Shown in pieces: positions 1 through 64,000 of a DNA stretch of 64,000 nt (position 1 is the stretch's first letter; every line of letters starts with the position of its first letter). Position numbers and translations under genes: made by a program. Where the stretch lies: assembly GCF_004798665.1 (NCBI RefSeq), contig NZ_CP039292.1, positions 3,348,001 to 3,412,000 on the forward strand, written 5' to 3'. A model generated the notes under the pieces. That model was not told where the DNA came from and searched no databases. It worked only from the letters and a program-made list of their open reading frames with translations. This stretch comes from Actinomyces procaprae (GTDB taxonomy: Bacteria; Actinomycetota; Actinomycetes; Actinomycetales; Actinomycetaceae).

Positions 1-244
1 CGCGCCACGCCTCGTGCTTGCAGATGCGGCAGTCGCGCTCCAGGGTGATGCCACGCCCGAGGCGGCGCCGCACCCGCACCCGGGCGGTCGCAATAGACCA
101 CTCGTGGCCGTGCGCGCACGTGGCAGGGCCGCCGGCAGCGGCCAGCCGCTCCAGCAGCTCATACGCCACGCTGTCAGGCACCGGCGCGGACGACGCGCCG
201 GCGGGGATCAGGTCCGCGAGGTCGCGGAGGCGGGTGGTGCTCAT
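1..244 (-). CDS. Phage zinc-binding protein, 3' part missing
   Basis: Partial gene running off the left edge. It starts at ATG 244-242, overlapping the stop of the RusA gene by ATGA. The visible ~81 residues begin MSTTRLRDLADLIP and contain CAHGHEW and, about 30 residues later, CRICKHE. This C-x-H-GHEW...CxxC pattern resembles the zinc-ribbon-like segments of small phage HNH and DNA-binding proteins. The core of any HNH domain would lie beyond the edge, so no function is assigned. It is the distal gene of the leftward prophage transcript. Confidence 0.6.
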   Translation of the reverse strand, partial: MSTTRLRDLADLIPAGASSAPVPDSVAYELLERLAAAGGPATCAHGHEWSIATARVRVRRRLGRGITLERDCRICKHEAWR

Positions 245-669
245 GCGGCCACCTGCCCGTCCACGTCGTCCTCGTCGGCGAGGACCACCAGCGGGGTGAT
301 GATGAGCGTGATCCGGTGCCAGCCCTCGGTCATGGCGGGGTCGGCCGACCCCTGGTACATGTGCGGCCCGTCCAGGTGCAGGCTGTCGTCGTCCGGCAGC
401 ACGTGGGCGTCCACCAGCCCGTCGACCAGGGCCTTGATGGTGGGGTAGGCGTTGGCGGGGTCGACGCGGCGGCGGGTGCGTCCGTGCAGGTAGGCGTCGA
501 TGCGTGCCCGCTGGAGGGCTGGGATGCGTGCTCGGCGTGCGGTCCAGCCCGCCCGCTCCCGCAGCGCCTTCACGCGGCGGGCCTTCTCGGCCCAGTGGAG
601 GCGCCCGGCGGGCCCGTTGGATGCGATCCACTCACCCTTGGGGATGAGGACCGAAATCTTGTATGCCAT
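241..669 (-). CDS. RusA-like Holliday junction resolvase
   Basis: 142 aa. The RusA family cuts four-way DNA junctions during phage recombination and replication. The family signature is clear: VDPANAYPTIKAL (D70), the DGLVDA segment (D83) and an acidic DDD cluster at 93-95, matching the Asp residues that bind metal in RusA. The start MAYKISVLIPKG (ATG 669-667) was chosen because it overlaps the preceding stop as TAATG; a longer reading frame upstream is a shadow. Length is typical (about 120-150 aa). Together with the RecT/Bet gene upstream it forms a phage recombination module. Confidence 0.85.
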   Translation of the reverse strand: MAYKISVLIPKGEWIASNGPAGRLHWAEKARRVKALRERAGWTARRARIPALQRARIDAYLHGRTRRRVDPANAYPTIKALVDGLVDAHVLPDDDSLHLDGPHMYQGSADPAMTEGWHRITLIITPLVVLADEDDVDGQVAA

Positions 670-878
670 TAGTTGCTGCCCTTCAAATACGTGTCGTAAT
701 AGTTTTGTGCTGCGTCGCGCGCGGTCGTCCCGCTGGCGCGGCCCTCCTTGTCCCAGGCCACCCACCCGCCGCCGTCCTGGCGGACCAGGCAGATAACCCG
801 CCGCCGGAATACCGCCTCATAAAGGACCATCCCCGGCGGGCAGATAAGCGGCTCCTTCAAACGAATATCGGCACTCAT
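669..878 (-). CDS. Small phage protein, unknown
   Basis: 69 aa, beginning MSADIRLKEPLICPPGM and ending NYYDTYLKGSN. It starts in an ATGA overlap with the methyltransferase stop and ends in a TAATG overlap with the RusA start, so translational coupling on both sides supports it as real. It contains two cysteines (C13, C30), a basic RRRVICLV stretch and WVAWDKEG, and is probably a compact beta-rich fold. No family recognised. Confidence 0.6.
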   Translation of the reverse strand: MSADIRLKEPLICPPGMVLYEAVFRRRVICLVRQDGGGWVAWDKEGRASGTTARDAAQNYYDTYLKGSN

Positions 879-1792
879 GGCGCGTCCTTTGCGAGGTCGC
901 GGGCGAGTGCGTGGATGGCGTAGGTGGCCTGCTGGGGGACGACGCCGTTGCCGATGAGTTGGGCCTGTTGGGTGCGGGTGAGTCCGTCGATGCCGGTCAC
1001 CCACCGGTCGGGGGTGCCCATCAGCCATTCGGCGTAGCGCATGCTCAGGCGCCCCTGGTCGTCCTCGGGGTCGGGCATGAGCCGCCCGATGCGGCGCTCC
1101 CAGATGTGCTGCCTGCGGCGTGCGTCCGACAGCATCCACAGGCCCTCTCGGATGGCGGTCTGGAGGTTGGGGCCGCCCTGCCGTCTTCCGCGTCCTGGGC
1201 CGGTGTGCATGCTGGCCGTCGGCGTGGGTAGGAGACCCGCCCGTGGCCCGTCGTAGGGCAGGACCGGCATCAGGGTGCGTCCTAGCCCATAGGTGCTGAC
1301 GTCGCGTCGGGCGGCGAGGACGAAGACCCGCCGGCGGCGGTGCGGGGCGCCGGCCTCAGCCGCCGTGACGATGCGGGTAGCGGTCCGGTAGCCGGCGGAG
1401 TCCAGCTCCCCGGCGACCCACGCGGCGGGCGCCGACGCCACGTTCTCCCACACCACCAGCCGTGGCCGGAGTTTGCGGACGGCGCGGAGCATATGCCTGA
1501 TCACCGCCGACCTGGCGTCCAGCAGGCCTCGCCGGTGCCCGGCGAGGCTGAATCCCTGGCAGGGCGTCCCGGCCGTGATGACGTCGACGGGCTCCACCCG
1601 CGACCAGTCCACCTCGGTGATGTCCCCGTAGTTGCGCGTGTCCGGGAAGCGGCCGGCGAGGAGTCGCGCGGGGCCGGGGGCGGGGTCCGCCACCCACCGG
1701 ATCGGCGTCCAGGGCACCACGGCGTCGCGGAGCCCCATCTCCAGGCCGGCGTAGCCGGTGCACAGTGATCCGACAGTCAGGTCGGGGCTCAT
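875..1792 (-). CDS. DNA (cytosine-5-)-methyltransferase
   Basis: 305 aa, C5 type. Motif I is GSLCTGYAGLEMG (residues 8-20), motif IV is GTPCQGFS with catalytic Cys78, motif VI is VWENV (E116), motif VIII is PHRRRRVF, and the C-terminal motif X region is IGNGVVPQQA. All key residues are present. The target-recognition part between motifs VIII and X is short (about 100 residues). ATG 1792-1790 was chosen because it overlaps the upstream stop as ATGA; an ATG six bases upstream is possible. No restriction enzyme neighbours it, so it is a solitary phage methyltransferase, probably protecting phage DNA from host restriction (inference). Confidence 0.92.
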   Translation of the reverse strand: MSPDLTVGSLCTGYAGLEMGLRDAVVPWTPIRWVADPAPGPARLLAGRFPDTRNYGDITEVDWSRVEPVDVITAGTPCQGFSLAGHRRGLLDARSAVIRHMLRAVRKLRPRLVVWENVASAPAAWVAGELDSAGYRTATRIVTAAEAGAPHRRRRVFVLAARRDVSTYGLGRTLMPVLPYDGPRAGLLPTPTASMHTGPGRGRRQGGPNLQTAIREGLWMLSDARRRQHIWERRIGRLMPDPEDDQGRLSMRYAEWLMGTPDRWVTGIDGLTRTQQAQLIGNGVVPQQATYAIHALARDLAKDAP

Positions 1793-2088
1793 ATCCATGC
1801 CTCCCATTCCTCGACGGGGAGGCCCACGGTGTCGGCCCAGTCGACGGCGGCGAGCGCGTCTGTGTCGTCGCGCCACCCGGGTGTTAGGGCGATGGCGTCA
1901 CAGTCGACGAGCATCCGCATGCGGGCGCGGGACAGGGCCATTTCGGGGGTGTCGCCGGGGCGTGCGCCTGCGGTGACGGTGCTGGTGGTGATGGCGGCGG
2001 GGACGCGCACGTCATGCCCGGCCGCACGGAGTTCCGCCACAGGGTCGGCGTCGCCTGCCCAGTCGTGTCCTGCGAGGTAGAGCCTCAT
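1789..2088 (-). CDS. DUF4406-like / nucleoside deoxyribosyltransferase-like protein
   Basis: 99 aa, beginning MRLYLAGHDWAGD. It has the features of the small DUF4406 phage proteins related to nucleoside 2-deoxyribosyltransferases: N-terminal strand and loop (LYLAG), LRAAGHDVRVPA, and a central VDCDAIALTPGW. The last corresponds to the segment 'D.. D.i.llpGW..S.Ga..E', but here it reads WRDDTDALAAVDWA, so the usual glutamate is replaced or shifted. A role in nucleotide metabolism is inference. ATGA overlaps at both ends tie it to the methyltransferase and the zinc protein. Confidence 0.6.
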   Translation of the reverse strand: MRLYLAGHDWAGDADPVAELRAAGHDVRVPAAITTSTVTAGARPGDTPEMALSRARMRMLVDCDAIALTPGWRDDTDALAAVDWADTVGLPVEEWEAWI

Positions 2089-2570
2089 GCTGCCTCACCC
2101 ACCCGCATTCCGTGGCGGGCTATGGTGGCCGCCTCCGTGTCGGTCATTGGGCGGACCCTGGCCACCGCCCTGATGCGCGGCGTGCGGCCGTGCACCACCG
2201 TCATGTCCGGGCGTCCGCACAGGATCAGACGCAGCTCCCGCGCCCGCTTCGCGACCGCGCCGAGCGCCTCCGCCTCCCAGTGGGCGAGCGGGATCTCGCC
2301 GCCGCCGGGGATCGCCCGCTCCCAGGAGAGACGGGCCCCGCCCCGCGCGGCGAGGGCGGCCGGGTTGCGGTGCGGCACGGACACCTGCGGGCCCGGCGCG
2401 CCGGTCTCGGCCTTACGCCGTGCCTTTTCCACACAGGCGTGGCAGAGCCCGTCCCTGCGGCACACGACCGTGCCCGGCCAGTCGGCCGTCTTGGTCCTGG
2501 CTGGCCGCATGGGGCGGCCGCAGGATTTGCAGGGGATGGGCCCCTGCGACCAGTCAATGCGGGTGCTCAT
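2085..2570 (-). CDS. Phage zinc-motif protein, unknown
   Basis: 161 aa. The N-terminus has two CxxC pairs, CKSCG (about residues 14-18) and CHACVEK after VVCRRDGLC, spaced as in a small zinc ribbon or treble clef. The rest is basic and Ala/Arg-rich without a recognised fold. Start and stop are both in ATGA overlaps with neighbours (bet side and DUF4406 side). A nucleic-acid-binding role in the recombination/early operon is plausible but unproven. Confidence 0.55.
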   Translation of the reverse strand: MSTRIDWSQGPIPCKSCGRPMRPARTKTADWPGTVVCRRDGLCHACVEKARRKAETGAPGPQVSVPHRNPAALAARGGARLSWERAIPGGGEIPLAHWEAEALGAVAKRARELRLILCGRPDMTVVHGRTPRIRAVARVRPMTDTEAATIARHGMRVGEAA

Positions 2571-3493
2571 GCCACGGTCTCCTCTCCGATGATCTCGGCG
2601 CCGTCCATGGCGTCGATGGTGGTGTCCTCAACGTCGACGTCGACGTTGATGACTTCTGCGTCCACCGCCTCGCCGGTGCTGCTGGCGGATGCGTTGGCGA
2701 GCTGGCCGTCGAGCCACGCCCGGTAGGCGTCGGGGGTGGCGTCGATGCCCGCCTTCTCGGCCTCGGCGACGAGCCGCTGCACCGTGGCGGGACTGGAGTC
2801 GTAGCCGTGGACGGTCAGCCACTCGGCGACGAGCCGCTCACGCCCAGACGACGCCACCTGCTGCGACTGCCCAGACGACTGGGCGGGCCGCTGCGGCCGG
2901 TCGGCAGCAGCCTGGTCCGCCTGCTGCATCTCCTCGGCGGTGTAGATCCCCGACAGGTCCATCGGGCATGCCTTGCGCAGCGCCTGCGCCTCCGCGCACT
3001 TGGCGAGCATCGTCATGGGCATGCGAGCCCACATGCCCATGGGGCTGCCGTCGCGGCCGGTCTGCGCGTACTCGGACAGGTAGGCGACGGCCTCATAGGT
3101 GCCCTCGCCGAGCCGGACGGTCACCCGTGCCGCTAGCGGCATGGTGCCGGCGGGCAGGACCGGCCGGAAGTTCCCAGTGCGGGGGTCTGCGTACTCGGCG
3201 GCGGAGATGGACAGGGGCACGCCCATGCGTTCGGCGCGGCGTGCGGCCACGAGCCGTAGCCCGTCGATGCCGGTCTGGATCGTCTGCTTGGTGCGGCCGC
3301 TGCGCCGGTCGTAGCGGCCGATCATGTACAGCTGCCGGGCGAACGGGTCTAGGCCTGTGCGCTGCGCCTGGTGGAGGAAGACTGCGAGGTCCGCGTCGGA
3401 GGCGTCGGCTACGCCGAGCTGCTGGAGGGCGGCGACCTGTGCGGGCGTCCACTCGGTCTGGTCCTGTCGGATGGTGAGGTCGGTGCTGGTCAT
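2567..3493 (-). CDS. RecT/Bet-family single-strand annealing protein
   Basis: 308 aa. The N-terminal ~190 residues carry the Bet/RecT pattern: DLAVFLHQAQRTGLDPFARQ, then YMIGRYD and QTGIDGLRLVAARRAERMG, then MWARMPMTMLAKCAEAQALRKA, typical of phage annealases that coat ssDNA and pair it with complementary DNA. A Gln/Pro/Ser-rich linker (about 205-230) leads to a C-terminal ~50-residue segment and an acidic tail. The start MTSTDLTIRQ (ATG 3493-3491) overlaps the preceding stop as ATGA. No partner exonuclease is visible in the window. Confidence 0.88.
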   Translation of the reverse strand: MTSTDLTIRQDQTEWTPAQVAALQQLGVADASDADLAVFLHQAQRTGLDPFARQLYMIGRYDRRSGRTKQTIQTGIDGLRLVAARRAERMGVPLSISAAEYADPRTGNFRPVLPAGTMPLAARVTVRLGEGTYEAVAYLSEYAQTGRDGSPMGMWARMPMTMLAKCAEAQALRKACPMDLSGIYTAEEMQQADQAAADRPQRPAQSSGQSQQVASSGRERLVAEWLTVHGYDSSPATVQRLVAEAEKAGIDATPDAYRAWLDGQLANASASSTGEAVDAEVINVDVDVEDTTIDAMDGAEIIGEETVA

Positions 3494-3828
3494 GCCGCCG
3501 CCTCCTCGTCCTCGTCGTCGTCGAGCAGGTGGCCGTACATGGAGAGGGGCCCGACCGTGCGGATCACGTCGACCTGCCAGCGGCGGCCGGTGACGTCCTC
3601 GAACTTGCGGCCGTGGACCGCGCAGACCGTCCCGGAGGACTCGTAGTGCCACCGGAGGCGGAAGCCCATGCCGTCCAGGCGTGAGGCGACGGCGCCGTCG
3701 GCGTGCAGCGTCACCGAGAAGCGGCCGTCGCCGCCGAAAAAGTTCGGGCCGCGGAGGGCGAAGCCGCGGCGTGCGGCCTCGTCGATCAGTGCGTCCGTGA
3801 GCGCGAAGGCGGGCTGGTAGATGCTCAT
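3490..3828 (-). CDS. Phage protein of unknown function
   Basis: 112 aa, beginning MSIYQPAFALTDALIDEAARRGF. It has an N-terminal helical segment, then a beta-rich part (RFSVTLHADG, RLRWHYESSG) and a strongly acidic C-terminus (DDDEDEEAAA). An acidic tail is common in phage DNA-mimic or ssDNA-interacting proteins, but nothing identifies the family. It is coupled to the bet gene by an ATGA overlap and follows the small membrane protein after 3 bp. Confidence 0.55.
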   Translation of the reverse strand: MSIYQPAFALTDALIDEAARRGFALRGPNFFGGDGRFSVTLHADGAVASRLDGMGFRLRWHYESSGTVCAVHGRKFEDVTGRRWQVDVIRTVGPLSMYGHLLDDDEDEEAAA

Positions 3829-3831
3829 TGG

Positions 3832-4002
3832 TCAGTTCCCTTCCTCGGGGTTGTCATAGGAGATGGTTATGAATGCGGTGCCAGCGGCGACGGCGACCAG
3901 GGCGGCCACGTTGGAGGTGCCGTGCGCGGCGGACAGGAGGGCGGCGATGGCGCCCATGGCGATGAGGGCGAGCCCGACGCGGCGGATGAGACGGTCGGCC
4001 AT
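3832..4002 (-). CDS. Small membrane protein of prophage
   Basis: 56 aa, beginning MADRLIRRVGLALIAMG. Two adjacent hydrophobic segments (about residues 8-24 and 30-46) separated by AAHGTSN suggest a two-helix membrane hairpin with a positively charged N-terminus. It lies in phase in the operon, 3 bp after the excisionase-like stop and 3 bp before the next start. Function unknown; small membrane proteins at this position sometimes act in superinfection exclusion, which is only a guess. Confidence 0.5.
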   Translation of the reverse strand: MADRLIRRVGLALIAMGAIAALLSAAHGTSNVAALVAVAAGTAFITISYDNPEEGN

Positions 4003-4005
4003 GGG

Positions 4006-4218
4006 TCAGCCCTCCGGCAGGCCGTCGACCCAGGCGGCCAGGTCCTCGTGGCGGATCAGGAGGCGCCGGCCGAGGCGGCGTGCGGGCAGGGGCGGGATCT
4101 CGCCGTCTGCGCCGGTGGAGTGGATGGCGCGGCGGATCACGTCGGTGGAGACGCCCGCAGCCTGTGCGGCGTCACGGACCGTGTAGGCGACCGGCTGGGG
4201 CGTGACACTGGCGCTCAT
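4006..4218 (-). CDS. Excisionase-like helix-turn-helix protein
   Basis: 70 aa. It matches the small MerR/Xis-type DNA-binding fold (HTH_17): YTVRDAAQAAGVSTDVIRRAI, a loop, then RLGRRLLIRHEDLAAWVDGL, the typical wing with a basic strand and a final helix. Start ATG 4218 overlaps the antirepressor stop by ATGA. In phages such proteins act as excisionase or early regulator. The missing integrase makes the excisionase role uncertain. Confidence 0.75.
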   Translation of the reverse strand: MSASVTPQPVAYTVRDAAQAAGVSTDVIRRAIHSTGADGEIPPLPARRLGRRLLIRHEDLAAWVDGLPEG

Positions 4219-5051
4219 GCCGCCGCCCCCTTGCCGTCGTCGAGCGTGAACCTGCCGGTGGTGAAGCCGTCGATCAGCACCTGCTGCCCGGGGCCGGTGA
4301 TCTTCGGTGTGGTCTTCTCGATGTCGCCGTGACCGGTGGTGACGAGCGTGGCCGTGGCGCGCACGTACCCGCGCTCGAGCGCCCACTTCGTCGGCGCGTT
4401 CCACAACGTGCCCCTGTTGTTGCAGAGCCAGCCGTGGGAGCGCAGCCACCTGAATAGCTGAGCCTGGTTGACCGGGATCCCTTCCTGCGTGATGGCGTCG
4501 GCGACCTGCTTCACCAGCAGTTCCCCGCCGGACGCGGACAGGGCTTTGCCGAGGCGCGTGTGCGGCCGGTCCTCCTCGACCTGCACCTCCAGCGCCGCAC
4601 GCCGAGCGCGCTCCTCCTTCAGGCTGGTGGCCAGGCCGATGATGAAGTCGGGGTCGGTCAGCGCCCGCTCTACGGCGGCGGGGGTGAGGTAGCCGCCCCG
4701 CTGCCGGATCGACGGCAGCACCTCCCGAGTCACCCACCGACGGAATGCCTTGGCCTCAGGCTTACGGCTCAGGAAGACCACCTGGTACATGCCGGCCTCA
4801 GAGACGACGACAGGATACTGCGTGCGTCCCATCGAGTCGATGACCTCAGCATTGCTTAGGGCATCGACGTCGACCTGCTTGGCGACCATGCTCGGGTTGC
4901 TCAGATCCAGCGCCTTGCAGAGATCCGCAAGGACGAACCACGGTTCGTCGCCCTCCAGGAGCGCGCGGATGCCGTGGTCGCCGAACTTGTAGGTGAAGAC
5001 CTCGGTGTTGTTGCCGCGGGGTACGTCGGCTTCGGTGATGATCCCGCTCAT
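4215..5051 (-). CDS. Phage antirepressor (BRO-N + KilAC)
   Basis: 278 aa. The N-terminal half (about 15-125) is a BRO-N domain: WFVLADLCKALDLSNPS, the VVSEAGMYQVVFLSRKPEAKAF segment and RRWVTREVLPSIRQRGGY. The C-terminal half (about 150-255) is a KilAC domain (GELLVKQVADAI, QLFRWLRSHGWL, WNAPTKWALERGY). This pair is the standard phage antirepressor, which inactivates the CI-type repressor or related regulators. ATGA overlaps link it to the repeat protein upstream and the excisionase-like gene downstream, so it is an early gene under the control region at 6.5 kb. Confidence 0.9.
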   Translation of the reverse strand: MSGIITEADVPRGNNTEVFTYKFGDHGIRALLEGDEPWFVLADLCKALDLSNPSMVAKQVDVDALSNAEVIDSMGRTQYPVVVSEAGMYQVVFLSRKPEAKAFRRWVTREVLPSIRQRGGYLTPAAVERALTDPDFIIGLATSLKEERARRAALEVQVEEDRPHTRLGKALSASGGELLVKQVADAITQEGIPVNQAQLFRWLRSHGWLCNNRGTLWNAPTKWALERGYVRATATLVTTGHGDIEKTTPKITGPGQQVLIDGFTTGRFTLDDGKGAAA

Positions 5052-6079
5052 CGGGCCTCACCCCCAGCCACCGGGTTGCCGTCGGCGTCGACCTCACGGA
5101 CCACGACCACCGACGGCGCCTTCACCTTGTCGCCGTGCAGCGGGATCACCTCGGCCGCCGGGACACGGCACTCGAGGAAGCGGGCGCCCCGCTGGTCCTC
5201 GCTGTCGAGGTACTGGCGTGCCTGCCAGGGTGTCGGGGACAGGTGGAGCCCGCCGCCGCAGTAGGGCTCGGGGACCCAGTCGTTGCACTCGACGATGCCG
5301 CCGCCGGTGGGCCACTCGACCGGGTGCCCGTACCGCTTCCCTGTGGTCCCGTCGGCGGGGATGGCCTTGTAGAGGGTGAGCATCCCGTCGTCGGTCTGGG
5401 CGCCGTGGTAGGCGGCCCAGTCGTCGATGCGGGTCAGGTCGAGTGTGGTCAGGTCGAGGATGGTGCCGCCGGTGACGGTGGCGCTGGTGGAGAGGCGGCG
5501 GGTGACGACGTAGAGTCCCGACGCCCGGACGGTTGCGGAGTCCGACGCCTCGACGGTTGCGGAGCCCGACGCCCGGACGGTTGCGGAGTCCGACGCCTCG
5601 ACGGTTGCGGAGTCCGACGCCTCGACGGTTGCGGAGCCCGACGCCCGGACGGTTGCGGAGCCCCACGCCTCGACGGTTGCGGAGCCCGACGCCCGGACGG
5701 TTGCGGAGTCCGACGCCCGGACGGTTGCGGAGCCCCACGCCTCGACGGTTGCGGAGCCCCACGCCCGGACGGTTGCGGAGTCCGACGCCCGGACGGTTGC
5801 GGAGCCCGACGCCCGGACGGTTGCGGAGTCCGACGCCCGGACGGTTGCGGAGCCCGACGCCCGGACGGTTGCGGAGTCCGACGCCCGGACGGTTGCGGAG
5901 CCCCACGCCTCGACGGTTGCGGAGCCCCACGCCCGAATATCCTTGCCGTGGTCGTTGCCGATGGTGATCCACTCGCCGTCGGTGTTGCAGATGATGATCT
6001 CGTGCTCGGCGTAGGTGATCTTGGGGTTGTGGAGGGCGGCGTCGAGTTCGGCCTGTGTGGTTACGTGGATGGCGGTCAT
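5048..6079 (-). CDS. Octapeptide-repeat (beta-solenoid-like) phage protein with DUF7666-like C-terminus
   Basis: 343 aa in three parts. Residues 1-51 are a compact N-terminal segment (MTAIHVTTQAELDAAL...). Residues about 52-187 are 17 tandem octapeptides of the form SATV[R/E]A[S/W][D/G]. The alternation of small and beta-branched residues suggests stacked short strands, as in a beta-solenoid or ice-binding-like rod. Residues about 225-343 resemble DUF7666-type domains (TLYKAIPADG, CGGGLHLSPTPWQARQYL, FLECRVPAAEV). It is the second gene of the leftward early operon, directly upstream of the antirepressor (ATGA overlap). Function unknown; the solenoid is inferred from periodicity only. Confidence 0.75.
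   Translation of the reverse strand: MTAIHVTTQAELDAALHNPKITYAEHEIIICNTDGEWITIGNDHGKDIRAWGSATVEAWGSATVRASDSATVRASGSATVRASDSATVRASGSATVRASDSATVRAWGSATVEAWGSATVRASDSATVRASGSATVEAWGSATVRASGSATVEASDSATVEASDSATVRASGSATVEASDSATVRASGLYVVTRRLSTSATVTGGTILDLTTLDLTRIDDWAAYHGAQTDDGMLTLYKAIPADGTTGKRYGHPVEWPTGGGIVECNDWVPEPYCGGGLHLSPTPWQARQYLDSEDQRGARFLECRVPAAEVIPLHGDKVKAPSVVVVREVDADGNPVAGGEAR
5519..5926. repeat. 17 x 24-bp tandem coding repeat
   Basis: Seventeen uninterrupted 24-bp units (408 bp) inside the preceding gene. On the + strand each unit is CGACGCC + (CGG or TCG) + ACGGTTGCGGAG + two or three variable bases. Only three codons vary: CGG/GAG (R/E), TCG/TGG (S/W) and GAC/GGC (D/G). All other positions, including synonymous third bases, are identical, which points to recent slippage or gene conversion. 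W is always followed by G and D is always preceded by S, so the array is built from {SD, SG, WG} combined with {R, E}. Confidence 0.97.
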
Positions 6080-6180
6080 CAGTGGGCCTCCTTGCTGGTG
6101 ATGCGGGCGAGGGTGAGGGCGATGTCGCGGATCAGGGAGTAGCCCTCACGGTGTCGGGGGCTGCTGGTAGGCTGGGACAT
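6079..6180 (-). CDS. Tiny prophage leader protein
   Basis: 33 aa (MSQPTSSPRHREGYSLIRD...). It has a good ribosome site (GGAAAT/GAAAGG just upstream of ATG 6180) and a TGATG overlap with the repeat-protein start. It is amphipathic at the C-terminal half (IRDIALTLARITSK). It is probably translated, and its likely role is coupling the 343-aa gene. No family recognised. Confidence 0.5.
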   Translation of the reverse strand: MSQPTSSPRHREGYSLIRDIALTLARITSKEAH

Positions 6181-6246
6181 GAGATTTCCTTTCTCTCGCC
6201 CCCGTCGGCTGGTTCCCGGCGGGGGCACTCTTGTGTTCGGGGTGGG

Positions 6247-6522
6247 TCAGGCCGCCTGGTCGGCGGCGTGGGTGGCGCGGTACCGGGCTTCGGCTTCGTC
6301 GATCAGCGCGGCGGCGGTCGCGCCTAGCTCGGTCGCCACATCGGCCAGTTCGGAGGCGGTGAACGCCACCTGCCCACGGCACTTCCGCCCGAACACGTTC
6401 GGGTGCATGTGGAGGCGGCGGGCCATCTCGGCCTGACTGATGCGGGCTCGGCTGAGTTCTGCACGGACGACGCCGGAGACCTCTTGGTCGAAGCTCCAGA
6501 ACCTTGTTGGGTTTCGGCTCAT
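6247..6522 (-). CDS. Cro-like HTH transcriptional regulator
   Basis: 91 aa. The helix-turn-helix of the lambda-repressor/XRE class is at about residues 20-65: VVRAELSRARISQAEMARRLHMHPNVF and FTASELADVATELG. It is divergent from the CI-like gene at 6,604 across an 81-bp control region. Its own first codons overlap a degenerate third operator (6,500-6,513), so binding there could block its own expression. It is the first gene of the leftward early operon, in the position of Cro. Confidence 0.85.
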   Translation of the reverse strand: MSRNPTRFWSFDQEVSGVVRAELSRARISQAEMARRLHMHPNVFGRKCRGQVAFTASELADVATELGATAAALIDEAEARYRATHAADQAA

Positions 6523-6572
6523 GTGAGCACGTTAGAACCCAATAGGGTTCTGCCGCAACCCTATTGGGTTGC
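6500..6572. promoter_or_regulatory. Triple operator of prophage immunity switch
   Basis: Three related 14-bp palindromes: AACCTTGTTGGGTT (6,500-6,513, inside the start of the Cro-like gene), AACCCAATAGGGTT (6,536-6,549, extended to GAACCC/GGGTTC) and AACCCTATTGGGTT (6,557-6,570, extended to GCAACCC/GGGTTGC). The second and third are reverse complements of each other, with centres 21 bp apart; the first is 36 bp from the second. This resembles a lambda OR-type cooperative switch between divergent cro and cI genes. Confidence 0.85.
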
Positions 6573-6603
6573 GTTTCGGTGACGGGCGCGAGATGATTGG
6601 GGC

Positions 6604-7026
6604 ATGGCCTTTGCGAAGCAACTCCGCCCGCTCGACCGTCTGGTCCAATCACTCCTCGCGGACGCTGTACGCCACGCCGGTGTCAAGCACTCGGACATCG
6701 GCGCTAAGACAGGTCTGTCCCAGAATCGGGTGTCGAAGATCCTGCGTCTGGACACGCCGCCCGCAACCGTGGGGGAGATAGCCGCCATAGCGGGCGCGAT
6801 CGGCTACAACGCCGCCGAGATAATCGGTCGGGCGGAGGCAATCGCGGCCACCGATCCCGAGTGGGCCGACGTCGTGCAGATCGACGAGCAGGAGGCCGCC
6901 GTCGACGGCGATGTGGTGCAGCTGCGTCCCGGCTGGCCCGAGGGGCTGCCCCCGGCTGAGGAGCTGGCCGCCCAGGACATCCCCGGTGCCGAGCAGGAGG
7001 ACGAGGAGGGCATGTGGACGCCGTAG
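6604..7026 (+). CDS. CI-like phage repressor
   Basis: 140 aa. The N-terminal ~75 residues form an XRE-type DNA-binding domain (LLADAVRHAGVKHSDIGAKTGLSQNRVSKILR, then TVGEIAAIAGAIGYN). The C-terminal half is acidic and Pro/Ala-rich with no LexA/CI protease motif, so induction is more likely through the adjacent ImmA-like peptidase or the antirepressor than by self-cleavage (inference). It starts just downstream of the palindromic operators and is followed by a 42-bp palindrome. Confidence 0.82.
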   Translation: MAFAKQLRPLDRLVQSLLADAVRHAGVKHSDIGAKTGLSQNRVSKILRLDTPPATVGEIAAIAGAIGYNAAEIIGRAEAIAATDPEWADVVQIDEQEAAVDGDVVQLRPGWPEGLPPAEELAAQDIPGAEQEDEEGMWTP

Positions 7027-7045
7027 TCCGCGCCCCTGGATACGC

Positions 7046-7087
7046 CGAGAGCCCGCTTGTAGACGCGCGTCTACAAGCGGGCTCTCG
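7046..7087. terminator. 42-bp perfect palindrome, possible bidirectional terminator
   Basis: Two 21-base halves, CGAGAGCCCGCTTGTAGACG(C) and its exact reverse complement, meet with no spacer. It lies between the CI-like stop (7,026) and the peptidase start (7,125). The transcript could form a very strong hairpin, but no T-tract follows on either side, so an operator or recombination site is an alternative. Confidence 0.6.
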
Positions 7088-7124
7088 CAATATGTGTCAG
7101 AGGGGCGGCTTAGTGTGCTGGGCC

Positions 7125-7496
7125 GTGAGACCCCCACTAGAAGCCGTGCTCGCCAGCGCCGACGAGCGCGGCGTCACCGTCCGGTGGCTGCCCCTCGGCC
7201 GGTGGAGAGGCTGCTACCACCAGCCGACCCGCACCGTCTACCTGCGCGCCGGCATGTCCGACCGGCTGGCCGTGCCGACGCTCATGCACGAGCTGGAGCA
7301 CGCACGCCGTGGGGACGACGGCCACCAGTCCCGGCCGGTGGAGACACGGATCGACCGGCTGGTGGCGTGCAGGCTCATCACGGCCGGGGAGTACCGGCGG
7401 GCGGAGGTGCTGGTCGGTCCGCACGTGGGTGCGCTCGCCGTCGAGCTGGACGTGCCCAGGTGGGTGGTGGAGGCGTACCGGGACACCCTCCGCTAG
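7125..7496 (+). CDS. ImmA/IrrE-like zinc metallopeptidase
   Basis: 123 aa from GTG 7125. It contains HELEHARRGDDGHQ (HExxH at about residues 55-59) after LAVPTLM, the layout of the ImmA/IrrE peptidases that cleave phage repressors in response to damage or signals. An in-frame ATG at 7,014 would add 37 residues that overlap the repressor gene and run through the palindrome, so GTG 7125 is preferred. It is short for the family (usually 130-200 aa). The neighbouring repressor is its likely substrate (inference from context). Confidence 0.75.
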   Translation: MRPPLEAVLASADERGVTVRWLPLGRWRGCYHQPTRTVYLRAGMSDRLAVPTLMHELEHARRGDDGHQSRPVETRIDRLVACRLITAGEYRRAEVLVGPHVGALAVELDVPRWVVEAYRDTLR

Positions 7497-7600
7497 GTCA
7501 CGGTCAGGCCACAGACGAGATGGCTAGCACAGTGGCTATCATCCGCCCCTGCCCGGCGCCGGCGTCGGACCGGCCGCCCGCACGATCATGCGGGAAAGTG

Positions 7601-7676
7601 TGGAGCCGCGTGTCGGACTCGAACCGACGGCCTGCTGTTTACAAGACAGCTGCTCTACCAACTGAGCTAACGCGGC
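7601..7676 (-). tRNA. tRNA-Thr (anticodon TGT), CCA encoded
   Basis: Cloverleaf on the minus strand: acceptor GCCGCGT pairs with ACGCGGC, D arm TAGCTCAGTTGGTAGAGCA, anticodon stem GCTGT/ACAGC with loop CTTGTAA giving anticodon TGT, T arm GTCGG/CCGAC with TTCGAGT, discriminator T, then CCA (7,601-7,603). The 3' end faces the prophage, consistent with use as attachment site. Confidence 0.97.
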
Positions 7677-7748
7677 ATGCGGGGGCGAGCTTACCCGTTC
7701 CCGCCCGGAACGCCCAGAGGCGGCCGCTCCCGCGCGGCCGCTCCCGCC

Positions 7749-8564
7749 TCAGAGACGGTCGGTGATACCGGTCTCCGTGGCGATGTCGGCCAGTTCAAGC
7801 TTCTCGGTGCCCAGGGCGACCGTCGGCGTACCGGTGATCGGGATCTCCGCGAAGGTCGTGTCGCACAGATCGAGCCAGGCGCCATAGGTGTTCGCCGTGA
7901 TGGCGGAGCCGATCTGCTCGACGACGGCGTCACTGACTCCCGCCTCCGTCGCGGCCTGCGTGACCGACTCGGCGGTGATGGATGAGTAGTCTCCGATGGC
8001 GTAGAGCTCGGCGAAGCGAGCCATGACCGCCTGGTGGAAGGCGAACGCTGAGGTCGGCTCCTGATCGAGGACGACACCCATGGCGTTGCACACCATGTCA
8101 CTCCAACTGCTTCCGAGGAACCTCGAGGGGTGCAGCACCAGGTTGATCTTGCCGTCTTCCAGCAGCGTCTCGAACTCCGTCTTGTGGAGCTGCTCGAAAT
8201 TGGCGCAGTGATGGCAGGCGTAGTCGAAGTAGATGTGCAGGTTCTGGGCGCCGTCCGTGCTGGTGCCGGGCTGGAGGTCAGGACCGAAGACGAGCGAGCC
8301 GTCGGCACGGATGGTGGCCGGGAATCCCTCACCGCTGGCCAGTTCCGTAACAATCTTCCCCCCCACAGCACCCTTATTGCGCTCGGTGATGACCACCGCG
8401 GCCACAGTCCCGGCCACGGCCAGGCCGCCGATGCCCAGGAGGCTGCGCCGAGTGATCCGGGCGCGCCGCTCCCGGCGCTCCTGCTCCTCGCGCATCGCCT
8501 GCGCCTTGGCGCGCGCCGCCTCCCGACGCTCGGCCTTGGTCGGACGGGGCTGGTTCGAAGCCAC
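7749..8564 (-). CDS. Membrane-anchored DsbA-family thioredoxin protein
   Basis: 271 aa. After a charged cytoplasmic N-terminus (many Arg/Glu up to about 45), one hydrophobic segment (LLGIGGLAVAGTVAAVVI) anchors it. The exported domain has IYFDYACHHCANFEQLH, so CHHC is the active-site CxxC, and TGTPTVALG with the cis-Pro. It belongs to the DsbA/thioredoxin_4 type found in actinobacterial envelopes, probably for disulfide formation in exported proteins. GTG 8564-8562 was chosen because GAGGAG lies 6 bases upstream. Two further cysteines (VCNAM, LCDTT) follow. Confidence 0.85.
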   Translation of the reverse strand: MASNQPRPTKAERREAARAKAQAMREEQERRERRARITRRSLLGIGGLAVAGTVAAVVITERNKGAVGGKIVTELASGEGFPATIRADGSLVFGPDLQPGTSTDGAQNLHIYFDYACHHCANFEQLHKTEFETLLEDGKINLVLHPSRFLGSSWSDMVCNAMGVVLDQEPTSAFAFHQAVMARFAELYAIGDYSSITAESVTQAATEAGVSDAVVEQIGSAITANTYGAWLDLCDTTFAEIPITGTPTVALGTEKLELADIATETGITDRL

Positions 8565-8646
8565 AAGCAACTCCTCAAGTCGAAATCGGCGCCACTGCGA
8601 ATACTGCGCGTACCACAGTCCCTGATATGTCCTGAACGCGCCTACC

Positions 8647-8661
8647 GCATGCATTGCATGC
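8647..8661. promoter_or_regulatory. GCATGCA-T-TGCATGC palindrome upstream of the DsbA-like gene
   Basis: A perfect 7-bp inverted repeat around one base, about 85 bp upstream of the GTG start. It could be an operator. No matching regulator is known from the window. Confidence 0.35.
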
Positions 8662-8796
8662 AGCTGACACCGTATGCATTCTGCCTGGGAACGCGACCAA
8701 AGGCACGGCCACCGGATGCGGCCTGCCTCACGCCGTCGGGCGGGTGACGCGACCGCCCGGCATACGGCCGCGACGACGTGGCGGCCGGCTGAGCGG

Positions 8797-9525
8797 CTAG
8801 GAGATGCTGAAGGGGGCCATGCGCGCCAGCGGAAGCGCACCGAGGATGAACAGCACCACGACACCCACAGTGACGGCCGCGAACACGGCAACGCCGATCA
8901 GCCGGTTCGAGGGGCTGCGCAGGGCCGAACCGGCCATCCGTGCGCCACCGCGGCGTGTCGGCGAGCCCCAGGGGACGAACCAGGTGACCAGCATGTAGGT
9001 GGCGACGGAGGGCACCAGGCACACCCCCACCCGGTGGTAGTTGCTCCAGGAGGTCAGGACGGTCGGCTCGCCCGAGTCGCCGAACCCGAGCGCTCTCCCC
9101 GTGAAGTAGAACACGACGAGGGCGACCAGCGCCCCCACCGCGCAGGCGGCCGCGCTCGCCGCCAGGGAGCGCACCAGGTACCAGGGCACCGACGCCCACA
9201 TGCGCGAGTTGTCGGCGCTGGAGGCGTAGCCGTTGCTCAGGCGGCGCCAGCGGCGGGCGTCATCGGCCCGCCCGACAGTCCCCGCGATCACCACCAGCAC
9301 GGAGAACACGAGCAGCACCCATCCGGGAACCGGCAGCGACAGCGCCATCAGCATCAGGCAGAAGACGGCGATGACCGCGCGATGGCGCCGGGGCTCCAAG
9401 GCCCACTCGGGCACCCCCGCCCGCACCGCCGCAGCCGGGGCGCCGGACTGGGTCTGCGGGTACGCCGACGGCGTCCGGGAGGGTTCCGGGGCGGGCCGCG
9501 CGGGCTCCGGGGCCGCCGGGCGGGC
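8797..9525 (-). pseudogene. C-terminal membrane part of the Ser/Thr kinase (frameshifted off)
   Basis: In this frame the coding sequence begins within the Pro/Ala-rich linker of the kinase (PAAPEPARPAPEPSR, then PSAYPQTQSGAPAA) and continues into a ~200-residue membrane domain. That domain has about four hydrophobic segments: VIAVFCLMLMAL with VLLVFSVLVVIAG, AACAVGALVALVVFYF, VGVCLVPSVATYMLV, and VAVFAAVTVGVVVLFILGAL. It has no start or ribosome site of its own near the junction. Adding one base at about 9,518-9,525 makes kinase and membrane parts a single frame of 651 codons (8,797-10,748). It is therefore most likely the end of the same protein. Confidence 0.75.
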
Positions 9526-10748
9526 TCCGCGACGGGCCGGACGGGCACCGCGCCACTGCCCGGCACGAACGACGGCGGAGAGGCCGGCACCGCCTGTCCC
9601 GAGTGGCCCGGCACCGGGACGGACGCAGGCGTGAGGGGCGGCGAAGCGGGCGCGGACAGGAAGCCGTAGGCGCCGGGCGGCGAGCCGTATCCGGACACGC
9701 GCCCGGAGCCGTGTCCGGCGTCACGTCCGGAGTCATAGTGCCCGGAGTCATAGACAGACCCGTAGGTGCCGGTGCTGGTGTTCGCCTCAGCGGCGGCCGC
9801 ACCCTCCCCGTCTTCGGCCTGCGCGGCGGAGTCCTCCTCCCCGAGCACCTCGGCCAGGGCGACCTCACCGGTGCCGCCGTCGGCGATCTCATCCAGGACG
9901 CGCAGCAGGTCCGGGACGGGCAGGCGGTCAGCCGCCTCGGGCGCGAGGGCCGCCGTGAAGGCTCGCGCCAGCGCGGGCTGAGCCTCCTCCAGGTCGCCGA
10001 GCTCCGGGGTGCCGGCGTACACGCGGCGGAACACCGCCTGCCAGGGGCCGGAGCCGAAGGGCGAACGGCCGGTGATGGCGAACAGGATCACGCCCGCCAG
10101 CGCGTACCAGTCGACTTCGGGGGCGGGTTCGCCGCCGTCGAGCATCTCGGGCGGAATGAAGCCGGGCGTTCCGGTGACCTGGCCGGTCTGGGTCAGGCGG
10201 ACGTCGTCGGCCACCTGGGCGATGCCGAAGTCGATCAGGACCGGCCCCTGCGCCCCTAGCATCACGTTGGAGGGCTTGAGGTCGCGGTGAATGACACCGG
10301 CCGCATGCACGGCGTCGAGCGCATCGACCAGGCCGTGCGCAAGGTCGGACAGGTCGCGGATGTCGGTGTCCAGGCGGTAGACGCCCTCGTGGTCGACCTC
10401 GCTCTGGAGGGTGGGGCCGTCCACCAGCTCGGTGATGACGAAGGTGACGCCGGAGCCGTCCGCGCCGTCGCCGGTCTCGATGTCGAGGATGCGGGCGACC
10501 CGCGAGTCCTTCACCCGGGCCAGCACGGAGGCCTCGCGGTCCAGACGACGACGAGCCATCGGATCGGCCGCGATCTGCGGGTGGAGGATCTTCATGGCCA
10601 CGTGCCGCCCGTCGCCGTCGACGGCCTCCCAGACCACGCCCATGCCGCCCGCACCCAGGCGACGCAGGAGCCGGTAGCCGCCGACGTCCGCGCCCGCGCG
10701 CAGTCCGGCCAGAGATGCGGGCGTGGCACCGTCGGGGATCTGCGTCAT
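9354..10748 (-). CDS. Serine/threonine protein kinase (C-terminus frameshifted)
   Basis: Hanks-type kinase. Glycine loop LGAGGMGVVW (31-40), catalytic Lys53 in AMKIL, HRDLKPSNV (D156), DFGIAQ (D173), and TGTPGFIPPE in the activation loop; all catalytic residues are present. The domain spans about 22-285. A long Ala/Gly/Pro/Ser linker follows. The present frame then becomes Arg/Pro-rich and stops at 9,354, while the natural linker and membrane domain continue in another frame. The break lies in a C/G run near 9,520 and may be a sequencing error or a real frameshift. The protein probably phosphorylates cell-envelope or division targets at the membrane (family knowledge). Confidence 0.85.
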   Translation of the reverse strand: MTQIPDGATPASLAGLRAGADVGGYRLLRRLGAGGMGVVWEAVDGDGRHVAMKILHPQIAADPMARRRLDREASVLARVKDSRVARILDIETGDGADGSGVTFVITELVDGPTLQSEVDHEGVYRLDTDIRDLSDLAHGLVDALDAVHAAGVIHRDLKPSNVMLGAQGPVLIDFGIAQVADDVRLTQTGQVTGTPGFIPPEMLDGGEPAPEVDWYALAGVILFAITGRSPFGSGPWQAVFRRVYAGTPELGDLEEAQPALARAFTAALAPEAADRLPVPDLLRVLDEIADGGTGEVALAEVLGEEDSAAQAEDGEGAAAAEANTSTGTYGSVYDSGHYDSGRDAGHGSGRVSGYGSPPGAYGFLSAPASPPLTPASVPVPGHSGQAVPASPPSFVPGSGAVPVRPVAEPARRPRSPRGPPRNPPGRRRRTRRPSPAPRLRRCGRGCPSGPWSPGAIARSSPSSA

Positions 10749-10971
10749 GGCGCCACAGTACCGGCAGGCACCCCAACCACCGGGGACGTGAGGTGATTCA
10801 CACCCCTTTCAGGGTTTTCCTAGCTTCGTCGGACTACCTGCACCGCGCCGTCGTATGACACAGTTAGTCCTGCCTGGGGCGAACCGCCCCGGCACGTGTC
10901 AATGCGGACACGCATCGGCACCTTTCACCACGGATCGTCCGGCACGTACCTGCCGGTGAAGGGATACCTTT
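10749..10971 (+). promoter_or_regulatory. Leader of the ABC ATPase gene, with possible SD-masking stem
   Basis: 223-bp intergenic region. It holds small hairpins GGGGC/GCCCC (10,876-10,890) and CGTGTC/GACACG (10,895-10,912). CCTTTCACC (10,921-10,929) can pair with GGTGAAGGG (10,955-10,963), which includes the ribosome site AAGGGA seven bases before ATG 10,972. This could regulate translation; no known riboswitch is recognised. Confidence 0.4.
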
Positions 10972-12099
10972 ATGGCAACCGTCACTTTTGATCACGCCAC
11001 CCGTATCTACCCGGGGAACGACACCCCGTCGGTGGACAGCCTGAACCTTGAGATCGCCGACGGCGAGTTCCTGGTCCTCGTCGGCCCCTCGGGCTGCGGA
11101 AAGTCAACCTCCCTGCGCATGCTCGCAGGCCTCGAGGACGTCAACTCCGGCCGCATCCTCATCGGCGACCGCGACGTGACCGACGTCCAGCCCAAGGACC
11201 GTGACATCGCCATGGTCTTCCAGAACTACGCCCTGTACCCGCACATGTCGGTGCACGACAACATGGGCTTCGCGCTCAAGATCGCCGGTACTCCCAAGGA
11301 TGAGATCGACCGGCGCGTCAAGGAGGCCGCCAAGATCCTCGGCCTGACCGAGTACCTGGACCGCAAGCCGAAGGCACTGTCCGGTGGTCAGCGTCAGCGT
11401 GTGGCCATGGGCCGCGCCATCGTGCGCAAGCCGAAGGTCTTCCTGATGGACGAGCCACTGTCCAACCTGGACGCCAAGCTGCGCGTGCAGACGCGTACGC
11501 AGATCGCGTCCCTGCAGCGCTCGCTGGGCGTCACGACCGTCTACGTCACCCACGACCAGACGGAGGCCCTGACCATGGGTGACCGCATCGCGGTCCTCAA
11601 GGACGGCATCCTCCAGCAGGTCGGCACCCCGCGTGAGATGTATGACAAGCCCGCCAACGACTTCGTGGCCGGCTTCATCGGCTCCCCCGCCATGAACCTG
11701 GGCCGCTTCACGGTCGACGGCGACATCGCCTCCATCGGTGCCGCGCGCGTCCAGCTGTCCCGGGCCACGCTCGACGCCATGGTCCCGGAGGACAACAACA
11801 AGATCGTCATCGGTTTCCGCCCCGAGTCCCTCGAGGTGGTCTCCGCCGAGGACGACCACTCCATCCCGGTGCGGCTGTCCTTCGTGGAGGAGCTGGGCAG
11901 CGACGCCTACATCTACGGCGAGCTCGTCGGAGCCGAGGGCTCCGAGGACAAGCTCGGCTCCGGTGAGGACTCCAGCCAGATCATCGTCCGCGTTCCTCCG
12001 CGCACCGCGCCGGAGCCCGGCGAGACGGTGTACGTGCGCATCAAGCCGGGCGAGGAGCACATCTTCTCCGCATCCACCGGCAAGCGCCTGCCCGCCTGA
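10972..12099 (+). CDS. Sugar ABC transporter ATPase (MsiK/UgpC type)
   Basis: 375 aa. Walker [10 protein letters not shown] (38-46), Q-loop [11 protein letters not shown], signature LSGGQ (136-140), Walker B VFLMDEP, His194 in VTHDQ. A C-terminal OB-like TOBE domain (about 235-375) is typical of the carbohydrate-uptake (CUT1) subfamily. No permease or binding protein is adjacent, so it is an orphan ATPase. In actinobacteria such proteins (MsiK) energise several sugar importers encoded elsewhere. It is preceded by a 223-bp leader and followed by a hairpin at 12,160. Confidence 0.93.
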
Positions 12100-12159
12100 G
12101 TCGGCCCACTTCGACCGCAGGCGCGCCAACGGCCCGAGCCACGCAAAGGCCATCAGGTT

Positions 12160-12191
12160 GGGCCCCGTTCCTCGTGTGAGGGGCGGGGCCC
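12160..12191 (+). terminator. Hairpin terminator after the ABC ATPase gene
   Basis: GGGCCCCG pairs with CGGGGCCC around a TTCCTCGTGTGAGGGG loop that can extend the stem (TCCTC/GAGGG). It lies 60 bp downstream of the stop. No clear T-run. Confidence 0.55.
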
Positions 12192-12328
12192 GGCCGTAGG
12201 CCGACGGCGGGCGCACGAACCGCATGTATCGTTCGCCCCGATCCGATGACCACAAGGCGAGCCGTCTCGCCTGCAACGACCCGGCGCCGTCGAGGACCGA
12301 TCCGCGGCGGACCTGAGAGAATGCGCAC

Positions 12329-13702
12329 ATGCCCCAGTCCATGCAGATCACCGCGGCCACGATCGACCCGGCGCTGCTCGATCTCCCGTGGGAGGTCCCG
12401 TTGGAGGAGTGGCCGGCGGAAGTGCTCGCCGCCCTCCCGCGGGGACTGTCGCGCCACATCGTTCGCTTCGTGAACCTGTCGGAGCGGGTGATCGCCGTCA
12501 AGGAGATCGGCGAGTCCGTTGCCCACCGCGAGTACGAACTGCTGCGCAACCTGCTGCGGCAGGGGGCACCCTGCGTGACGCCGACGGCGGTGATCACCGG
12601 CCGCACCGGCCTGGACGGCTCCGCCCTCAACTCGGTCCTGGTCACCGAGCACCTGTCCTACTCGCTGCCCTACCGGGCGCTGTTCAGCCAGTACATGCGG
12701 CCCGAGACCGCGACCCGGCTCATAGATGCCCTCGCGGTGCTGCTGGTGCGGCTGCACCTGCTGGGCTTCTACTGGGGGGATGTGTCCCTGTCCAACACGC
12801 TGTTCCGGCGGGATGCGGGCGCCTTCGCCGCCTACCTGGTGGACGCCGAGACCGGCGAGCTGTACCCCGACGGACTGACCGAGGGCAAGCGCCTGTATGA
12901 CATCGACATCGCCCGCACGAACATCATCGGTGAGCTCATGGACCTCCAGGCGGGCGCCCTGCTGGAACCGAGCGTGGACACCATCGAGGTGGGCGACCGG
13001 ATCGTCAGCCGCTACACCGAGCTGTGGGAGGTGCTGACCGCGGAGGAGACCTTCGACCTGGGCGAGCGGTGGCGCGTGCGCTCCCGCATTGAGAAGCTGA
13101 ATGAGCTGGGATTCGACGTCGGCGAGCTGACCATGAAGACGGAGGCGGACGGTTCGGGCACCCGCATGATCATCCAGCCGAAGGTGGTCGACGCCGGCCA
13201 CTATCACCGCCAGATCATGCGGCTGACCGGCCTGGACGTGCAGGAGCGGCAGGGGCAGCGCATGCTCAACGACCTGCAGACCTTCCGTACCGTCACCGGG
13301 CGCAAGGACGAGCCGGTCGAGCAGGTGGCGCACGCCTGGCTGGCGGAGGTGTTCGAGCCCACCATTTCCGCCGTCCCAATGGAGCTGCGCCGCAAGCTGG
13401 AGCCGGCGGAGATCTTCCACGAGGTGCTGGAGCACCGCTGGTACATGTCCGAGCAGCGGCAGCACGACGTCGCCACCGAGGAGGCGGTGGCGGACTACGT
13501 CAACACCGTCCTGCCGCAGCACTGGGATGAGCAGTCCTACTTGTCACTGGGCGACACCCAGGAGATGGAGGCCATCTTCGACGACGATGAGCCGGCCCTT
13601 GAGGACGACGCGGACTTCGCCGCACTGGACGAGGCCACGGCCAGCGCCTTCGAGCTCAATCCCATGGGCTTCACCGCCGGCATGAAGTTCAAGGGCGAGT
13701 AG
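12329..13702 (+). CDS. DUF4032 kinase-like protein
   Basis: 457 aa. The N-terminal half has a lipopolysaccharide-kinase-like fold: AVKEIGESVAHREYELLRNL (putative ATP-contacting Lys and Glu), LVTEHLSYSLPYR, and LHLLGFYWGDVSLSNTLF, which corresponds to the kinase HxD..N motif with His replaced by Trp-Gly-Asp. The DUF4032 part follows (about 230-400), with a highly acidic segment near the end (DDDEPALEDDADF). This family is widespread in actinobacteria with no firm function. A nucleotide-dependent phosphotransfer role is inferred from the fold only. Confidence 0.8.
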   Translation: MPQSMQITAATIDPALLDLPWEVPLEEWPAEVLAALPRGLSRHIVRFVNLSERVIAVKEIGESVAHREYELLRNLLRQGAPCVTPTAVITGRTGLDGSALNSVLVTEHLSYSLPYRALFSQYMRPETATRLIDALAVLLVRLHLLGFYWGDVSLSNTLFRRDAGAFAAYLVDAETGELYPDGLTEGKRLYDIDIARTNIIGELMDLQAGALLEPSVDTIEVGDRIVSRYTELWEVLTAEETFDLGERWRVRSRIEKLNELGFDVGELTMKTEADGSGTRMIIQPKVVDAGHYHRQIMRLTGLDVQERQGQRMLNDLQTFRTVTGRKDEPVEQVAHAWLAEVFEPTISAVPMELRRKLEPAEIFHEVLEHRWYMSEQRQHDVATEEAVADYVNTVLPQHWDEQSYLSLGDTQEMEAIFDDDEPALEDDADFAALDEATASAFELNPMGFTAGMKFKGE

Positions 13703-13756
13703 CGCCGATCAGGGCGGCGACGTCGGTCAGAGTGTTGGCGTAAAGGCCAGGCGGTC

Positions 13757-14350
13757 ATGGGATGGATTGAGGCGCAGCCCATGCGCCGCTTCGAGGTGGC
13801 GGCGCCGCCCCGAGACGCGGTGCGGCTCGTCATCGACCTGTTAAGACCACAGGGCTTCTCGCTGGAGACCTGGGACCTGGACTCGGTGCTGGCCGAGCGG
13901 GGGCCGTGGACCGGCGTGGTCCTGCGCGAGGGCAGCGAGGCCACCGCTTTCTTGGCCGACTACCTTACGGAGGTCTTTCCGTTCGTGCTCGCCCTCCCCT
14001 GGGTACGCCGCCAGCACGGACGCCTGCGTCTGGCGGTGCTGGCTCGGCCGCTCGGCGGCCGCACGGCAGCCAGCGAGCTCATCTGCTGGCACTTCTCCCT
14101 CCATTCCGGAACCTACTGGAGCCGCCCCGAGTACTTCGCCATTGACGTCATGGAGGGGCTGACGCAGCCTCTGCGCGCCGCGGGCCTACTGCTCGCCGGC
14201 CCGGCCAAGCCGAGCAGTTGGAAGACCTGGAAGACCCTGCCCACCGATCACCCGCTGCACCCCAAGCAGTGGCGCACCATCAGCAAAGCGGCCAAGCGCC
14301 GAGCTCGCCACCGCGCTGAAGGCCCATTCGGTTCGGGTGCTCACTCCTGA
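13757..14350 (+). CDS. Conserved-looking hypothetical protein
   Basis: 197 aa, beginning MGWIEAQPMRRFEV. An alpha/beta-like arrangement is suggested by VRLVIDLLRPQGFSLETWDLDSVL, WTGVVLREGSEATAFLADYL and HGRLRLAVLARPLGG. The C-terminus is basic (SKAAKRRARHRAE). No motif is recognised. It lies between the DUF4032 gene and the sugar isomerase in the same direction, with about 55-70 bp gaps, so co-transcription is possible. Confidence 0.6.
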   Translation: MGWIEAQPMRRFEVAAPPRDAVRLVIDLLRPQGFSLETWDLDSVLAERGPWTGVVLREGSEATAFLADYLTEVFPFVLALPWVRRQHGRLRLAVLARPLGGRTAASELICWHFSLHSGTYWSRPEYFAIDVMEGLTQPLRAAGLLLAGPAKPSSWKTWKTLPTDHPLHPKQWRTISKAAKRRARHRAEGPFGSGAHS

Positions 14351-14422
14351 TACACCCTATTGAAACCGACCCGTCATCCGTGCCACGCTTGGCCGAGCCC
14401 GCCCTGGGTCGAGGAGGACTCG

Positions 14423-15649
14423 ATGACCACGCTCATGACCCGCCAACTCTTCGATGCGCAGACCTGGAGCCTGCTCGCCTTCGGCAAGCGCTCCCGCACC
14501 GAGCACGGATTCGGCTGGCTCGACGACGTCGGCAGTATCGCTGCCGAGCGCGGCGTGCAGCTGTGGATCACCGGTCGCATGACCCACTGCTTCGCCCTGG
14601 GGCATCTCATGGGTGATCCGGACTGCACCGTCCTGTCCGCGCACGGCGTCGCGTGCCTGCTGGACGGACCGTTGCGCGATGACGACACCGCGGCCTGGCT
14701 CTGTACCGTCAACCTCGACGGCACGCCCCAGCCGGGCCCGCTGCGCGCCTACGACCACAGCTTCGTCATCCTGGCCGCCGCCTCCGCCCGCATGGCTGAG
14801 GTGCCACGGGCGCAGGAGCTGCTCGACGCCGCCCTGCTCGCCTTCGACCGGCTGTGGTGGGACGAGGCGGCCGGGATGGTGGTGGATTCCCGGAACCGTG
14901 AGACCCTCGCCGTGGACGACTACCGGGGGGCCAACGCGAATATGCACACGGTCGAGGCGCTGCTGGCGGCCTACTCGGCCACCCATGACCCCCTCCATCT
15001 CCGACGCGCTGCACGCATCACCGGCCGCATCGCCCACGAGGTGGTGACCCACGCCTTCCGCCTGCCCGAGCACTTCGATGACTCCTGGAACGCCGTCCTC
15101 GACTACAACCGAGACCGTCCCACCGACGCCGTCCGCCCCTACGGGTCGAAGGTGGGGCACTGGCTGGAGTGGGCGCGACTGATGGTCCAGGTGCGCGTCG
15201 CCTGCACCGCCGTCGGGATCGGCTACGACCCGTTGCTGGACAGCCTTCCAACCGGCATGTACCGCAAGGCATTGCAGGAGGGGTGGGGAGCCGACGGCGA
15301 GCAGGGCTTCGTGTACACGGTGGACTTCGACGGTTATCCGGTGGTCCGCGAGCGCATGTCCTGGGTGCTGTGCGAGGGTATCAGCGCGGCGGAGACGCTC
15401 CGGCAGATCACCGGAGACAACTCCTACGAGCACGATATCGACACCTATGCCGCCTGGGCCCGTGAGCACCTGATCGAGGATCCCGGCCAGTGGCGTGGGG
15501 AACTCGACTCCCAGGATCGGCCGATCTCGGCCGCGTGGTCGGGCAAACCAGACATTTACCATGCACTTCAGGCAATGCTGATCGGTCGCCTGCCCATCAC
15601 CCCGTCCCTCGCCGAGGGGCTGCTGCGCACCGGGGCCTCACCCGCCTGA
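14423..15649 (+). CDS. AGE-family sugar epimerase/isomerase
   Basis: 408 aa with the (alpha/alpha)6-barrel pattern of N-acylglucosamine 2-epimerase/YihS proteins. Features: ITGRMTHCFALGHLMG near the N-terminus (catalytic Arg/His region), RAYDHSFVILAAA, NANMHTVEALLAAY, RPYGSKVGHWLEWARLM (the His-Trp-Glu region) and YTVDFDGYPVVRERMSWVLCEGI. YihS-like members interconvert aldoses and ketoses such as mannose and fructose, so a link to fructose metabolism is plausible but unproven. ATG 14,423 was chosen because GAGGAGG lies just upstream; a start at 14,360 has no ribosome site. Confidence 0.85.
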   Translation: MTTLMTRQLFDAQTWSLLAFGKRSRTEHGFGWLDDVGSIAAERGVQLWITGRMTHCFALGHLMGDPDCTVLSAHGVACLLDGPLRDDDTAAWLCTVNLDGTPQPGPLRAYDHSFVILAAASARMAEVPRAQELLDAALLAFDRLWWDEAAGMVVDSRNRETLAVDDYRGANANMHTVEALLAAYSATHDPLHLRRAARITGRIAHEVVTHAFRLPEHFDDSWNAVLDYNRDRPTDAVRPYGSKVGHWLEWARLMVQVRVACTAVGIGYDPLLDSLPTGMYRKALQEGWGADGEQGFVYTVDFDGYPVVRERMSWVLCEGISAAETLRQITGDNSYEHDIDTYAAWAREHLIEDPGQWRGELDSQDRPISAAWSGKPDIYHALQAMLIGRLPITPSLAEGLLRTGASPA

Positions 15650-15675
15650 AACCGCCGGACCGGCAACACGCAAAA

Positions 15676-15755
15676 CACGACCTTGGGGTACGTTCCACGA
15701 CCCTCGGGTGGTCGTGGAACGTACCCCAAGGTCGTGCCATAGCACCAAGGTCGTG
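15676..15755. repeat. Mirrored ~20-bp array A (26-bp perfect stem)
   Basis: CACGACC recurs at 15,676 and 15,696. Its inverse GTCGTG then recurs at 15,711, 15,731 and 15,750, so the unit recurs every 19-20 bp and flips once. Bases 15,676-15,701 pair perfectly with 15,711-15,736 around a 9-base loop. It sits between convergent genes and could end both transcripts. Confidence 0.85.
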
Positions 15756-15780
15756 GAACGCACCCGAGCCGCCGGACCGC

Positions 15781-16524
15781 TCACGCCGTCGGGCCGCCTC
15801 CAAGCCGCACGCGCACGCCGGTGAGCACTCCGGCGTCGTCGGCCGCCAGCACCAGTGCGCACAGGAAGGCGGCCATGGTGTGTGACCAGTAGGGCACCCG
15901 CATGCCCATACATGCCCTTCCCGCGGATACGTCCGGTGAACCCATCTTCTCGTGGCGCAACTCCCAGCCCGCGGCATCGGCAACCAGGGCCAGCAGGTCA
16001 TCCATGGTGGAGAACGTGCCTCCAAGCCCGGTTACGGCGTGAGCGTCTTCCCGCCCCGCCACGGTGATCGTCACCGGACGCATGGCGGCCGGGCCGTGCA
16101 CCGGCAGCCGCTCCGCAATGCTGGTGACGAGGGAATGATCGTAGACGACCCGCTCCGCGGGGAATCTCAACGCCAGCCCCTGGAACGTGAATGGTCCGAC
16201 GTCCCGGCAGGCGGCGTAGGCGCATTCGCACACCAGGGAGATGGTGGCGGGTGTCAGCTCCCGCGACACCCCGACCTGGAACCAGCCGACGGCACCGTCA
16301 TCGACGAAGTCGTCGGCTGCGCCGGACGGCCTGCCCCAGAAGCCCTCCTCAATAGTCAGACCCGCGCAGTCGGCCGGGGGCAGCAGGTGCAGACCCCGGA
16401 TCGCCGCCTCGCCGACCAGGGCACCGTAGGCGGCGTCATCTGGCTCCGTGGCCGCAGCAGCAACTGCACCCTCGCGGTGTCCGAGCAGGCCGATCTCAAC
16501 CCCGGGCCCAACCGTGTCGTTCAT
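15781..16524 (-). CDS. Hypothetical protein
   Basis: 247 aa from ATG 16,524 (MNDTVGPGVEIGLLGH). A longer open frame extends upstream to 16,926 but runs through the repeat region and lacks a ribosome site. The protein has an Ala-rich N-terminal half and several cysteines (PPADCAGL, VCECAYAAC, FLCAL). No family is recognised. The C-terminus (MGMRVPYWSHTMAAFLCALVLA, then VRVRLGGG) looks like a folded beta/alpha segment. It is convergent with the sugar isomerase, separated by array A. Confidence 0.55.
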   Translation of the reverse strand: MNDTVGPGVEIGLLGHREGAVAAAATEPDDAAYGALVGEAAIRGLHLLPPADCAGLTIEEGFWGRPSGAADDFVDDGAVGWFQVGVSRELTPATISLVCECAYAACRDVGPFTFQGLALRFPAERVVYDHSLVTSIAERLPVHGPAAMRPVTITVAGREDAHAVTGLGGTFSTMDDLLALVADAAGWELRHEKMGSPDVSAGRACMGMRVPYWSHTMAAFLCALVLAADDAGVLTGVRVRLGGGPTA

Positions 16525-16999
16525 GGTTCGCAGTCTATGGATCCACTCATCGCAGCCCGGCGCGCGCCCCACGCGCCCCGGGTTAAGGGGCTCCCCCGGT
16601 TTGAGGGTGCGGGGGTGAGGGAGCTCGGGTGCGATTGTCGTGGGGGCGATGAGGTCGGTGCCGGGCTGATACGGCCGCGTCCAGGCCGACGGGGCCGTCC
16701 TCGGGCCGACCCAATGAGCCTGCCGCCAGCCCTGCGCCTGGAAGCGGGGCCATCTGCTACGCCACTTCATCGTCTGCAACGCCACTTCGGGGTTAACAAC
16801 GCCAGTTAACCGTCTGCTGAAGGCCCCAGAGGTATACAGCAGAACGTTAAGTAGCGTTGTTAACGACCAACCGGCGCAGCAGACACCCCAACGCCCCGAC
16901 CAGCACGCCAGCACGCCGACCAGCACGCCGCCCCTGCAAACCGGACGAGCACGTTAAGGGGGTGGAATTCGTGTCGGTGACCCGCGATACCGTGGACAC
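16525..16999. other. 475-bp gene-free interval
   Basis: Contains array B (16,753-16,864) and presumably the divergent promoters of the 247-aa gene and the HNH gene. Nothing else is recognised; the open frame on the minus strand here is judged a shadow. Confidence 0.5.
16753..16864. repeat. Mirrored 20-bp array B
   Basis: Units start at 16,753, 16,773, 16,793 and 16,813, exactly 20 bp apart: TCTGCTACGCCACTTCATCG, TCTGCAACGCCACTTCGGGG, TTAACAACGCCAGTTAACCG, then TCTGCTG. An inverted copy follows at 16,837-16,864 (CAGCAGAACGTTAAGTAGCG...). The third and fourth units and the inverted copy form imperfect 28-bp arms. It lies upstream of the DUF222/HNH gene. Confidence 0.75.
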
Positions 17000-19567
17000 A
17001 TGTACGAAGGCAACGGTGCGGAGCGGCGATCCGGCAGGGCATCCCCGACGGATCGTGCAGGGCTGCCCGGCACCGGGAGAGGGTCGATGGCGAGCGTTGC
17101 CTGGGATGCCTCATACGGGGAGGCGGCGTCCTGGCCCGGAGCCGAACAGGCCTACACGGCCGGGCCCGGGGTCCTACAGGAGCCCACGGCGCTGATCGCG
17201 CACCTGGCGGAAGTACCCGCAGGCGCGGGCCTGGCGAGCCTGGTTGAGGGCATGTTGGCCGGCATACTGGTCGCCGCCACCCCCAACGGTGACGCGGCTC
17301 GCTCCGCCGCCGGGGAGACCGCAACAAACGCAGGCGCGGAGCCTGCTGCAACCACCGCACACACCGCATGCGCCGCCGACACAGCGAGCGCCGCGGGCGC
17401 TGCCACCGCGGACGCTGTGGGCATCGCCGAGCTGGCGGAAATACTGGGAATTCCGGACACCGAGGCACTGTTCAACACCATCACGAGCCCGGCCGACCGC
17501 GCCCTGGCGCAGACCTCCGCACAGCGGGGCGTGGACTGGGGCGAGGGCACCGGCATCGACCGCCTGGCCGCGCTGGGCGCGCAGGTGCTCAGCGAACTGG
17601 TGGCGGCGTGCCACCGGCTGGTCGCCTGGGCGTCGTGGTGCGAAGGCGCAGCGGCGGCGTGCCTTGCCCGTACACCGGAGATGAACCGCGGCGCAGCTCC
17701 CTGGGGTCCGGACGGGCGGCTCGAATGCCTGGTGACTAAGGAGGAGCGCCGTTTCACCACCGGCGGGGAGATCGCCTGCCGACTCGGCACCACCCGCCAG
17801 AGTGCCTGTCGGATACTGGATCGAGGCGAGGCCCTGCTGCAACCCGAGTTCGCGGCCACCGAGACCCTGCATCGGGCCGGCCTGCTGGACACGGGCAAAA
17901 CCGCCCTGGTGGTGCAGCGCCTGGAGGATGCCGACGCGAGGGTGGCCAGGGCCGTGCAGGAGCAGGTCCTGCCCCGCGCATCCCGCAGGACGACGTCACA
18001 GCTGGCCAAGGACATTGACCGCGCCCTGGCCGCCTTGGACCCCGACGACGCCGACAGTCGCCGCAAGCGCAACCAGGCCCGCAGGCATGTCACGCGGCCC
18101 CGCCAGGCAGGCGAGGGCGTCCACGAAATGCGGCTGCTCCTGCCGAGCCTGGACGCGTTCCTACTGGATGCAACCCTGGACGCCGTCGCCGCCTCCGCCC
18201 GGGCAGCCGGGGATGAGCGTTCCCCGGCGCAGTTGCGGGCCGACGCCGTCGTCGGCATGACGCTTCGCACCCTGCAGTCCAGCCAGTACGCGGCATGTCG
18301 GCCACCCTTCACCACGCCCGAGCCGGCCGCGGCCAGCGGTGGGCCACCCGCACCGGCTACCGCACAGTTGCTGCCCGACGGCGTCCCCTTGGACGGGTTG
18401 CTGGCCGGCTTGAGCAGCCTCGTCGAGCCCGCCCGGCCCTGGTGGACGCCCTCCGGGGTAGATGCGGTCTTCCCGCCGCCGGGCATCACCATCAACGTAG
18501 ACGTCACCGTCCCCTTGGAACAGCTGCTCCCCGACGACGCCGACCCCAACGGGGACGACCCGCCCAACGGGGACGACCCGCCCAGTGGGTATGCGGCCGG
18601 GGACAGCCGACCGACCGCAGGCGATACCGCAGCCCGGCCCACGGGCGCCGGAGGCAGACAATCCGCCGCAGCCGGCGGGCGAAGCGCGCCCGAAGCACCC
18701 ACAGCCGGCGGGCTAAGTGTGCCCGAAGCACCCACAGCCGGCGGGCGAAGCGCGCCCACCGCAGGCCCCGCAGACACACCCTCGCGCAGCGGGAGCAGTG
18801 CGCCCACCGCGGTTGTGGGCGGCCACTGTCCCCTCCCCCACGGCGAGGCGGTCGCCGGCGCGGCGCCCGCAGCCGAGGTCACCATTGGGGTCAGTACGGT
18901 GCCGGTACCCGCCGCCACCGCCCGCGCCCTGGCAGCCGGTGGCGTCTGGCGCAGGCTTGTCACCGACCCGGTCTCCGGGACCGTAGTCGACGTGGGCCGC
19001 ACCCACTACCGGCCCCCGGTCGCCCTGCGTGAACTCGTGCAGGCCAGGGACGGCTCCTGCACGTTCCCGGGATGCACCACCCCCGCCGCCCGTTGCGACA
19101 CGGACCACATTCAACCCTGGGCCGAAGGCGGGGCCACCAGCCTGAGCAACCTCACCAGCCTGTGCCAGGCACACCACCGGCTCAAGCACACGCCCGGATG
19201 GAGCCTCAGCCGCACCGACTCCGGTGACATGACCTGGCACACTCCCAGCGGTGCTCGCTACCAGCGCAGCCCGGACGGGAGCATCACCCTGCTGGCCCAC
19301 AAGATCGGTCCCCGCCAACTGCTTGTCCCCGCCCAGAAGGTCCCCGCGCACCTCACCGACGCCGTTGACGACACCATCCTGGATCGTCTCCAGCACGGCC
19401 TCGACCTCTCTGCTCAGGACGCGAACCGTCGCGGCGCTCCCCCACAGGTCACCAGCCGCGGCCCCCGCCCCGGCCGACCCGTCGGCGCCTTCGAGTCCAC
19501 GCCCTACCCGCAGGCCCTGCACGACCTCGGCCTGGCCCCGCTGCTAGACGAGATTCCGCCCTTCTGA
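17000..19567 (+). CDS. DUF222 / HNH endonuclease domain protein (13E12-repeat family)
   Basis: Up to 855 aa. The DUF222 region is about residues 150-450 and has many Ala/Leu helices (LDRGEALLQPEF, ARVARAVQEQVL). A C-terminal HNH nuclease is at about 680-735: CTFPGCTTPAARCDTDHIQPW, then NLTSLCQAHHRLKH, with Cys pairs and His-Asn-His residues intact. Between them lies a low-complexity Pro/Gly/Ala insert (about 515-600) with internal repeats NGDDPP and a PTAGGRSAPEA-like unit. ATG 17,087 (GAGAGGG upstream) is an alternative start. The family is multicopy and mobile-like in actinobacteria; its substrate is unknown. Confidence 0.88.
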   Translation: MYEGNGAERRSGRASPTDRAGLPGTGRGSMASVAWDASYGEAASWPGAEQAYTAGPGVLQEPTALIAHLAEVPAGAGLASLVEGMLAGILVAATPNGDAARSAAGETATNAGAEPAATTAHTACAADTASAAGAATADAVGIAELAEILGIPDTEALFNTITSPADRALAQTSAQRGVDWGEGTGIDRLAALGAQVLSELVAACHRLVAWASWCEGAAAACLARTPEMNRGAAPWGPDGRLECLVTKEERRFTTGGEIACRLGTTRQSACRILDRGEALLQPEFAATETLHRAGLLDTGKTALVVQRLEDADARVARAVQEQVLPRASRRTTSQLAKDIDRALAALDPDDADSRRKRNQARRHVTRPRQAGEGVHEMRLLLPSLDAFLLDATLDAVAASARAAGDERSPAQLRADAVVGMTLRTLQSSQYAACRPPFTTPEPAAASGGPPAPATAQLLPDGVPLDGLLAGLSSLVEPARPWWTPSGVDAVFPPPGITINVDVTVPLEQLLPDDADPNGDDPPNGDDPPSGYAAGDSRPTAGDTAARPTGAGGRQSAAAGGRSAPEAPTAGGLSVPEAPTAGGRSAPTAGPADTPSRSGSSAPTAVVGGHCPLPHGEAVAGAAPAAEVTIGVSTVPVPAATARALAAGGVWRRLVTDPVSGTVVDVGRTHYRPPVALRELVQARDGSCTFPGCTTPAARCDTDHIQPWAEGGATSLSNLTSLCQAHHRLKHTPGWSLSRTDSGDMTWHTPSGARYQRSPDGSITLLAHKIGPRQLLVPAQKVPAHLTDAVDDTILDRLQHGLDLSAQDANRRGAPPQVTSRGPRPGRPVGAFESTPYPQALHDLGLAPLLDEIPPF

Positions 19568-19592
19568 CATTCCGCCCTGCTGACCGGTCGAC

Positions 19593-20834
19593 TCAGGCCC
19601 CGAGCTCCTCGGCCACCAGCGCCATCTCCTCATCCGCCCGACGCCGCAGCTCCCGGTGCCGGGTCACGGAGGCCAGCGACACTTGAGTCACAGCCTCCGC
19701 CACCATCAACGCGCCAAAGACGATCATGCCGCGGCGCAGGTACCCGGTCCGCTCGCGCCGACGCACCGCATAGCCGATCAGCGCACTGCCGACCCCCGCC
19801 TCCAGGCCGAAACCGGCCCGCACGATCCAGGGCTTGTCGGTGACGAAGCGGACATACGACTGCCACGACGCCGATCCCGGCACCGAGGGGTCCTGCAGCA
19901 TCAGCCCGACCGAACGCCCCACGGCATTCGACAGTCCACGCGGCTCATGCACCACCGCCCCGGGCGCCTCAGCAGGCGCCAGCCGCCCAGTGAGCACCAT
20001 CGCCACCCAGTCCGGAAGGCCGAGCGCATCCACCAGGGCCACCAGTCCGTCCAACCCGGGCGTGGAGAAGGCCTCCGCCACCGCCTCAGCGTCAGCACCC
20101 GGCACCGTGTCTGCCACACGGGAGACATCCGTGGAGTCCGTCAGCAGCTCCTCCACGAGCTTGCGCAACGCCGGCCCGGGCTCCGCCACGCCGCCCCACA
20201 CGTACCTTGAGGTCATGCCCCAGGAGAAGACGGCGTCGTCCTCACTCTCCCCAGTGGTGACCGCGCGCACGGCGATGTCACGCGTATCCACGCTCAGCAC
20301 CAGGGCGGGCAGGGACTCCTCATCCCAGCCGAAGGTGCCCAGCTCGTTGCCCTCACCGGCATACATGACGATGCGCCGGTCCAGCGCGGGCAGGGAAATG
20401 ACGGCGAGCGGGCGCTCCAGCAGCGTCGCCTGCAACGGCACCATGTATGCGCTCAACGGCGAGACGACCACGGTGCGGGACGCATCCGGGGACTGCGCCG
20501 CCACATCCGGCAGCGCGACGTCGTCGGGCAGGGCATTGAAGGAGGCGGGGCCGATGGTGACATCCCCGGAGAACTCGCGCGCGAGGGACTCCACCAGCTC
20601 ACTGATACGAATTCCGCCCATCACACCGCCGCGCGACGGCGGCGTCACGGCCACGCGCCCATCAGCGTCGGCCAGCAGGGTCAAGGACAGCAGGTGGGGG
20701 GTCTCCGGGTACCACTCGAGGCGGGCGACGACGCGATCCTCCTCCAACCGCGCGGCGACCGCGTCCGGCTGGGTTCCGGGCACCACGAGCACGCCCTCGG
20801 TGCGGTTCCAGCGCTGTGCGGGGTCCTGAGCCAT
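19593..20834 (-). CDS. Actinobacterial hypothetical protein
   Basis: 413 aa, beginning MAQDPAQRWNRTEG. The N-terminal half is beta-rich (HLLSLTLLADADGRVAVTPP; RTVVVSPLSAYMVPLQ; RRIVMYAGEGNELGTFGWDEE). The C-terminal half contains one or two possible hydrophobic segments (GSALIGYAV, GMIVFGALMVAEAVTQV) and a charged tail. No known domain recognised. Transcribed after a terminator hairpin that separates it from rlmB, so it probably has its own promoter in 20,835-20,920. Confidence 0.6.
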   Translation of the reverse strand: MAQDPAQRWNRTEGVLVVPGTQPDAVAARLEEDRVVARLEWYPETPHLLSLTLLADADGRVAVTPPSRGGVMGGIRISELVESLAREFSGDVTIGPASFNALPDDVALPDVAAQSPDASRTVVVSPLSAYMVPLQATLLERPLAVISLPALDRRIVMYAGEGNELGTFGWDEESLPALVLSVDTRDIAVRAVTTGESEDDAVFSWGMTSRYVWGGVAEPGPALRKLVEELLTDSTDVSRVADTVPGADAEAVAEAFSTPGLDGLVALVDALGLPDWVAMVLTGRLAPAEAPGAVVHEPRGLSNAVGRSVGLMLQDPSVPGSASWQSYVRFVTDKPWIVRAGFGLEAGVGSALIGYAVRRRERTGYLRRGMIVFGALMVAEAVTQVSLASVTRHRELRRRADEEMALVAEELGA

Positions 20835-20921
20835 GAAGGCCTCCTAGTCGAATGGTGACGACCGTCGTCCGCCGGCCCGTCCGCACGACGGGCGGGGACA
20901 CGACCATTGTGTCAGCATAGA

Positions 20922-20945
20922 GCCTCCCGGTCAGCCCCGGGAGGC
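20922..20945 (-). terminator. Terminator hairpin downstream of rlmB
   Basis: GCCTCCCGG / CCGGGAGGC with a 6-base loop, just past the rlmB stop in the direction of transcription. Confidence 0.6.
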
Positions 20946-20983
20946 CCCGATAGTCACCGGCAGTCCGGCTGAGCCGCGACGAG

Positions 20984-21979
20984 CTACGCGCCCGCAGCCG
21001 CTCGACGACGCAGCCGATCAACCTCATACAGGGCGATACCGGTGGCCACGGCGGCGTTGAGGGACTCCACCGTTCCGGCGATCGGAATGGAGACCAGCAG
21101 GTCGCAGGTCTCCCGGACAAGCCGCGACAACCCGCTGCCCTCGGCACCCGTGACCACCACCAGCGGGGCATCCGCCAGGTTCAGCTCCTCCACCGCCGTG
21201 GTGGCCCGCCCGTCCAGGCCGACGACGAAGCACCCCTCCCGCTTCAGGGCCTGCAGGCTGCGCACCAGGTTGGTCTCCCGGGCCACCGGCACCCGCGCGG
21301 CGGCGCCGGCGGACACCTTCCAGGCGGCGGCGTTGACACCCGCGGAGCGGCGCTCGGGCACGATCACGCCGTCGGCGCCGAAGGCCCCGGCCGAGCGCAG
21401 CACAGCACCGAGATTATGCGGGTCGGTCACCTGGTCCAGCGCCACCAGCAGCGGGGTGTGCCCGGCCTCGCGGGCGCGATCCAGCAGGTCGCGGGCGAGC
21501 ACGTACTCGTAGGCGGGCACCTCAATGGCCACCCCCTGGTGGGCGGCGCCGTCGGTGAGCGCCTCCAGGTCCAGCCTGGTGGCCTCCACCACCGGCGCAC
21601 CGACCAGTGCCGCCCGGCGTACGACGGCGTTCAGGCGGTCATCGTCCTGCGCCGAGGAGGCCATGAACACGCGCGTGATGGGCACCCGCGCGCGGGCCGC
21701 CTCCGCCACCGCGTTGCGGCCGCAGATGATCTCGTGGTCCCCGGGGACGCCGAAGCGCCGCTTGGCGTCCTCCAGGCGCCCGGCGTGGGTCGGCTGGGCG
21801 GCACGCGACTCGGCAAGTGCCTTGGCGCGCGCCTTCGGATGACCGACGCGGTCTTCGGCCTTGGGCGTGGGGCCCTTCCCCTCCAGGCCGCGGCGGCGCA
21901 CACCACCGGAGCCCTTGAGTGGGGCCTTCTTCTTGCCGGACCTGCGCATGGCGCCGTGCCGCTGGTCGTTTCCTGCCAT
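20984..21979 (-). CDS. rlmB: 23S rRNA (guanosine-2'-O-)-methyltransferase RlmB
   Basis: 331 aa. SpoU/TrmH family. A basic N-terminal extension (about 1-80, KKK/RRR-rich) precedes the substrate-binding domain (EIICGRNAVAEAARARVPI...). The SPOUT domain then carries LVALDQVTDPHNLGAVLRSA (motif 1), VVTGAEGSGLSRLV (motif 2) and IPIAGTVESLNAAVATGIAL (motif 3). RlmB methylates G2251 in 23S rRNA at the ribosomal peptidyl-transferase loop. It follows cysS by 91 bp in the ispF-cysS-rlmB order common in actinobacteria. Confidence 0.93.
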   Translation of the reverse strand: MAGNDQRHGAMRRSGKKKAPLKGSGGVRRRGLEGKGPTPKAEDRVGHPKARAKALAESRAAQPTHAGRLEDAKRRFGVPGDHEIICGRNAVAEAARARVPITRVFMASSAQDDDRLNAVVRRAALVGAPVVEATRLDLEALTDGAAHQGVAIEVPAYEYVLARDLLDRAREAGHTPLLVALDQVTDPHNLGAVLRSAGAFGADGVIVPERRSAGVNAAAWKVSAGAAARVPVARETNLVRSLQALKREGCFVVGLDGRATTAVEELNLADAPLVVVTGAEGSGLSRLVRETCDLLVSIPIAGTVESLNAAVATGIALYEVDRLRRRAAAGA

Positions 21980-22050
21980 CGTGGACTTCCTATTCTGCTG
22001 CGGCCAGTGGCCGGGGTTACGGAAAGTGGGTTTGCTAGGCGTCGGGCGCC

Positions 22051-22076
22051 GCCTGAGCCGGAAACCCGGCTCAGGC
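22051..22076 (-). terminator. Hairpin overlapping the cysS stop
   Basis: GCCTGAGCCGG / CCGGCTCAGGC with an AAAC loop (+ strand). The right arm overlaps the last codons of cysS. It could reduce read-through into rlmB. Confidence 0.55.
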
Positions 22077-23594
22077 CAGGTGCCAGCGAGCCCCGGCGGC
22101 GCTGTCCTCGACGACGACGCCCGCCGCCGTCAGCTCCGCGCGCAGCGCATCGGCCCTGGCCCAGTCCTTCGCGGCGCGGGCCTGGGCGCGCTGCTCCAGC
22201 AGTCCGGCCACGAGCCGGTCCAGGGCGCGCACGGCGGCGTCGTCCGTGCCACCGCCCGCACCGAGCACCCGACCCCGCCAGGACTCGGCGAGCGGATCGA
22301 GGCCGAGCACATCCAGCTGAGCGCGCAGGTCCAGGGCCGCATCCGCGACGGTGGTGGCGTCGGAGGTGGACTCGGCCAGGGCGGTGTTGAGCCGCTTGAG
22401 GGTGGCGTGGACTACCGCCATGGCGCCGGCGAGGTTGAGGTCCTCATCCATGGCCGCGACGTACTGCTCGGGCAGGGCCCGCGCACGCACCGCCGCGGCG
22501 GGGGCGTCGACCGGGCCGGGGCCGCCGTCGCCGGGGGCGGTGACCTCCCGGGCGCGCATGACCGCCCCGGACAAGCGCTCCCACAGACCGGCGGCGTCGG
22601 CGAGGGTCTCCTCGGAGAACTCCACGGTGGAGCGGTGGTGGACGGTGCCCAGCGCCAGGCGCAGCACCGCCGGGTCGTAGCGGTTGAGCAGCTCGGACAC
22701 CACCAGGGAGTTGCCCAGCGACTTGCTCATCTTCTCGCCCTTGATGGTCACCCAGGCGTTGTGCACCCAGTGGCGGGCGAAGCCCCAGCCGGCACCGTGG
22801 GAATGGGCCTGCTCGTTCTCGTGGTGCGGGAAGCGCAGGTCAATGCCGCCGCCGTGAATGTCGAAGCACTCCCCCAGGTAGCGTCGGCTCATGGCCGAGC
22901 ACTCCAGGTGCCAGCCGGGCCGGCCCCTGCCCCAGGGGGCGTCCCAGGCGGCGTCGGCCGGCTCGGTGGGCTTGGCGGCCTTCCACAGGGCGAAGTCGCG
23001 CGGGTCGCGCTTGTCGGCCTCCACGTCGGCGTCCAGCTGGGAGTCGTCCTCAGTGGTGGCCAGGTCGTCGACGCTCTGGTTGGTCAGCGAGCCGTAGTCC
23101 GGTAGGGAACGCACTTCGAAGTAGACGTTGCCGGTCTCGCCGGTGTAGGCGTGCCCGGCGTCGAGCAGTCGCTGGACCAGGTCGATCATCTCGGGGATGT
23201 GGCCGGTGGCGCGCGGCTCATAGGTGGGCGGCTGCACGCCGAGGGCCTGGTAGGCGGCGTCGAACTCCCGCTCATGCCGCTGCGCCCAGGCCCACCAGGG
23301 CACCGGCGGGGTGGCGGCAGCCGACTTGGTCAGGATCTTGTCGTCGATATCGGTGACATTGCGGATCAGGACCACGTTCTGCCCGCAGCGTGTCAGCCAC
23401 CGGCGCAGCACGTCGAAGGCGATGGCGCTGCGCATGTGCCCGATGTGCGGTGAGCCCTGCACCGTGGCCCCACACAGGTAGATCGTCACCGTGCCGGGCG
23501 TAACGGTGGGCGCCAGGGGCACGACTGCGCGGGCAGCCGTGTCGTACAGGCGCAGGTTCAGCGCAGGGCGCGCGTCATTCACGGAGGTGCTCAC
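22071..23594 (-). CDS. cysS: Cysteinyl-tRNA synthetase
   Basis: 507 aa, class Ia. Zinc/active-site [17 protein letters not shown] includes the HIGH-type motif; KMSKSLGN is the KMSKS loop; WHLECSAM and [17 protein letters not shown] are the further conserved zinc and substrate segments. It charges tRNA-Cys. The start [14 protein letters not shown] is 30 bp after the ispF stop, so the two are likely co-transcribed. Confidence 0.97.
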
Positions 23595-23625
23595 CCCCGC
23601 AGCCTAACGGGTGCGGCAAACCTCG

Positions 23626-24228
23626 CTACGCCTGCGGCACCGGCCAGACCAGGGCGGTGGCGACTGCCGCCAGACCCACCTCACGCCCCAGGAAGCCCAG
23701 CTGGTCCGTCGTCGTCGCGGAGAATGCGACGGCGGCGCCGGCGGCCGCGCTCAGGGCGGCGGTCGCCTCCTCCATGCGGTCCGCCACGCGCGGGCGAGCA
23801 CCGATCAGCTGAACGGCGATGTTCCCGATCTCAAAGCCGGCCTCGCGCACACGCTTGGCCGTCTCCGTCAGCAGCGCCGCGCCGGAAGCGTCCTTCCACT
23901 CCGGCTCGTCGGTGCCGAAGTTGGCGCCCAGGTCCCCCAGCCCGGCGGCGGACAGCAGGGCGTCGCAGCAGGCGTGCGCGACGACGTCGCCGTCGGAGTG
24001 CCCCTCCAGGCCGACCTCATCGGGCCAGTTCAGGCAGGCCAGGTTCAGCGGAGTGTCGGAGTCGGCGGCGGCGAAGGCGTGTACATCGGTGCCGATGCCG
24101 GTGCGGGGCGTCCACTGGGCGATCTGCGCGCGATAGGCGGCGACGTCGGCCTCGGTGAACGTGGCGGTGCCGGCCGAGTGGCGGGCGGTGCGCTGCGTGG
24201 TGGCGTCGGTCTCGGGTTCATCACTCAT
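23626..24228 (-). CDS. ispF: 2-C-methyl-D-erythritol 2,4-cyclodiphosphate synthase
   Basis: 200 aa, with an N-terminal extension of about 40 residues before the ~160-aa enzyme. [10 protein letters not shown] carries the metal-binding Asp and His; [17 protein letters not shown] is the signature; [11 protein letters not shown] is the conserved C-terminal segment. It catalyses the fifth step of the MEP isoprenoid pathway. ATG 24,228 is taken as start; a longer frame to 24,303 overlaps the opposite gene's leader. No ispD is adjacent. Confidence 0.95.
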
Positions 24229-24343
24229 GCGGGACAGTCTGCCGTATATCTCCTCGTTACTCCTACAACCTACCGTTCCCCCGCGCGTCGGCGGCGGACG
24301 CAACCGCCTTGACGACGCGGCCCGGAGCCGGACAATTCGGCCT

Positions 24344-25627
24344 GTGGCTCACGCACGTACGCACAGCAGCGCGCCGACCGCACAAGCGCCGTCGGCGGCC
24401 TCACTGTGCGCGCTGCACGAGGACGCCACCTGCCGTTCCTGCCCACACTTGTCGACCCCGCTGCCCGCCCAACTGGCGCACAAGCAGGCCCGAATCGCCG
24501 CACTGCTGGCCGACGGCGCCAACCCCGTGCCGGCCGACGCCTGGCAGGAGCCGGCCGCGAGCGCCCCGGCGCGCTTCCGCAACAAGGCGAAGATGGTGGT
24601 CTCCGGCACGGCCGCCGCCCCGGTACTGGGCGTGCTGGGGAGCGGCGGCCGCGGCGTCGACCTGCGCGAATGCCCCCTGCACATGCCGCAGATCGAGGCC
24701 GCACTGCCCGTGCTCGCGCGCACCATAACCGCGCTCGGCCTGACGCCCTACGACGTGCCGGCGCGCCGGGGAGAGCTGAAGCACCTGCTGGTGACGGCCT
24801 CCCCGGACGGAGACCTGATGGTGCGCTTCGTGCTGCGCAGCCGTCGGCACGTGGAGGACCTGCGCACCGCCCTGCCCGGGCTGCAACATGACCTGCCGAC
24901 GCTGGCTGTGCTCAGCGCCAACATTCAACCGGTGCACCAGGCGATCATCGAGGGGCCGGAGGAGGTCGTGCTCACCGACACCGACCGCCTACTCATGCGG
25001 CTGCGGCTGCCGGCACCGGCCGACGGCGGGGCGCGCGCCCCCGTGGCGGGTGCGGCGCGGGCGGGCGCACGCGAGCTGCCGCTGTACCTGCCCACGCGCT
25101 CCTTCTTCCAGACCAATACCGCCATTGCCGAGCAGCTGTACGCGACCGCCCGCGCCTGGGCCGACGCCGACACCGGGACGGCCGGGCGCCCGCAGCGGGT
25201 GTGGGACCTGTTCTGCGGCGTCGGCGGCTTCGCCCTGGCACTGGCCGGACCGGGGCGAGCCGTGCGGGGCGTGGAGGTGTCGGCGGCGGCTATAGACGGC
25301 GCCCGGGCCGCGGCCCGCCTGATGAAGCTGCCGGCGGAGTCGGCGCGCTTCGAGGCCGGCGACGCCTCCGTGCTGGATCCGGGCGCCGGGCCCGCACCGG
25401 ATCTGCTCGTGGTCAACCCGCCGCGGCGCGGTATCGGGGCGGAGCTGGCCGGCCGCATCGAGGCCTCGGGGGCGGAGCGGGTGCTGTACTCCTCCTGCAA
25501 CCCGGGGAGCCTGGTGGCGGACCTGGCGCGGATGCCGTCCCTGCGGGTGCGCCGGGCCCGCCTGTTCGACATGTTCCCCCACACCGACCACGCCGAGGTC
25601 CTCGTCTCCCTCCGCCGAGATCGGTAG
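24344..25627 (+). CDS. rlmC: RlmC/RumA-like 23S rRNA (uracil-C5) methyltransferase
   Basis: About 427 aa. The N-terminal cysteines [15 protein letters not shown] fit the [4Fe-4S] cluster of the RlmC/RlmD group. The C-terminal Rossmann domain has [11 protein letters not shown] (SAM), [11 protein letters not shown] and the catalytic YSSCNPGSL. No TRAM domain precedes it, which favours RlmC (U747) over RlmD. GTG 24,344 is the likely start in an open frame that begins at 24,155; the ribosome site is weak. Its last codons (CGA GAT CGG TAG) lie inside the first unit of the 23-bp repeat, so the repeat supplies the stop codon. Confidence 0.82.
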
Positions 25628-25679
25628 AAGTTACGTACCGAGATCGGTAGAAGTTACGTACCGAGGTCGGTAGATATGG
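25615..25679. repeat. Triple 23-bp repeat, copy C
   Basis: Units CCGAGATCGGTAGAAGTTACG(TA) at 25,615 and 25,638, then a shortened third unit CCGAGGTCGGTAGATATGG at 25,661. The same three-unit layout, ending the same way, occurs at 55,835. The ACCGAGATCGGT core is itself palindromic. The first unit overlaps the 3' end of rlmC. Confidence 0.9.
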
Positions 25680-25736
25680 CGCGCCCGGACATATCTACCC
25701 CTGGCATAGTGCCGCCCTGCCACATACCCTCGTGGC

Positions 25737-27158
25737 ATGGTGAGTAATGACGCTGCCTCACGCCTATCCGCCAGAGCACGCCCAGCCGTCTCCGACCGGT
25801 CGACCCCGGAGCGACCTCGGGGCCTGTCCCGCCGCCGGGCGTTGACCCTTCCGCCCGCCATCGCCGCACTGGTGACCCTGGGCGGCTGCGGCATACTCGG
25901 GAGCTCCGCGCAGGCACAGGCCTACGACACCGATGCCACCCACCGCGAGGTCCCCCTGGAAGACGTTCCCGGCGCGCCGGACGCCGCGGCCGCCTGCGCC
26001 GCCCTGAGCGAGTCCCTGCTGCGCTTCCGCCTGGGCGAAGAGCCCGGGGGCAACGTCCTGAACTGCCCGGTGGGTACGGCACTCGCCGTCGCCCTCCTGT
26101 ACGCCGGCTCCGCATCCCCCGCCGACGGCGTCGATGCCCTGCTCGGAGTGGCTACCGACGCCGGTGCAGGCGCCGACGCGGACCATGTCCGCGATCTGAC
26201 CTGGTCGGCACTACAGAATGCCCTGCTGTCCAAAGATCCCAGCGATGCGCAGCTCGACAACTTCAACCCCGAGCAGATCCCGGACACCCCACTGCTGCAC
26301 ATCGCCAACCGGGTGCTGCTGGTCGGCGACAACCCGGCAGTGGAGCAGTCCTACCTGGACGCCGCCCGCCAGTGGTATGCGGCCACCACCGAACACGCCA
26401 ACCGCCGCCGCGCCAAGGCGGCCCTTGACGCCTGGGCGAAGCGCCACACCGGCGGGCTGATCGAGTCCTCCGGCATCGAGATCACCGAGAACACGCGGCT
26501 GGTGCTGCAAAACGCCCTGCTGTTCGCCGCCGGGTGGGCATCGCCCTTCACCGCCGATGACACCACCGGCGATGACTTCACCCTTTCCGATGGTACGACC
26601 GCCACCGCCCAGTTCATGCACGACAAGCGGCTCCTCCCCTACACGCAGGGCGAGGGCTGGCGGGCCGTGCGCCTGCAGTACGCCGAGGGCAGCGGCAGCA
26701 CCGTGATGGACGTGATCCTGCCGGACTCCGGCACCACCCCGGCACAGCTGCCCGAGGGCACTTGGACCGCCGCCTCCGCGGCACTCGACGCCGTCGCCTA
26801 TGAACAGCGCCGTGAGGTCCGGTTGGCCCTGCCCACCCTCGACCTGCAGCCGGGCGCCGTGGATCTGCTCGCCTTCCTGGAGGCGCAGGGCATCACGCTG
26901 GACTCCCTGGAGCACATCGGCGAGGACCTGGTCGTCGACCAGGCGGTGCAGCAGGTCCGGCTTATCGTCAAGGAGGAGGGCACGGTGGCCGGGGCACTCA
27001 CCGAAGTCAGCGTGACCGAGTTGGCCGCGGCACCCGAGGAGGATGAATCGATCACGTTCACCGTCGACCACCCGTACGTGGTACGCGTCTTCGACCAGCT
27101 CACCGGCCTGGTGCTGATCGAGGGCATTGTCATGGACCCGAGCCCGCAGGGACAGTGA
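25737..27158 (+). CDS. Serpin-family lipoprotein
   Basis: 473 aa. An Arg-rich N-terminus (LSRRRALTLPP), hydrophobic segment and lipobox LGGC indicate export and lipid anchoring. Serpin features: NRVLLVGDNPAVEQSYLDAARQWY, LVLQNALLFAAGWASPF, the hinge/reactive loop region VKEEGTVAGALTEVSVTELA, then FTVDHPYVVRVFDQLTGLVLIEGIV (serpin signature F..DHPF...TG..L..G). The loop after TVAGALTEVSV is short and acidic, so inhibitory activity needs testing. Possible role: a surface inhibitor of host or competitor proteases (inference). Confidence 0.85.
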   Translation: MVSNDAASRLSARARPAVSDRSTPERPRGLSRRRALTLPPAIAALVTLGGCGILGSSAQAQAYDTDATHREVPLEDVPGAPDAAAACAALSESLLRFRLGEEPGGNVLNCPVGTALAVALLYAGSASPADGVDALLGVATDAGAGADADHVRDLTWSALQNALLSKDPSDAQLDNFNPEQIPDTPLLHIANRVLLVGDNPAVEQSYLDAARQWYAATTEHANRRRAKAALDAWAKRHTGGLIESSGIEITENTRLVLQNALLFAAGWASPFTADDTTGDDFTLSDGTTATAQFMHDKRLLPYTQGEGWRAVRLQYAEGSGSTVMDVILPDSGTTPAQLPEGTWTAASAALDAVAYEQRREVRLALPTLDLQPGAVDLLAFLEAQGITLDSLEHIGEDLVVDQAVQQVRLIVKEEGTVAGALTEVSVTELAAAPEEDESITFTVDHPYVVRVFDQLTGLVLIEGIVMDPSPQGQ

Positions 27159-27305
27159 CGCGGCGACGACGACGCAGCGACCATGGCGCCGCGGCACCCG
27201 GGCCCGCACGTTCACGAACCCGGTAATGCGGCAGCATGTCCCCAATGCGGCGGGCCCAACCGTTACGCTCTTCCCGAAGTCATCCCCACCCGAGCAGGAG
27301 AAGTA

Positions 27306-27755
27306 ATGAGCGTCGACGTCGTCACCCAGTCCACCCCTGAGCTTGTCGAGGCGATGGAGCGCCTCATCCCCCAGCTCTCCCGCAGCGCCCCCGCCCTGAC
27401 CGCCGAGCAGTGCGAGGCACTAGTCGCTCAGCCGGGCGTGTACCTGTTCGTCTTCCGTCCCGACACCCCCCAGGCCGACGGCTCCACCCCCATCCTGGGG
27501 ATGCTGACCCTGGCGACCTTCACCATCCCCACCGGGCTGCGAGCCTGGGTGGAGGACGTCGTCGTCGACGGCGATGCCCGCGGCCAGGGCGCCGGCCAGG
27601 CCCTGGTGGAGGCCGCCGTCGAGTACGCGCAGTCGCTGGGCGCCCGCACCGTCGACCTCACCTCGCGCCCGAGCCGCGAGGCCGCCAACCGCCTGTACCG
27701 GCGGGCCGGCTTCGCGCTGCGTGAGACGAACGTCTACCGCTTCTCCGGCGAGTGA
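27306..27755 (+). CDS. GNAT-family N-acetyltransferase
   Basis: 149 aa. The acetyl-CoA site is WVEDVVVDGDARGQGAGQALVEAAVEYAQ (motif A, R/Q-x-x-G-x-G/A pattern), followed by VDLTSRPSREAANRLYRRAGF (motif B). Start ATG 27,306 has AGGAG seven bases upstream. Substrate unknown. A bidirectional terminator hairpin follows. Confidence 0.9.
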   Translation: MSVDVVTQSTPELVEAMERLIPQLSRSAPALTAEQCEALVAQPGVYLFVFRPDTPQADGSTPILGMLTLATFTIPTGLRAWVEDVVVDGDARGQGAGQALVEAAVEYAQSLGARTVDLTSRPSREAANRLYRRAGFALRETNVYRFSGE

Positions 27756-27760
27756 CCGCA

Positions 27761-27788
27761 GCGGGGCCCGGCGGTCACCGGGCCCCGC
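27761..27788. terminator. Bidirectional terminator between convergent genes
   Basis: GCGGGGCCCGG / CCGGGCCCCGC, perfect 11-bp arms with a 6-base loop, between the GNAT stop and the HAD stop. Confidence 0.75.
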
Positions 27789-27797
27789 GACCCGCCA

Positions 27798-28469
27798 TCA
27801 GGGCTCGGCCCACAGCAGCAGGTGCGGCGTGACGGCCTTCAGCTCCGGGACGACGACGAGCCCGGGGTCGGCAGGGAAGTGCTTGCGCCCGCCGATCTGG
27901 ATCACCCGCAGGTCGTTGGAGCGGGCGGAGGCCGCGCCGGTGGCGGAGTCCTCGACGACGACGCACTGGTCCTCGCTCAGTCCCAGCAGGCGCATGCCGG
28001 CGGCGTAGGGGGCACGGTCCGGTTTGCCGGGCAGACCGTCATCGCCGGTGACGGCGCCGACGAAGACGTCACCCAGCGCATGCGCCACCGCCTCCACGAT
28101 TGGGCGGGGCGACTGGGTGACGATGACCTGCGCCAGCCCGACCTCCAGCAGGGTCTGGGTGATCTCCCGGGCGCCCGGCACCAGCGGCGGCGAGGCCTTG
28201 ACGGCGGCTTCGACGTCGGCGGCCATGCCGGTGAAGATCGCCTCGGCCTCAGGGGCGTCGGGCGTCGGGGCGGCCCCGGTGGCGGCGATCAGCTCGCGGG
28301 TGCGGCGGATGGAGGCGCCCTCCAGGGCGGCGACTTGCGCCTCGGTGACGGCGCCGCCCGCGGCCTCACAGCGGCGTCGGAAGGATTCATCCCAGAAGGG
28401 CTGGGAGTTGATGAGGGTGCCGTCCATGTCCCACAGGACGCCGCGGACGTAGCGGCCGACGTCGCTCAC
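27798..28469 (-). CDS. HAD-superfamily phosphatase (beta-phosphoglucomutase-like)
   Basis: 223 aa. Motif I LWDMDGTLINS (nucleophile Asp), a four-helix cap, motif II VIVTQSPRPIVEA, motif III GKPDRAPYAAG and motif IV VVEDSATGAASA. This is the subfamily I cap-C1 layout typical of sugar-phosphate phosphatases and phosphoglucomutases. Substrate unknown. It overlaps the membrane-protein gene upstream by ATGA. Confidence 0.88.
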   Translation of the reverse strand: MSDVGRYVRGVLWDMDGTLINSQPFWDESFRRRCEAAGGAVTEAQVAALEGASIRRTRELIAATGAAPTPDAPEAEAIFTGMAADVEAAVKASPPLVPGAREITQTLLEVGLAQVIVTQSPRPIVEAVAHALGDVFVGAVTGDDGLPGKPDRAPYAAGMRLLGLSEDQCVVVEDSATGAASARSNDLRVIQIGGRKHFPADPGLVVVPELKAVTPHLLLWAEP

Positions 28470-29002
28470 CGCCTGCTCCCGCTGCCTCCGGAGCCGCGGC
28501 CGCCCCGCCCGCCGTTCTTACCGCGGGGGCGCTTGCGCTGGGCCCGCTCGGCGCGCTTGGCGAGCTTGTCCTGCTCGGCCTGCGCCCACTCGATGCGCCC
28601 GACCAGCCACTCGCGCGTCTCCCGGGTGAGCATCTTGTTGTCCTCCAGCAGGCCGCCGGCCCGCAGCCTGGTGAAGTCCAGGTACTCGGCGTTGCCGGTG
28701 CGCTCGTACTGGCGCGCGGCCTCACGCAGATCGGAAGTGTCGCGGGCCACCTGCCGCTCGATCATCTGCCGCCCCAGCAGCAGGAAGATCGCCAGCACCA
28801 GAGCCACAATGCTGCCGTACCCCTTGGTCGGCGCGTACAGCAGCGCCGCCAGGACGGACAGCCCGACGGCGGGCCCCATCATCCCGTACGTGTACCCCTC
28901 GGGGCGGCCGTCATGGCCGCGGACCCAGGCGCGGAGCTTGGCGCGCCCGTCCGGGTCGCCGCCGTTGAACCAGTCGCGCACCCTGCCAACAACGCCGCTC
29001 AT
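28466..29002 (-). CDS. Membrane protein, unknown
   Basis: 178 aa. Two hydrophobic segments (MMGPAVGLSVLAALLYA and SIVALVLAIFLLLG), a charged helical part (REAARQYERTGNAEYLDF), and a strongly basic Gly/Arg C-terminal tail (KRPRGKNGGRGGRGSGGSG). The tail suggests a nucleic acid or anionic-surface contact in the cytoplasm. It sits between two HAD genes with ATGA overlaps on both sides. Confidence 0.65.
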   Translation of the reverse strand: MSGVVGRVRDWFNGGDPDGRAKLRAWVRGHDGRPEGYTYGMMGPAVGLSVLAALLYAPTKGYGSIVALVLAIFLLLGRQMIERQVARDTSDLREAARQYERTGNAEYLDFTRLRAGGLLEDNKMLTRETREWLVGRIEWAQAEQDKLAKRAERAQRKRPRGKNGGRGGRGSGGSGSRR

Positions 29003-29862
29003 CGCTCCTCCTCTACGACCGGGCGTGCAGCGGCGTCGGCGGCGTCACGCTCAGCATCGGCAGCGGCCCCAGTGCCCGCGCCCAGCAGCTCGTCGACGAG
29101 CTCGGCCATCGAGCCCACCGACCGCTCACAGGCGGCAACGACGTCGGGCGGCGACCAGGGCAGGCAGATGGCATGGTCGGCGACGGTGTGCATGGGGATG
29201 TCGTTCCAGGAGTCGCCCACGCTCCAGGTTTCGATGCGCTCGCCGGCCAGGGGGCCATCGGCGTCAGTGAGGGCGGCTACCAGGTCACTCAATCCGGCGC
29301 CCTTGGTGGCCCCGGCGGGGATCACGTCAAGGAACTCCTGGTTGCGCACCACCTCGATCTGGTCCGACCAGCGGGCGCTGAGGTCGGTGGCGATGCGCTC
29401 GCGCACGGCGTCGTCGCGCACGCGCATGGGCACGCCGATGAACCGGTGACTGGGCATCTCCTCCAGGCTCATCGGCAGGAAGATCTCCAGGATCGGGGAG
29501 GTCTCATGGTAGGTGTCGGACACGATGTGGTCCGCCTCCATGGTGGTTCCGAACACGGTCAGCCCGTCGATGCCCTGAAGGTATTCGGCGATCTCGTGCG
29601 CGACGCCGTCGGGCAGGTAGCGGGCGGACAGGACCCGGTAGTCGCCGTCGATCAGCACCGCGCCGGTGAAGGTGACGGCGTAGTCGAAGCTCATGCCGAC
29701 GGCCGTGAGGGTGTTGCGGGTGGCGAATACGGACTTGCCGGTGTCCACCACGAGCAGGTTGCCGGCCTCCCGCCAGCGCCGCATGGCGGCCAGGTCCGCG
29801 TCTGAGACGCGCCGGTCGAACAGGACCGTGCCGTCCAGGTCGGTCGCGATGAGTTGACGCAC
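28999..29862 (-). CDS. HAD hydrolase, Cof/sucrose-phosphatase-like
   Basis: 287 aa. Motif I IATDLDGTVLFDRRV, Thr motif VVDTGKSV, cap region, and SVGDSWNDIPMHTVADHAICL (motif IV), as in Cof-type phosphatases acting on sugar or cofactor phosphates. GTG 29,862 was chosen because AGGAG lies six bases upstream; the longer frame to 29,916 lacks one. The tail after about 265 is Ala/Glu-rich. First gene of a three-gene minus-strand operon. Confidence 0.85.
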   Translation of the reverse strand: MRQLIATDLDGTVLFDRRVSDADLAAMRRWREAGNLLVVDTGKSVFATRNTLTAVGMSFDYAVTFTGAVLIDGDYRVLSARYLPDGVAHEIAEYLQGIDGLTVFGTTMEADHIVSDTYHETSPILEIFLPMSLEEMPSHRFIGVPMRVRDDAVRERIATDLSARWSDQIEVVRNQEFLDVIPAGATKGAGLSDLVAALTDADGPLAGERIETWSVGDSWNDIPMHTVADHAICLPWSPPDVVAACERSVGSMAELVDELLGAGTGAAADAERDAADAAARPVVEEER

Positions 29863-29998
29863 GTACTTCTCCTGCCGGGTGACGGTATGTGCTGGGTTAC
29901 AGCTTACTGACTGCAAGCCGGAAGCGGGACGGGAGCCGAAGGCGAATTGATACGGCCGCTAGGGCCGGGCAGCCGGTTGAGGAACCGTCGGCGACCGC

Positions 29999-30472
29999 TC
30001 AGCCGAAGAGGACGCGGATGAGAGCCGCGACCAGCAACGCGGCACCACCGGCGGCCTCGATGAAGCCCCAGTACTGCACCGGGATCCAGAACATGGTGTG
30101 GCGGTTGCGCAGCGCCCGGCCGATGCGGTCACGCTCCTGAGACACCAATCGGTCGACCTGCTGCTGCGCCTCACCGGCGCTGCGCGGAGCGGGCACCCCG
30201 GGTGCCGCCTGGAAGGCGCCGACTTGTATCCTCCCGTACATCTCCTGCTCGTAGGCGCGCAGATGATTCTCCAGCCGGTCGTCCGGGCGCGTGACGTTGA
30301 TCCGCAGCCCCACGAACCGGCCGACGACGCCGAAGATCAGGAATCCGATACCCATGCAGAGCATGGTCACCGACTCCTCCTCAGAGAAGGCCGCCGCCAC
30401 GGCGGCACCGCCACCACCACCCAGGACCAGGAACAATGCGGCGAGCACGCCACCGCCACTCCAAACGATCAT
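29999..30472 (-). CDS. Membrane protein, unknown
   Basis: 157 aa. N-terminal hydrophobic segments (GGGVLAALFLVLGGGGGAAV; MLCMGIGFLIFGVVGRFV), a soluble middle (RPDDRLENHLRAYEQEMYG...QQQVDRLVSQERDRIG), and a C-terminal hydrophobic hairpin (FWIPVQYWGFIEAAGGAALLVAALI). No family recognised. It is separated from the PTS operon by array D. Confidence 0.6.
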   Translation of the reverse strand: MIVWSGGGVLAALFLVLGGGGGAAVAAAFSEEESVTMLCMGIGFLIFGVVGRFVGLRINVTRPDDRLENHLRAYEQEMYGRIQVGAFQAAPGVPAPRSAGEAQQQVDRLVSQERDRIGRALRNRHTMFWIPVQYWGFIEAAGGAALLVAALIRVLFG

Positions 30473-30526
30473 GCGGCCACAGTAGCCAAACAGACCCGAT
30501 GATCACAATCCGGCTACATACGAGGC

Positions 30527-30614
30527 GTCGAGGTCGGTCGAAGCCTCGCAACTTCGACCGACCTCGACGGTAACAACAACCGATCTCGGTGGTTATATCA
30601 ACCGATCTCGGTGG
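30527..30614. repeat. Mirrored ~22-bp array D
   Basis: GTCGAGGTCGGTCGAAG (30,527-30,543) pairs perfectly with CTTCGACCGACCTCGAC (30,552-30,568) around an 8-base loop. Two more inverted units, ACCGATCTCGGTGG, start at 30,579 and 30,601, 22 bp apart. The core ACCGAGATCGGT is shared with arrays C and F. It lies just downstream of the PTS IID stop and could terminate that operon. Confidence 0.85.
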
Positions 30615-30621
30615 ATGGGGG

Positions 30622-31479
30622 CTATAGGCCGAGCCAGCCGGTCCAGGCACCGAGGATGCCGATGACGAACATGCCCAGAATGATCCACAGGGCATTGATC
30701 TTCTTGTTCAGCAGCCACATGCACACGAAGGTCAGCCCCAGAGCGGCCACACCGGGCAGCAACTGATCGAGGATGTTCTGCAAGGTGGTCTCGGTGACGG
30801 TGCCGTCGTCGGCGGTCACCGAGGAGATCACCCCGGGGAAGTTGATCGTCGTCCATTTGGCCACCAGGGCGCCCATGACGAACAGACCGGTGATGGCGGC
30901 GATCTGGGTGATGCGCTTGAGCTGGCCGCCACCGACCTCCGTCACCATCGCGGTACCGCGCTCATAACCCCACTTCAGGCCGTACCAGCGCACCAGGATG
31001 CGGATGATGTTGATCCCGAAGAAGTAGACCAGCGGGCCGAGCCAGGAGCCGGTCAGCGCCAGAGACGCACCCAGTGCGCCGAGCACGGGCCGTACAGTGC
31101 CCCAGAAGATGGGGTCGCCGACGCCGGCGAGCGGGCCCATGAGGCCGACCTTGACGTTGGTGATCGTGTCATCGCCGATGTCCTCACCCTTGGCGCGCTG
31201 CTCCTCCATGGCGGCGGTGACACCGAAGACCACCGAGGAGATCCAGGGGTGGGTGTTGTAGAACTCCAGGTGGCGCTTGAGCGCCGCCGCCTGCTCGGTC
31301 TTATTGGAGGGGTAGAACTTCCGGATCGCCGGCATGAGCGTGATGCAGAACCCCATGGCCTGCATACGCTCGAAGTTGAACGAGCCCAGCAGGAACGTGG
31401 AGCGCCAGTACATGCTCCGCAGATCGCGGTCGGTGAGCATGCGCTCGCGCGCGGGCGCGGCGTCGATTTCAGTGGACAT
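30622..31479 (-). CDS. PTS mannose-family IID component
   Basis: 285 aa. LTDRDLRSMYWRSTFLLGSFNFERMQAMGF is the characteristic N-terminus. VGLMGPLAGVGDPIFWGTVRPVLGALGASLA is the conserved membrane loop. The C-terminal membrane helices end in NALWIILGMFVIGILGAW. With IIC it forms the membrane channel of a mannose/fructose/sorbose-type phosphotransferase. Last gene of the IIA-IIB-IIC-IID operon. Confidence 0.95.
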   Translation of the reverse strand: MSTEIDAAPARERMLTDRDLRSMYWRSTFLLGSFNFERMQAMGFCITLMPAIRKFYPSNKTEQAAALKRHLEFYNTHPWISSVVFGVTAAMEEQRAKGEDIGDDTITNVKVGLMGPLAGVGDPIFWGTVRPVLGALGASLALTGSWLGPLVYFFGINIIRILVRWYGLKWGYERGTAMVTEVGGGQLKRITQIAAITGLFVMGALVAKWTTINFPGVISSVTADDGTVTETTLQNILDQLLPGVAALGLTFVCMWLLNKKINALWIILGMFVIGILGAWTGWLGL

Positions 31480-31510
31480 GGTTGTTTTCCTTCCCTGTTC
31501 CTAGCCGCGG

Positions 31511-32362
31511 TCAGTCGAGCTCGTCATCGAGATCGTCATCCAGGTCGTCACCCGGCCCGCCGGCGCCTGCGGCAACGGGGGCTGAGCGCGGCAGCTGGAC
31601 CGACTCGTGGAAGTCCGGGTTGAGCTGTACGTAGATGAATGCCAGGCAGATACCCATGATGCCCAGGGCGACCAGGGTGATGCCGGTGTCCAGGGTGGTC
31701 ATGGACTGGGCCACGATGAAGCCGATGAAGAAGAAGGGCATCAGCTTGCGCGCGCGCATCATGTTGATGACCATGGCGTAACCGACGACCACGATGAAGC
31801 CACCGGCGATCTGCAGGCCCTCGGTGACGACGTCGGGAATCAGGGCCAGGGCCCGCTGCACGGCATCGCCCGAGGCCACTACCGCGACTGCGGCGGTGGG
31901 AACGGCCACGCGCAGACCCTGCAGGGACAATGCGATGAAGTGCATGATCTGAATGCCCCGCATATTGCCGTCCTCCGCGAAGCGGTCGGCCTGGTGGGCG
32001 AAGAACACGTTGACGGTACGCACGAAGATGGTCAGCGCCTGGCCGGCAACGGCCAGCGGGACGGCGACGGCGATCGCCTCCTCGTGCGACTGTCCGCCGG
32101 CAATGGCGATGACGGTGGAGACGGTGGAGGCCAGCGCGGCGTCGGGCGCCATGGCGGCACCGACGTTCATCCAGCCGAGGCTCACCAGCTCCAGGCTGCC
32201 GCCGACCATGATGCCGGTTGTCGGGTCGCCCAGGGCGAGGCCGGTGAGGGTGCAGGCGACGATGGGTCGATAGAACATGCGTTCGTCCAGAACGGAGTCG
32301 CAACCGGCGAGGAAGGCCACGAGGGTCACGAGGATGATCTGGACAGCACCAATGTCATGCAT
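31511..32362 (-). CDS. PTS mannose-family IIC component
   Basis: 283 aa, about 7-8 membrane helices. LVAFLAGCDSVLDERMFYRPIVACTLTGLALGD and GGSLELVSLGWMNVGAAMAPDAALAS are typical of the sorbose-class IIC. It ends in an acidic tail. Sugar specificity cannot be read from the sequence; the nearby secreted fructan hydrolase suggests fructose (inference). It follows IIB by 68 bp and precedes IID by 31 bp. Confidence 0.95.
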   Translation of the reverse strand: MHDIGAVQIILVTLVAFLAGCDSVLDERMFYRPIVACTLTGLALGDPTTGIMVGGSLELVSLGWMNVGAAMAPDAALASTVSTVIAIAGGQSHEEAIAVAVPLAVAGQALTIFVRTVNVFFAHQADRFAEDGNMRGIQIMHFIALSLQGLRVAVPTAAVAVVASGDAVQRALALIPDVVTEGLQIAGGFIVVVGYAMVINMMRARKLMPFFFIGFIVAQSMTTLDTGITLVALGIMGICLAFIYVQLNPDFHESVQLPRSAPVAAGAGGPGDDLDDDLDDELD

Positions 32363-32430
32363 GAGAGTGCTTCCTGGTGGGGATGGACAACGGTAGGGGA
32401 CGGGTTGAGCGTGCGGACAGCCGCCTGCGG

Positions 32431-32925
32431 TCAGTCGATGAAGCCCTTGGACTTCAGCGACTCCATCAGGCCGGCGCGCCCGGAGGAGGGCACCTGCTGG
32501 ATGTACTGGCTGATGCCGCGGGAGTCGATCTCCTGGAAGTTCTTGACGTCCTCGTCGGAGACGTAGACGGCCTGGGACAGGGCCTTGGTGCCCTGCTTGA
32601 AGGTCATGCCGCCGACGTTGACCTCATCGGCCTGGATGCCCAGGTCGAGCAGGCGCACGATGTCTGCCGGGGTCTCGACGACGATGACGGCCTTGAGGCT
32701 GTCGTACTTGGGGTTCTTGTACACGCGGGCGGCCTTGGCGACGGTCAGCACATGGACCTTGACCTTGCCGCCGCCGGTCTGGAGCATGAGCGTCTTGCGC
32801 AGCTCGTCATTGGCGGCGCCGTCGGAGACGGCAAGGATGGCCTCGGCCCCCAGGGAGCCGGCCCAGTTGTTGGCGACCTGGCCGTGGACCAGGCGGGAAT
32901 CGATGCGCAGGAGCTTGATGTCCAT
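32431..32925 (-). CDS. PTS mannose-family IIB component
   Basis: 164 aa. LLRIDSRLVHGQVANNWAG with phosphorylated His14 is the family hallmark. It takes phosphate from IIA and passes it to the incoming sugar. Start overlaps the IIA stop by one base (TGATG), so translation is coupled. Confidence 0.95.
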   Translation of the reverse strand: MDIKLLRIDSRLVHGQVANNWAGSLGAEAILAVSDGAANDELRKTLMLQTGGGKVKVHVLTVAKAARVYKNPKYDSLKAVIVVETPADIVRLLDLGIQADEVNVGGMTFKQGTKALSQAVYVSDEDVKNFQEIDSRGISQYIQQVPSSGRAGLMESLKSKGFID

Positions 32926-33377
32926 CAGAGCTCGTCTCCTTCGTCGTCGTCGGAATCGGTGGTGGTGGGTGGGGTGAAGATCTCGGACAGGACCTTGACG
33001 CCGCCGGCGCCGGAGGTCTTGGCGACCTCGACCAGCTCGGTCAGGTCGCCGCCGGCCAGGCGGCGGCCGAGGACCTCGATGAGCATGGGCAGGTTCACCC
33101 CGGTGACGACGTCGGCGTCCTCACGGGCGGCGGCGAAGCGGGCGGCGGCGTTGTAGGGGCTGCCGCCGAGCAGATCCACGAGGATGAGGTACTGCCCCGA
33201 GGCGGAGGACTCGACGGCGTCGGCGTACTTCGCCAAGAGGTCGTCCGGTCCTTCGCCGGGGTCGAAGCTGATGGGGACGACGTCGTCCTGCGGGCCGGCG
33301 ATCATGGCGGCGGAGTTGAGCAACCCCTCCGCCAAATGACCGTGGGCCGCGACGATCACTGCAACTGATGACTGCAA
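32925..33377 (-). CDS. PTS mannose-family IIA component
   Basis: 150 aa. VAVIVAAHGHLAEGLLNSAAMI: His12 is the phosphorylation site. VDLLGGSPYNAA and VTGVNLPMLIEVL are the other conserved parts. The C-terminal tail is acidic. It accepts phosphate from HPr. Separate IIA and IIB polypeptides (not fused as in ManX). First gene of the operon; a candidate operator lies about 100 bp upstream. Confidence 0.95.
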   Translation of the reverse strand: MQSSVAVIVAAHGHLAEGLLNSAAMIAGPQDDVVPISFDPGEGPDDLLAKYADAVESSASGQYLILVDLLGGSPYNAAARFAAAREDADVVTGVNLPMLIEVLGRRLAGGDLTELVEVAKTSGAGGVKVLSEIFTPPTTTDSDDDEGDEL

Positions 33378-33474
33378 CGGCGGGCTCCTGCCAGTGGCGC
33401 ACCGTCGGGGAACGGTGCTGATCGAACAATGGGGTCATGACCACGTCGCCATGCCCCAGCACGGTCAGCGTATG

Positions 33475-33487
33475 CCAAATCGTTTGG
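33475..33487. promoter_or_regulatory. LacI-type operator candidate upstream of the PTS operon
   Basis: CCAAATCGTTTGG, nearly palindromic about a central C with a CG step, located 98-110 bp upstream of the IIA start. The same CAAATCGTTT core recurs at 35,747 before the GH32 gene. LacI-family sugar regulators bind palindromes with a central CG. No LacI gene is in the window. Confidence 0.5.
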
Positions 33488-33533
33488 ACTGGCGACAGAT
33501 TATGACGAAGCACACAGTAGCACGATGCGTGTC

Positions 33534-35708
33534 TCAGATCTCCGGAACGTTGCGCTCGATTTCCGCGATCCACGGGCCGGCGTCGGCGTCGGAGGGCATG
33601 CGCCAGTCGCCGCGCGGGGACAGGGTGCCGCCGGCCACCACTTTGGGGCCGTTGGGCAGCGTCGAGCGCTTGAACTGGTTGGAGAAGAAGCGCCGGAAGA
33701 AGACCAGCTCCCATTTGCGGATGTCGGCGAGGGAGTAGGCGACCTTCTCCTCCTCGGGCAGGCCGGCCGGCCACTGCCCCACACTCGGATCGGCCCAGGC
33801 CTTCTCCGCCAGGAAGGCGATACGGGAAGGGCGTGCGCCGTGACGCAGCACGTGCCACAGAGTGAAGTCCTGCAGGGCGTAAGGACCGATGCGCGCCTGG
33901 GTGGACTGGATGGGTTCGCCGTCGTCGGCCGGCACCAGCTCGGGGCTGATCTCGGTGTTCAGCACCGCGAGCAGCACCTGGCCGGCCTGGTCGGAGAACA
34001 GCTTCTCGGCCACCACCCAGCGGATCAGGTGCTGGATGAGGGTCTTGGGCACGCCCGCATTGACGCCGTAGTGGGCCATCTGATCGCCCACTCCGAAGGT
34101 GCACCAGCCCAGGGCCAGCTCGGACAGGTCGCCGGTGCCAAGCACAATCCCGCCGCGGGCGCCGGCGATGCGGAACAGGAAGTCGGTGCGCAGCCCGGCC
34201 TGCACGTTCTCAAAGGTCACGTCGTAGACCCCGCGGCCGCGCTCGCCCCGCCCGTAGGGGTGGTCCATCGTCTTGAGCATCTGCTCGGCGACGGGACGGA
34301 TGTCCAGCTCCTCCACATGGCAGCCGAGCGCGGTGGCCAGGGCGAGGGCATTGTGCTTCGTGGCAGCGGAGGTGGCGAAGCCGGGCATGGTGATGGCGTG
34401 AATATCGGTGCGCGGGCGGCCGAGCCGGTCCATGGCGCGGGCGGCGACGATCAGGGCGTGGGTGGAGTCCAGCCCGCCGGAGACGCCGATGATGAGCTTG
34501 GGGTTGCCGATGGCCCGCAGCCGCTGCACCAGGGCGGCCACCTGAATGTTGTAGGCCTCGTAGCAGTCCTGGGCCAGACGGTCGGGGTCGTTGGGCACGA
34601 AGGGGAAGCGGTCGACGGCGCGCCGCAGCCCGATGTCCGTGCGCGGCACCGCGAGCGCGGCCCGTGGAATGACCACCGTCCTGAAGGCCTGCGGATCCGT
34701 GGACGCGGCTCCGCTGCCCGCCGCACCGGTGAGGACGCGGCGGTTGTCGTCGAAGGTGCCCTGGCGCAGCCGCTCGGCGCGCAGCCCCTCGATGTCGACG
34801 TCGACGACGGTGGCGCGCGGCCCGTCCGGGAAGCGGTCGGTCCGCCCCAGCAGGGCGCCGTTCTCATAGACGAAGGTCTGGCCGTCCCAGGCCAGGTCGG
34901 TGGAGGACTCGCCGGCCCCGGCGGCGGCGTACACGTAGGCGGCCAGGCCCCGGGCGGAGGAGGCGCGGGCCAGCAGGCGGCGCTGCTCGGCCCGGCCGAC
35001 GGTGACCGGGGAGCCGGAGAGGTTGACCAGCACGGTGGCGCCGGCCAGGGCGGCGACGGAGGATGGCGGCACCGGGACCCACATGTCTTCGCACACCTCT
35101 ACGTGGAAGATGAGCCCGGGCACGTCCTCGACGTCGAACAGCAGGTTCGACCCGAGCGGCACGCTCGCGCCGTCGGGCTCGGGGCCGACTTCGGGCAGGC
35201 GGATGAGGGCGGGCAGGGGACCGGCGCCGGAGGCGAAGTGCCGGCCCTCGTAGAACTCCCGATAGCTGGGCACGTACGACTTGGGGGCGACGCCGCGCAC
35301 GCGCCCGCCCTGAATGACGAGGGCGCAGTTGAGCAGCCGCTCCCCCACCCGCAGGGGGGCGCCGACGACGATTGCGGGCAGCAGCTCGGCGCTGGCGGCA
35401 CGGATGGTCTCCACGGCCGCCAGCACGTTGCGCAGCAGCAGGTCGTCCAGCAGCAGGTCGTCAATGGAGTAGCCGGTCAGGGTGAGCTCGGGGAAGGCGG
35501 CGATGGCGACGCCGTCGTCGGACAGCGACCGGGCCTGGGCGACGACGGCCGCCGCATTGGCCGCGGGGTCGCCGAGGGCCACCGGCAGGGTCACTGCGGC
35601 GACGCGCGCGAAGCCCTGGTCGTAGGCGGAGTGGAAGACGAGGTCGGGACGCGCGTTGGCGCGAGGGTCGGCCGGGCCAGTACTGTCGGGGCGCTCCGGG
35701 TTGCTCAT
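33534..35708 (-). CDS. nadE: Glutamine-dependent NAD+ synthetase
   Basis: 724 aa, the long two-domain form. The N-terminal nitrilase-like glutaminase (about 25-310) has AAFPELTLTGYS (Glu), the Lys region RGVAPKSYVPSYREFYE and HVEVCEDMW (nucleophile Cys). The C-terminal synthetase (about 380-690) has the P-loop IGVSGGLDSTHALIVAARAM and GTGDLSELALGWCTFG. It makes NAD+ from deamido-NAD+ using glutamine ammonia. Divergent from the GH32 gene, upstream of and codirectional with the PTS operon. Confidence 0.96.
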   Translation of the reverse strand: MSNPERPDSTGPADPRANARPDLVFHSAYDQGFARVAAVTLPVALGDPAANAAAVVAQARSLSDDGVAIAAFPELTLTGYSIDDLLLDDLLLRNVLAAVETIRAASAELLPAIVVGAPLRVGERLLNCALVIQGGRVRGVAPKSYVPSYREFYEGRHFASGAGPLPALIRLPEVGPEPDGASVPLGSNLLFDVEDVPGLIFHVEVCEDMWVPVPPSSVAALAGATVLVNLSGSPVTVGRAEQRRLLARASSARGLAAYVYAAAGAGESSTDLAWDGQTFVYENGALLGRTDRFPDGPRATVVDVDIEGLRAERLRQGTFDDNRRVLTGAAGSGAASTDPQAFRTVVIPRAALAVPRTDIGLRRAVDRFPFVPNDPDRLAQDCYEAYNIQVAALVQRLRAIGNPKLIIGVSGGLDSTHALIVAARAMDRLGRPRTDIHAITMPGFATSAATKHNALALATALGCHVEELDIRPVAEQMLKTMDHPYGRGERGRGVYDVTFENVQAGLRTDFLFRIAGARGGIVLGTGDLSELALGWCTFGVGDQMAHYGVNAGVPKTLIQHLIRWVVAEKLFSDQAGQVLLAVLNTEISPELVPADDGEPIQSTQARIGPYALQDFTLWHVLRHGARPSRIAFLAEKAWADPSVGQWPAGLPEEEKVAYSLADIRKWELVFFRRFFSNQFKRSTLPNGPKVVAGGTLSPRGDWRMPSDADAGPWIAEIERNVPEI

Positions 35709-35746
35709 GGCCCGATCCTGGCACAGTGTCGGCCGACACCCCTTGT

Positions 35747-35805
35747 CAAATCGTTTTGCTCACCGTAGTGTCTCCTGGTAACCGGGTGTGTATCGCCCGG
35801 TTACC
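35747..35805 (+). promoter_or_regulatory. Operator candidate and 5' hairpin before the GH32 gene
   Basis: CAAATCGTTTTG (35,747-35,758) matches the site upstream of the PTS operon. Twenty bases on, GGTAACCGGG / CCCGGTTACC (35,777-35,805, 9-base loop) forms a perfect hairpin or second palindromic operator. Both lie within 100 bp of the start at 35,842. Confidence 0.5.
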
Positions 35806-35841
35806 CATCCCAAACCCTGATCCGCATCGAAGGAGATGCAT

Positions 35842-38679
35842 ATGCACGTCACTTCGCGATTACATCGGCTGGTTCGCCCCGCGGCCGTCACGGCGGCCCT
35901 CGCACTCGCCGCCGTCGGCTCGGCAGCGTCGCTGCCGGCGCCCGCTGCGAGCGCCGCTCCCGCCGACGCCGCAGCCAGCGACCCCTGGCGGCCACTGGCC
36001 CACTACTCGCCGCAGGACAACTGGATGAACGACCCCAATGGCCTGGTGTATGTGGACGGCGAGTACCACATGTTCTACCAGTACAACCCGGAGGGCAGCG
36101 AGTGGGGCAACATGTCCTGGGGGCACGCGGTCTCCACCGACCTGGTGCACTGGGAGGAGCTCGGCGTCGCCATCCCCTACACCGCGGACTACGGGGTGTT
36201 CTCCGGATCGGCCGTCTACGACGCCCACAACACCTCCGGCCTGGGCACCGCCGACAACCCTCCCCTGGTGGCGGTGTGGACCCGCGCCGACAACCACAAC
36301 GGCAACCAGTCCCAGTCCCTGGCCTACTCCACGGACAAGGGCCGCACCTGGACCACTTACAAGGGCGGCGATCCGGTGCTGGACATCGGCTCCACCGAGT
36401 TCCGCGACCCGAAGGTCTTCTGGGATGAGGCCGCCGGCCACTGGACCATGGCGGTGGCCCTGTCCGCCGACCACCAGGTGGCCTTCTACTCCTCCGACAA
36501 CCTGATCGACTGGGCGCGGGAGTCCACCTTCGGCCCCATGGGCGACACGAGCGCCGTCTGGGAGTGCCCGGACCTGTTCCCCATGGCCGTGGACGGCGAC
36601 CCGAACAACGTCAAGTGGGTGCTGTCGCTGAGCGTGGCCGGAATGGGCCGCTACTTCACCGGCGACTGGGACGGCACCACCTTCACCGCCGACGACATCC
36701 CCGTCTACACGGGCGCCGAGGGCACCGTGGTGGAGGACTGGGAGTCCGGCGCCTACGGCGAGTGGACCACCTCCGGCGCCGCCTTCGGTGACGCCCCCGC
36801 ATCCGGGGACATCACCGGGCGTGAGGGCTCCTACTACGCGGACTCCTGGGGCACGGGGGACGCCGACACCGGCTCACTGACCTCCGCCCCCTTCACCATT
36901 GAGAAGGACTACCTGAACCTGCTCATCGGCGGCGGCAACCACCCCTTCGACGCGGCCGCCACCGGTGACGACGGCGGCGGCACCCTGCTGACCGGCTTCG
37001 ACGACGGCAGCTGGGACGGGTGGACCGTCACCGGTAACGCCTTCGGGGAGGCTCCGCTGGCGGGCGCGGCACCCGGGCAGCAGGCGCTGATCAACATGCG
37101 CGGCACCGGCGTGCTGAACTCCTTCTACGACGCCGACACCGGCCAGGGCACCGACGCGTCCACCGGCATGGCCACCTCACCGGAGTTCACCATCGACGCC
37201 GACTACGTGAATCTGCTCATCGGCGGCGGCAACCACCCGGAGGCGGATGGCGGCGGAGCCACCGTCGTCCAGCTGCTGGCCGACGGCGAGGTGGTGCGCA
37301 CCGCCACCGGCCGCAACCTGGAGGAGCTCAACTGGCAGAGCTGGGACGTGAGCGACCTGCGCGGGCGCACCGCCACGCTCCGCGTCGTCGACGAGAACAC
37401 CTCCGGCTGGGGGCACATCCTGCTTGACGAGGTGCGGCTGTCCGACCGCGCCGCCACCACCATCCCCAACAACACCTCGGTCAACGTGGTGGTCGACGGC
37501 CGGGTGGTGGCCTCCGCGACCGGCCGGCAGTCGGGCGGCCTGGACTGGGCGAGCCTGGACCTGCGCCAGTGGCTGGTGCAGGAGGCCTACCTGGTGCTGG
37601 AGGACAACAACCAGACCTCCGAGTGGGGCCACTTCATGGTCGACACGATCGTGCAGTCGGACACGCCCGGTTTCAGCCAGACGGAAGTGATGCCCTACCT
37701 GGACTACGGGCGCGACTACTACGCCGCCGTCACCTGGAACGGCGTGCCCGACGGCGAGCGGTACACGGTGGCCTGGATGTCCAACTGGGACTATGTGAAC
37801 GCGGTGCCGACCACGTCCTGGCGCACGGCCATGTCCACGCCCCGCAAGCTTGAGCTGCGCACGCTGAACGGCGAGCCGCGGCTGACCGCCGCGCCCGTGG
37901 CCGGCGTCGAGTCGCTGTACACCGGCGACGCGGTGGTCCTCGACGGGACGCAGATCCCGGAGGGCACCACCGCCCTTGACGGCCCGGCCGAGGGCAGGGC
38001 ACTGGACATCTCCCTCGCCCTGGACCCGGGGTCCGCCGCCGAGAGCGGCATCGTCGTGCACGCCGCCGACGGGCAGGGCACCGTGGTCGGCTACGACGCC
38101 GAGGCGGGCGAGGTCTACCTGGACCGCACCAACTCCGGCGCCACCACCTTCTCGGCGTCCTTCCCGAGCGTGGAGCGTGTGAGGGTCGCGCCGGACGAGG
38201 ACGGCCTGGTGCGACTGCGGGTCCTGGTGGACGCGTCGTCGGTCGAGGTGTTCGCCGCCGACGGCGCCGCGACCATCACCGACGTGGTCTACCCGGATGC
38301 GGCGGCGACGGGGGTCTCGCTCTTCGCCGACGCGGGCACGGCAACGGCGGTGCAGCTGCGCATCAACCAGTTGGCGGACTACCGGGACGCCTCCGTCGTG
38401 CCGGGGCCGTCGCCGACTGCGGAGCCCTCAGCCGAGCCCACGACCGCGCCTTCTGCTGCGCCCTCAGCCGCGCCGTCGACCGCACCCGCGGGCCCGACGG
38501 CGAGCACCGGGCCGGCTGCGACGGTGAAGCCCACACGGGCGTCGACCCCGGCGGGCACAGCCAAGGCGTCCTCGCCGTCACTGGCACGCACCGGCGCCGC
38601 AGCGCCGCTCCTCCTGATGGTGGCGGCAGCGGCAACAGTGGCGGGGGTCACGCTACGGAGTTTGCGGACCCGCAACTGA
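35842..38679 (+). CDS. Secreted, wall-anchored GH32 fructan hydrolase
   Basis: 945 aa. A signal peptide (to about residue 40) leads to a five-blade propeller with WMNDPNGLVYVDGEYHMF (nucleophile Asp64), FRDPKVFW (about 188) and WECPDLFP (acid/base Glu, about 240). Residues about 293-613 interrupt the propeller with a module that repeats the motif YLNLLIGGGNHP / YVNLLIGGGNHP and contains VVRTATGR / VVASATGR pairs. The C-terminal beta-sandwich is followed by a Pro/Ala/Thr/Ser spacer and a sorting signal LARTG, hydrophobic stretch and RTRN tail. It probably releases fructose from levan or inulin at the cell surface. ATG 35,842 has AGGAG six bases before it. Confidence 0.93.
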   Translation: MHVTSRLHRLVRPAAVTAALALAAVGSAASLPAPAASAAPADAAASDPWRPLAHYSPQDNWMNDPNGLVYVDGEYHMFYQYNPEGSEWGNMSWGHAVSTDLVHWEELGVAIPYTADYGVFSGSAVYDAHNTSGLGTADNPPLVAVWTRADNHNGNQSQSLAYSTDKGRTWTTYKGGDPVLDIGSTEFRDPKVFWDEAAGHWTMAVALSADHQVAFYSSDNLIDWARESTFGPMGDTSAVWECPDLFPMAVDGDPNNVKWVLSLSVAGMGRYFTGDWDGTTFTADDIPVYTGAEGTVVEDWESGAYGEWTTSGAAFGDAPASGDITGREGSYYADSWGTGDADTGSLTSAPFTIEKDYLNLLIGGGNHPFDAAATGDDGGGTLLTGFDDGSWDGWTVTGNAFGEAPLAGAAPGQQALINMRGTGVLNSFYDADTGQGTDASTGMATSPEFTIDADYVNLLIGGGNHPEADGGGATVVQLLADGEVVRTATGRNLEELNWQSWDVSDLRGRTATLRVVDENTSGWGHILLDEVRLSDRAATTIPNNTSVNVVVDGRVVASATGRQSGGLDWASLDLRQWLVQEAYLVLEDNNQTSEWGHFMVDTIVQSDTPGFSQTEVMPYLDYGRDYYAAVTWNGVPDGERYTVAWMSNWDYVNAVPTTSWRTAMSTPRKLELRTLNGEPRLTAAPVAGVESLYTGDAVVLDGTQIPEGTTALDGPAEGRALDISLALDPGSAAESGIVVHAADGQGTVVGYDAEAGEVYLDRTNSGATTFSASFPSVERVRVAPDEDGLVRLRVLVDASSVEVFAADGAATITDVVYPDAAATGVSLFADAGTATAVQLRINQLADYRDASVVPGPSPTAEPSAEPTTAPSAAPSAAPSTAPAGPTASTGPAATVKPTRASTPAGTAKASSPSLARTGAAAPLLLMVAAAATVAGVTLRSLRTRN

Positions 38680-38955
38680 GTTGCGGATTTTGGCGCCGCC
38701 CGCACAAACGCAACCCATCCGTTACGGGTCTACCGCGGAATTCCGGGGTTTCCGGAATGGATTAACCCGACGGGACGTCCTATGATTAATCCCGTCGGGA
38801 CGCTCGCGGCATCGAGGAGGTTCAGGGACTCTTATGACGTGCCGGTGCGTTTGGGGTTGACGCGTTTCAGGGACCGCGCCCCCAAATCCGACCGAGGCCC
38901 CGCGCCGATGGCGCGGGGCCTCCTTTTTTCCCCGGCGAGGCCCGGCGGAGTCGGC
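38680..38955. other. Gap between GH32 gene and IS element
   Basis: No gene recognised. It holds ATTAACCCGACGGGACG (38,761) and ATTAATCCCGTCGGGACG (38,785), 24 bp apart, whose CCCGACGGG/CCCGTCGGG cores are mutually inverted. A strong terminator follows at 38,894. Confidence 0.5.
38894..38929 (+). terminator. Rho-independent terminator
   Basis: GAGGCCCCGCGCC / GGCGCGGGGCCTC with a GAT loop, followed by CTTTTTT. The clearest intrinsic terminator in the window. It would end transcripts from the GH32 side, or from a short untranslated RNA starting near 38,800. Confidence 0.85.
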
Positions 38956-40308
38956 GGGTTATCGGCGCGAATGTGTGTGTGGTTCGGGCGTGTCGGGGTG
39001 TTCTAGCTGGTTCGTCCGGCCCAGCCTTTGCGGGCCCAGAGGCCTTCTTCGGGGGTGGGTGTGGTGCCCCATCCGGCGGGGTGCTGACTGGTGCTGGCGG
39101 GCTTGTTTGTTTTGGGTTTGGGTGTGCGGGTGCGCTTGGGGCGGCCTTGGGCGTTCCAGTCGGCCAGGATCACCGCGGGCGTGGCCGGTGCCTGGGTGTA
39201 GGTGTGTAGGGTCCACTCGGCGATGGCGGCCTGGTGGTCGGGGGTGGCGCCGCGGTGGTGGCGCAGCCGGTCGCGGACCTGAGCATTGACGGCTTCTACG
39301 GGGTTGGTGGTGCGCTCGGCGGGGGTGGGGCGGGGCTTGCCGTCCGGGGTGGTGAGGTAGGCGAACAACTGGCCTTGCTTGGCCAGGCGTTCCAGGCGCC
39401 GCCAGGCGCGGCGCACCCGGGGGTGGGCGTACCACCACTTGCGGCCCGTGCGGGCGGCGGTCTGGGGGTCCTGCTCGGCGGTAGTGCGCTGGTTCAGCCA
39501 GGACCGGTACTGGGTGCCGTAGTCGTTCAGAGTCACCAGCCACTTCGATGCCTGCTCGGTGGTGGAAACCCTCAGGAGGGCTCTGGAGTGGCGTAGTAGG
39601 GCCTTGCCGGGGTGGTCTTGGGGTGCAGGGTCAGGTCTCGGACGGTGCCCGTGGTGTACGTGGATCAGGCACCGCTGGACGGGGGTGCCCGGCCAGGTGG
39701 CGGCGATTGCCTTCAAGGCGCCGCCGGCCCCGTCGGTGGCGACCAGGTCGGGCGGGGCGATGGGGGCCAGCAGCGCGGCGTAGGCGGCGGAGTTCTCGGA
39801 CGCGGCCCACTGCCAGCCGATCACGTGCGTGGGGCTGCGGGCTACCAGCAGCACCCACTTGTGGGCCAGCCACACCCCGTCGACGAACACCTGGGAGTGC
39901 ATCTCGCCAGTAACCGGCGGCTTGGGAACTGGGATGTCCCAGCACCAGGCGGTCCGGCGGCGAAACGCCCTGTCACTACCGCCGGCGGCCTCGGCCTGGG
40001 AGCGACTGCCGACCGCCCATGCCAGGAACATGGTGAAGTCTTCTACCTGCCCGGGCGTGGGGTCGTCCTGGGCTGGCGCCTGGTCGCGCCGGCGTCTGGT
40101 GGTCGAGGCCCCGCAGTCCTTGCACCTCCAGCGCGGGTGCCCAGCAGTGGTGGAGCCGTTACGAATCATCCCGGAGCCGCATACCACACAACGCGGCCTG
40201 TTAGTGCGAGGCATGCTGAATCATGCCCCACCCCCAATTAACTCCGACTTTCCCCCACTACTTCAACGAAAACCCCCGATCCTACACACACATTCGCGCC
40301 GATAACTC
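38956..40308. mobile_element. Intact IS element (IS1249/IS256-like), 1,353 bp
   Basis: The 25-bp terminal inverted repeats (left 38,956-38,980, right 40,284-40,308) differ at one base. Inner part: GTTATCGGCGCGAATG. Perfect 8-bp direct duplication GAGTCGGC on both sides (38,948-38,955 and 40,309-40,316). One transposase gene on the minus strand. The clean ends indicate a recent insertion. Confidence 0.93.
39003..40214 (-). CDS. Transposase (IS1249/IS256-like, mutator type)
   Basis: 403 aa, intact. The N-terminal zinc finger is CVVCGSGMIRNG...RWRCKDCG. The mutator-type core includes VFVDGVWLAHKW (first Asp), DLVATDGAGGALKAI (second Asp), CLIHVHHGHRP, and TNPVEAVNAQVRDRLRHHRG near the C-terminus (Glu). 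It catalyses cut-and-paste or copy-out movement of the surrounding element. The basic, Pro-rich tail (KRTRTPKPKTNKP) is long. Confidence 0.9.
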   Translation of the reverse strand: MPRTNRPRCVVCGSGMIRNGSTTAGHPRWRCKDCGASTTRRRRDQAPAQDDPTPGQVEDFTMFLAWAVGSRSQAEAAGGSDRAFRRRTAWCWDIPVPKPPVTGEMHSQVFVDGVWLAHKWVLLVARSPTHVIGWQWAASENSAAYAALLAPIAPPDLVATDGAGGALKAIAATWPGTPVQRCLIHVHHGHRPRPDPAPQDHPGKALLRHSRALLRVSTTEQASKWLVTLNDYGTQYRSWLNQRTTAEQDPQTAARTGRKWWYAHPRVRRAWRRLERLAKQGQLFAYLTTPDGKPRPTPAERTTNPVEAVNAQVRDRLRHHRGATPDHQAAIAEWTLHTYTQAPATPAVILADWNAQGRPKRTRTPKPKTNKPASTSQHPAGWGTTPTPEEGLWARKGWAGRTS

Positions 40309-40437
40309 GAGTCGGCCGTATCCCGCGGCGCTCAGGCCTGGCATGACGGGTTACCAGGGGTTTCCGGCTCTTCGTGTATGTGGGTAGACGTGCGGGCCGT
40401 GGGAGCACGGTTGCCGCGGGCAGCCGGGTGGCGGAGC

Positions 40438-41145
40438 TCAGCCGAGCCGCCAGCGCTGCTTGAGGTCCGCCACATACAGGCGCATCTCGTCGACCATCCC
40501 GGTGTCGACATTGACCGAAGCCGCAGTTCCGGGGGTGGTAGCGCACAGCCACTGAATCTGCAGCCCGTCGCTCAGAGCCACGACCGACCGGGCTATCAGG
40601 CGCGAGGGCGCCTCCGGGCGCACGGTCCCGAAGTTCTTGCCCCGTTCCAGGCTCTCCTCGATCTGCGCAATGGACTCCGACAGGTGCTGCGCCAGCCAGG
40701 AGTGCGCCGGATGCTCGGTCGCGAGCACCGCCGGCGTAGTCGCCGTATAGATCGCCACCAGTTCACGGTGCCGGGTGTTGTGCTCAACCAGGGCGGCGAA
40801 TGCGTCCAGCAGCGCCCAGGGATCATCCTTCAGCTGCTCCTCGCCCAGCAGGTTCGCCCGATCCTCCCGGTCGCGGCGCTCCAGCACCTGGGCGAACAGC
40901 GCCTCCTTGGAGGCGAAGTGGTGAAGCAGCCCCGCCTTGGAGATCTCGGCCGCGGAGGCGATGTCCGCGAGCGAGGTCCCGGCATAACCGTGGGCGCCGA
41001 ACAGGGCGACCGCCTCGTTCAGGATGCGTTCACGCTTGTCCTCGCTACCGGCCGGCGGGCGTCCGGGGCCGCGCCAACGCCCACCCGCCGAGGCGGGGGC
41101 GTCCGGGCCAGGGGCGACAGGGTCATGAACCGGGGAAGGAGCCAT
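40438..41145 (-). CDS. TetR-family transcriptional regulator
   Basis: 235 aa. After a Pro/Ala N-terminal tail with GPGRPP (about 1-35), the TetR HTH is at about 38-85: RERILNEAVALFGAHGYAGTSLADIASAAEISKAGLLHHFASKEALF. The C-terminal helical domain resembles the TetR_C ligand type found in AcrR-like regulators. No target gene is obvious: downstream lies the IS, upstream clpB. The ligand is unknown. Confidence 0.9.
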   Translation of the reverse strand: MAPSPVHDPVAPGPDAPASAGGRWRGPGRPPAGSEDKRERILNEAVALFGAHGYAGTSLADIASAAEISKAGLLHHFASKEALFAQVLERRDREDRANLLGEEQLKDDPWALLDAFAALVEHNTRHRELVAIYTATTPAVLATEHPAHSWLAQHLSESIAQIEESLERGKNFGTVRPEAPSRLIARSVVALSDGLQIQWLCATTPGTAASVNVDTGMVDEMRLYVADLKQRWRLG

Positions 41146-41170
41146 GCCCTTATTCTGGCACCGATGCGGA

Positions 41171-41208
41171 CCGGGCCCGGGCAGCGCGTCCTCGCCGCCC
41201 GGGCCCGG
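41171..41208 (-). terminator. clpB terminator hairpin
   Basis: CCGGGCCCGGGC / GCCCGGGCCCGG, perfect 12-bp arms with a 14-base loop, just beyond the clpB stop. Confidence 0.65.
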
Positions 41209-41224
41209 ACACCGTCCGGTCGGA

Positions 41225-43930
<2,706 letters not shown>

Positions 43931-43998
43931 AGGGACCTCCTTGACGTGGATGCCGGACACAGGCGGTCCGGAGTTCTGCACGCCTCAACCGACGCAAC

Positions 43999-44019
43999 CT
44001 TGCGTCTATTCCACTCAAC
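43999..44019. promoter_or_regulatory. HAIR-like HspR site upstream of clpB
   Basis: CTTGCGT-N7-ACTCAAC, against the HAIR consensus CTTGAGT-N7-ACTCAAG (two mismatches). HspR is encoded at 51.5 kb and has similar sites at dnaK. Confidence 0.75.
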
Positions 44020-44224
44020 TTTATGCGGGGGCGGTTCCCGGCGGGGTTGCGGTCACGACTTGTGCGCAGGCGGGACCACCGGGATGCGCGTCGACGACGG
44101 CCACCCCTCCCGACCCCGTGGACGCGGGCGAAGCATGGGGACTCCTGCCCATTTCGTTACCCGACCCGGCTCCATAGCCTGATCGCGCACACACGCCCAC
44201 ACCTTCCTGAGATTTGGAGATCCC

Positions 44225-44968
44225 ATGAAACGCCTTCCCCGCATCGCCGGTATCGCCACCACCGCCCTGACCGCCGTCGCCCTGAGCCTGAGCATGTCCG
44301 CCTGCACCCCCAACTCCGACGACGCCGCGGACCGGAACGCGGACCAGGCAGCCACCGCCGACGCCGGCTCCACCGACTCCGAGGACGCCGCGGACGCTCC
44401 GGGCGCAGCGGACACCGAGGCGGCCTCCGAGCCGACCGTCCCCGACGGCTACACCCTCACCGACGTTCCCGACACCGACCTGGCCATCGCCATCCCCTCC
44501 GACTGGACCACGCTCACCGGTGACGACGTCGCCGACCCCGAGCGCGTGGCCGACATGGCCACCGCCCTGAACACCACCGAGGACGACGCCAGGAGCAGGC
44601 TGGAGGCGCTGTCCCTCTACAGCGTCGACATGGACGAGGACTCCAGCGGCTACGGCGAGACCCTCAACGTGCAGATGCTCGCCGCATCCGAGCTTCCCAA
44701 CGAGGACCGGCTCACCGAGATGATCGAGGAGCAGAGCACCGCCGACGTCACGCTGGATGCCGGGGAGTACTCCGCCACAACCACCGGTAGCGGCACCGAC
44801 GCCGTCACGCAGGTCTACGACATCGTCTACGCCGACGGCAGCTCAGTCCCCAGCGCCTACGTCGTCCTGCCGACGGCGGACGGCAGTGAGACCGCTTACG
44901 TGGCCATCAACGCCACCTCCGCCGAGCGGCGGCAGGAACTGATCGACGCGATCCTCGCCTCAGTCTGA
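44225..44968 (+). CDS. Lipoprotein, tandem paralogue 1
   Basis: 247 aa. Signal peptide with lipobox LSMSAC, an acidic Ala/Asp linker (about 30-75), then a domain starting GYTLTDVPDTDLAIAIPSDWTTLT that resembles LpqN/LpqT-type PsbP-like lipoproteins. It ends in ERRQELIDAILASV. The same core is in the next two lipoproteins. Extracytoplasmic; function unknown. Followed by a terminator at 45,001. Confidence 0.8.
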   Translation: MKRLPRIAGIATTALTAVALSLSMSACTPNSDDAADRNADQAATADAGSTDSEDAADAPGAADTEAASEPTVPDGYTLTDVPDTDLAIAIPSDWTTLTGDDVADPERVADMATALNTTEDDARSRLEALSLYSVDMDEDSSGYGETLNVQMLAASELPNEDRLTEMIEEQSTADVTLDAGEYSATTTGSGTDAVTQVYDIVYADGSSVPSAYVVLPTADGSETAYVAINATSAERRQELIDAILASV

Positions 44969-45000
44969 TCCGAGACATATTGGTACTCTATTCGTTATAG

Positions 45001-45032
45001 TTGGGGCGGGGGCTCGGCGTCCCCCGCCCCAA
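45001..45032 (+). terminator. Terminator after lipoprotein 1
   Basis: TTGGGGCGGGGG / CCCCCGCCCCAA with an 8-base loop, 33 bp after the stop. Confidence 0.7.
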
Positions 45033-45111
45033 CATCACCCCACGGCGCCCGCAGTACCGCTGAAGCGCCCGGTGAGTGCCTGTCCCCCGGAATGACCTGG
45101 ATTGGAGCCTC

Positions 45112-45801
45112 ATGCACCGCACTTCCCGCCGGACTGCCCTCCGCCGCGGCCTCACCATCGCCGCCGCTGCAGGCGTGTCTGTGCTGATGTCCACGTCGGT
45201 GACGGCCTGCTCCAACAACTCCGGCTCCTCCGCCGGGGCCACCACGGCCGCCGGATACACCCTCACCGAGGTGCCGGGCTTCGACTTCTCCCTCGCGATT
45301 CCCACCGACTGGACCACCCTTACGCCCGACGACCTGGACGACGACGCGCTGGTGAACACCGTCGCTGAAGCGCTCGGGCAGGATGCGGAATCGGTGCGCG
45401 AGAGCGCCGATACCTTCCACCTGATCAGCGTGGACGCGGACGCCGAGGGCTTCGCGGAGAACCTGGTGGTCTCCCAGTACGAGCTCGAGGACGCGCTGCC
45501 GCCCGAGGAGGAGCTAGCGGAGGTCACCGCGGACTATCAGGTCGACTCCAGCAACTACGTCCAGCGGGAGACCGGCTCCGGCGCAGACGCGGTGCTGTAC
45601 ACCGCCTCCGGCACCCGTGGCGAAACCGGGGAGGACTTCGCCATCGCGCTCATGGCCATCGCCACCGGCTCCGGCCCGACCAGCGCCGCGGGCGCCACCG
45701 CCTCGCCTGACGCCGTCATCACCGCCACCTTCGTCCTGATCGAGGCCGCCTCCGCCGACCGCGCCCAGGAGCTGGCCGACGTCGTCATCGGCTCCGTCTG
45801 A
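45112..45801 (+). CDS. Lipoprotein, tandem paralogue 2
   Basis: 229 aa from ATG 45,112. Signal peptide with twin Arg groups (SRRTALRRG) and lipobox SVTAC. The domain opens GYTLTEVPGFDFSLAIPTDWTTLT and ends RAQELADVVIGSV, closely matching paralogues 1 and 3. It has a short insert GPTSAAGATASPD. The N-terminus looks Tat-like, unlike its neighbours. Function unknown. Confidence 0.8.
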   Translation: MHRTSRRTALRRGLTIAAAAGVSVLMSTSVTACSNNSGSSAGATTAAGYTLTEVPGFDFSLAIPTDWTTLTPDDLDDDALVNTVAEALGQDAESVRESADTFHLISVDADAEGFAENLVVSQYELEDALPPEEELAEVTADYQVDSSNYVQRETGSGADAVLYTASGTRGETGEDFAIALMAIATGSGPTSAAGATASPDAVITATFVLIEAASADRAQELADVVIGSV

Positions 45802-45853
45802 GCCGCGCGGCTACGGCCGCGCAATTCGCCGCAATCAACCCCGAAGGAGTCCC

Positions 45854-46060
45854 ATGACCCCCTGCCTGGCAGGACCGCCCTGACTGCCGCCTCCGCCGGC
45901 GCGCCGGGGGGCGGCGCTCGCCGCCAGCTGCACCCTGATTCAGGGTGCGGCCCGGCAGTACGCAGTACACCGTTAACGCGTACACGGTCACCCCGAATGA
46001 GGACGGCACGGTCACCCCAGCTGCCGGCCACCGTCCGCCCGACGTCCAAACCACCCAACC
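45854..46060 (+). pseudogene. Decayed lipoprotein gene
   Basis: A good ribosome site (GAAGGAG) and ATG at 45,854 open a frame that stops after 9 codons. Other frames keep a signal-peptide-like RTALTAASAGA and a lipobox-like LAASC, then QYTVNAYTVTPNEDGTVTP before a stop. At least two frameshifts have broken it. It lies between paralogues 2 and 3, but its remaining sequence does not clearly match their core. Confidence 0.5.
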
Positions 46061-46075
46061 GTAAAGGACCCACTC

Positions 46076-46786
46076 ATGACCCGTTCCACCCGTATTCCCC
46101 GCCTGGTCCCCCTGGCCGCCACTGGCCTGACCGCCATCGCCCTGACCCTGTCGCTGGCGGCCTGCTCGTCAGGCTCCGACTCCGCCGACTCCGCCGGCGC
46201 CGCCACCCCCGCGGGCGATCAGACCGTCACCGTGGAGTCCTCCGCCGATGCCGCCCCGGACGCGGACGCCACGGCAGTCCCGGAGGGATTCACGCTGGTC
46301 GAGGTGCCTGAGTACGGCGTCTTAGTGGCCGTCCCCTCCGACTGGGACACCCTGACCTCCGCCAACACCTCCGATGAGGAGCTGGTGGGACGCATCGCGC
46401 AGGCGCTCGACGACTCCGAGGAGGAGGTCATTGCGGATCTTGAGGACACGCCTCTGACCAGCGTCGACACCGCCTCGGACGCGGAGGACCCCGCATACCT
46501 CTACATGACCCGGTCCGACGGGAACGGCGCCCTGCCCACCGAGGAGATGTTGCGTGCCCTGGCCGAGAATCACGACGCCACCTCCTCGAACTACGAGCAG
46601 ACCACCTCGGGAAGCGGCGCCGACGCCGCCACCTTCACCATGACCGGCTCCGAGGACGGCAGGCAGCGCCGCGTCTCCGGCGTCGCCGTGTCTGACGGCG
46701 ACGACGCCTTCTTCCTGGTGGTGGTCGTCAGCGACTCCGAGCAGCAGCTTCAAGAGGTATCCGACGCCGTAATCGACTCGTTGTGA
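46076..46786 (+). CDS. Lipoprotein, tandem paralogue 3
   Basis: 236 aa. Signal peptide with lipobox SLAAC, acidic linker, then GFTLVEVPEYGVLVAVPSDWDTLTSAN and a C-terminus QQLQEVSDAVIDSL. Same fold as paralogues 1 and 2 but more diverged. Signal-peptide starts are similar in all three (MKRLPRIAGIATTALTAVALSLSMSAC-type pattern). Function unknown. Confidence 0.8.
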   Translation: MTRSTRIPRLVPLAATGLTAIALTLSLAACSSGSDSADSAGAATPAGDQTVTVESSADAAPDADATAVPEGFTLVEVPEYGVLVAVPSDWDTLTSANTSDEELVGRIAQALDDSEEEVIADLEDTPLTSVDTASDAEDPAYLYMTRSDGNGALPTEEMLRALAENHDATSSNYEQTTSGSGADAATFTMTGSEDGRQRRVSGVAVSDGDDAFFLVVVVSDSEQQLQEVSDAVIDSL

Positions 46787-46854
46787 GCTGCGCGTGCGAT
46801 ACTGCACGGCAGGGACGCCGGCCGGCCTCCCGTTGGTCGACGAAAGGAAGCGCT

Positions 46855-47037
46855 ATGGGACTCGATGACCTGAAGAAGAAGGCCGAGGGCGTCGTCAGCT
46901 CCGACAAGGTCGAGGAGGTCTCCGACAAGGTCCTCGACAAGGCCGCGGAGGCCGCCAAGAAGGTCACCGGAGGCAAGTTCGACTCCCAGGTCGACTCCGC
47001 TCGCGACGCCGCCGACAAGGCCATCGGCAACGAGTGA
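46855..47037 (+). CDS. Small Rv0909-type putative antitoxin
   Basis: 60 aa, nearly all charged helix: MGLDDLKKKAEGVVSSDKVE, then KAAEAAKKVTGGKF and ARDAADKAIG. This matches the short MT0933/Rv0909 family, described as putative antitoxins. No toxin gene is next to it: the neighbours are a lipoprotein and a peptidase. It could instead be a stress-type helical protein. GAAAGGAAG lies just before ATG 46,855. Confidence 0.65.
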   Translation: MGLDDLKKKAEGVVSSDKVEEVSDKVLDKAAEAAKKVTGGKFDSQVDSARDAADKAIGNE

Positions 47038-47085
47038 TGCCGGTTCCGGCATCGTCGGGCACCCACTGGCCGTAGAGTCGGCCGG

Positions 47086-49353
47086 GTGACCACCGCGCCC
47101 GTTCCCCCTTCGCCCGCCCTCGAGCCCGTCCCCGACTGGCTCGACGACATTGAGGGGGAGCGGGCGCTTTCATGGGTGGCGCAGCGCAATGCCGCCACCC
47201 GCGCCGCCTTCGACGACGCCCCCGGGTTCGCCGAGCTGCGCACCGACATTGAGACGATCCTGGACGCGCCGGACCGGATCCCCCGGGTCGGTCAGGCGGT
47301 CGGGGCGCTGTACAACTTCTGGACCGACGCCGCCCACCCGCGCGGCCTGTGGCGGCGCACCACTTGGGAGTCCTACCGTGCGGACGGCCCCACCGACTGG
47401 GAGGTGCTGCTGGACCTCGACGCGCTGGGCGCGGCGGAGGACACCGCCTGGGTGTGGCACGGCGCCTCCGTGCTGCGCACCGGCCCGCTGGCGGGTCGGC
47501 GCGCCCTGATCACCCTGTCCGACGGCGGTTCCGACACCGACGTCACCCGCGAGTTCGACCTGGATGCGCACCGCTTCCTCCCCACCACTCCCGCGGCCGC
47601 CGCAGGCTTCCACCGGGAGGCCTCCAAGGGCTTTCTGACCTGGGGCGACGAGACCGGCGAGGCGGCGCTGCTGGCAACCGACTTCGGCGTCGGCTCCCTC
47701 TCCCCCGCGGGCTACCCCCGGCAGGTGCGGCGCCTGCACCGCGGCCAGGCACCGGATGCGGGCGAGGTGCTGCTCACCGCCGCCGCTGACGACGATGGCG
47801 CCTGGGCCTACCGCGACTTCTGGGGGCACACCTGGCTGCTGACCCGCCCCGACTTCTACACCGAGGAGCTGTGGCTGCTGCCCGACGGCGCCCCGACCCA
47901 CCCCGCCGCCGACGCCGGGCGGCAGCTGGCCGGCACGCAGGCGGTCGTGGCGCCGGGCGCCCTGCACGTGGACGTGCCCGCCTCAGCCGCGGTGACTCCC
48001 GCCTGGGACCTGCTCCTGATCGAGCTGCGCGAGGACTGGGAGCCCGCCGCCGGCTGCACCTATCGGGCCGGCTCACTGCTGGCGGCCCCCCTCGACGCCT
48101 TCCTGGGCGGCTCCCGGGAGCTGACGGTGCTGTTCGCCCCGACGCCGGCGTCCTCATTGAGTGGTTTCACCATCACCGCCCACCACCTGGTGCTGGAGCT
48201 GCTGGAGGACTGCGTCACCGCCCTGGAGGTGCTCACCCCCGCCGGCCCGGACGGCGTCGGCAAGTGGTCGCGCCACCACCTGGACCTGGGTGCGCTCGCG
48301 GGCGGGGACCTTCCCGCCGCGTCGGCTTCCGCGGCGGACCCGACGCTGCTGCGGCCGGGGCGGGCACTGCTGAACGTGTCCGCAAGCGCCGTCGACCCGC
48401 TGGCGGGCGACGGGCTGTGGCTGACCAGCTCCTCCTTCACCCGCCCCACCACGCTCGCGCTCGGGGAGCTGAACGCCGACGGCGAGCTGGGCGGCGTCGA
48501 GGTGCTGCGGACCGCGCCGGAACGCTTCGATGCGAGCGGCGTCGTCGTCACCCAGCACGTGGCGGTCTCGGAGGACGGGACCCGGGTGCCGTACTTCCAG
48601 ATCGGTCGACCGCGGCTGGATGACGCCGGCCGGCCGCTGCCCTCCCCGACCCTGCTGCACGGTTACGGCGGCTTCGAGGTCTCGCTCGGCATCAGCTACC
48701 TGCCGATCACCGGCCGGGCGTGGCTGGAGCGGGGAGGCACCTACGTGGTGGCCAACATCCGCGGCGGTGGCGAGTACGGGCCGGCCTGGCACCGGGCGGG
48801 GCTCAAGCGGAACCGGCACCGGGTCTATGAGGACTTCGCGGCCGTGGCGCGGGCGCTGGTCGAGCGCGGGGTGACCGCCCCGGAGCAGTTGGCGGTTCAC
48901 GGCGGCTCCAACGGCGGGCTGTTGGCGGGGGTCATGCTCACCCGCTACCCGCAGCTGGTGGGCGCGGTGGTGTGCGAGGTGCCGCTGCTGGACATGCGCC
49001 GCTACAACCGCCTGCTGGCGGGTGCCTCCTGGGAGGCGGAGTACGGGAACCCGGACGACCCGGCGCAGTGGGAGTACATCCGCGAGTTCTCCCCCTTCCA
49101 CCTGCTTGAGGCGGGGCGCACCTACCCGCCGGTGCTGCTGGTGACCTCGACGCGGGATGACCGGGTGCACCCGGCGCATGCGCGCACCATGGCCTACCGC
49201 ATGCTGGCGCTGGGGCAGGACGTGACCTATTTCGAGAACAGCGAGGGCGGGCACGGCCGCGCGTCCACCAGCGCCCAGCGGGCCTACATGTACGCCCTGG
49301 AGCACGAGTTCGCCTGGCGTGCGCTGACCTACAGCAGGTCAACCAGCTCCTGA
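47086..49353 (+). CDS. Prolyl oligopeptidase family serine peptidase (S9A)
   Basis: 755 aa from GTG 47,086. An N-terminal beta-propeller part (to about 450) is followed by an alpha/beta hydrolase domain with GGSNGGLLAGVM (catalytic Ser), TSTRDDRVHP (Asp) and EGGHGRAS (His). Signature segments NIRGGGEYGPAWHRAGL and HGYGGFEVS are present. It cleaves short peptides after proline (family knowledge). No signal peptide is seen, so it is cytoplasmic. Confidence 0.93.
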   Translation: MTTAPVPPSPALEPVPDWLDDIEGERALSWVAQRNAATRAAFDDAPGFAELRTDIETILDAPDRIPRVGQAVGALYNFWTDAAHPRGLWRRTTWESYRADGPTDWEVLLDLDALGAAEDTAWVWHGASVLRTGPLAGRRALITLSDGGSDTDVTREFDLDAHRFLPTTPAAAAGFHREASKGFLTWGDETGEAALLATDFGVGSLSPAGYPRQVRRLHRGQAPDAGEVLLTAAADDDGAWAYRDFWGHTWLLTRPDFYTEELWLLPDGAPTHPAADAGRQLAGTQAVVAPGALHVDVPASAAVTPAWDLLLIELREDWEPAAGCTYRAGSLLAAPLDAFLGGSRELTVLFAPTPASSLSGFTITAHHLVLELLEDCVTALEVLTPAGPDGVGKWSRHHLDLGALAGGDLPAASASAADPTLLRPGRALLNVSASAVDPLAGDGLWLTSSSFTRPTTLALGELNADGELGGVEVLRTAPERFDASGVVVTQHVAVSEDGTRVPYFQIGRPRLDDAGRPLPSPTLLHGYGGFEVSLGISYLPITGRAWLERGGTYVVANIRGGGEYGPAWHRAGLKRNRHRVYEDFAAVARALVERGVTAPEQLAVHGGSNGGLLAGVMLTRYPQLVGAVVCEVPLLDMRRYNRLLAGASWEAEYGNPDDPAQWEYIREFSPFHLLEAGRTYPPVLLVTSTRDDRVHPAHARTMAYRMLALGQDVTYFENSEGGHGRASTSAQRAYMYALEHEFAWRALTYSRSTSS

Positions 49354-49532
49354 AGCTCGCCCTGCGGCCCACCAGTTCCAAGACTGACAGCCACGAGACC
49401 TGGGCGAACGCCGTGTCCGCCGTATCCTGGGGCACCGTTTGCGAGCCGGTGGATGTGGGCAGGATCGAGAATGACGACCACACCTACCGGGGCATCATCA
49501 AGGTTGCCGGATTCCCGGCTCTTCCGGTTTGA
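49354..49532 (+). pseudogene. Possible 3' end of a lost gene
   Basis: An open frame beginning inside the peptidase gene reads NQLLKLALRPTSSKTDSHET, then WANAVSAVSWGTVCEPVDVG and DDHTYRGIIKVAGFPALPV, and stops inside an ISL3-like end. The composition looks protein-like, but no start or family was found. It may be a remnant truncated by an insertion. Confidence 0.3.
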
Positions 49533-49980
49533 GGGTGTGTTGGGCTGGGGGTTTGTGTGTTGACGCGACGGTTCGTACCTTCGCGTGAGGGTTCGTATGT
49601 TCTGGTCGGCGATTCGTACCGTCGTGCGACGGTTCGTACGGTAGGGGTACGTAGCGTCGTAAGAAGTGCCGAATCGTTGGTGCCAAGTGCCGAATCGTCA
49701 GGCGAAGTGCCGAACCGTCATCCGGGGCGCGCGGGCGAACACGCCAGGCCCGCACCCCGAGCGCTCACGCCTGCGCCCGGGGCCCGTCGAGTAGGGCACC
49801 GAGCTTGCCGCCGTGCGTCGTCAATGGCGCCAGCCCGGTCCAGCACCCAGATGATCTCAACGGCCCCAACGAATCAGCGCAAGCCAGCACCACCCACCGA
49901 CAACAACCTCACCAACCCGACAACGACCACCCCCACCGCAGCCCCGACCCCAACCACCACACCCACAAACCGGAAGAGCC
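49517..49980. mobile_element. 464-bp segment with ISL3-like ends, no transposase
   Basis: Left end GGCTCTTCCGGTTTGAGGGT at 49,517. The right end, read inward, is GGCTCTTCCGGTTTGTGGGT from 49,980. These ends resemble the ISL3 end at 61,779 (GGCTCTTCGCGTTTGAGGGT). No 8-bp target duplication is seen. It may be a non-autonomous (MITE-like) or internally deleted ISL3 element. Array E lies inside it. Confidence 0.6.
49571..49719. repeat. Mirrored ~20-bp array E
   Basis: TTCGTA cores at 49,572, 49,592, 49,613 and 49,633 (spacing 20, 21, 20) preceded by G/A-rich RCGR. Inverted CGAA(T/C)CGT cores follow at 49,670, 49,691 and 49,711 (spacing 21, 20), each within AAGTGCCGAAYCGT. Four forward and three inverted units around one centre. 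Confidence 0.85.
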
Positions 49981-50043
49981 TGTATATCGGGTTCGGCATG
50001 TGGGTGGGGTGGGCGGTGTATGCCCAGGCCCGCGGGGGTGAGG

Positions 50044-50165
50044 TGTCCGAGTTCGGCACAAAGGCCGTCGGCAGCCCCCGAGGGCAGGTATAGAAACCGC
50101 ATGATTCCAATGTTCTGCCCGCGGCTGGCCGACAGCACTGGAGCCGTTTGTGCCGATCTCGGACA
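50044..50165. repeat. Long imperfect inverted repeat
   Basis: TGTCCGAGTTCGGCACAAA (50,044-50,062) and TTTGTGCCGATCTCGGACA (50,147-50,165) are inverse copies with one mismatch. Inside, GTCGGC and GGGCAG segments are also mirrored, so ~120 bases could fold into one hairpin. Either a small palindromic element or an RNA structure. Confidence 0.6.
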
Positions 50166-50260
50166 TTTTGGACCGCCGCACGACGGATTCCGCGCCAGCG
50201 ACGACCCAGCTGCATGAACGCCCGCAAGACGCTCACTAGTAGGAGGGCGGCGCAAACGTC

Positions 50261-50896
50261 TCAGTGGCGGGCGCGAGCGGCGCCGACAACGGCAACCACC
50301 AGGCCTGCGACACCGGTCGCGCCGGCGCCGAGTATGAGCAGTGCGGCCGCAGGGACGCGATCCAGCTTCATGGTCGGGCCCACCACCACACCGTTGGTGC
50401 CGGACGGGCAGGAAACCGTGTAGACGCCGGCACCACCCGCTGCGAAGGTCGCATAAGGCGCTCCCGCCTCGGGGGTGTCGAGGATGATCGCCACGCCGTC
50501 GGGGTCGGTGACCGCGCAGCCGGAGGTGGCGCGGGTCGAGGTGCCGTACAGGCCCACCGCCGTACCCGCATCCAGGTAGACCGTGCCGTCCTCACCAAGC
50601 GGCGTGCCGCGAGTGGGGGAACCGTCCAAGACCGTCATAACCCCGCCGATCAGCAGCATAGGCGCCACCAGCAGCATCAGCACCAGTCCGATGCCGAGGG
50701 TGCGCCGTCGGCGGGGCCGCGGCGGCATCGTCCCACCGACGGCGTCTGCGCGGGCCGCGCCTGCTCGCCGCCCCGCCACCGGGTCAGACACGACAGGTGG
50801 CTCAATGCCCTGCCGACGCAGGTGGACGGCGAGCTCCTGTGGGCTCAGGCGCTTGCCGTAGCGGGGCTCGCCGTCCTCGGTCTCGTACGCCGACAC
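50261..50896 (-). CDS. Membrane protein, unknown
   Basis: 211 aa. The cytoplasmic N-terminal ~65 residues (YGKRLSPQELAVHLRRQGIEPP, then a basic PPRPRRRRT) precede TM1 (LGIGLVLMLLVAPMLLIGGVM). An extracytoplasmic domain with two cysteines (SGCAVTD, VSCPSG) follows, then TM2 (AAALLILGAGATGVAGLVVAVVG). The external part resembles a small beta domain possibly closed by a disulfide. No family recognised. Confidence 0.65.
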   Translation of the reverse strand: MSAYETEDGEPRYGKRLSPQELAVHLRRQGIEPPVVSDPVAGRRAGAARADAVGGTMPPRPRRRRTLGIGLVLMLLVAPMLLIGGVMTVLDGSPTRGTPLGEDGTVYLDAGTAVGLYGTSTRATSGCAVTDPDGVAIILDTPEAGAPYATFAAGGAGVYTVSCPSGTNGVVVGPTMKLDRVPAAALLILGAGATGVAGLVVAVVGAARARH

Positions 50897-50922
50897 CGGT
50901 GCTCCGTTACCGGGCCGCGCCG

Positions 50923-51408
50923 TCAGGCGGCGGCGTCGCTCTTCGGGCCGCCGATCTTCGCCGCGATCTCAACGAAGAGACGCAGGATCAGGATGTTGAT
51001 CCCGATCTGCGGGATGGCGACCAGCAGGTTCAGCACGAAGTCCCCGAAGTTGAAGTAGACGCTGCCGTCGTAGCTGGAGTGGTAGTAGGTCGCGTCGAAT
51101 GCGCCGAACACCCAGGACACCAGGTACAGGATCAGACCCAGGGTGAAGACCGTCTTGCCGTACTTGGAGGCGAAGTCGCGTGCGCCGTCCATCAGGTTGC
51201 TCATGAACGACTCGGAGGAGGGCTGGGCGTATCCGCCGCTGTAGGGGTTCTGCTGGAACTGGCCCGCCTGCGGCTGCCCGGCCTGCGCGGGCTGGAACTG
51301 CGTCGGCTGCTGCGCCTGCTGGGGGTACTGCTGCGGGTTGTAGCTGCCCGGGGCGGATGCGGCCGACGGCGGGATGTAGGGCTGTCCGGGGTTGGGGGGC
51401 TGAGTCAT
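50923..51408 (-). CDS. DUF4282-like membrane protein
   Basis: 161 aa. A Pro/Gln/Tyr-rich cytoplasmic N-terminus (about 1-65) is followed by FASKYGKTVFTLGLILYLVSWVF and FGDFVLNLLVAIPQIGINILILRLFVEIAAKI, two or three membrane helices in the pattern of DUF4282 proteins. Such proteins are common in Gram-positive actinobacteria; role unknown. Confidence 0.7.
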   Translation of the reverse strand: MTQPPNPGQPYIPPSAASAPGSYNPQQYPQQAQQPTQFQPAQAGQPQAGQFQQNPYSGGYAQPSSESFMSNLMDGARDFASKYGKTVFTLGLILYLVSWVFGAFDATYYHSSYDGSVYFNFGDFVLNLLVAIPQIGINILILRLFVEIAAKIGGPKSDAAA

Positions 51409-51534
51409 GCGCCTAGTTCCTTCACTTTCTGATACTGAAGCAATGTCAGCCTACCGCCCCGCAGGCAAGAGAATCACGACCTGAGGGGCGTCTCACCTGC
51501 GAGAACGGTCTCGCTTCGCGCTCGCCCGGATCTC

Positions 51535-52038
51535 CTACCAGGAGCGGCGCAGCACGATAGCGGTGCCGGGACGGCCGGGAATGCCGCCGGACGACCTCCC
51601 GCTCGGGGTGCCGGCCCGCACGTCCGCACGGCTGCGGGCACGCCGCCCCGGAGTCACCGGGACGACCTGCACCTCGCCGTCGGCGGCCGCGGCGAAGACC
51701 CGCTCGACGGCGGCCTGGCGGGCGCGCAGGGAGCGGTTCTCCTCCTCCAGCCGCTCCAGGCGCCGCTCCAGGTCGAGGATCCGGCGGATACCCTCCAGGT
51801 TGATTCCCTCCTGGCTCAGCGCCTGCACGCGCCGCAGCTGCTGCACGTCCCGGTGGGAGTAGCGCCGCCCCCGCCCGGAGGTGCGGGCGGGGGTGACCAG
51901 CCCCAGCCGGTCGTACTGCCTGAGGGTCTGGGGGTGCATGCCGGCCAGCTCCGCAGCCACGGAGATGACATAGACGGCCCGCTCGTCGGCATCCTCGGCG
52001 AGGAAGTCGACGCCCCGACCCGTCCGCCGCATGCTCAC
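51535..52038 (-). CDS. hspR: Heat-shock repressor HspR (MerR family)
   Basis: 167 aa from GTG 52,038, which overlaps the dnaJ stop (GTGA). [25 protein letters not shown] is the MerR helix-turn-helix; [21 protein letters not shown] is the wing; a coiled-coil part ([22 protein letters not shown]) follows. The C-terminal ~60 residues are Arg/Gly-rich. HspR represses dnaK and clpB by binding HAIR sites with DnaK as co-repressor (established in Streptomyces and Mycobacterium). Confidence 0.93.
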
Positions 52039-53069
52039 TGCGCCGCCTCCTGGGCGAGGCCCGCACGCGGGTCGGCCTCCATCGCCTCATCGAAGGCCTC
52101 CAGGGCGGCCCGGGCCTCCTTGGAGAGCTTCTTGGGCACGGCCACCTGCACGGTGACCAGCAGGTCGCCGGTCTTCTTGGAGGTGGCCACGCCCTTGCCG
52201 CGCAGGCGCAGCACGGTGCCGGAGGAGGTGCCGGGCTTGATGCGCACGCGGCTGGTGCCACCGTCAAGGAGAGGCACCTCGACGGTGGCGCCGAGGGCCG
52301 CCTCCTTTAGGGTGACCGGCAGGTCCATGCGCAGGTTGGCGGGGTTGACCGGATCAATCGAGTACACGGGGTGCTTGGCCACCGAGATGGTCACCACCAT
52401 GTCCCCGTTCTCCCCGCCGCCCGTGCCGGGACGCCCCTTGCCGCGCAGGCGGATCTTCTGCCCGTCGTGCACGCCGGCGGGGATGCGCACGGTGATGGTG
52501 CGCCCGTCGGCGGTGAGCTCGGCCAGAGTGCCGGACACGGCGTCGCGCAGGGACAGGGTGGCGTTGGTGAGCACGTCCGGCCCCTTGACCGGCTGCGGCT
52601 GAGAGGAGAACCCGCCGAAGCCGAAGGGACCGCGGCCGCGCCGCCCGCCGCCCGCGGCGGCGCCACCGGCAGCACCCCCGAACATGCGCAGCAGGTCCTC
52701 CAGGTCCTCCTGCGAGGCGCCGCCGGAGGTCGAGTAGCGCACATTCGGGCCACCGCCGCCGAACATCGAGGAGAAGATGTCCTCGAAGCCGGCGCCGGCG
52801 CCTCCGGTACCGGAGGTGAAGCGCGCACCGCCGCCCGCCATGGAGCGGATGGCGTCGTACTGCTGGCGCTCCTTGGCGTCTGACAGCACGGCGTAGGCCT
52901 CCCCGATCTCCTTGAACTTCTCCGCCGCGGCGGCGTCACCGGGGTTGCGATCGGGGTGGTACTTCTTGGCGAGAGCGCGGTAGGCCTTCTTGATGGCGGC
53001 GGAGTCGGCGTCCTTGGCGACGCCGAGGACCGCGTAGAAGTCCTTGGTCATCCAGTCCTGACTGGCCAT
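52035..53069 (-). CDS. dnaJ: DnaJ/CbpA-type co-chaperone without zinc finger
   Basis: 344 aa. J domain at about 8-75 with [11 protein letters not shown] (HPD), then a Gly/Phe-rich part (about 95-180, [24 protein letters not shown]), then a two-lobed C-terminal substrate domain ([47 protein letters not shown]). The CxxCxGxG zinc fingers of class A DnaJ are absent, so it is a class B protein, although it sits in the dnaK operon. Start ATG 53,069 is 69 bp after the grpE stop. Confidence 0.9.
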
Positions 53070-53138
53070 GGCTCACCGCCTCCTTTCTGTTCCTGCTTCT
53101 CCTGCAATTCGTGTGCTTGCTCCGTTACGGGTACCGCC

Positions 53139-53804
53139 TCAGGCCGGGTTGGCGACCTGCACCCGGGCCGCGCGCACCACCCGCTCGCCGAGCCTGTAAC
53201 CGGGCTGGAGGACCAGCGCGATGCTCGGCTCGGTCACCTCGGTGGACTCCGTGGCCATCAGGGCCTCGTGGAGCTTGGGGTCGAACACGTCCCCGGCCTC
53301 GCCGAAGCGCACCAGGCCGAACTTGTCGGCGAGGATCTGCTCCAGCTTGCCGGCGGTCGTGGCGAAGGTGCCGGTCAGGTCGCCGTGCTGGCGGGCCAGC
53401 TCGATCTCGTCAAGCACCGGAATGAGGGTCTCGACGACGCTCGCCTGCCCCGCCTCGCGGTGCCCGGCGGCGCTCTCACGGGAGCGGCGCACGAAGCCCT
53501 GGTACTCCTGCTGGAGGTTGTACAGGTCCGCGCGGGCACGGGCCAGCTCGTCGGCCGCCTGGGCGGCCTGCGCCCGGGCCTGCTCCAGCTCCGAGGGCGC
53601 CTCAGCGGCGCCCGCCTCGGCGGCGTCGCCCTGGGCCGCGGAGCCCAGGTCGACGCCGTCGAAGGCGGACTCGATCTCGTCGGCCAGCGCCGGGTCGATC
53701 CCGCCGGGCCGTCCGGCGTCAGGACCGGACGCGCCCTGCGCGCCCCCCTGCCCGGAGTCGTGCTCGGTGCCCTCCTCCGGGCGCTTGTCCGGGTCGGTGC
53801 TCAC
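53139..53804 (-). CDS. grpE: Nucleotide exchange factor GrpE
   Basis: 221 aa. A disordered acidic N-terminus (to about 75) and long coiled coil ([25 protein letters not shown]) are followed by the beta-domain ([35 protein letters not shown]). It releases ADP from DnaK. The start overlaps the dnaK stop by ATGA. Confidence 0.96.
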
Positions 53805-55660
53805 TTGGCGTCCTCGTCGTCAACGATCTCGTCGTCCACGACGTCGTCGTCCTCGGAGGAGGAGGACTGCGCCTGGGAGGCTCCGGCGTCGGCGGCCTGG
53901 GCGGCCTGCTCGGAGGCGTACAGGGCCTGGCCGATCTTCTGGGAGACCTCGTTCAGCTTCTCCTGCGCGGCCTTGACCGGCTCGATGTCAGTGCCCTCGA
54001 GGGCCTTCTTGAGCTCGTCGACGGCGGCGGACACCTCGGCGCTGACGTCCTGCGGCAGCTTGTCCTTGTTCTCCTTCAGGAGCTTCTCGATGGAGTAGAC
54101 CTGCTGCTCCGCCATGTTGCGGGTCTCGGCCTCCTCGCGGCGCTTCTTGTCCTCCTCGGCGTGGGCCTCGGCCTCCTTGACCATGCGGTCGATGTCCTCC
54201 TTGGGCAGGGCGGAGCCGCCGGAGATGGTCATCGACTGCTCCTTGCCGGTGCCGCGGTCCTTGGCGGACACGTGCACGATGCCGTTGGCGTCGATGTCGA
54301 AGGAGACCTCGATCTGCGGGATGCCGCGGGGGGCCGGGGCGATACCGGTCAGCTCGAAGGTGCCCAGGGGCTTGTTGTCGCGGGCGAACTCGCGCTCGCC
54401 CTGGTAGACCTGGATGAGCACCGACGGCTGGTTGTCCTCGGCGGTGGAGAAGACCTCGGAGCGCTGGGTCGGGATGGCCGTGTTGCGCTCGATCAGCTTG
54501 GTCATCACGCCGCCCTTGGTCTCGATACCGAGGCTGAGGGGGGTGACGTCGATGAGCAGCACGTCCTTGCGGTCACCCTGGATGACGCCGGCCTGCAGGG
54601 AGGCGCCGACGGCGACGACCTCATCGGGGTTGACGCCCTTGTTGGGCTCCTTGCCACCGGTCAGCTCACGCACGACGTCGGTGACGGCCGGCATACGGGT
54701 GGACCCGCCGACCAGGACCACGTGGTCGATCTCCGACAGGGAGACGCCGGCGTCCTTGATGACGTTGTGGAAGGGCACCTTGGTGCGCTCGAGCAGGTCC
54801 GCGGTCATCTCCTCGAACTGGGCGCGGGTGAGGCGCTCGTCGAGGTGGATGGGGCCGGCCTCGCTCATGGACAGGTACTGCAGGTTGATGTCGGTGCTCA
54901 GCGCGCTGGAGAGCTCCTTCTTGGCCTGCTCGGCGGCGTCCTTGAGGCGCTGCATGGCGATCTTGTCCTTGGACAGGTCCACGCCGGACTTATCCTTGAC
55001 CTGCTTGACCAGCCACTTGACGATGCGGGCGTCCCAGTCGTCGCCGCCCAGGCGGTTGTCGCCGTTGGTGGCGCGCACCTGGATGGTGGAGAAGCCGTCC
55101 TCGTCCTTGCCGACCTCCAGCAGGGAGACGTCGAAGGTGCCGCCACCCAGGTCGAAGACCAGGATGAGCTCATCCTCCTTGCCCTTGTCCAGGCCGTAGG
55201 CGAGGGCCGCGGCGGTGGGCTCGTTGACGATGCGGTCCACGGTGAGGCCCGCGATGGTGCCGGCCTCCTTGGTGGCCTGGCGCTCGGCGTCGTTGAAGTA
55301 GGCGGGGACGGTGATGACGGCGTTGGTGACGCTCTCACCCAGGTAGGCCTCGGCGTCGGCCTTCAGCTTGGCCAGGATGCGGGCGCTGATCTCCTGGGCG
55401 GTGTACTTCTTGCCGTCGATGTCGACGGTCCAGTCGGTGCCCATGTGCCGCTTGACGGAGGAGATGGTGCGCTCGACGTTCGTGACGGCCTGGCGCTTGG
55501 CGACCTCGCCGACCAGCACCTCACCGGACTTGGAGAAGGCGACGACGGACGGCGTGGTGCGCCCACCCTCCGCGTTCGGGATGATGGTGGGCTCGCCACC
55601 CTCGAGGACGGCGATGGCGGAGTTGGTGGTTCCGAGGTCGATGCCGACGGCACGTGCCAT
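53801..55660 (-). CDS. dnaK: Chaperone DnaK (Hsp70)
   Basis: 619 aa from [22 protein letters not shown]. Hsp70 signatures: [40 protein letters not shown]. The substrate-binding domain (about 360-480) includes [17 protein letters not shown]; the lid and an acidic C-terminal tail close the protein. ATG 55,660 has AAGGAG 8 bases upstream; a longer frame to 55,750 crosses the operator region. First gene of dnaK-grpE-dnaJ-hspR. Confidence 0.98.
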
Positions 55661-55690
55661 GGGTGCTCCTTGATGTCTCGTAGTGTTGAA

Positions 55691-55774
55691 GTTGAGCGGT
55701 ATGCACTCAGGATTGCGGTTGAGCGCGGTCTTGTCAACTCCACGCGCCACAACCTTGAGTCTGATGCACTCAAC
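55691..55774. promoter_or_regulatory. Two HAIR-like HspR operators of the dnaK operon
   Basis: Site near the gene: GTTGAGC-N7-ACTCAGG (55,691-55,711, 31-51 bp from ATG). Distal site: CTTGAGT-N7-ACTCAAC (55,754-55,774, one mismatch to the consensus CTTGAGT-N7-ACTCAAG). These fit HspR autoregulation of the operon. Confidence 0.85.
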
Positions 55775-55834
55775 CTTGAGCGGGGCGGTTCTATTCCGCG
55801 GCGCCCATGACCCGGATTACACCCCTCCCCCTCG

Positions 55835-55899
55835 CCGAGATCGGTAGATCTTACGTACCGAGGTTGGTAGAAGTTACGTACCGAGGTCGGTAGATATTG
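55835..55899. repeat. Triple 23-bp repeat, copy F
   Basis: Units CCGAGATCGGTAGATCTTACG(TA) at 55,835, CCGAGGTTGGTAGAAGTTACG(TA) at 55,858, and short CCGAGGTCGGTAGATATTG at 55,881. Same order and 3' ending as copy C at 25,615, in the same orientation on the + strand. Confidence 0.9.
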
Positions 55900-56020
55900 C
55901 CGCACGCCATGCCGACCACCACTCCCACGCCACCACCCGCCAACCCAACACCCTCCCAGACACCAAGACCCCCATGTCAGCACGATCCACCTCTTGACAC
56001 GCCACCCGAACCGGCGCACC

Positions 56021-56052
56021 ATATCGATTATCGAGCGATCGATATTCGATAT
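56021..56052. promoter_or_regulatory. 32-bp AT-rich palindrome, candidate operator for the XRE regulator
   Basis: ATATCGA...TCGATAT outer arms with an inner near-palindrome ATCGAGCGATCGAT; 28 of 32 positions are self-complementary. A TTGACA lies at 55,994-55,999. It is unusually AT-rich for this genome. It precedes the DUF2975-XRE pair by about 40 bp. Confidence 0.6.
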
Positions 56053-56093
56053 GCCGCGCGCATCCGCACCGGCAGCCGGAACCGAGGACCACC

Positions 56094-56837
56094 ATGAGCA
56101 ACGCCGCCACGACCAGCAGCCCGTCCCCTAGCAGCCCGTCCCCAACCCACCGCCTCCGCTCAGCCATCGCCAATGCCTCCGCAGAGCGGGAGAACCCATG
56201 GGGCGTTCCCGGACGGATCTCAACCGTGTGCCTTCTAGGCTTCGTCGCACTCATGACCCTCGCCGAGCCATCCATAGCCCTTCTGGGCATCGTGCGCCAC
56301 GGCTTCCTGCGCGCATCCGTCATCGCCACGCCCGGACCGATCGATCTCGACGGCGAATACACGGGCGTCCTTGAGGACACCGGCGTCGAGCGCACCATCC
56401 TCTACGGCTACCACCGCCCGCCCGGCTGGGCCTTGGCGCTCGAAGCCACCCTCATCGTCGCATACGCCGCACTCGTGGTCACCATGCTGATCCTCTTCGC
56501 CAAGACAATCGCCCCGACCAGCCCATACTGGCAGGGCGACGGCGACCCCTGGGAGCGGATACGACGCAACGCCCGCCATCTGCGCTGGACGGTTTTCGCC
56601 GCCGTCGGCATCTACGCGCTGTTCGGGGAGGTGATCCCGGGACTCCTCTCCCCATCCGACGACGCCATCAGCCAGCTGCATGTAGGCGGATTCTGGGAAG
56701 GACTGCCCTTCACCATGCTGGTCGGAGTCTGGACCCTGACCTACTTCACCGATGCGCTCCATCGCCTATCCCGGCGCACCACCGCACTCGCCGTCGAGAA
56801 TGCCGATCTGCGCGAGGAAACGGAGGGCCTCGTATGA
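56094..56837 (+). CDS. DUF2975-like membrane protein
   Basis: 247 aa with four hydrophobic segments: VCLLGFVALMTLAEPSIALLGIV, LEATLIVAYAALVVTMLILF, LRWTVFAAVGIYALFGEVIPGLL and TMLVGVWTLTYFTDALHRLSRR. The last segment ends in a charged helix (NADLREETEGLV). This layout, followed directly by a small XRE regulator (ATGA overlap), is the usual DUF2975/YozG-like pair. Role unknown; possibly a membrane sensor for the regulator. Confidence 0.72.
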   Translation: MSNAATTSSPSPSSPSPTHRLRSAIANASAERENPWGVPGRISTVCLLGFVALMTLAEPSIALLGIVRHGFLRASVIATPGPIDLDGEYTGVLEDTGVERTILYGYHRPPGWALALEATLIVAYAALVVTMLILFAKTIAPTSPYWQGDGDPWERIRRNARHLRWTVFAAVGIYALFGEVIPGLLSPSDDAISQLHVGGFWEGLPFTMLVGVWTLTYFTDALHRLSRRTTALAVENADLREETEGLV

Positions 56838-57058
56838 GCGCGAGCGGTCAGGCCCGCGTGGTCTGCCACCTGGACCGCCTCCTGGAGCAGCGCGGCCTTA
56901 CGCTCGCAGCGCTGTCCGACCGAGTGGGCGTGACGGTGGCGAACCTGTCCGTACTGAAGAACGGGCGGGCCAAGGCCATCCGCTTCACCACCCTCACGGC
57001 GCTGTGCGACGCGCTCGACTGCACAGTTGGCGAACTACTGGAGGTGACCGACGCCTAG
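56834..57058 (+). CDS. Small XRE-family regulator (YozG-like)
   Basis: 74 aa, one HTH domain: LDRLLEQRGLTLAALSDRVGVTVANLSVLKNGRAKAIRFTTLTALCDALDCTVGELLE. It overlaps the DUF2975 gene by ATGA. It probably binds the AT-rich palindrome at 56,021 and represses its own operon (inference from context). Confidence 0.88.
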   Translation: MSASGQARVVCHLDRLLEQRGLTLAALSDRVGVTVANLSVLKNGRAKAIRFTTLTALCDALDCTVGELLEVTDA

Positions 57059-57475
57059 GCCGTGTCGCGAAAGTCGTTTGTGGTGGCGGGTCGGTGCCGA
57101 CGATATGGGTACCTCCGGGCGGGCAGGCCTGTGTGCTCGGTGAGGATCGTTGTGCGCGGTCAGGCGCCACGGCGTTCCCACGCCGCCCTGGTTGGACCGC
57201 TCACGCCCCGATGGACCGCTCACGCCCCGTTGGACCGCTCACGCCCCGTTGGACCGCTGTAGCCAGTGGCTAGGGCGGTCCAACGGGGGCACAGGGGTCC
57301 AACGGGAGGACGGCGGTCCAACGGGGGAAACAGGGCTCCCGCCGCCAGGGACACGACCCACACCGAGCAGTACAAAAGACGGTCAAACGACTGCGTGACG
57401 TCGGGCAGGCAACGGGGTTAGGCTGACATATGTAGTGCAGGTCACTTTCCCTTCCATCTCGATGAGGAGATCCCT
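57059..57475. other. 417-bp gene-free interval with array G
   Basis: Array G occupies 57,192-57,328. The MFS gene's promoter should lie in 57,330-57,470, where no clear -35/-10 was identified. Confidence 0.5.
57192..57328. repeat. Mirrored 19-bp array G
   Basis: Forward units TTGGACCGCTCACGCCCCG begin at 57,192, 57,211 (A for T), 57,230 and 57,249 (partial), exactly 19 bp apart. Inverted units containing GGTCCAACGGG begin at 57,276, 57,295 and 57,314, again 19 bp apart. The forward half is almost invariant; the inverted half keeps the core and varies in between. Non-coding by codon pattern. Confidence 0.92.
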
Positions 57476-58792
57476 ATGGCCCAGCCACCAACCTCAGAAA
57501 CCTTCTCGATCAGGGGACGCGCCACCCAGGAGGAAATCGACGCCTTCTTCGCGCCACCCACAAAGCAAGTGGGGCCGCTGTTCATCGTCTCCTACCTGGC
57601 CGCCCAGCTCTTCTTCTTCGTCGCCCTCATGGGGCCTGCGATCGTGTCGATCCAGAACAAGGCCATGCTCATGTTCCCGGACGACACAGCGGCACAGGCC
57701 AACGCCGTCTCCCAGATCGCCGGTCTGGGGGCCCTGGGCGCGGTCTTCGCCAACGTCATCTTCGGGCAGGTCTCCGACCGCACCATGTGGCGCTGGGGAC
57801 GGCGCCGCCCCTGGCTGGTAATCGGCATCCTCGGCATGACCGTCGGCCTGGTGATCATGGGCCTGACCAACACGGTACCGGCGGTCGCCGTCGGCTGGCT
57901 CATCGCTCAGATCGGCGCCAACGCCGCCCTGGCGCCCTTCGTCGCCGTACTATCCGATCAGGTGCCGGAGTTCCAGCGCGCCCGTATCAGCTCCATGATC
58001 TCCATCGCCCAGAACCTGGCCATCCTGATCGCCACTTACCTGTCGAACGGGCTGAAGGACAATCTTGCACTCCTGTATATCGCCCCGGCCATTCCGGCCA
58101 TCCTGGTCATGACCTGGTTCGCCTTCGTCCTGCCGGACAAGCAGCTGACTATTAAGCCGCCGCGACTCGACCTGGTCGGCCTGCTCAAGACCTTCTGGGT
58201 GAACCCATTGAAGTACCCCGACTACGGTCTCGCCTGGGCCGGACGCTTCCTCATCACCCTGTGCTCCTTCTCCTTCACCACCTACCGCCTCATGTACCTG
58301 GTCAACCGGGTCGGCCTCACGAGGGACGAAGGACTCAGCGCCCAGGCTACTTCAGTGCTCATCTACACGATTGCTCTCATGGCGGCGAGCTTCGTCGGCG
58401 GGCAGTTGTCCGACCGGCTCCACCGTCGCAAGGCCTTCGTATTCGCTGCCTCCGCACTATTCGGTATCGGCGTGCTCATGCTCGCACACACCACCACGGT
58501 GTCCGGTTTCTACATGGTGGAGGCCGTCATGGGCCTCGCCTACGGCATCTACATCTCCGTGGACCTGGCCCTGGTGGTGGATGTCCTGCCCAACCCGGAC
58601 AACGCCGGCAAGGACCTGGGTGTGTTCAACATCGCCAACGCGCTGCCGCAGTCGCTCGCCCCGTACATGGCTCCGTTCTTCCTGGGCATCGGCTCACCGG
58701 AGAAGATGAACTACTCGGCGCTGTGCTACTTCGCCGGCATCTGCGCCATCATCGGCGGTGTACTGGCCATCTTCATCAAGAAGGTGAAATAG
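57476..58792 (+). CDS. MFS transporter
   Basis: 438 aa, 12 predicted membrane helices. GQVSDRTMWRWGRRRPWLVIG is the loop 2-3 signature of the major facilitator superfamily (GPH/MFS sugar-symporter-like), with SFVGGQLSDRLHRRKAFVF as its C-terminal counterpart. The N-terminus (to about 35) is cytoplasmic. ATG 57,476 has GAGGAG 8 bases upstream. Substrate unknown. An IS nest begins immediately downstream. Confidence 0.9.
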   Translation: MAQPPTSETFSIRGRATQEEIDAFFAPPTKQVGPLFIVSYLAAQLFFFVALMGPAIVSIQNKAMLMFPDDTAAQANAVSQIAGLGALGAVFANVIFGQVSDRTMWRWGRRRPWLVIGILGMTVGLVIMGLTNTVPAVAVGWLIAQIGANAALAPFVAVLSDQVPEFQRARISSMISIAQNLAILIATYLSNGLKDNLALLYIAPAIPAILVMTWFAFVLPDKQLTIKPPRLDLVGLLKTFWVNPLKYPDYGLAWAGRFLITLCSFSFTTYRLMYLVNRVGLTRDEGLSAQATSVLIYTIALMAASFVGGQLSDRLHRRKAFVFAASALFGIGVLMLAHTTTVSGFYMVEAVMGLAYGIYISVDLALVVDVLPNPDNAGKDLGVFNIANALPQSLAPYMAPFFLGIGSPEKMNYSALCYFAGICAIIGGVLAIFIKKVK

Positions 58793-58852
58793 TAGCAACT
58801 AGTGTCGTGTGTCGTTAGTTCTTGGACGGTTGTTTGGGTGGGATGAAGGGGC

Positions 58853-59311
58853 ATGGTTAATCGTCCTGCTCCTGGTCTGGCGCTGCGCGAGGGTGATCGT
58901 GGTGACCTGGAGGGGCTGGTGCGTTCGCGCAGTGCGCGGGCGGGACTGGTGCGGCGGGCGCGGATTGCGCTTCTTGCGGCGGACGGGTTGTCCAACACCG
59001 AGATCGCCCGGAGGGCGGGTGCCTCGCGCACGACGGTGGTCGAGTGGCGGGATCGCTACCAGCGCCTGGGCGTGGACGGCCTGGAGGATGCCGCGCGCCC
59101 GGGCCGGCCCCGCAAGGTGGACCACGCCGCGATCGTGACCGCCACGCTGACCCCGCCGCCGAAGTCGTTGGGGGTCACGCACTGGTCCACCCGGCTGCTG
59201 ACCGCCCGGCTAGGCGTGTCGGCGGCGACGGTGGCCAGGGCCTGGAGGGCCTACGGGATCAAGCCGTGGCGGGAGCAGTCCTTCCGGTTCTCCACCGATC
59301 CGGAGCTGGTC
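58853..59311 (+). pseudogene. IS630-family transposase, N-terminal fragment
   Basis: About 150 residues with the IS630 helix-turn-helix part: ARIALLAADGLSNTEIARRAGASRTTVVEWRDRY, then LTPPPKSLGVTHWSTRLLTARLGVSAATVARAWRAYGIKPW and FSTDPELV. The DDE catalytic half is missing: the ISAs1 element starts right after the codons for ELV. No right half is found beyond the ISAs1 copy. Confidence 0.85.
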
Positions 59312-60658
59312 CAGGGGGTCGGCAGAGTTGTTGGCTGGGTGGTGGGTTGTTAGGGGTTTTCGGCGTGTTGGCGGGGGTGCGGCGCGACTCTCCGGTGACG
59401 ATAGGTGGTGCAAACAAAACCGCCACTGCTGAGCGGTCGTGCCGCTGTGCCATCATTCCCCACCACGCCCTTGTCGCGCCAGCCCCTGACCGGGGTGTTC
59501 GCCACTGTCCCGGACCCCCGCCGCCGGCGCGGGGTTCGCCACCGCCTGGATGTGGTGCTGGCTTTGGCGGCGGTGGGGGTTCTGGCCGGGTGCCGGACCC
59601 TGCTGGCGATCTGGGAGCACGCCCGCGACCTCGAACCCCGAGAGCTGGCCGAACTCGGCATGGACAAGGACCGGCCGCTGCCGTCGGAGTCCACGATCCG
59701 CCGCGCCCTGGCGGGCCTGGACGCCGACGACTACCGACGCCAGGGTGGCGTCGTGGGTGCTCACCCGCACCGGCACCATAGGCGGCAGGCGGGTGATCGC
59801 GGTGGATGGCAAGACCATGCGCGGCGCCAAACCCAAGAACAACAACAGCAGCGGAAACGCCGATGATGGCGGCGGTGATGGTGGCGGCGGCGCGCCGCAC
59901 CTGCTGGCGGCCCTTGACCAGGGCACCGGGGCGGTGGTGGCTCAGCAGCGCGTGGCCGGCAAGACCAGTGAGATACCCGCCCTAAGAGACCTGCTGGCGC
60001 CCCATGACCTTACCGGCGCCGTGGTCACTGCTGACGCCCTGCACACCCAGACCGCCACAGCACAGTGGATCACCTCCCACGGCGCCGACTACCTGCTGAC
60101 CGTCAAGAACAACCAGCCCAGTCTGCGAGCGAGGCTGAAGGCCCTGCCCTGGGCCGACATCCCCGCAGTGTCTGGCGTGGACACCTCCCACGGGCGGCGG
60201 GTGCGCCGCACCATCAAAGCCGTACAAGCACCCAAGTGGGTCGAGTTTCCCGGCGCCGCCCAAGTGCTACAGGTGCGCCGGACCCGCACCACCCGCACCC
60301 GTACCGGCACCACCAAGCGCTCCACCGAGGTCGTCTACCTCATCTGCTCTGTTCCGATGCAGGACGCCCCGCCCGAGCAGGTGGCCGCCTGGACCCGCGG
60401 GCACTGGGGCATAGAGAACCGCGTCCACTGGATACGGGACGTCACCTATGACCAGGGGACCGCCACCAGCTGCGTGCCGGCTCCGGACCCCAGGTGATGG
60501 CCACCCTGAGGAACCTGGCCATCAGCCTCATCCGCACCACCTACGACAACCCCACCACCAGCATCGCCTCAGCCAACCGCGCCATGACACGCAAACCCAC
60601 CAAAGCCATCAAACTCCTAACAACACCCTAACCACCAAACGACTTTGCCGAGCCCCTG
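59312..60658. mobile_element. ISAs1-family element, defective
   Basis: Ends: CAGGGGGTCGGCAGAGTTGT at 59,312 and, read inward from 60,658, CAGGGGCTCGGCAAAGTCGT. The terminal repeats are similar (three mismatches in 20). No target duplication is visible, so one flank has been rearranged. It interrupts the IS630 fragment on the left and abuts an ISL3 fragment on the right. Confidence 0.8.
59405..60631 (+). pseudogene. ISAs1-family transposase with two frameshifts
   Basis: Frame 1 (from 59,405): FATVPDPRRRRGVRHRLDVVLALA and ESTIRRALAGLDADDY. Frame 2: ARVASWVLTRTG, GRRVIAVDGKTMRGAK (catalytic Asp), VVTADALHTQTATAQWI, GADYLLTVKNNQPSL and GHWGIENRVHWIRDVTYD. Frame 3: GSGPQVMATLRNLAISLIR and the C-terminus. 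The shifts are at about 59,734 (one extra C in CTACCGACG) and about 60,453 (GGGG run). The DDE core is in one frame, but full-length protein would not be made. Confidence 0.88.
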
Positions 60659-60775
60659 GCCGACGTGGATGAGGCTGCGGATGGTGTAGGTGGTCAGGTT
60701 TCGGAAGCCGAGGGCGATGCCGCGTAGGTGTTCCAGGCGCCCGTTGGTGTTCTCGGTGGGGCCGTTGGAGTGAAC
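60659..60775 (-). pseudogene. ISL3 transposase, C-terminal fragment
   Basis: Minus-strand reading HSNGPTENTNGRLEHLRGIA, then LGFRNLTTYTIRSLIHVG, the conserved C-terminal part of ISL3-family transposases. Cut on the right by the IS3 end and on the left by ISAs1. Confidence 0.85.
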
Positions 60776-62336
<1,561 letters not shown>

Positions 62337-62399
62337 GTCAAGCCCCGGGTTTCGTAGAGGCTGTTTTATCTGGCGCCGGTGGTTGCCGGCTGGGGTTGG

Positions 62400-63420
62400 T
62401 TGGTGGTCTGCTCGCCGACGTCCATGGTCTCGGTCTCGGCCTCGGCGATGGTGTCGGTGTCGCCGATGGCGGTGGTGTCGGTGTCGTCTGGTGGGGTGTA
62501 GGCCTGCTCGTGCTCGATCGGGGCGTGCATGCCTATGGCGGAGTGAGGCCGGACGGTGCCCGACCAGTTGCGCCCACTCAGCGGTAGCGAACTCCACGTC
62601 ATCGATGCCCTCCCAGGGCCCGTGCTCATCCAAGTACTTGTGGTTGCGGATCAGCTCCGCCTTGTACAGCGAGTTCAGGGCCTCGGCCAGCGCGTTATCG
62701 TAGGAATCGCCCTTGGAACCCACCGAGGCCACCGCATCACAGTCCGAGGGGGCCTGCCCGTAACGGATCGCCCGGTACTGCACTACCCGGTCGGAGTGGT
62801 GAATCAGCCCCTTCAGGTCCGCGCCCTCGCGCTGGCGCTGCCAGATACCCATGCGTAGGGCGTCCAGGGCAAGGTCGGTGTACAGGCTGGTGGAGGTCTG
62901 CCAGCCGATGATCCGGCGGGAGTAGACGTCGGTGACGAAAGCGACGTACACCCAGCCGGACAGGGTGCGCACGTAGGTTATGTCCGCCACCCACAACTCG
63001 TTCGGCCTGAACGCGCTGAAGTGTCTTTTGACCAGGTCCGCGGGGCACTGCTCCTTCGGTGCCGACCGGGTCGTCCTGGGCGATTTGGCGCGGCGGATGC
63101 CGTGCAGGCCCATGTCCCGCATCAGACGCTCCACGGTGCAGCGGGCCACATGCCCCAGGCCGTGCCGGGCGGAGGCCTCGGGTCGGTTGAGCATGGCGTG
63201 CATCTTGCGGGCCCCAAGTACGCAGTAGTTGTTCTCATGCACCCGCCCGATCTCGGCCTTCAGAGCCTGGTCGCGTCTACTCCTTGCCGATGGAGGACGG
63301 GACTTGCGGGCCCGGTAGGCGGAAGGGGCGATCTTGACACCGGCGCTAGTAAGCGCCTGGCAGATCGGCTCGACCCCAAGGTCCGCCTTGTTGTCATCAA
63401 TGAATGAATCGATGACCTCT
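62400..63420 (-). pseudogene. IS3 OrfB transposase, C-terminus frameshifted
   Basis: The frame opens near orfA's end (FIDDNKADLGVEPICQALTS, RVHENNYCVLGARKMHAMLN) and contains the rve integrase core: [14 protein letters not shown] (Asp), KGLIHHSDRVVQYRAIRYG (Asp) and KGDSYDNALAEALNSLYKAEL (Glu). Near 62,575 the frame breaks: EFATAEW continues as VRPHSAIGMHAPIEHEQAY in another frame, followed by an unusual acidic Thr/Asp/Glu tail. The catalytic residues are intact. Normally OrfAB is made by programmed -1 frameshifting. Confidence 0.8.
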
Positions 63421-63733
63421 ACCGGCGGTCGAGCTCCGCCTGGGCGAAATACGCGCTCGCCTTGCGCAGGATCTCATTAGCCCGCCTCAGCTCGCGTACT
63501 TCCTTCTCCAGCTGCCGGATCCGCTCGGCATCGGATGTGGTGGTTCCCGGGCGGGCGCCTGCGTCGATCTCGGCCTTCTTGACCCAGGTGCGCAGCGCCT
63601 CGGGGTGGACACCCAGTTCATCGGCGATCCTGCGGATCGCTCCCTTAGACCTCTCCGGGTCCCTACGGGCCTCCACAGCCATCCTGGTAGCCCGCTCCCG
63701 CAGCTCCTCGGGGTACTTCCTTTGTGCACTCAT
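63419..63733 (-). CDS. IS3-family OrfA
   Basis: 104 aa, intact. Helix-turn-helix (KGAIRRIADELGVHPEALRTWVKKAEID), then a leucine-zipper-like coiled coil (ERIRQLEKEVRELRRANEILRKASAYFAQAELD). It binds IS ends and joins OrfB in the transposase. ATG 63,733 lies just inside the IS end. Confidence 0.9.
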   Translation of the reverse strand: MSAQRKYPEELRERATRMAVEARRDPERSKGAIRRIADELGVHPEALRTWVKKAEIDAGARPGTTTSDAERIRQLEKEVRELRRANEILRKASAYFAQAELDRR

Positions 63734-63785
63734 GACAGTGATCCTTCCGTGTGTTCACTGCCTCCATCAAACCCGGTGCAGTTCA

Positions 63786-64000
63786 CATGCCCGTGCAGCC
63801 GAGACGGATCCGTCCGGTCGCGCACGGGTGTCAGGTCAATGATGACGGTGACATACCTGTCGCCCTTGCGGGTGTGCCGCCAGATATGCTCGTCCACCCC
63901 GATGACCTCCACGCCTTTCAGACGTCCAGGATCATTGATCAAGCGGTCCTTGGCCCGCTCCAGGATGGCGTCGCCCTCAGTGTGCCATGACACCCCCCAG
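63786..64000 (-). pseudogene. ISL3 transposase, middle fragment (continues right)
   Basis: Minus-strand reading SWHTEGDAILERAKDRLIND, then GVEVIGVDEHIWRHTRKGDRYVTVIIDLTP (first catalytic Asp in VDEH) and SRLHGH, where the IS3 end cuts it. Its missing C-terminus may be the fragment at 60,659, which has the same strand and abuts the same IS3 end. Confidence 0.85.

Follow-up and report, generated by a model that had tools for sequence, protein, structure and literature searches.

Two classes of intergenic repeat arrays with a step of about 20 bp in Actinomyces procaprae and their possible role at transcript ends

Many spaces between the genes of Actinomyces procaprae hold arrays with repeats of 19–23 bases. 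We distinguish two kinds of spacer module with a step of about 20 bp, namely mirrored arrays that would act as two-way blocks (class 1) and one-way arrays that would act as polar modules at transcript ends (class 2). We judge the chances of this reading to be about even; within it, termination, any role of Rho and the route by which units would be copied between loci are what we infer.

Abundance of the arrays

The sample comprised 1.264 Mb of the 3.6-Mb A. procaprae genome. Genes were called with a purpose-made, crude caller, by which 75% of the sample was coding (954 kb); all spacers together had a summed length of 308 kb, and those of at least 80 bp (n = 570) were scanned. Spacer self-similarity in the sample has maxima at lags 19, 20, 22 and 23. 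At these lags, clusters with at least 14 of 15 self-matches numbered 28, 33, 17 and 37 in the scanned spacers, compared to none at any of the four in one dinucleotide-preserving shuffle of the identical spacers and to 0, 1, 0 and 0 in coding DNA, an excess that places the arrays beyond chance. A looser scan listed 153 arrays, ordinary low-complexity repeats among them, spread over 121 of the 570 spacers.

The original prediction had named five mirrored arrays in the window, by which we mean the whole 64,000-nt stretch of DNA analysed. All five were recovered in place or very nearly so: A1 (15676–15765), A2 (16753–16880), A3 (30526–30611), A4 (49564–49720) and A5 (57190–57330), with copies of the unit on both strands in every case, and the common architecture with several unrelated unit sequences was confirmed as well. 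The claim that every array has a unit of its own fails because the units are copies of dispersed families, each shared among loci: the A5 unit has 111 matches genome-wide at no more than one mismatch, compared to 7 for a reversed control, and relatives of the A1, A2, A3 and A4 units are present elsewhere in the sample. The supposed dissimilarity to REP and MITE families was likewise not upheld, the units being dispersed, A2 and A4 lying inside ISL3-like MITEs and the A5 family occurring in an element that encodes a Mutator-type transposase. The number of units varies among copies within one family and between orthologous arrays. None of the arrays matched Rfam at gathering scores, and a search of the open-access literature for Actinomyces repeats and for the unit strings found nothing on these units.

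Mirrored arrays

Class 1 consists of the mirrored arrays A1, A2, A4 and A5, which are predicted to fold into long stepped hairpins on either strand; for A1–A5 the folding z values range from -3.1 to -10.0, both strands considered. A stepped hairpin had been one of the proposed structures, and it agrees well with the A4 family (RCGRTTCG), A4 itself being a mirrored ~20-bp array with a four-helix stepped hairpin. The hairpin is retained across nine copies of the family with 95.8% of cells paired, compared to 21–45% on sliding and 93.0% with partners shuffled among sequences. Six of 46 pairs are doubly changed, a count also reached by 62 of 500 shuffles; ten cells are changed on both sides, which was reached in 1 of 500 shuffles, and the covariation score exceeds the shuffles (0 of 500). 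For the A2 family, the copies of which are too alike, none of 37 pairs is doubly changed.

By position, 45 of 47 class 1 clusters could be assigned, with 24 in convergent, 19 in co-directional and 2 in divergent spacers, compared to about 11, 24 and 10 expected by spacer length. A1, located between convergent genes, is a mirrored CACGACC/GGTCGTG array with a long hairpin and a T-rich tail on the - strand only; terminal inverted repeats were looked for around it and not found, and it stands as a free hairpin. Simple intrinsic terminators were considered and rejected as an explanation: A1 and other class 1 arrays share with them strong, stable stems near gene ends, but the class 1 stem is stepped and made of repeated units, and only A1 has a T-tract, on one of its strands. 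Among the arrays and the elements around them, the only matches to a stem plus T-tract were the - strand of A1 and the end of the MITE around A4, not the A4 array, and terminator-like matches in the window were no more numerous than in shuffles (totals of 4 versus 3.5 and 2 versus 2.4).

A2 and A4 are the interior of ISL3-like MITEs. The MITE around A2, a mirrored ~20-bp array of the TCTGCWACGCCACTTC family, extends over 16589–16951 and has degenerate terminal repeats and 8-bp flanks (GGTTAAGG and CGTTAAGG) that agree at 7 of 8 positions. The one around A4 (49517–49980) has the terminal repeats GGCTCTTCCGGTTT and no recognisable target duplication, its flanks agreeing at 3 of 8 positions. ISL3 elements duplicate 8 bp of their target. 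Including A2 and A4, 27 pairs of facing ISL3-like terminal inverted repeats were found in the sample, and 9 of them have an 8-bp duplication at one mismatch or fewer, compared to 0.56 expected and at most 5 when the ends were re-paired. An element at L060 2150–4775 shares these ISL3-like ends; its target duplication is exact, and it encodes an ISL3 transposase domain (PF01610) as well as an rve-domain frame. A2 and A4 resemble MITEs of ISL3-type insertion sequences in their terminal inverted repeats, in the lack of a gene, in the 8-bp target duplications of their family and in the ends shared with the transposase-bearing element; unlike these, they have as their interior a mirrored array of ~20-bp units in variable number.

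A5 is a mirrored 19-bp array of the CCCCGTTGGACCGCT family, with four units, a short centre and three inverted units. It is enclosed by a probable element (57057–57400), the left end of which resembles the ends of the A5 family, while the right end, judged by eye, is degenerate and lies near 57380–57398. Ends are recognisable in several copies of the family, and duplications were not recognised by eye. In L021, an A5-family array (5666–5774) precedes the gene of a Mutator-type transposase (5957–7225; PF00872, E 3e-124), and a family end lies behind this gene at 7386, which is the likeness to an IS256/Mutator-type insertion sequence; unlike in such an element, the A5 family has an interior array, and the left end of the L021 element was not found by the end scan. 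We propose that A2 and A4, and probably A5, spread as the non-coding interior of IS-derived elements.

One-way arrays behind genes

X25, X55 and most of A3 form class 2, one-way arrays with a period of 22/23 bp and the core CCGANNTCGG. X25 and X55, which are unmirrored members of the A3 family, had been missed in the original prediction. In A. procaprae, a class 2 array is made up of a C-rich, G-poor leader and then two to nine direct units of the core plus 12–13 nt, and such arrays occur about once for every 18 genes (52 arrays among 940 called genes). X25 (25615–25675, + strand) has three sense units of 23 bp, the first of which provides the TAG stop of a tRNA-methyltransferase-like gene (24155–25627). 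A3, on the - strand, lies behind a PTS IID gene (30622–31479, -) and has two tandem 22-bp units followed by a hairpin, whose 18-bp arms (30526–30543 and 30552–30569) are built from the core. X55 (55835–55895, + strand), again with three units of 23 bp, is an exception to the gene-end rule, being located in a divergent spacer upstream of an Hsp70 gene (53801–55750, -).

We observed that 39 of 51 class 2 arrays are sense to the preceding gene, none of the 39 lying further than 100 nt from its stop (median 17), compared to 7.1 expected from random placement and at most 15 in 500 trials. The other 12, X55 included, are not, and some of these may be missed genes since the gene caller is crude. In convergent spacers the array is closer to its sense gene in 16 of 17 cases. 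Over the 40 nt that precede the arrays, C minus G is 12.1 (n = 51), compared to 1.4 after other stops (n = 384), and the RNA behind the gene, ahead of the array, is C-rich, G-poor and unstructured in A. procaprae. Folding of the arrays is moderate and equal between strands (mean z of -2.42 for sense and -2.34 for antisense, n = 51), and weak for X25 and X55. A hairpin directly upstream of the arrays is not enriched, with 6% below z -2 compared to 18% among 100 controls taken behind stops. In A. procaprae, class 2 arrays had no visible terminal repeats around them, none of the 14 tRNA gene ends bears an array (1 of 24 in all species looked at), and one class 2 array (L012 4740–4850) had no match in known phage or plasmid collections.

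Occurrence of class 2 in other species

Class 2 is present in some other Actinomyces and, since it is missing from many, dispensable. The orientation at gene ends recurs: 7 of 9 A. gerencseriae arrays are sense and 0 of 9 antisense, and in A. ruminicola 31 of 40 are sense and 8 of 40 antisense. A sense ORF was found for only one of five arrays in G005, where one array lies directly 3' of tRNA-Ala and four of the five adjoin ISL3-like ends, judged by eye. The leader is weak in A. gerencseriae, with a C minus G value of 3.2 (n = 9), and G005 lacks it (-3.0, n = 5). A lag scan of ten other Actinomyces (46.7–80 kb per genome, with a run of N in one stretch) gave few arrays in those without class 2. 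It also showed other ~20-bp units, such as a mirrored unit in G034 (L186). A tree of array presence was left unused; it was based on one marker protein and poorly resolved, and its A. succiniciruminis row had been misread owing to a frame change.

The orthologous gene end in A. procaprae bears an array for 7 of 11 A. ruminicola arrays, compared to 2 of 83 gene ends without an A. ruminicola array, a figure merged by hand from two datasets. Of the 27 A. ruminicola arrays in the first, 25 had a sense ORF and 10 could be matched in the sample; one of these 10 was dropped as its match ends early at a stretch end (outcome 6 of 9). The second added one new positive and one new negative; taken alone, its 87 pairs (array in both 1, in A. 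procaprae only 2, in A. ruminicola only 3, in neither 81) give a Fisher p of 0.13. For one A. procaprae-only case (L046) an A. ruminicola unit lies further downstream.

The near-palindromic core is kept between species, while the centre and the spacers are species-specific. GG stands at the unit centre in 150 of 203 A. procaprae units, 4 of 110 from A. ruminicola, whose loci were chosen by a pattern fixing part of the spacer but allowing either G or A at the centre, and 0 of 24 from A. gerencseriae. The commonest unit spacers also differ. As regards the unpaired GTAG or CGTC tag at one end of REP units, GGTAG follows the core in A. procaprae and A. ruminicola and is absent from A. gerencseriae spacers. 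The expectation that units change while the architecture stays was thus borne out between species for the 22/23-bp family, and not otherwise. Concerted evolution judged by pairwise identity was rejected, identity within A. procaprae (0.867) being no closer than that to A. ruminicola orthologs (0.889, 6 ortholog pairs).

Discussion

We suggest that class 1 hairpins would block transcription in both directions, which would enable the elements to settle between gene ends, and that class 2 would end transcripts, its leader being a Rho-loading (rut-like) stretch and its array a pause, roadblock or 3'-end structure. Rho-dependent terminators have rut sites, and class 2 resembles them in having, just after the stop codon, a C-rich, G-poor stretch; unlike in these, the class 2 leader precedes a repeat array and, in two other species, is weak or missing.

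Alternatively, all arrays could be selfish, as MITE interiors and as a REP-like family accumulating behind genes, the place where insertion would be least harmful, with no function for the cell. We regard this as a possible but minority explanation. The link of class 1 families to IS-type ends, the patchy occurrence of class 2 across the genus, the ISL3-like ends beside most G005 arrays and the avoidance of divergent spacers all speak for it. However, harm avoidance alone predicts neither the orientation of class 2, nor its nearness to the sense gene in convergent spacers, nor the C-rich leader, and class 2 in A. procaprae has neither visible terminal repeats nor a detected REP transposase. 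In the searched passages of PMC3733652, REP/BIME repeats (GTAG and CGTC super-families) are palindromic 20–40-bp units of high copy number in unit groups, mostly downstream of genes and between co-directional and convergent genes, and the CGTC type is said to lack a known transposase; Actinomyces is not mentioned in these passages. By that description, class 2 is similar in its palindromic units in the 20–40-bp range, copy number and place behind genes, and differs in its direct tandem units, fixed 22/23-bp step, orientation to the gene and, in A. procaprae, C-rich leader. An origin of class 2 from REP/RAYT was rejected, as the Y1 (IS200-like) transposase (Y1_Tnp, PF01797) was found in none of 25 Actinomyces, A. 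procaprae included and the array-bearing G028, G030 and G036 left out, and in 1 of 39 genomes searched, with controls positive in 5 of 14.

Going further than transcript ending as such, class 2 could be a genus-specific device in which the Rho-loading leader is combined with an array read by a putative dedicated trans-acting factor, the unit set turning over species-wide while the gene-end positions stay. Such turnover of ~20-bp units would follow if array and factor co-evolve or if units are copied between loci; we put this forward tentatively and hold it to be rather unlikely. Improbable, in our estimate, is a role of the class 2 arrays as DNA binding sites, with the palindromic core at about two helical turns and the bound protein as a roadblock, insulator or nucleoid anchor: the conservation of the core while spacers change and the 22–23 bp step are consistent with this, but a bound dimer alone needs no one-way orientation to the gene. 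Local duplication and inversion of ~20-bp blocks, locus by locus, as originally proposed, agrees with the differing unit numbers of copies and orthologs but is very improbable, given that units are common to several loci and that the mirror in A2, A4 and A5 is part of the dispersed element and not made per locus.

Should class 2 prove to end transcripts, it would represent a polar type of 3'-end module that consists of repeats, differs from the hairpin-plus-U model and is altered unit by unit between species. Even if class 2 is selfish, it provides a clean natural case, with no REP transposase found, for asking how short repeats come to resemble one another along a bacterial chromosome.

Occurrence of the arrays in the genome

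The sample comprised 1.264 Mb of the 3.6-Mb single-contig genome, drawn as 60 systematic 20-kb stretches together with the window, which spans bases 3348001–3412000. Self-similarity of the sampled spacers peaked at lags of 19 (28 clusters), 20 (33), 22 (17) and 23 (37), with echoes at 38, 40–41 and 46, compared to no cluster at lags 19–23 in one shuffle of the same spacers and 0, 1, 0 and 0 clusters at lags 19, 20, 22 and 23 in coding DNA of three times the spacer length. The originally predicted arrays are thus real and genome-wide, and array units at their own step make up most of the listed strongly over-represented 12-mers. Each of the five window arrays (A1–A5) had also been thought to carry a locus-specific unit, which does not hold: the units form dispersed families, with 111 matches for the A5 unit (reversed control: 7), units of A1–A4 recurring at other loci, and two further window arrays, X25 and X55, in the family of A3. 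A single exact A5-type unit, GGACCGCTCACGCC (window 15774–15787), lies at the 3' end of a minus-strand gene (15781–16524) and contains its stop codon. In another Actinomyces (G034; L186 15136–15230), a mirrored array of ~20-bp step is built from a unit, GGGTGCAGAATGCGAGT, unrelated to these, which suggests that more families exist.

The window also contains an inverted repeat, CTTGAGT-N7-ACTCAA, before an Hsp70 gene (55754–55774), which we take to resemble a HAIR element; two Rfam matches, an msiK RNA directly before an ABC-transporter ATPase gene (10913–10971, plus strand) and an ALIL pseudoknot (63324–63455, minus strand); and a 24-bp tandem repeat within a coding frame (5517–5935, 17.5 copies, 90% matches).

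Mirrored arrays (class 1)

BLAST of the surroundings of A4 placed it inside a repeat (49517–49980) with terminal repeats GGCTCTTCCGGTTT, of which the sample holds four more near-full-length copies (84–91% identity). Such ISL3-like ends occur as 27 facing pairs in the sample, 9 of them with an 8-bp duplication at ≤1 mismatch (0.56 expected), including the A2 element (16589–16951); the A4 element itself shows no 8-bp duplication at its ends. One element with A4-type ends and an exact duplication (L060 2150–4775) encodes an ISL3 transposase domain; it also holds an rve-domain frame and was therefore probably invaded by an insertion. The A5 family has different ends (CTAGGTCGTGTTGTGTGAGTCGTTTG); in L021 a Mutator-family transposase gene is preceded by an A5-family array and followed by an A5-family end, and the end scan found no left end there. 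Both transposase domains were identified by domain matches, and ends of these kinds are presumably typical of the ISL3 and IS256 families. A1 lacks terminal ends of the A2/A4 or A5 type. We regard class 1 as interiors of MITEs and insertion sequences. Another unit family, CCGAGCACGACC, occurs together with the A2 family in ISL3-like MITEs (L009 12811–13464; L023 8381–9015; L053 4935–5912).

Folding of A1–A5 gave z values of −3.1 to −10.0 over both strands, and a four-helix stepped hairpin is kept in nine A4-family copies. Among 47 clusters of four mirrored families (two left unassigned), 24 lay between convergent, 19 between co-directional and 2 between divergent genes, compared to about 11, 24 and 10 expected by spacer length.

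One-way arrays (class 2)

The class 2 unit, CCGAGGTCGGTAG plus a spacer, forms 52 arrays of at least two units in the sample. With genes on both sides, 39 of 51 arrays are sense to the preceding gene, and all 39 begin within 100 nt of the stop codon (median 17), compared to 7.1 for random placement (maximum 15 in 500); in X25 the first unit provides the stop codon. In convergent spacers the array was closer to its sense gene in 16 of 17 cases. The 40 nt preceding the arrays form a leader with a C-minus-G surplus of 12.1 (1.4 after other stops), in which folding found no special structure. The arrays are polar: first-unit centres are GG in 28, GA in 22 and other in 2, the last-unit centre is GG in 49 of 52, and at least 10 of 52 last units continue into GATATGGC or GATATGGT. 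Since folding is moderate and nearly equal for the two strands (z −2.42 sense, −2.34 antisense), a one-strand hairpin does not account for the orientation. At L054 1262–1929, two class 2 units have been split by an ISL3-like MITE that inserted into their spacer, its 8-bp flanks (GATATAAC/GATACAAC) being the unit spacer itself.

Distribution in the genus

Tandem pairs of the conserved unit core number 331 in this genome, 168, 85, 56, 44 and 22 in G005, G028, G014, G020 and G012, and at most 11 in each of the remaining 31 same-genus genomes; any match was found in 20 of 59 genomes (reversed controls 0–1). A slightly wider pattern gave 138 in A. ruminicola and 127 in A. succiniciruminis (the closest named relatives of one window protein, at 79% identity, on which the assignment of the host to Actinomyces rests), 85 in A. 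gerencseriae, 78 in A. israelii, 13 in one MAG, and none in A. oris, A. naeslundii, oral taxon 170, A. bowdenii, A. bovis, A. timonensis and another MAG. Between species the core is constant and centre and spacer vary. The gene-end orientation recurs: 7 of 9 A. gerencseriae arrays are sense and none antisense; in A. ruminicola 31 of 40 are sense and 8 antisense. The leader has a C-minus-G surplus of 8.1 in A. ruminicola and of 8.0 in G020 (n = 2), compared to 3.2 in A. gerencseriae and −3.0 in G005. By eye, ISL3-like ends adjoin four of five G005 arrays, so that class 1 and class 2 overlap to some extent; the fifth lies directly behind a tRNA-Ala.

Behind the methyltransferase gene of X25, arrays also occur in A. 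ruminicola and A. succiniciruminis and a hairpin of the core in A. israelii, with neither seen in the nine other congeners examined. Where the gene end is readable here, 7 of 11 A. ruminicola arrays have an array at the same end, compared to 2 of 83 ends at which A. ruminicola has none; for the unselected 87 pairs alone the sharing is not significant (p 0.13).

Possible function

Class 2 resembles REP/BIME repeats in unit size, copy number and gene-end position (PMC3733652) but differs in its fixed direct step, orientation and leader. The Y1 transposase of REP systems was not found in 25 Actinomyces including this genome. We call class 2 a new REP-like variant.

The main rival explanation, selfish accumulation where harmless, accounts well for class 1 but less well for class 2. 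Judged from sequence, the arrays most likely act at transcript ends, a role to which array orientation and the short distance to stop codons point. In class 2, the C-rich stretch behind the stop codon would load Rho, and the following array may pause the polymerase or mark the transcript end. One actinobacterial Rho, that of M. tuberculosis, is described as able to use various RNAs (PMC4167861); as a general answer Rho is disfavoured because the leader is weak in two other species. The class 1 stems, carried about by IS-derived elements, would block transcription both ways.
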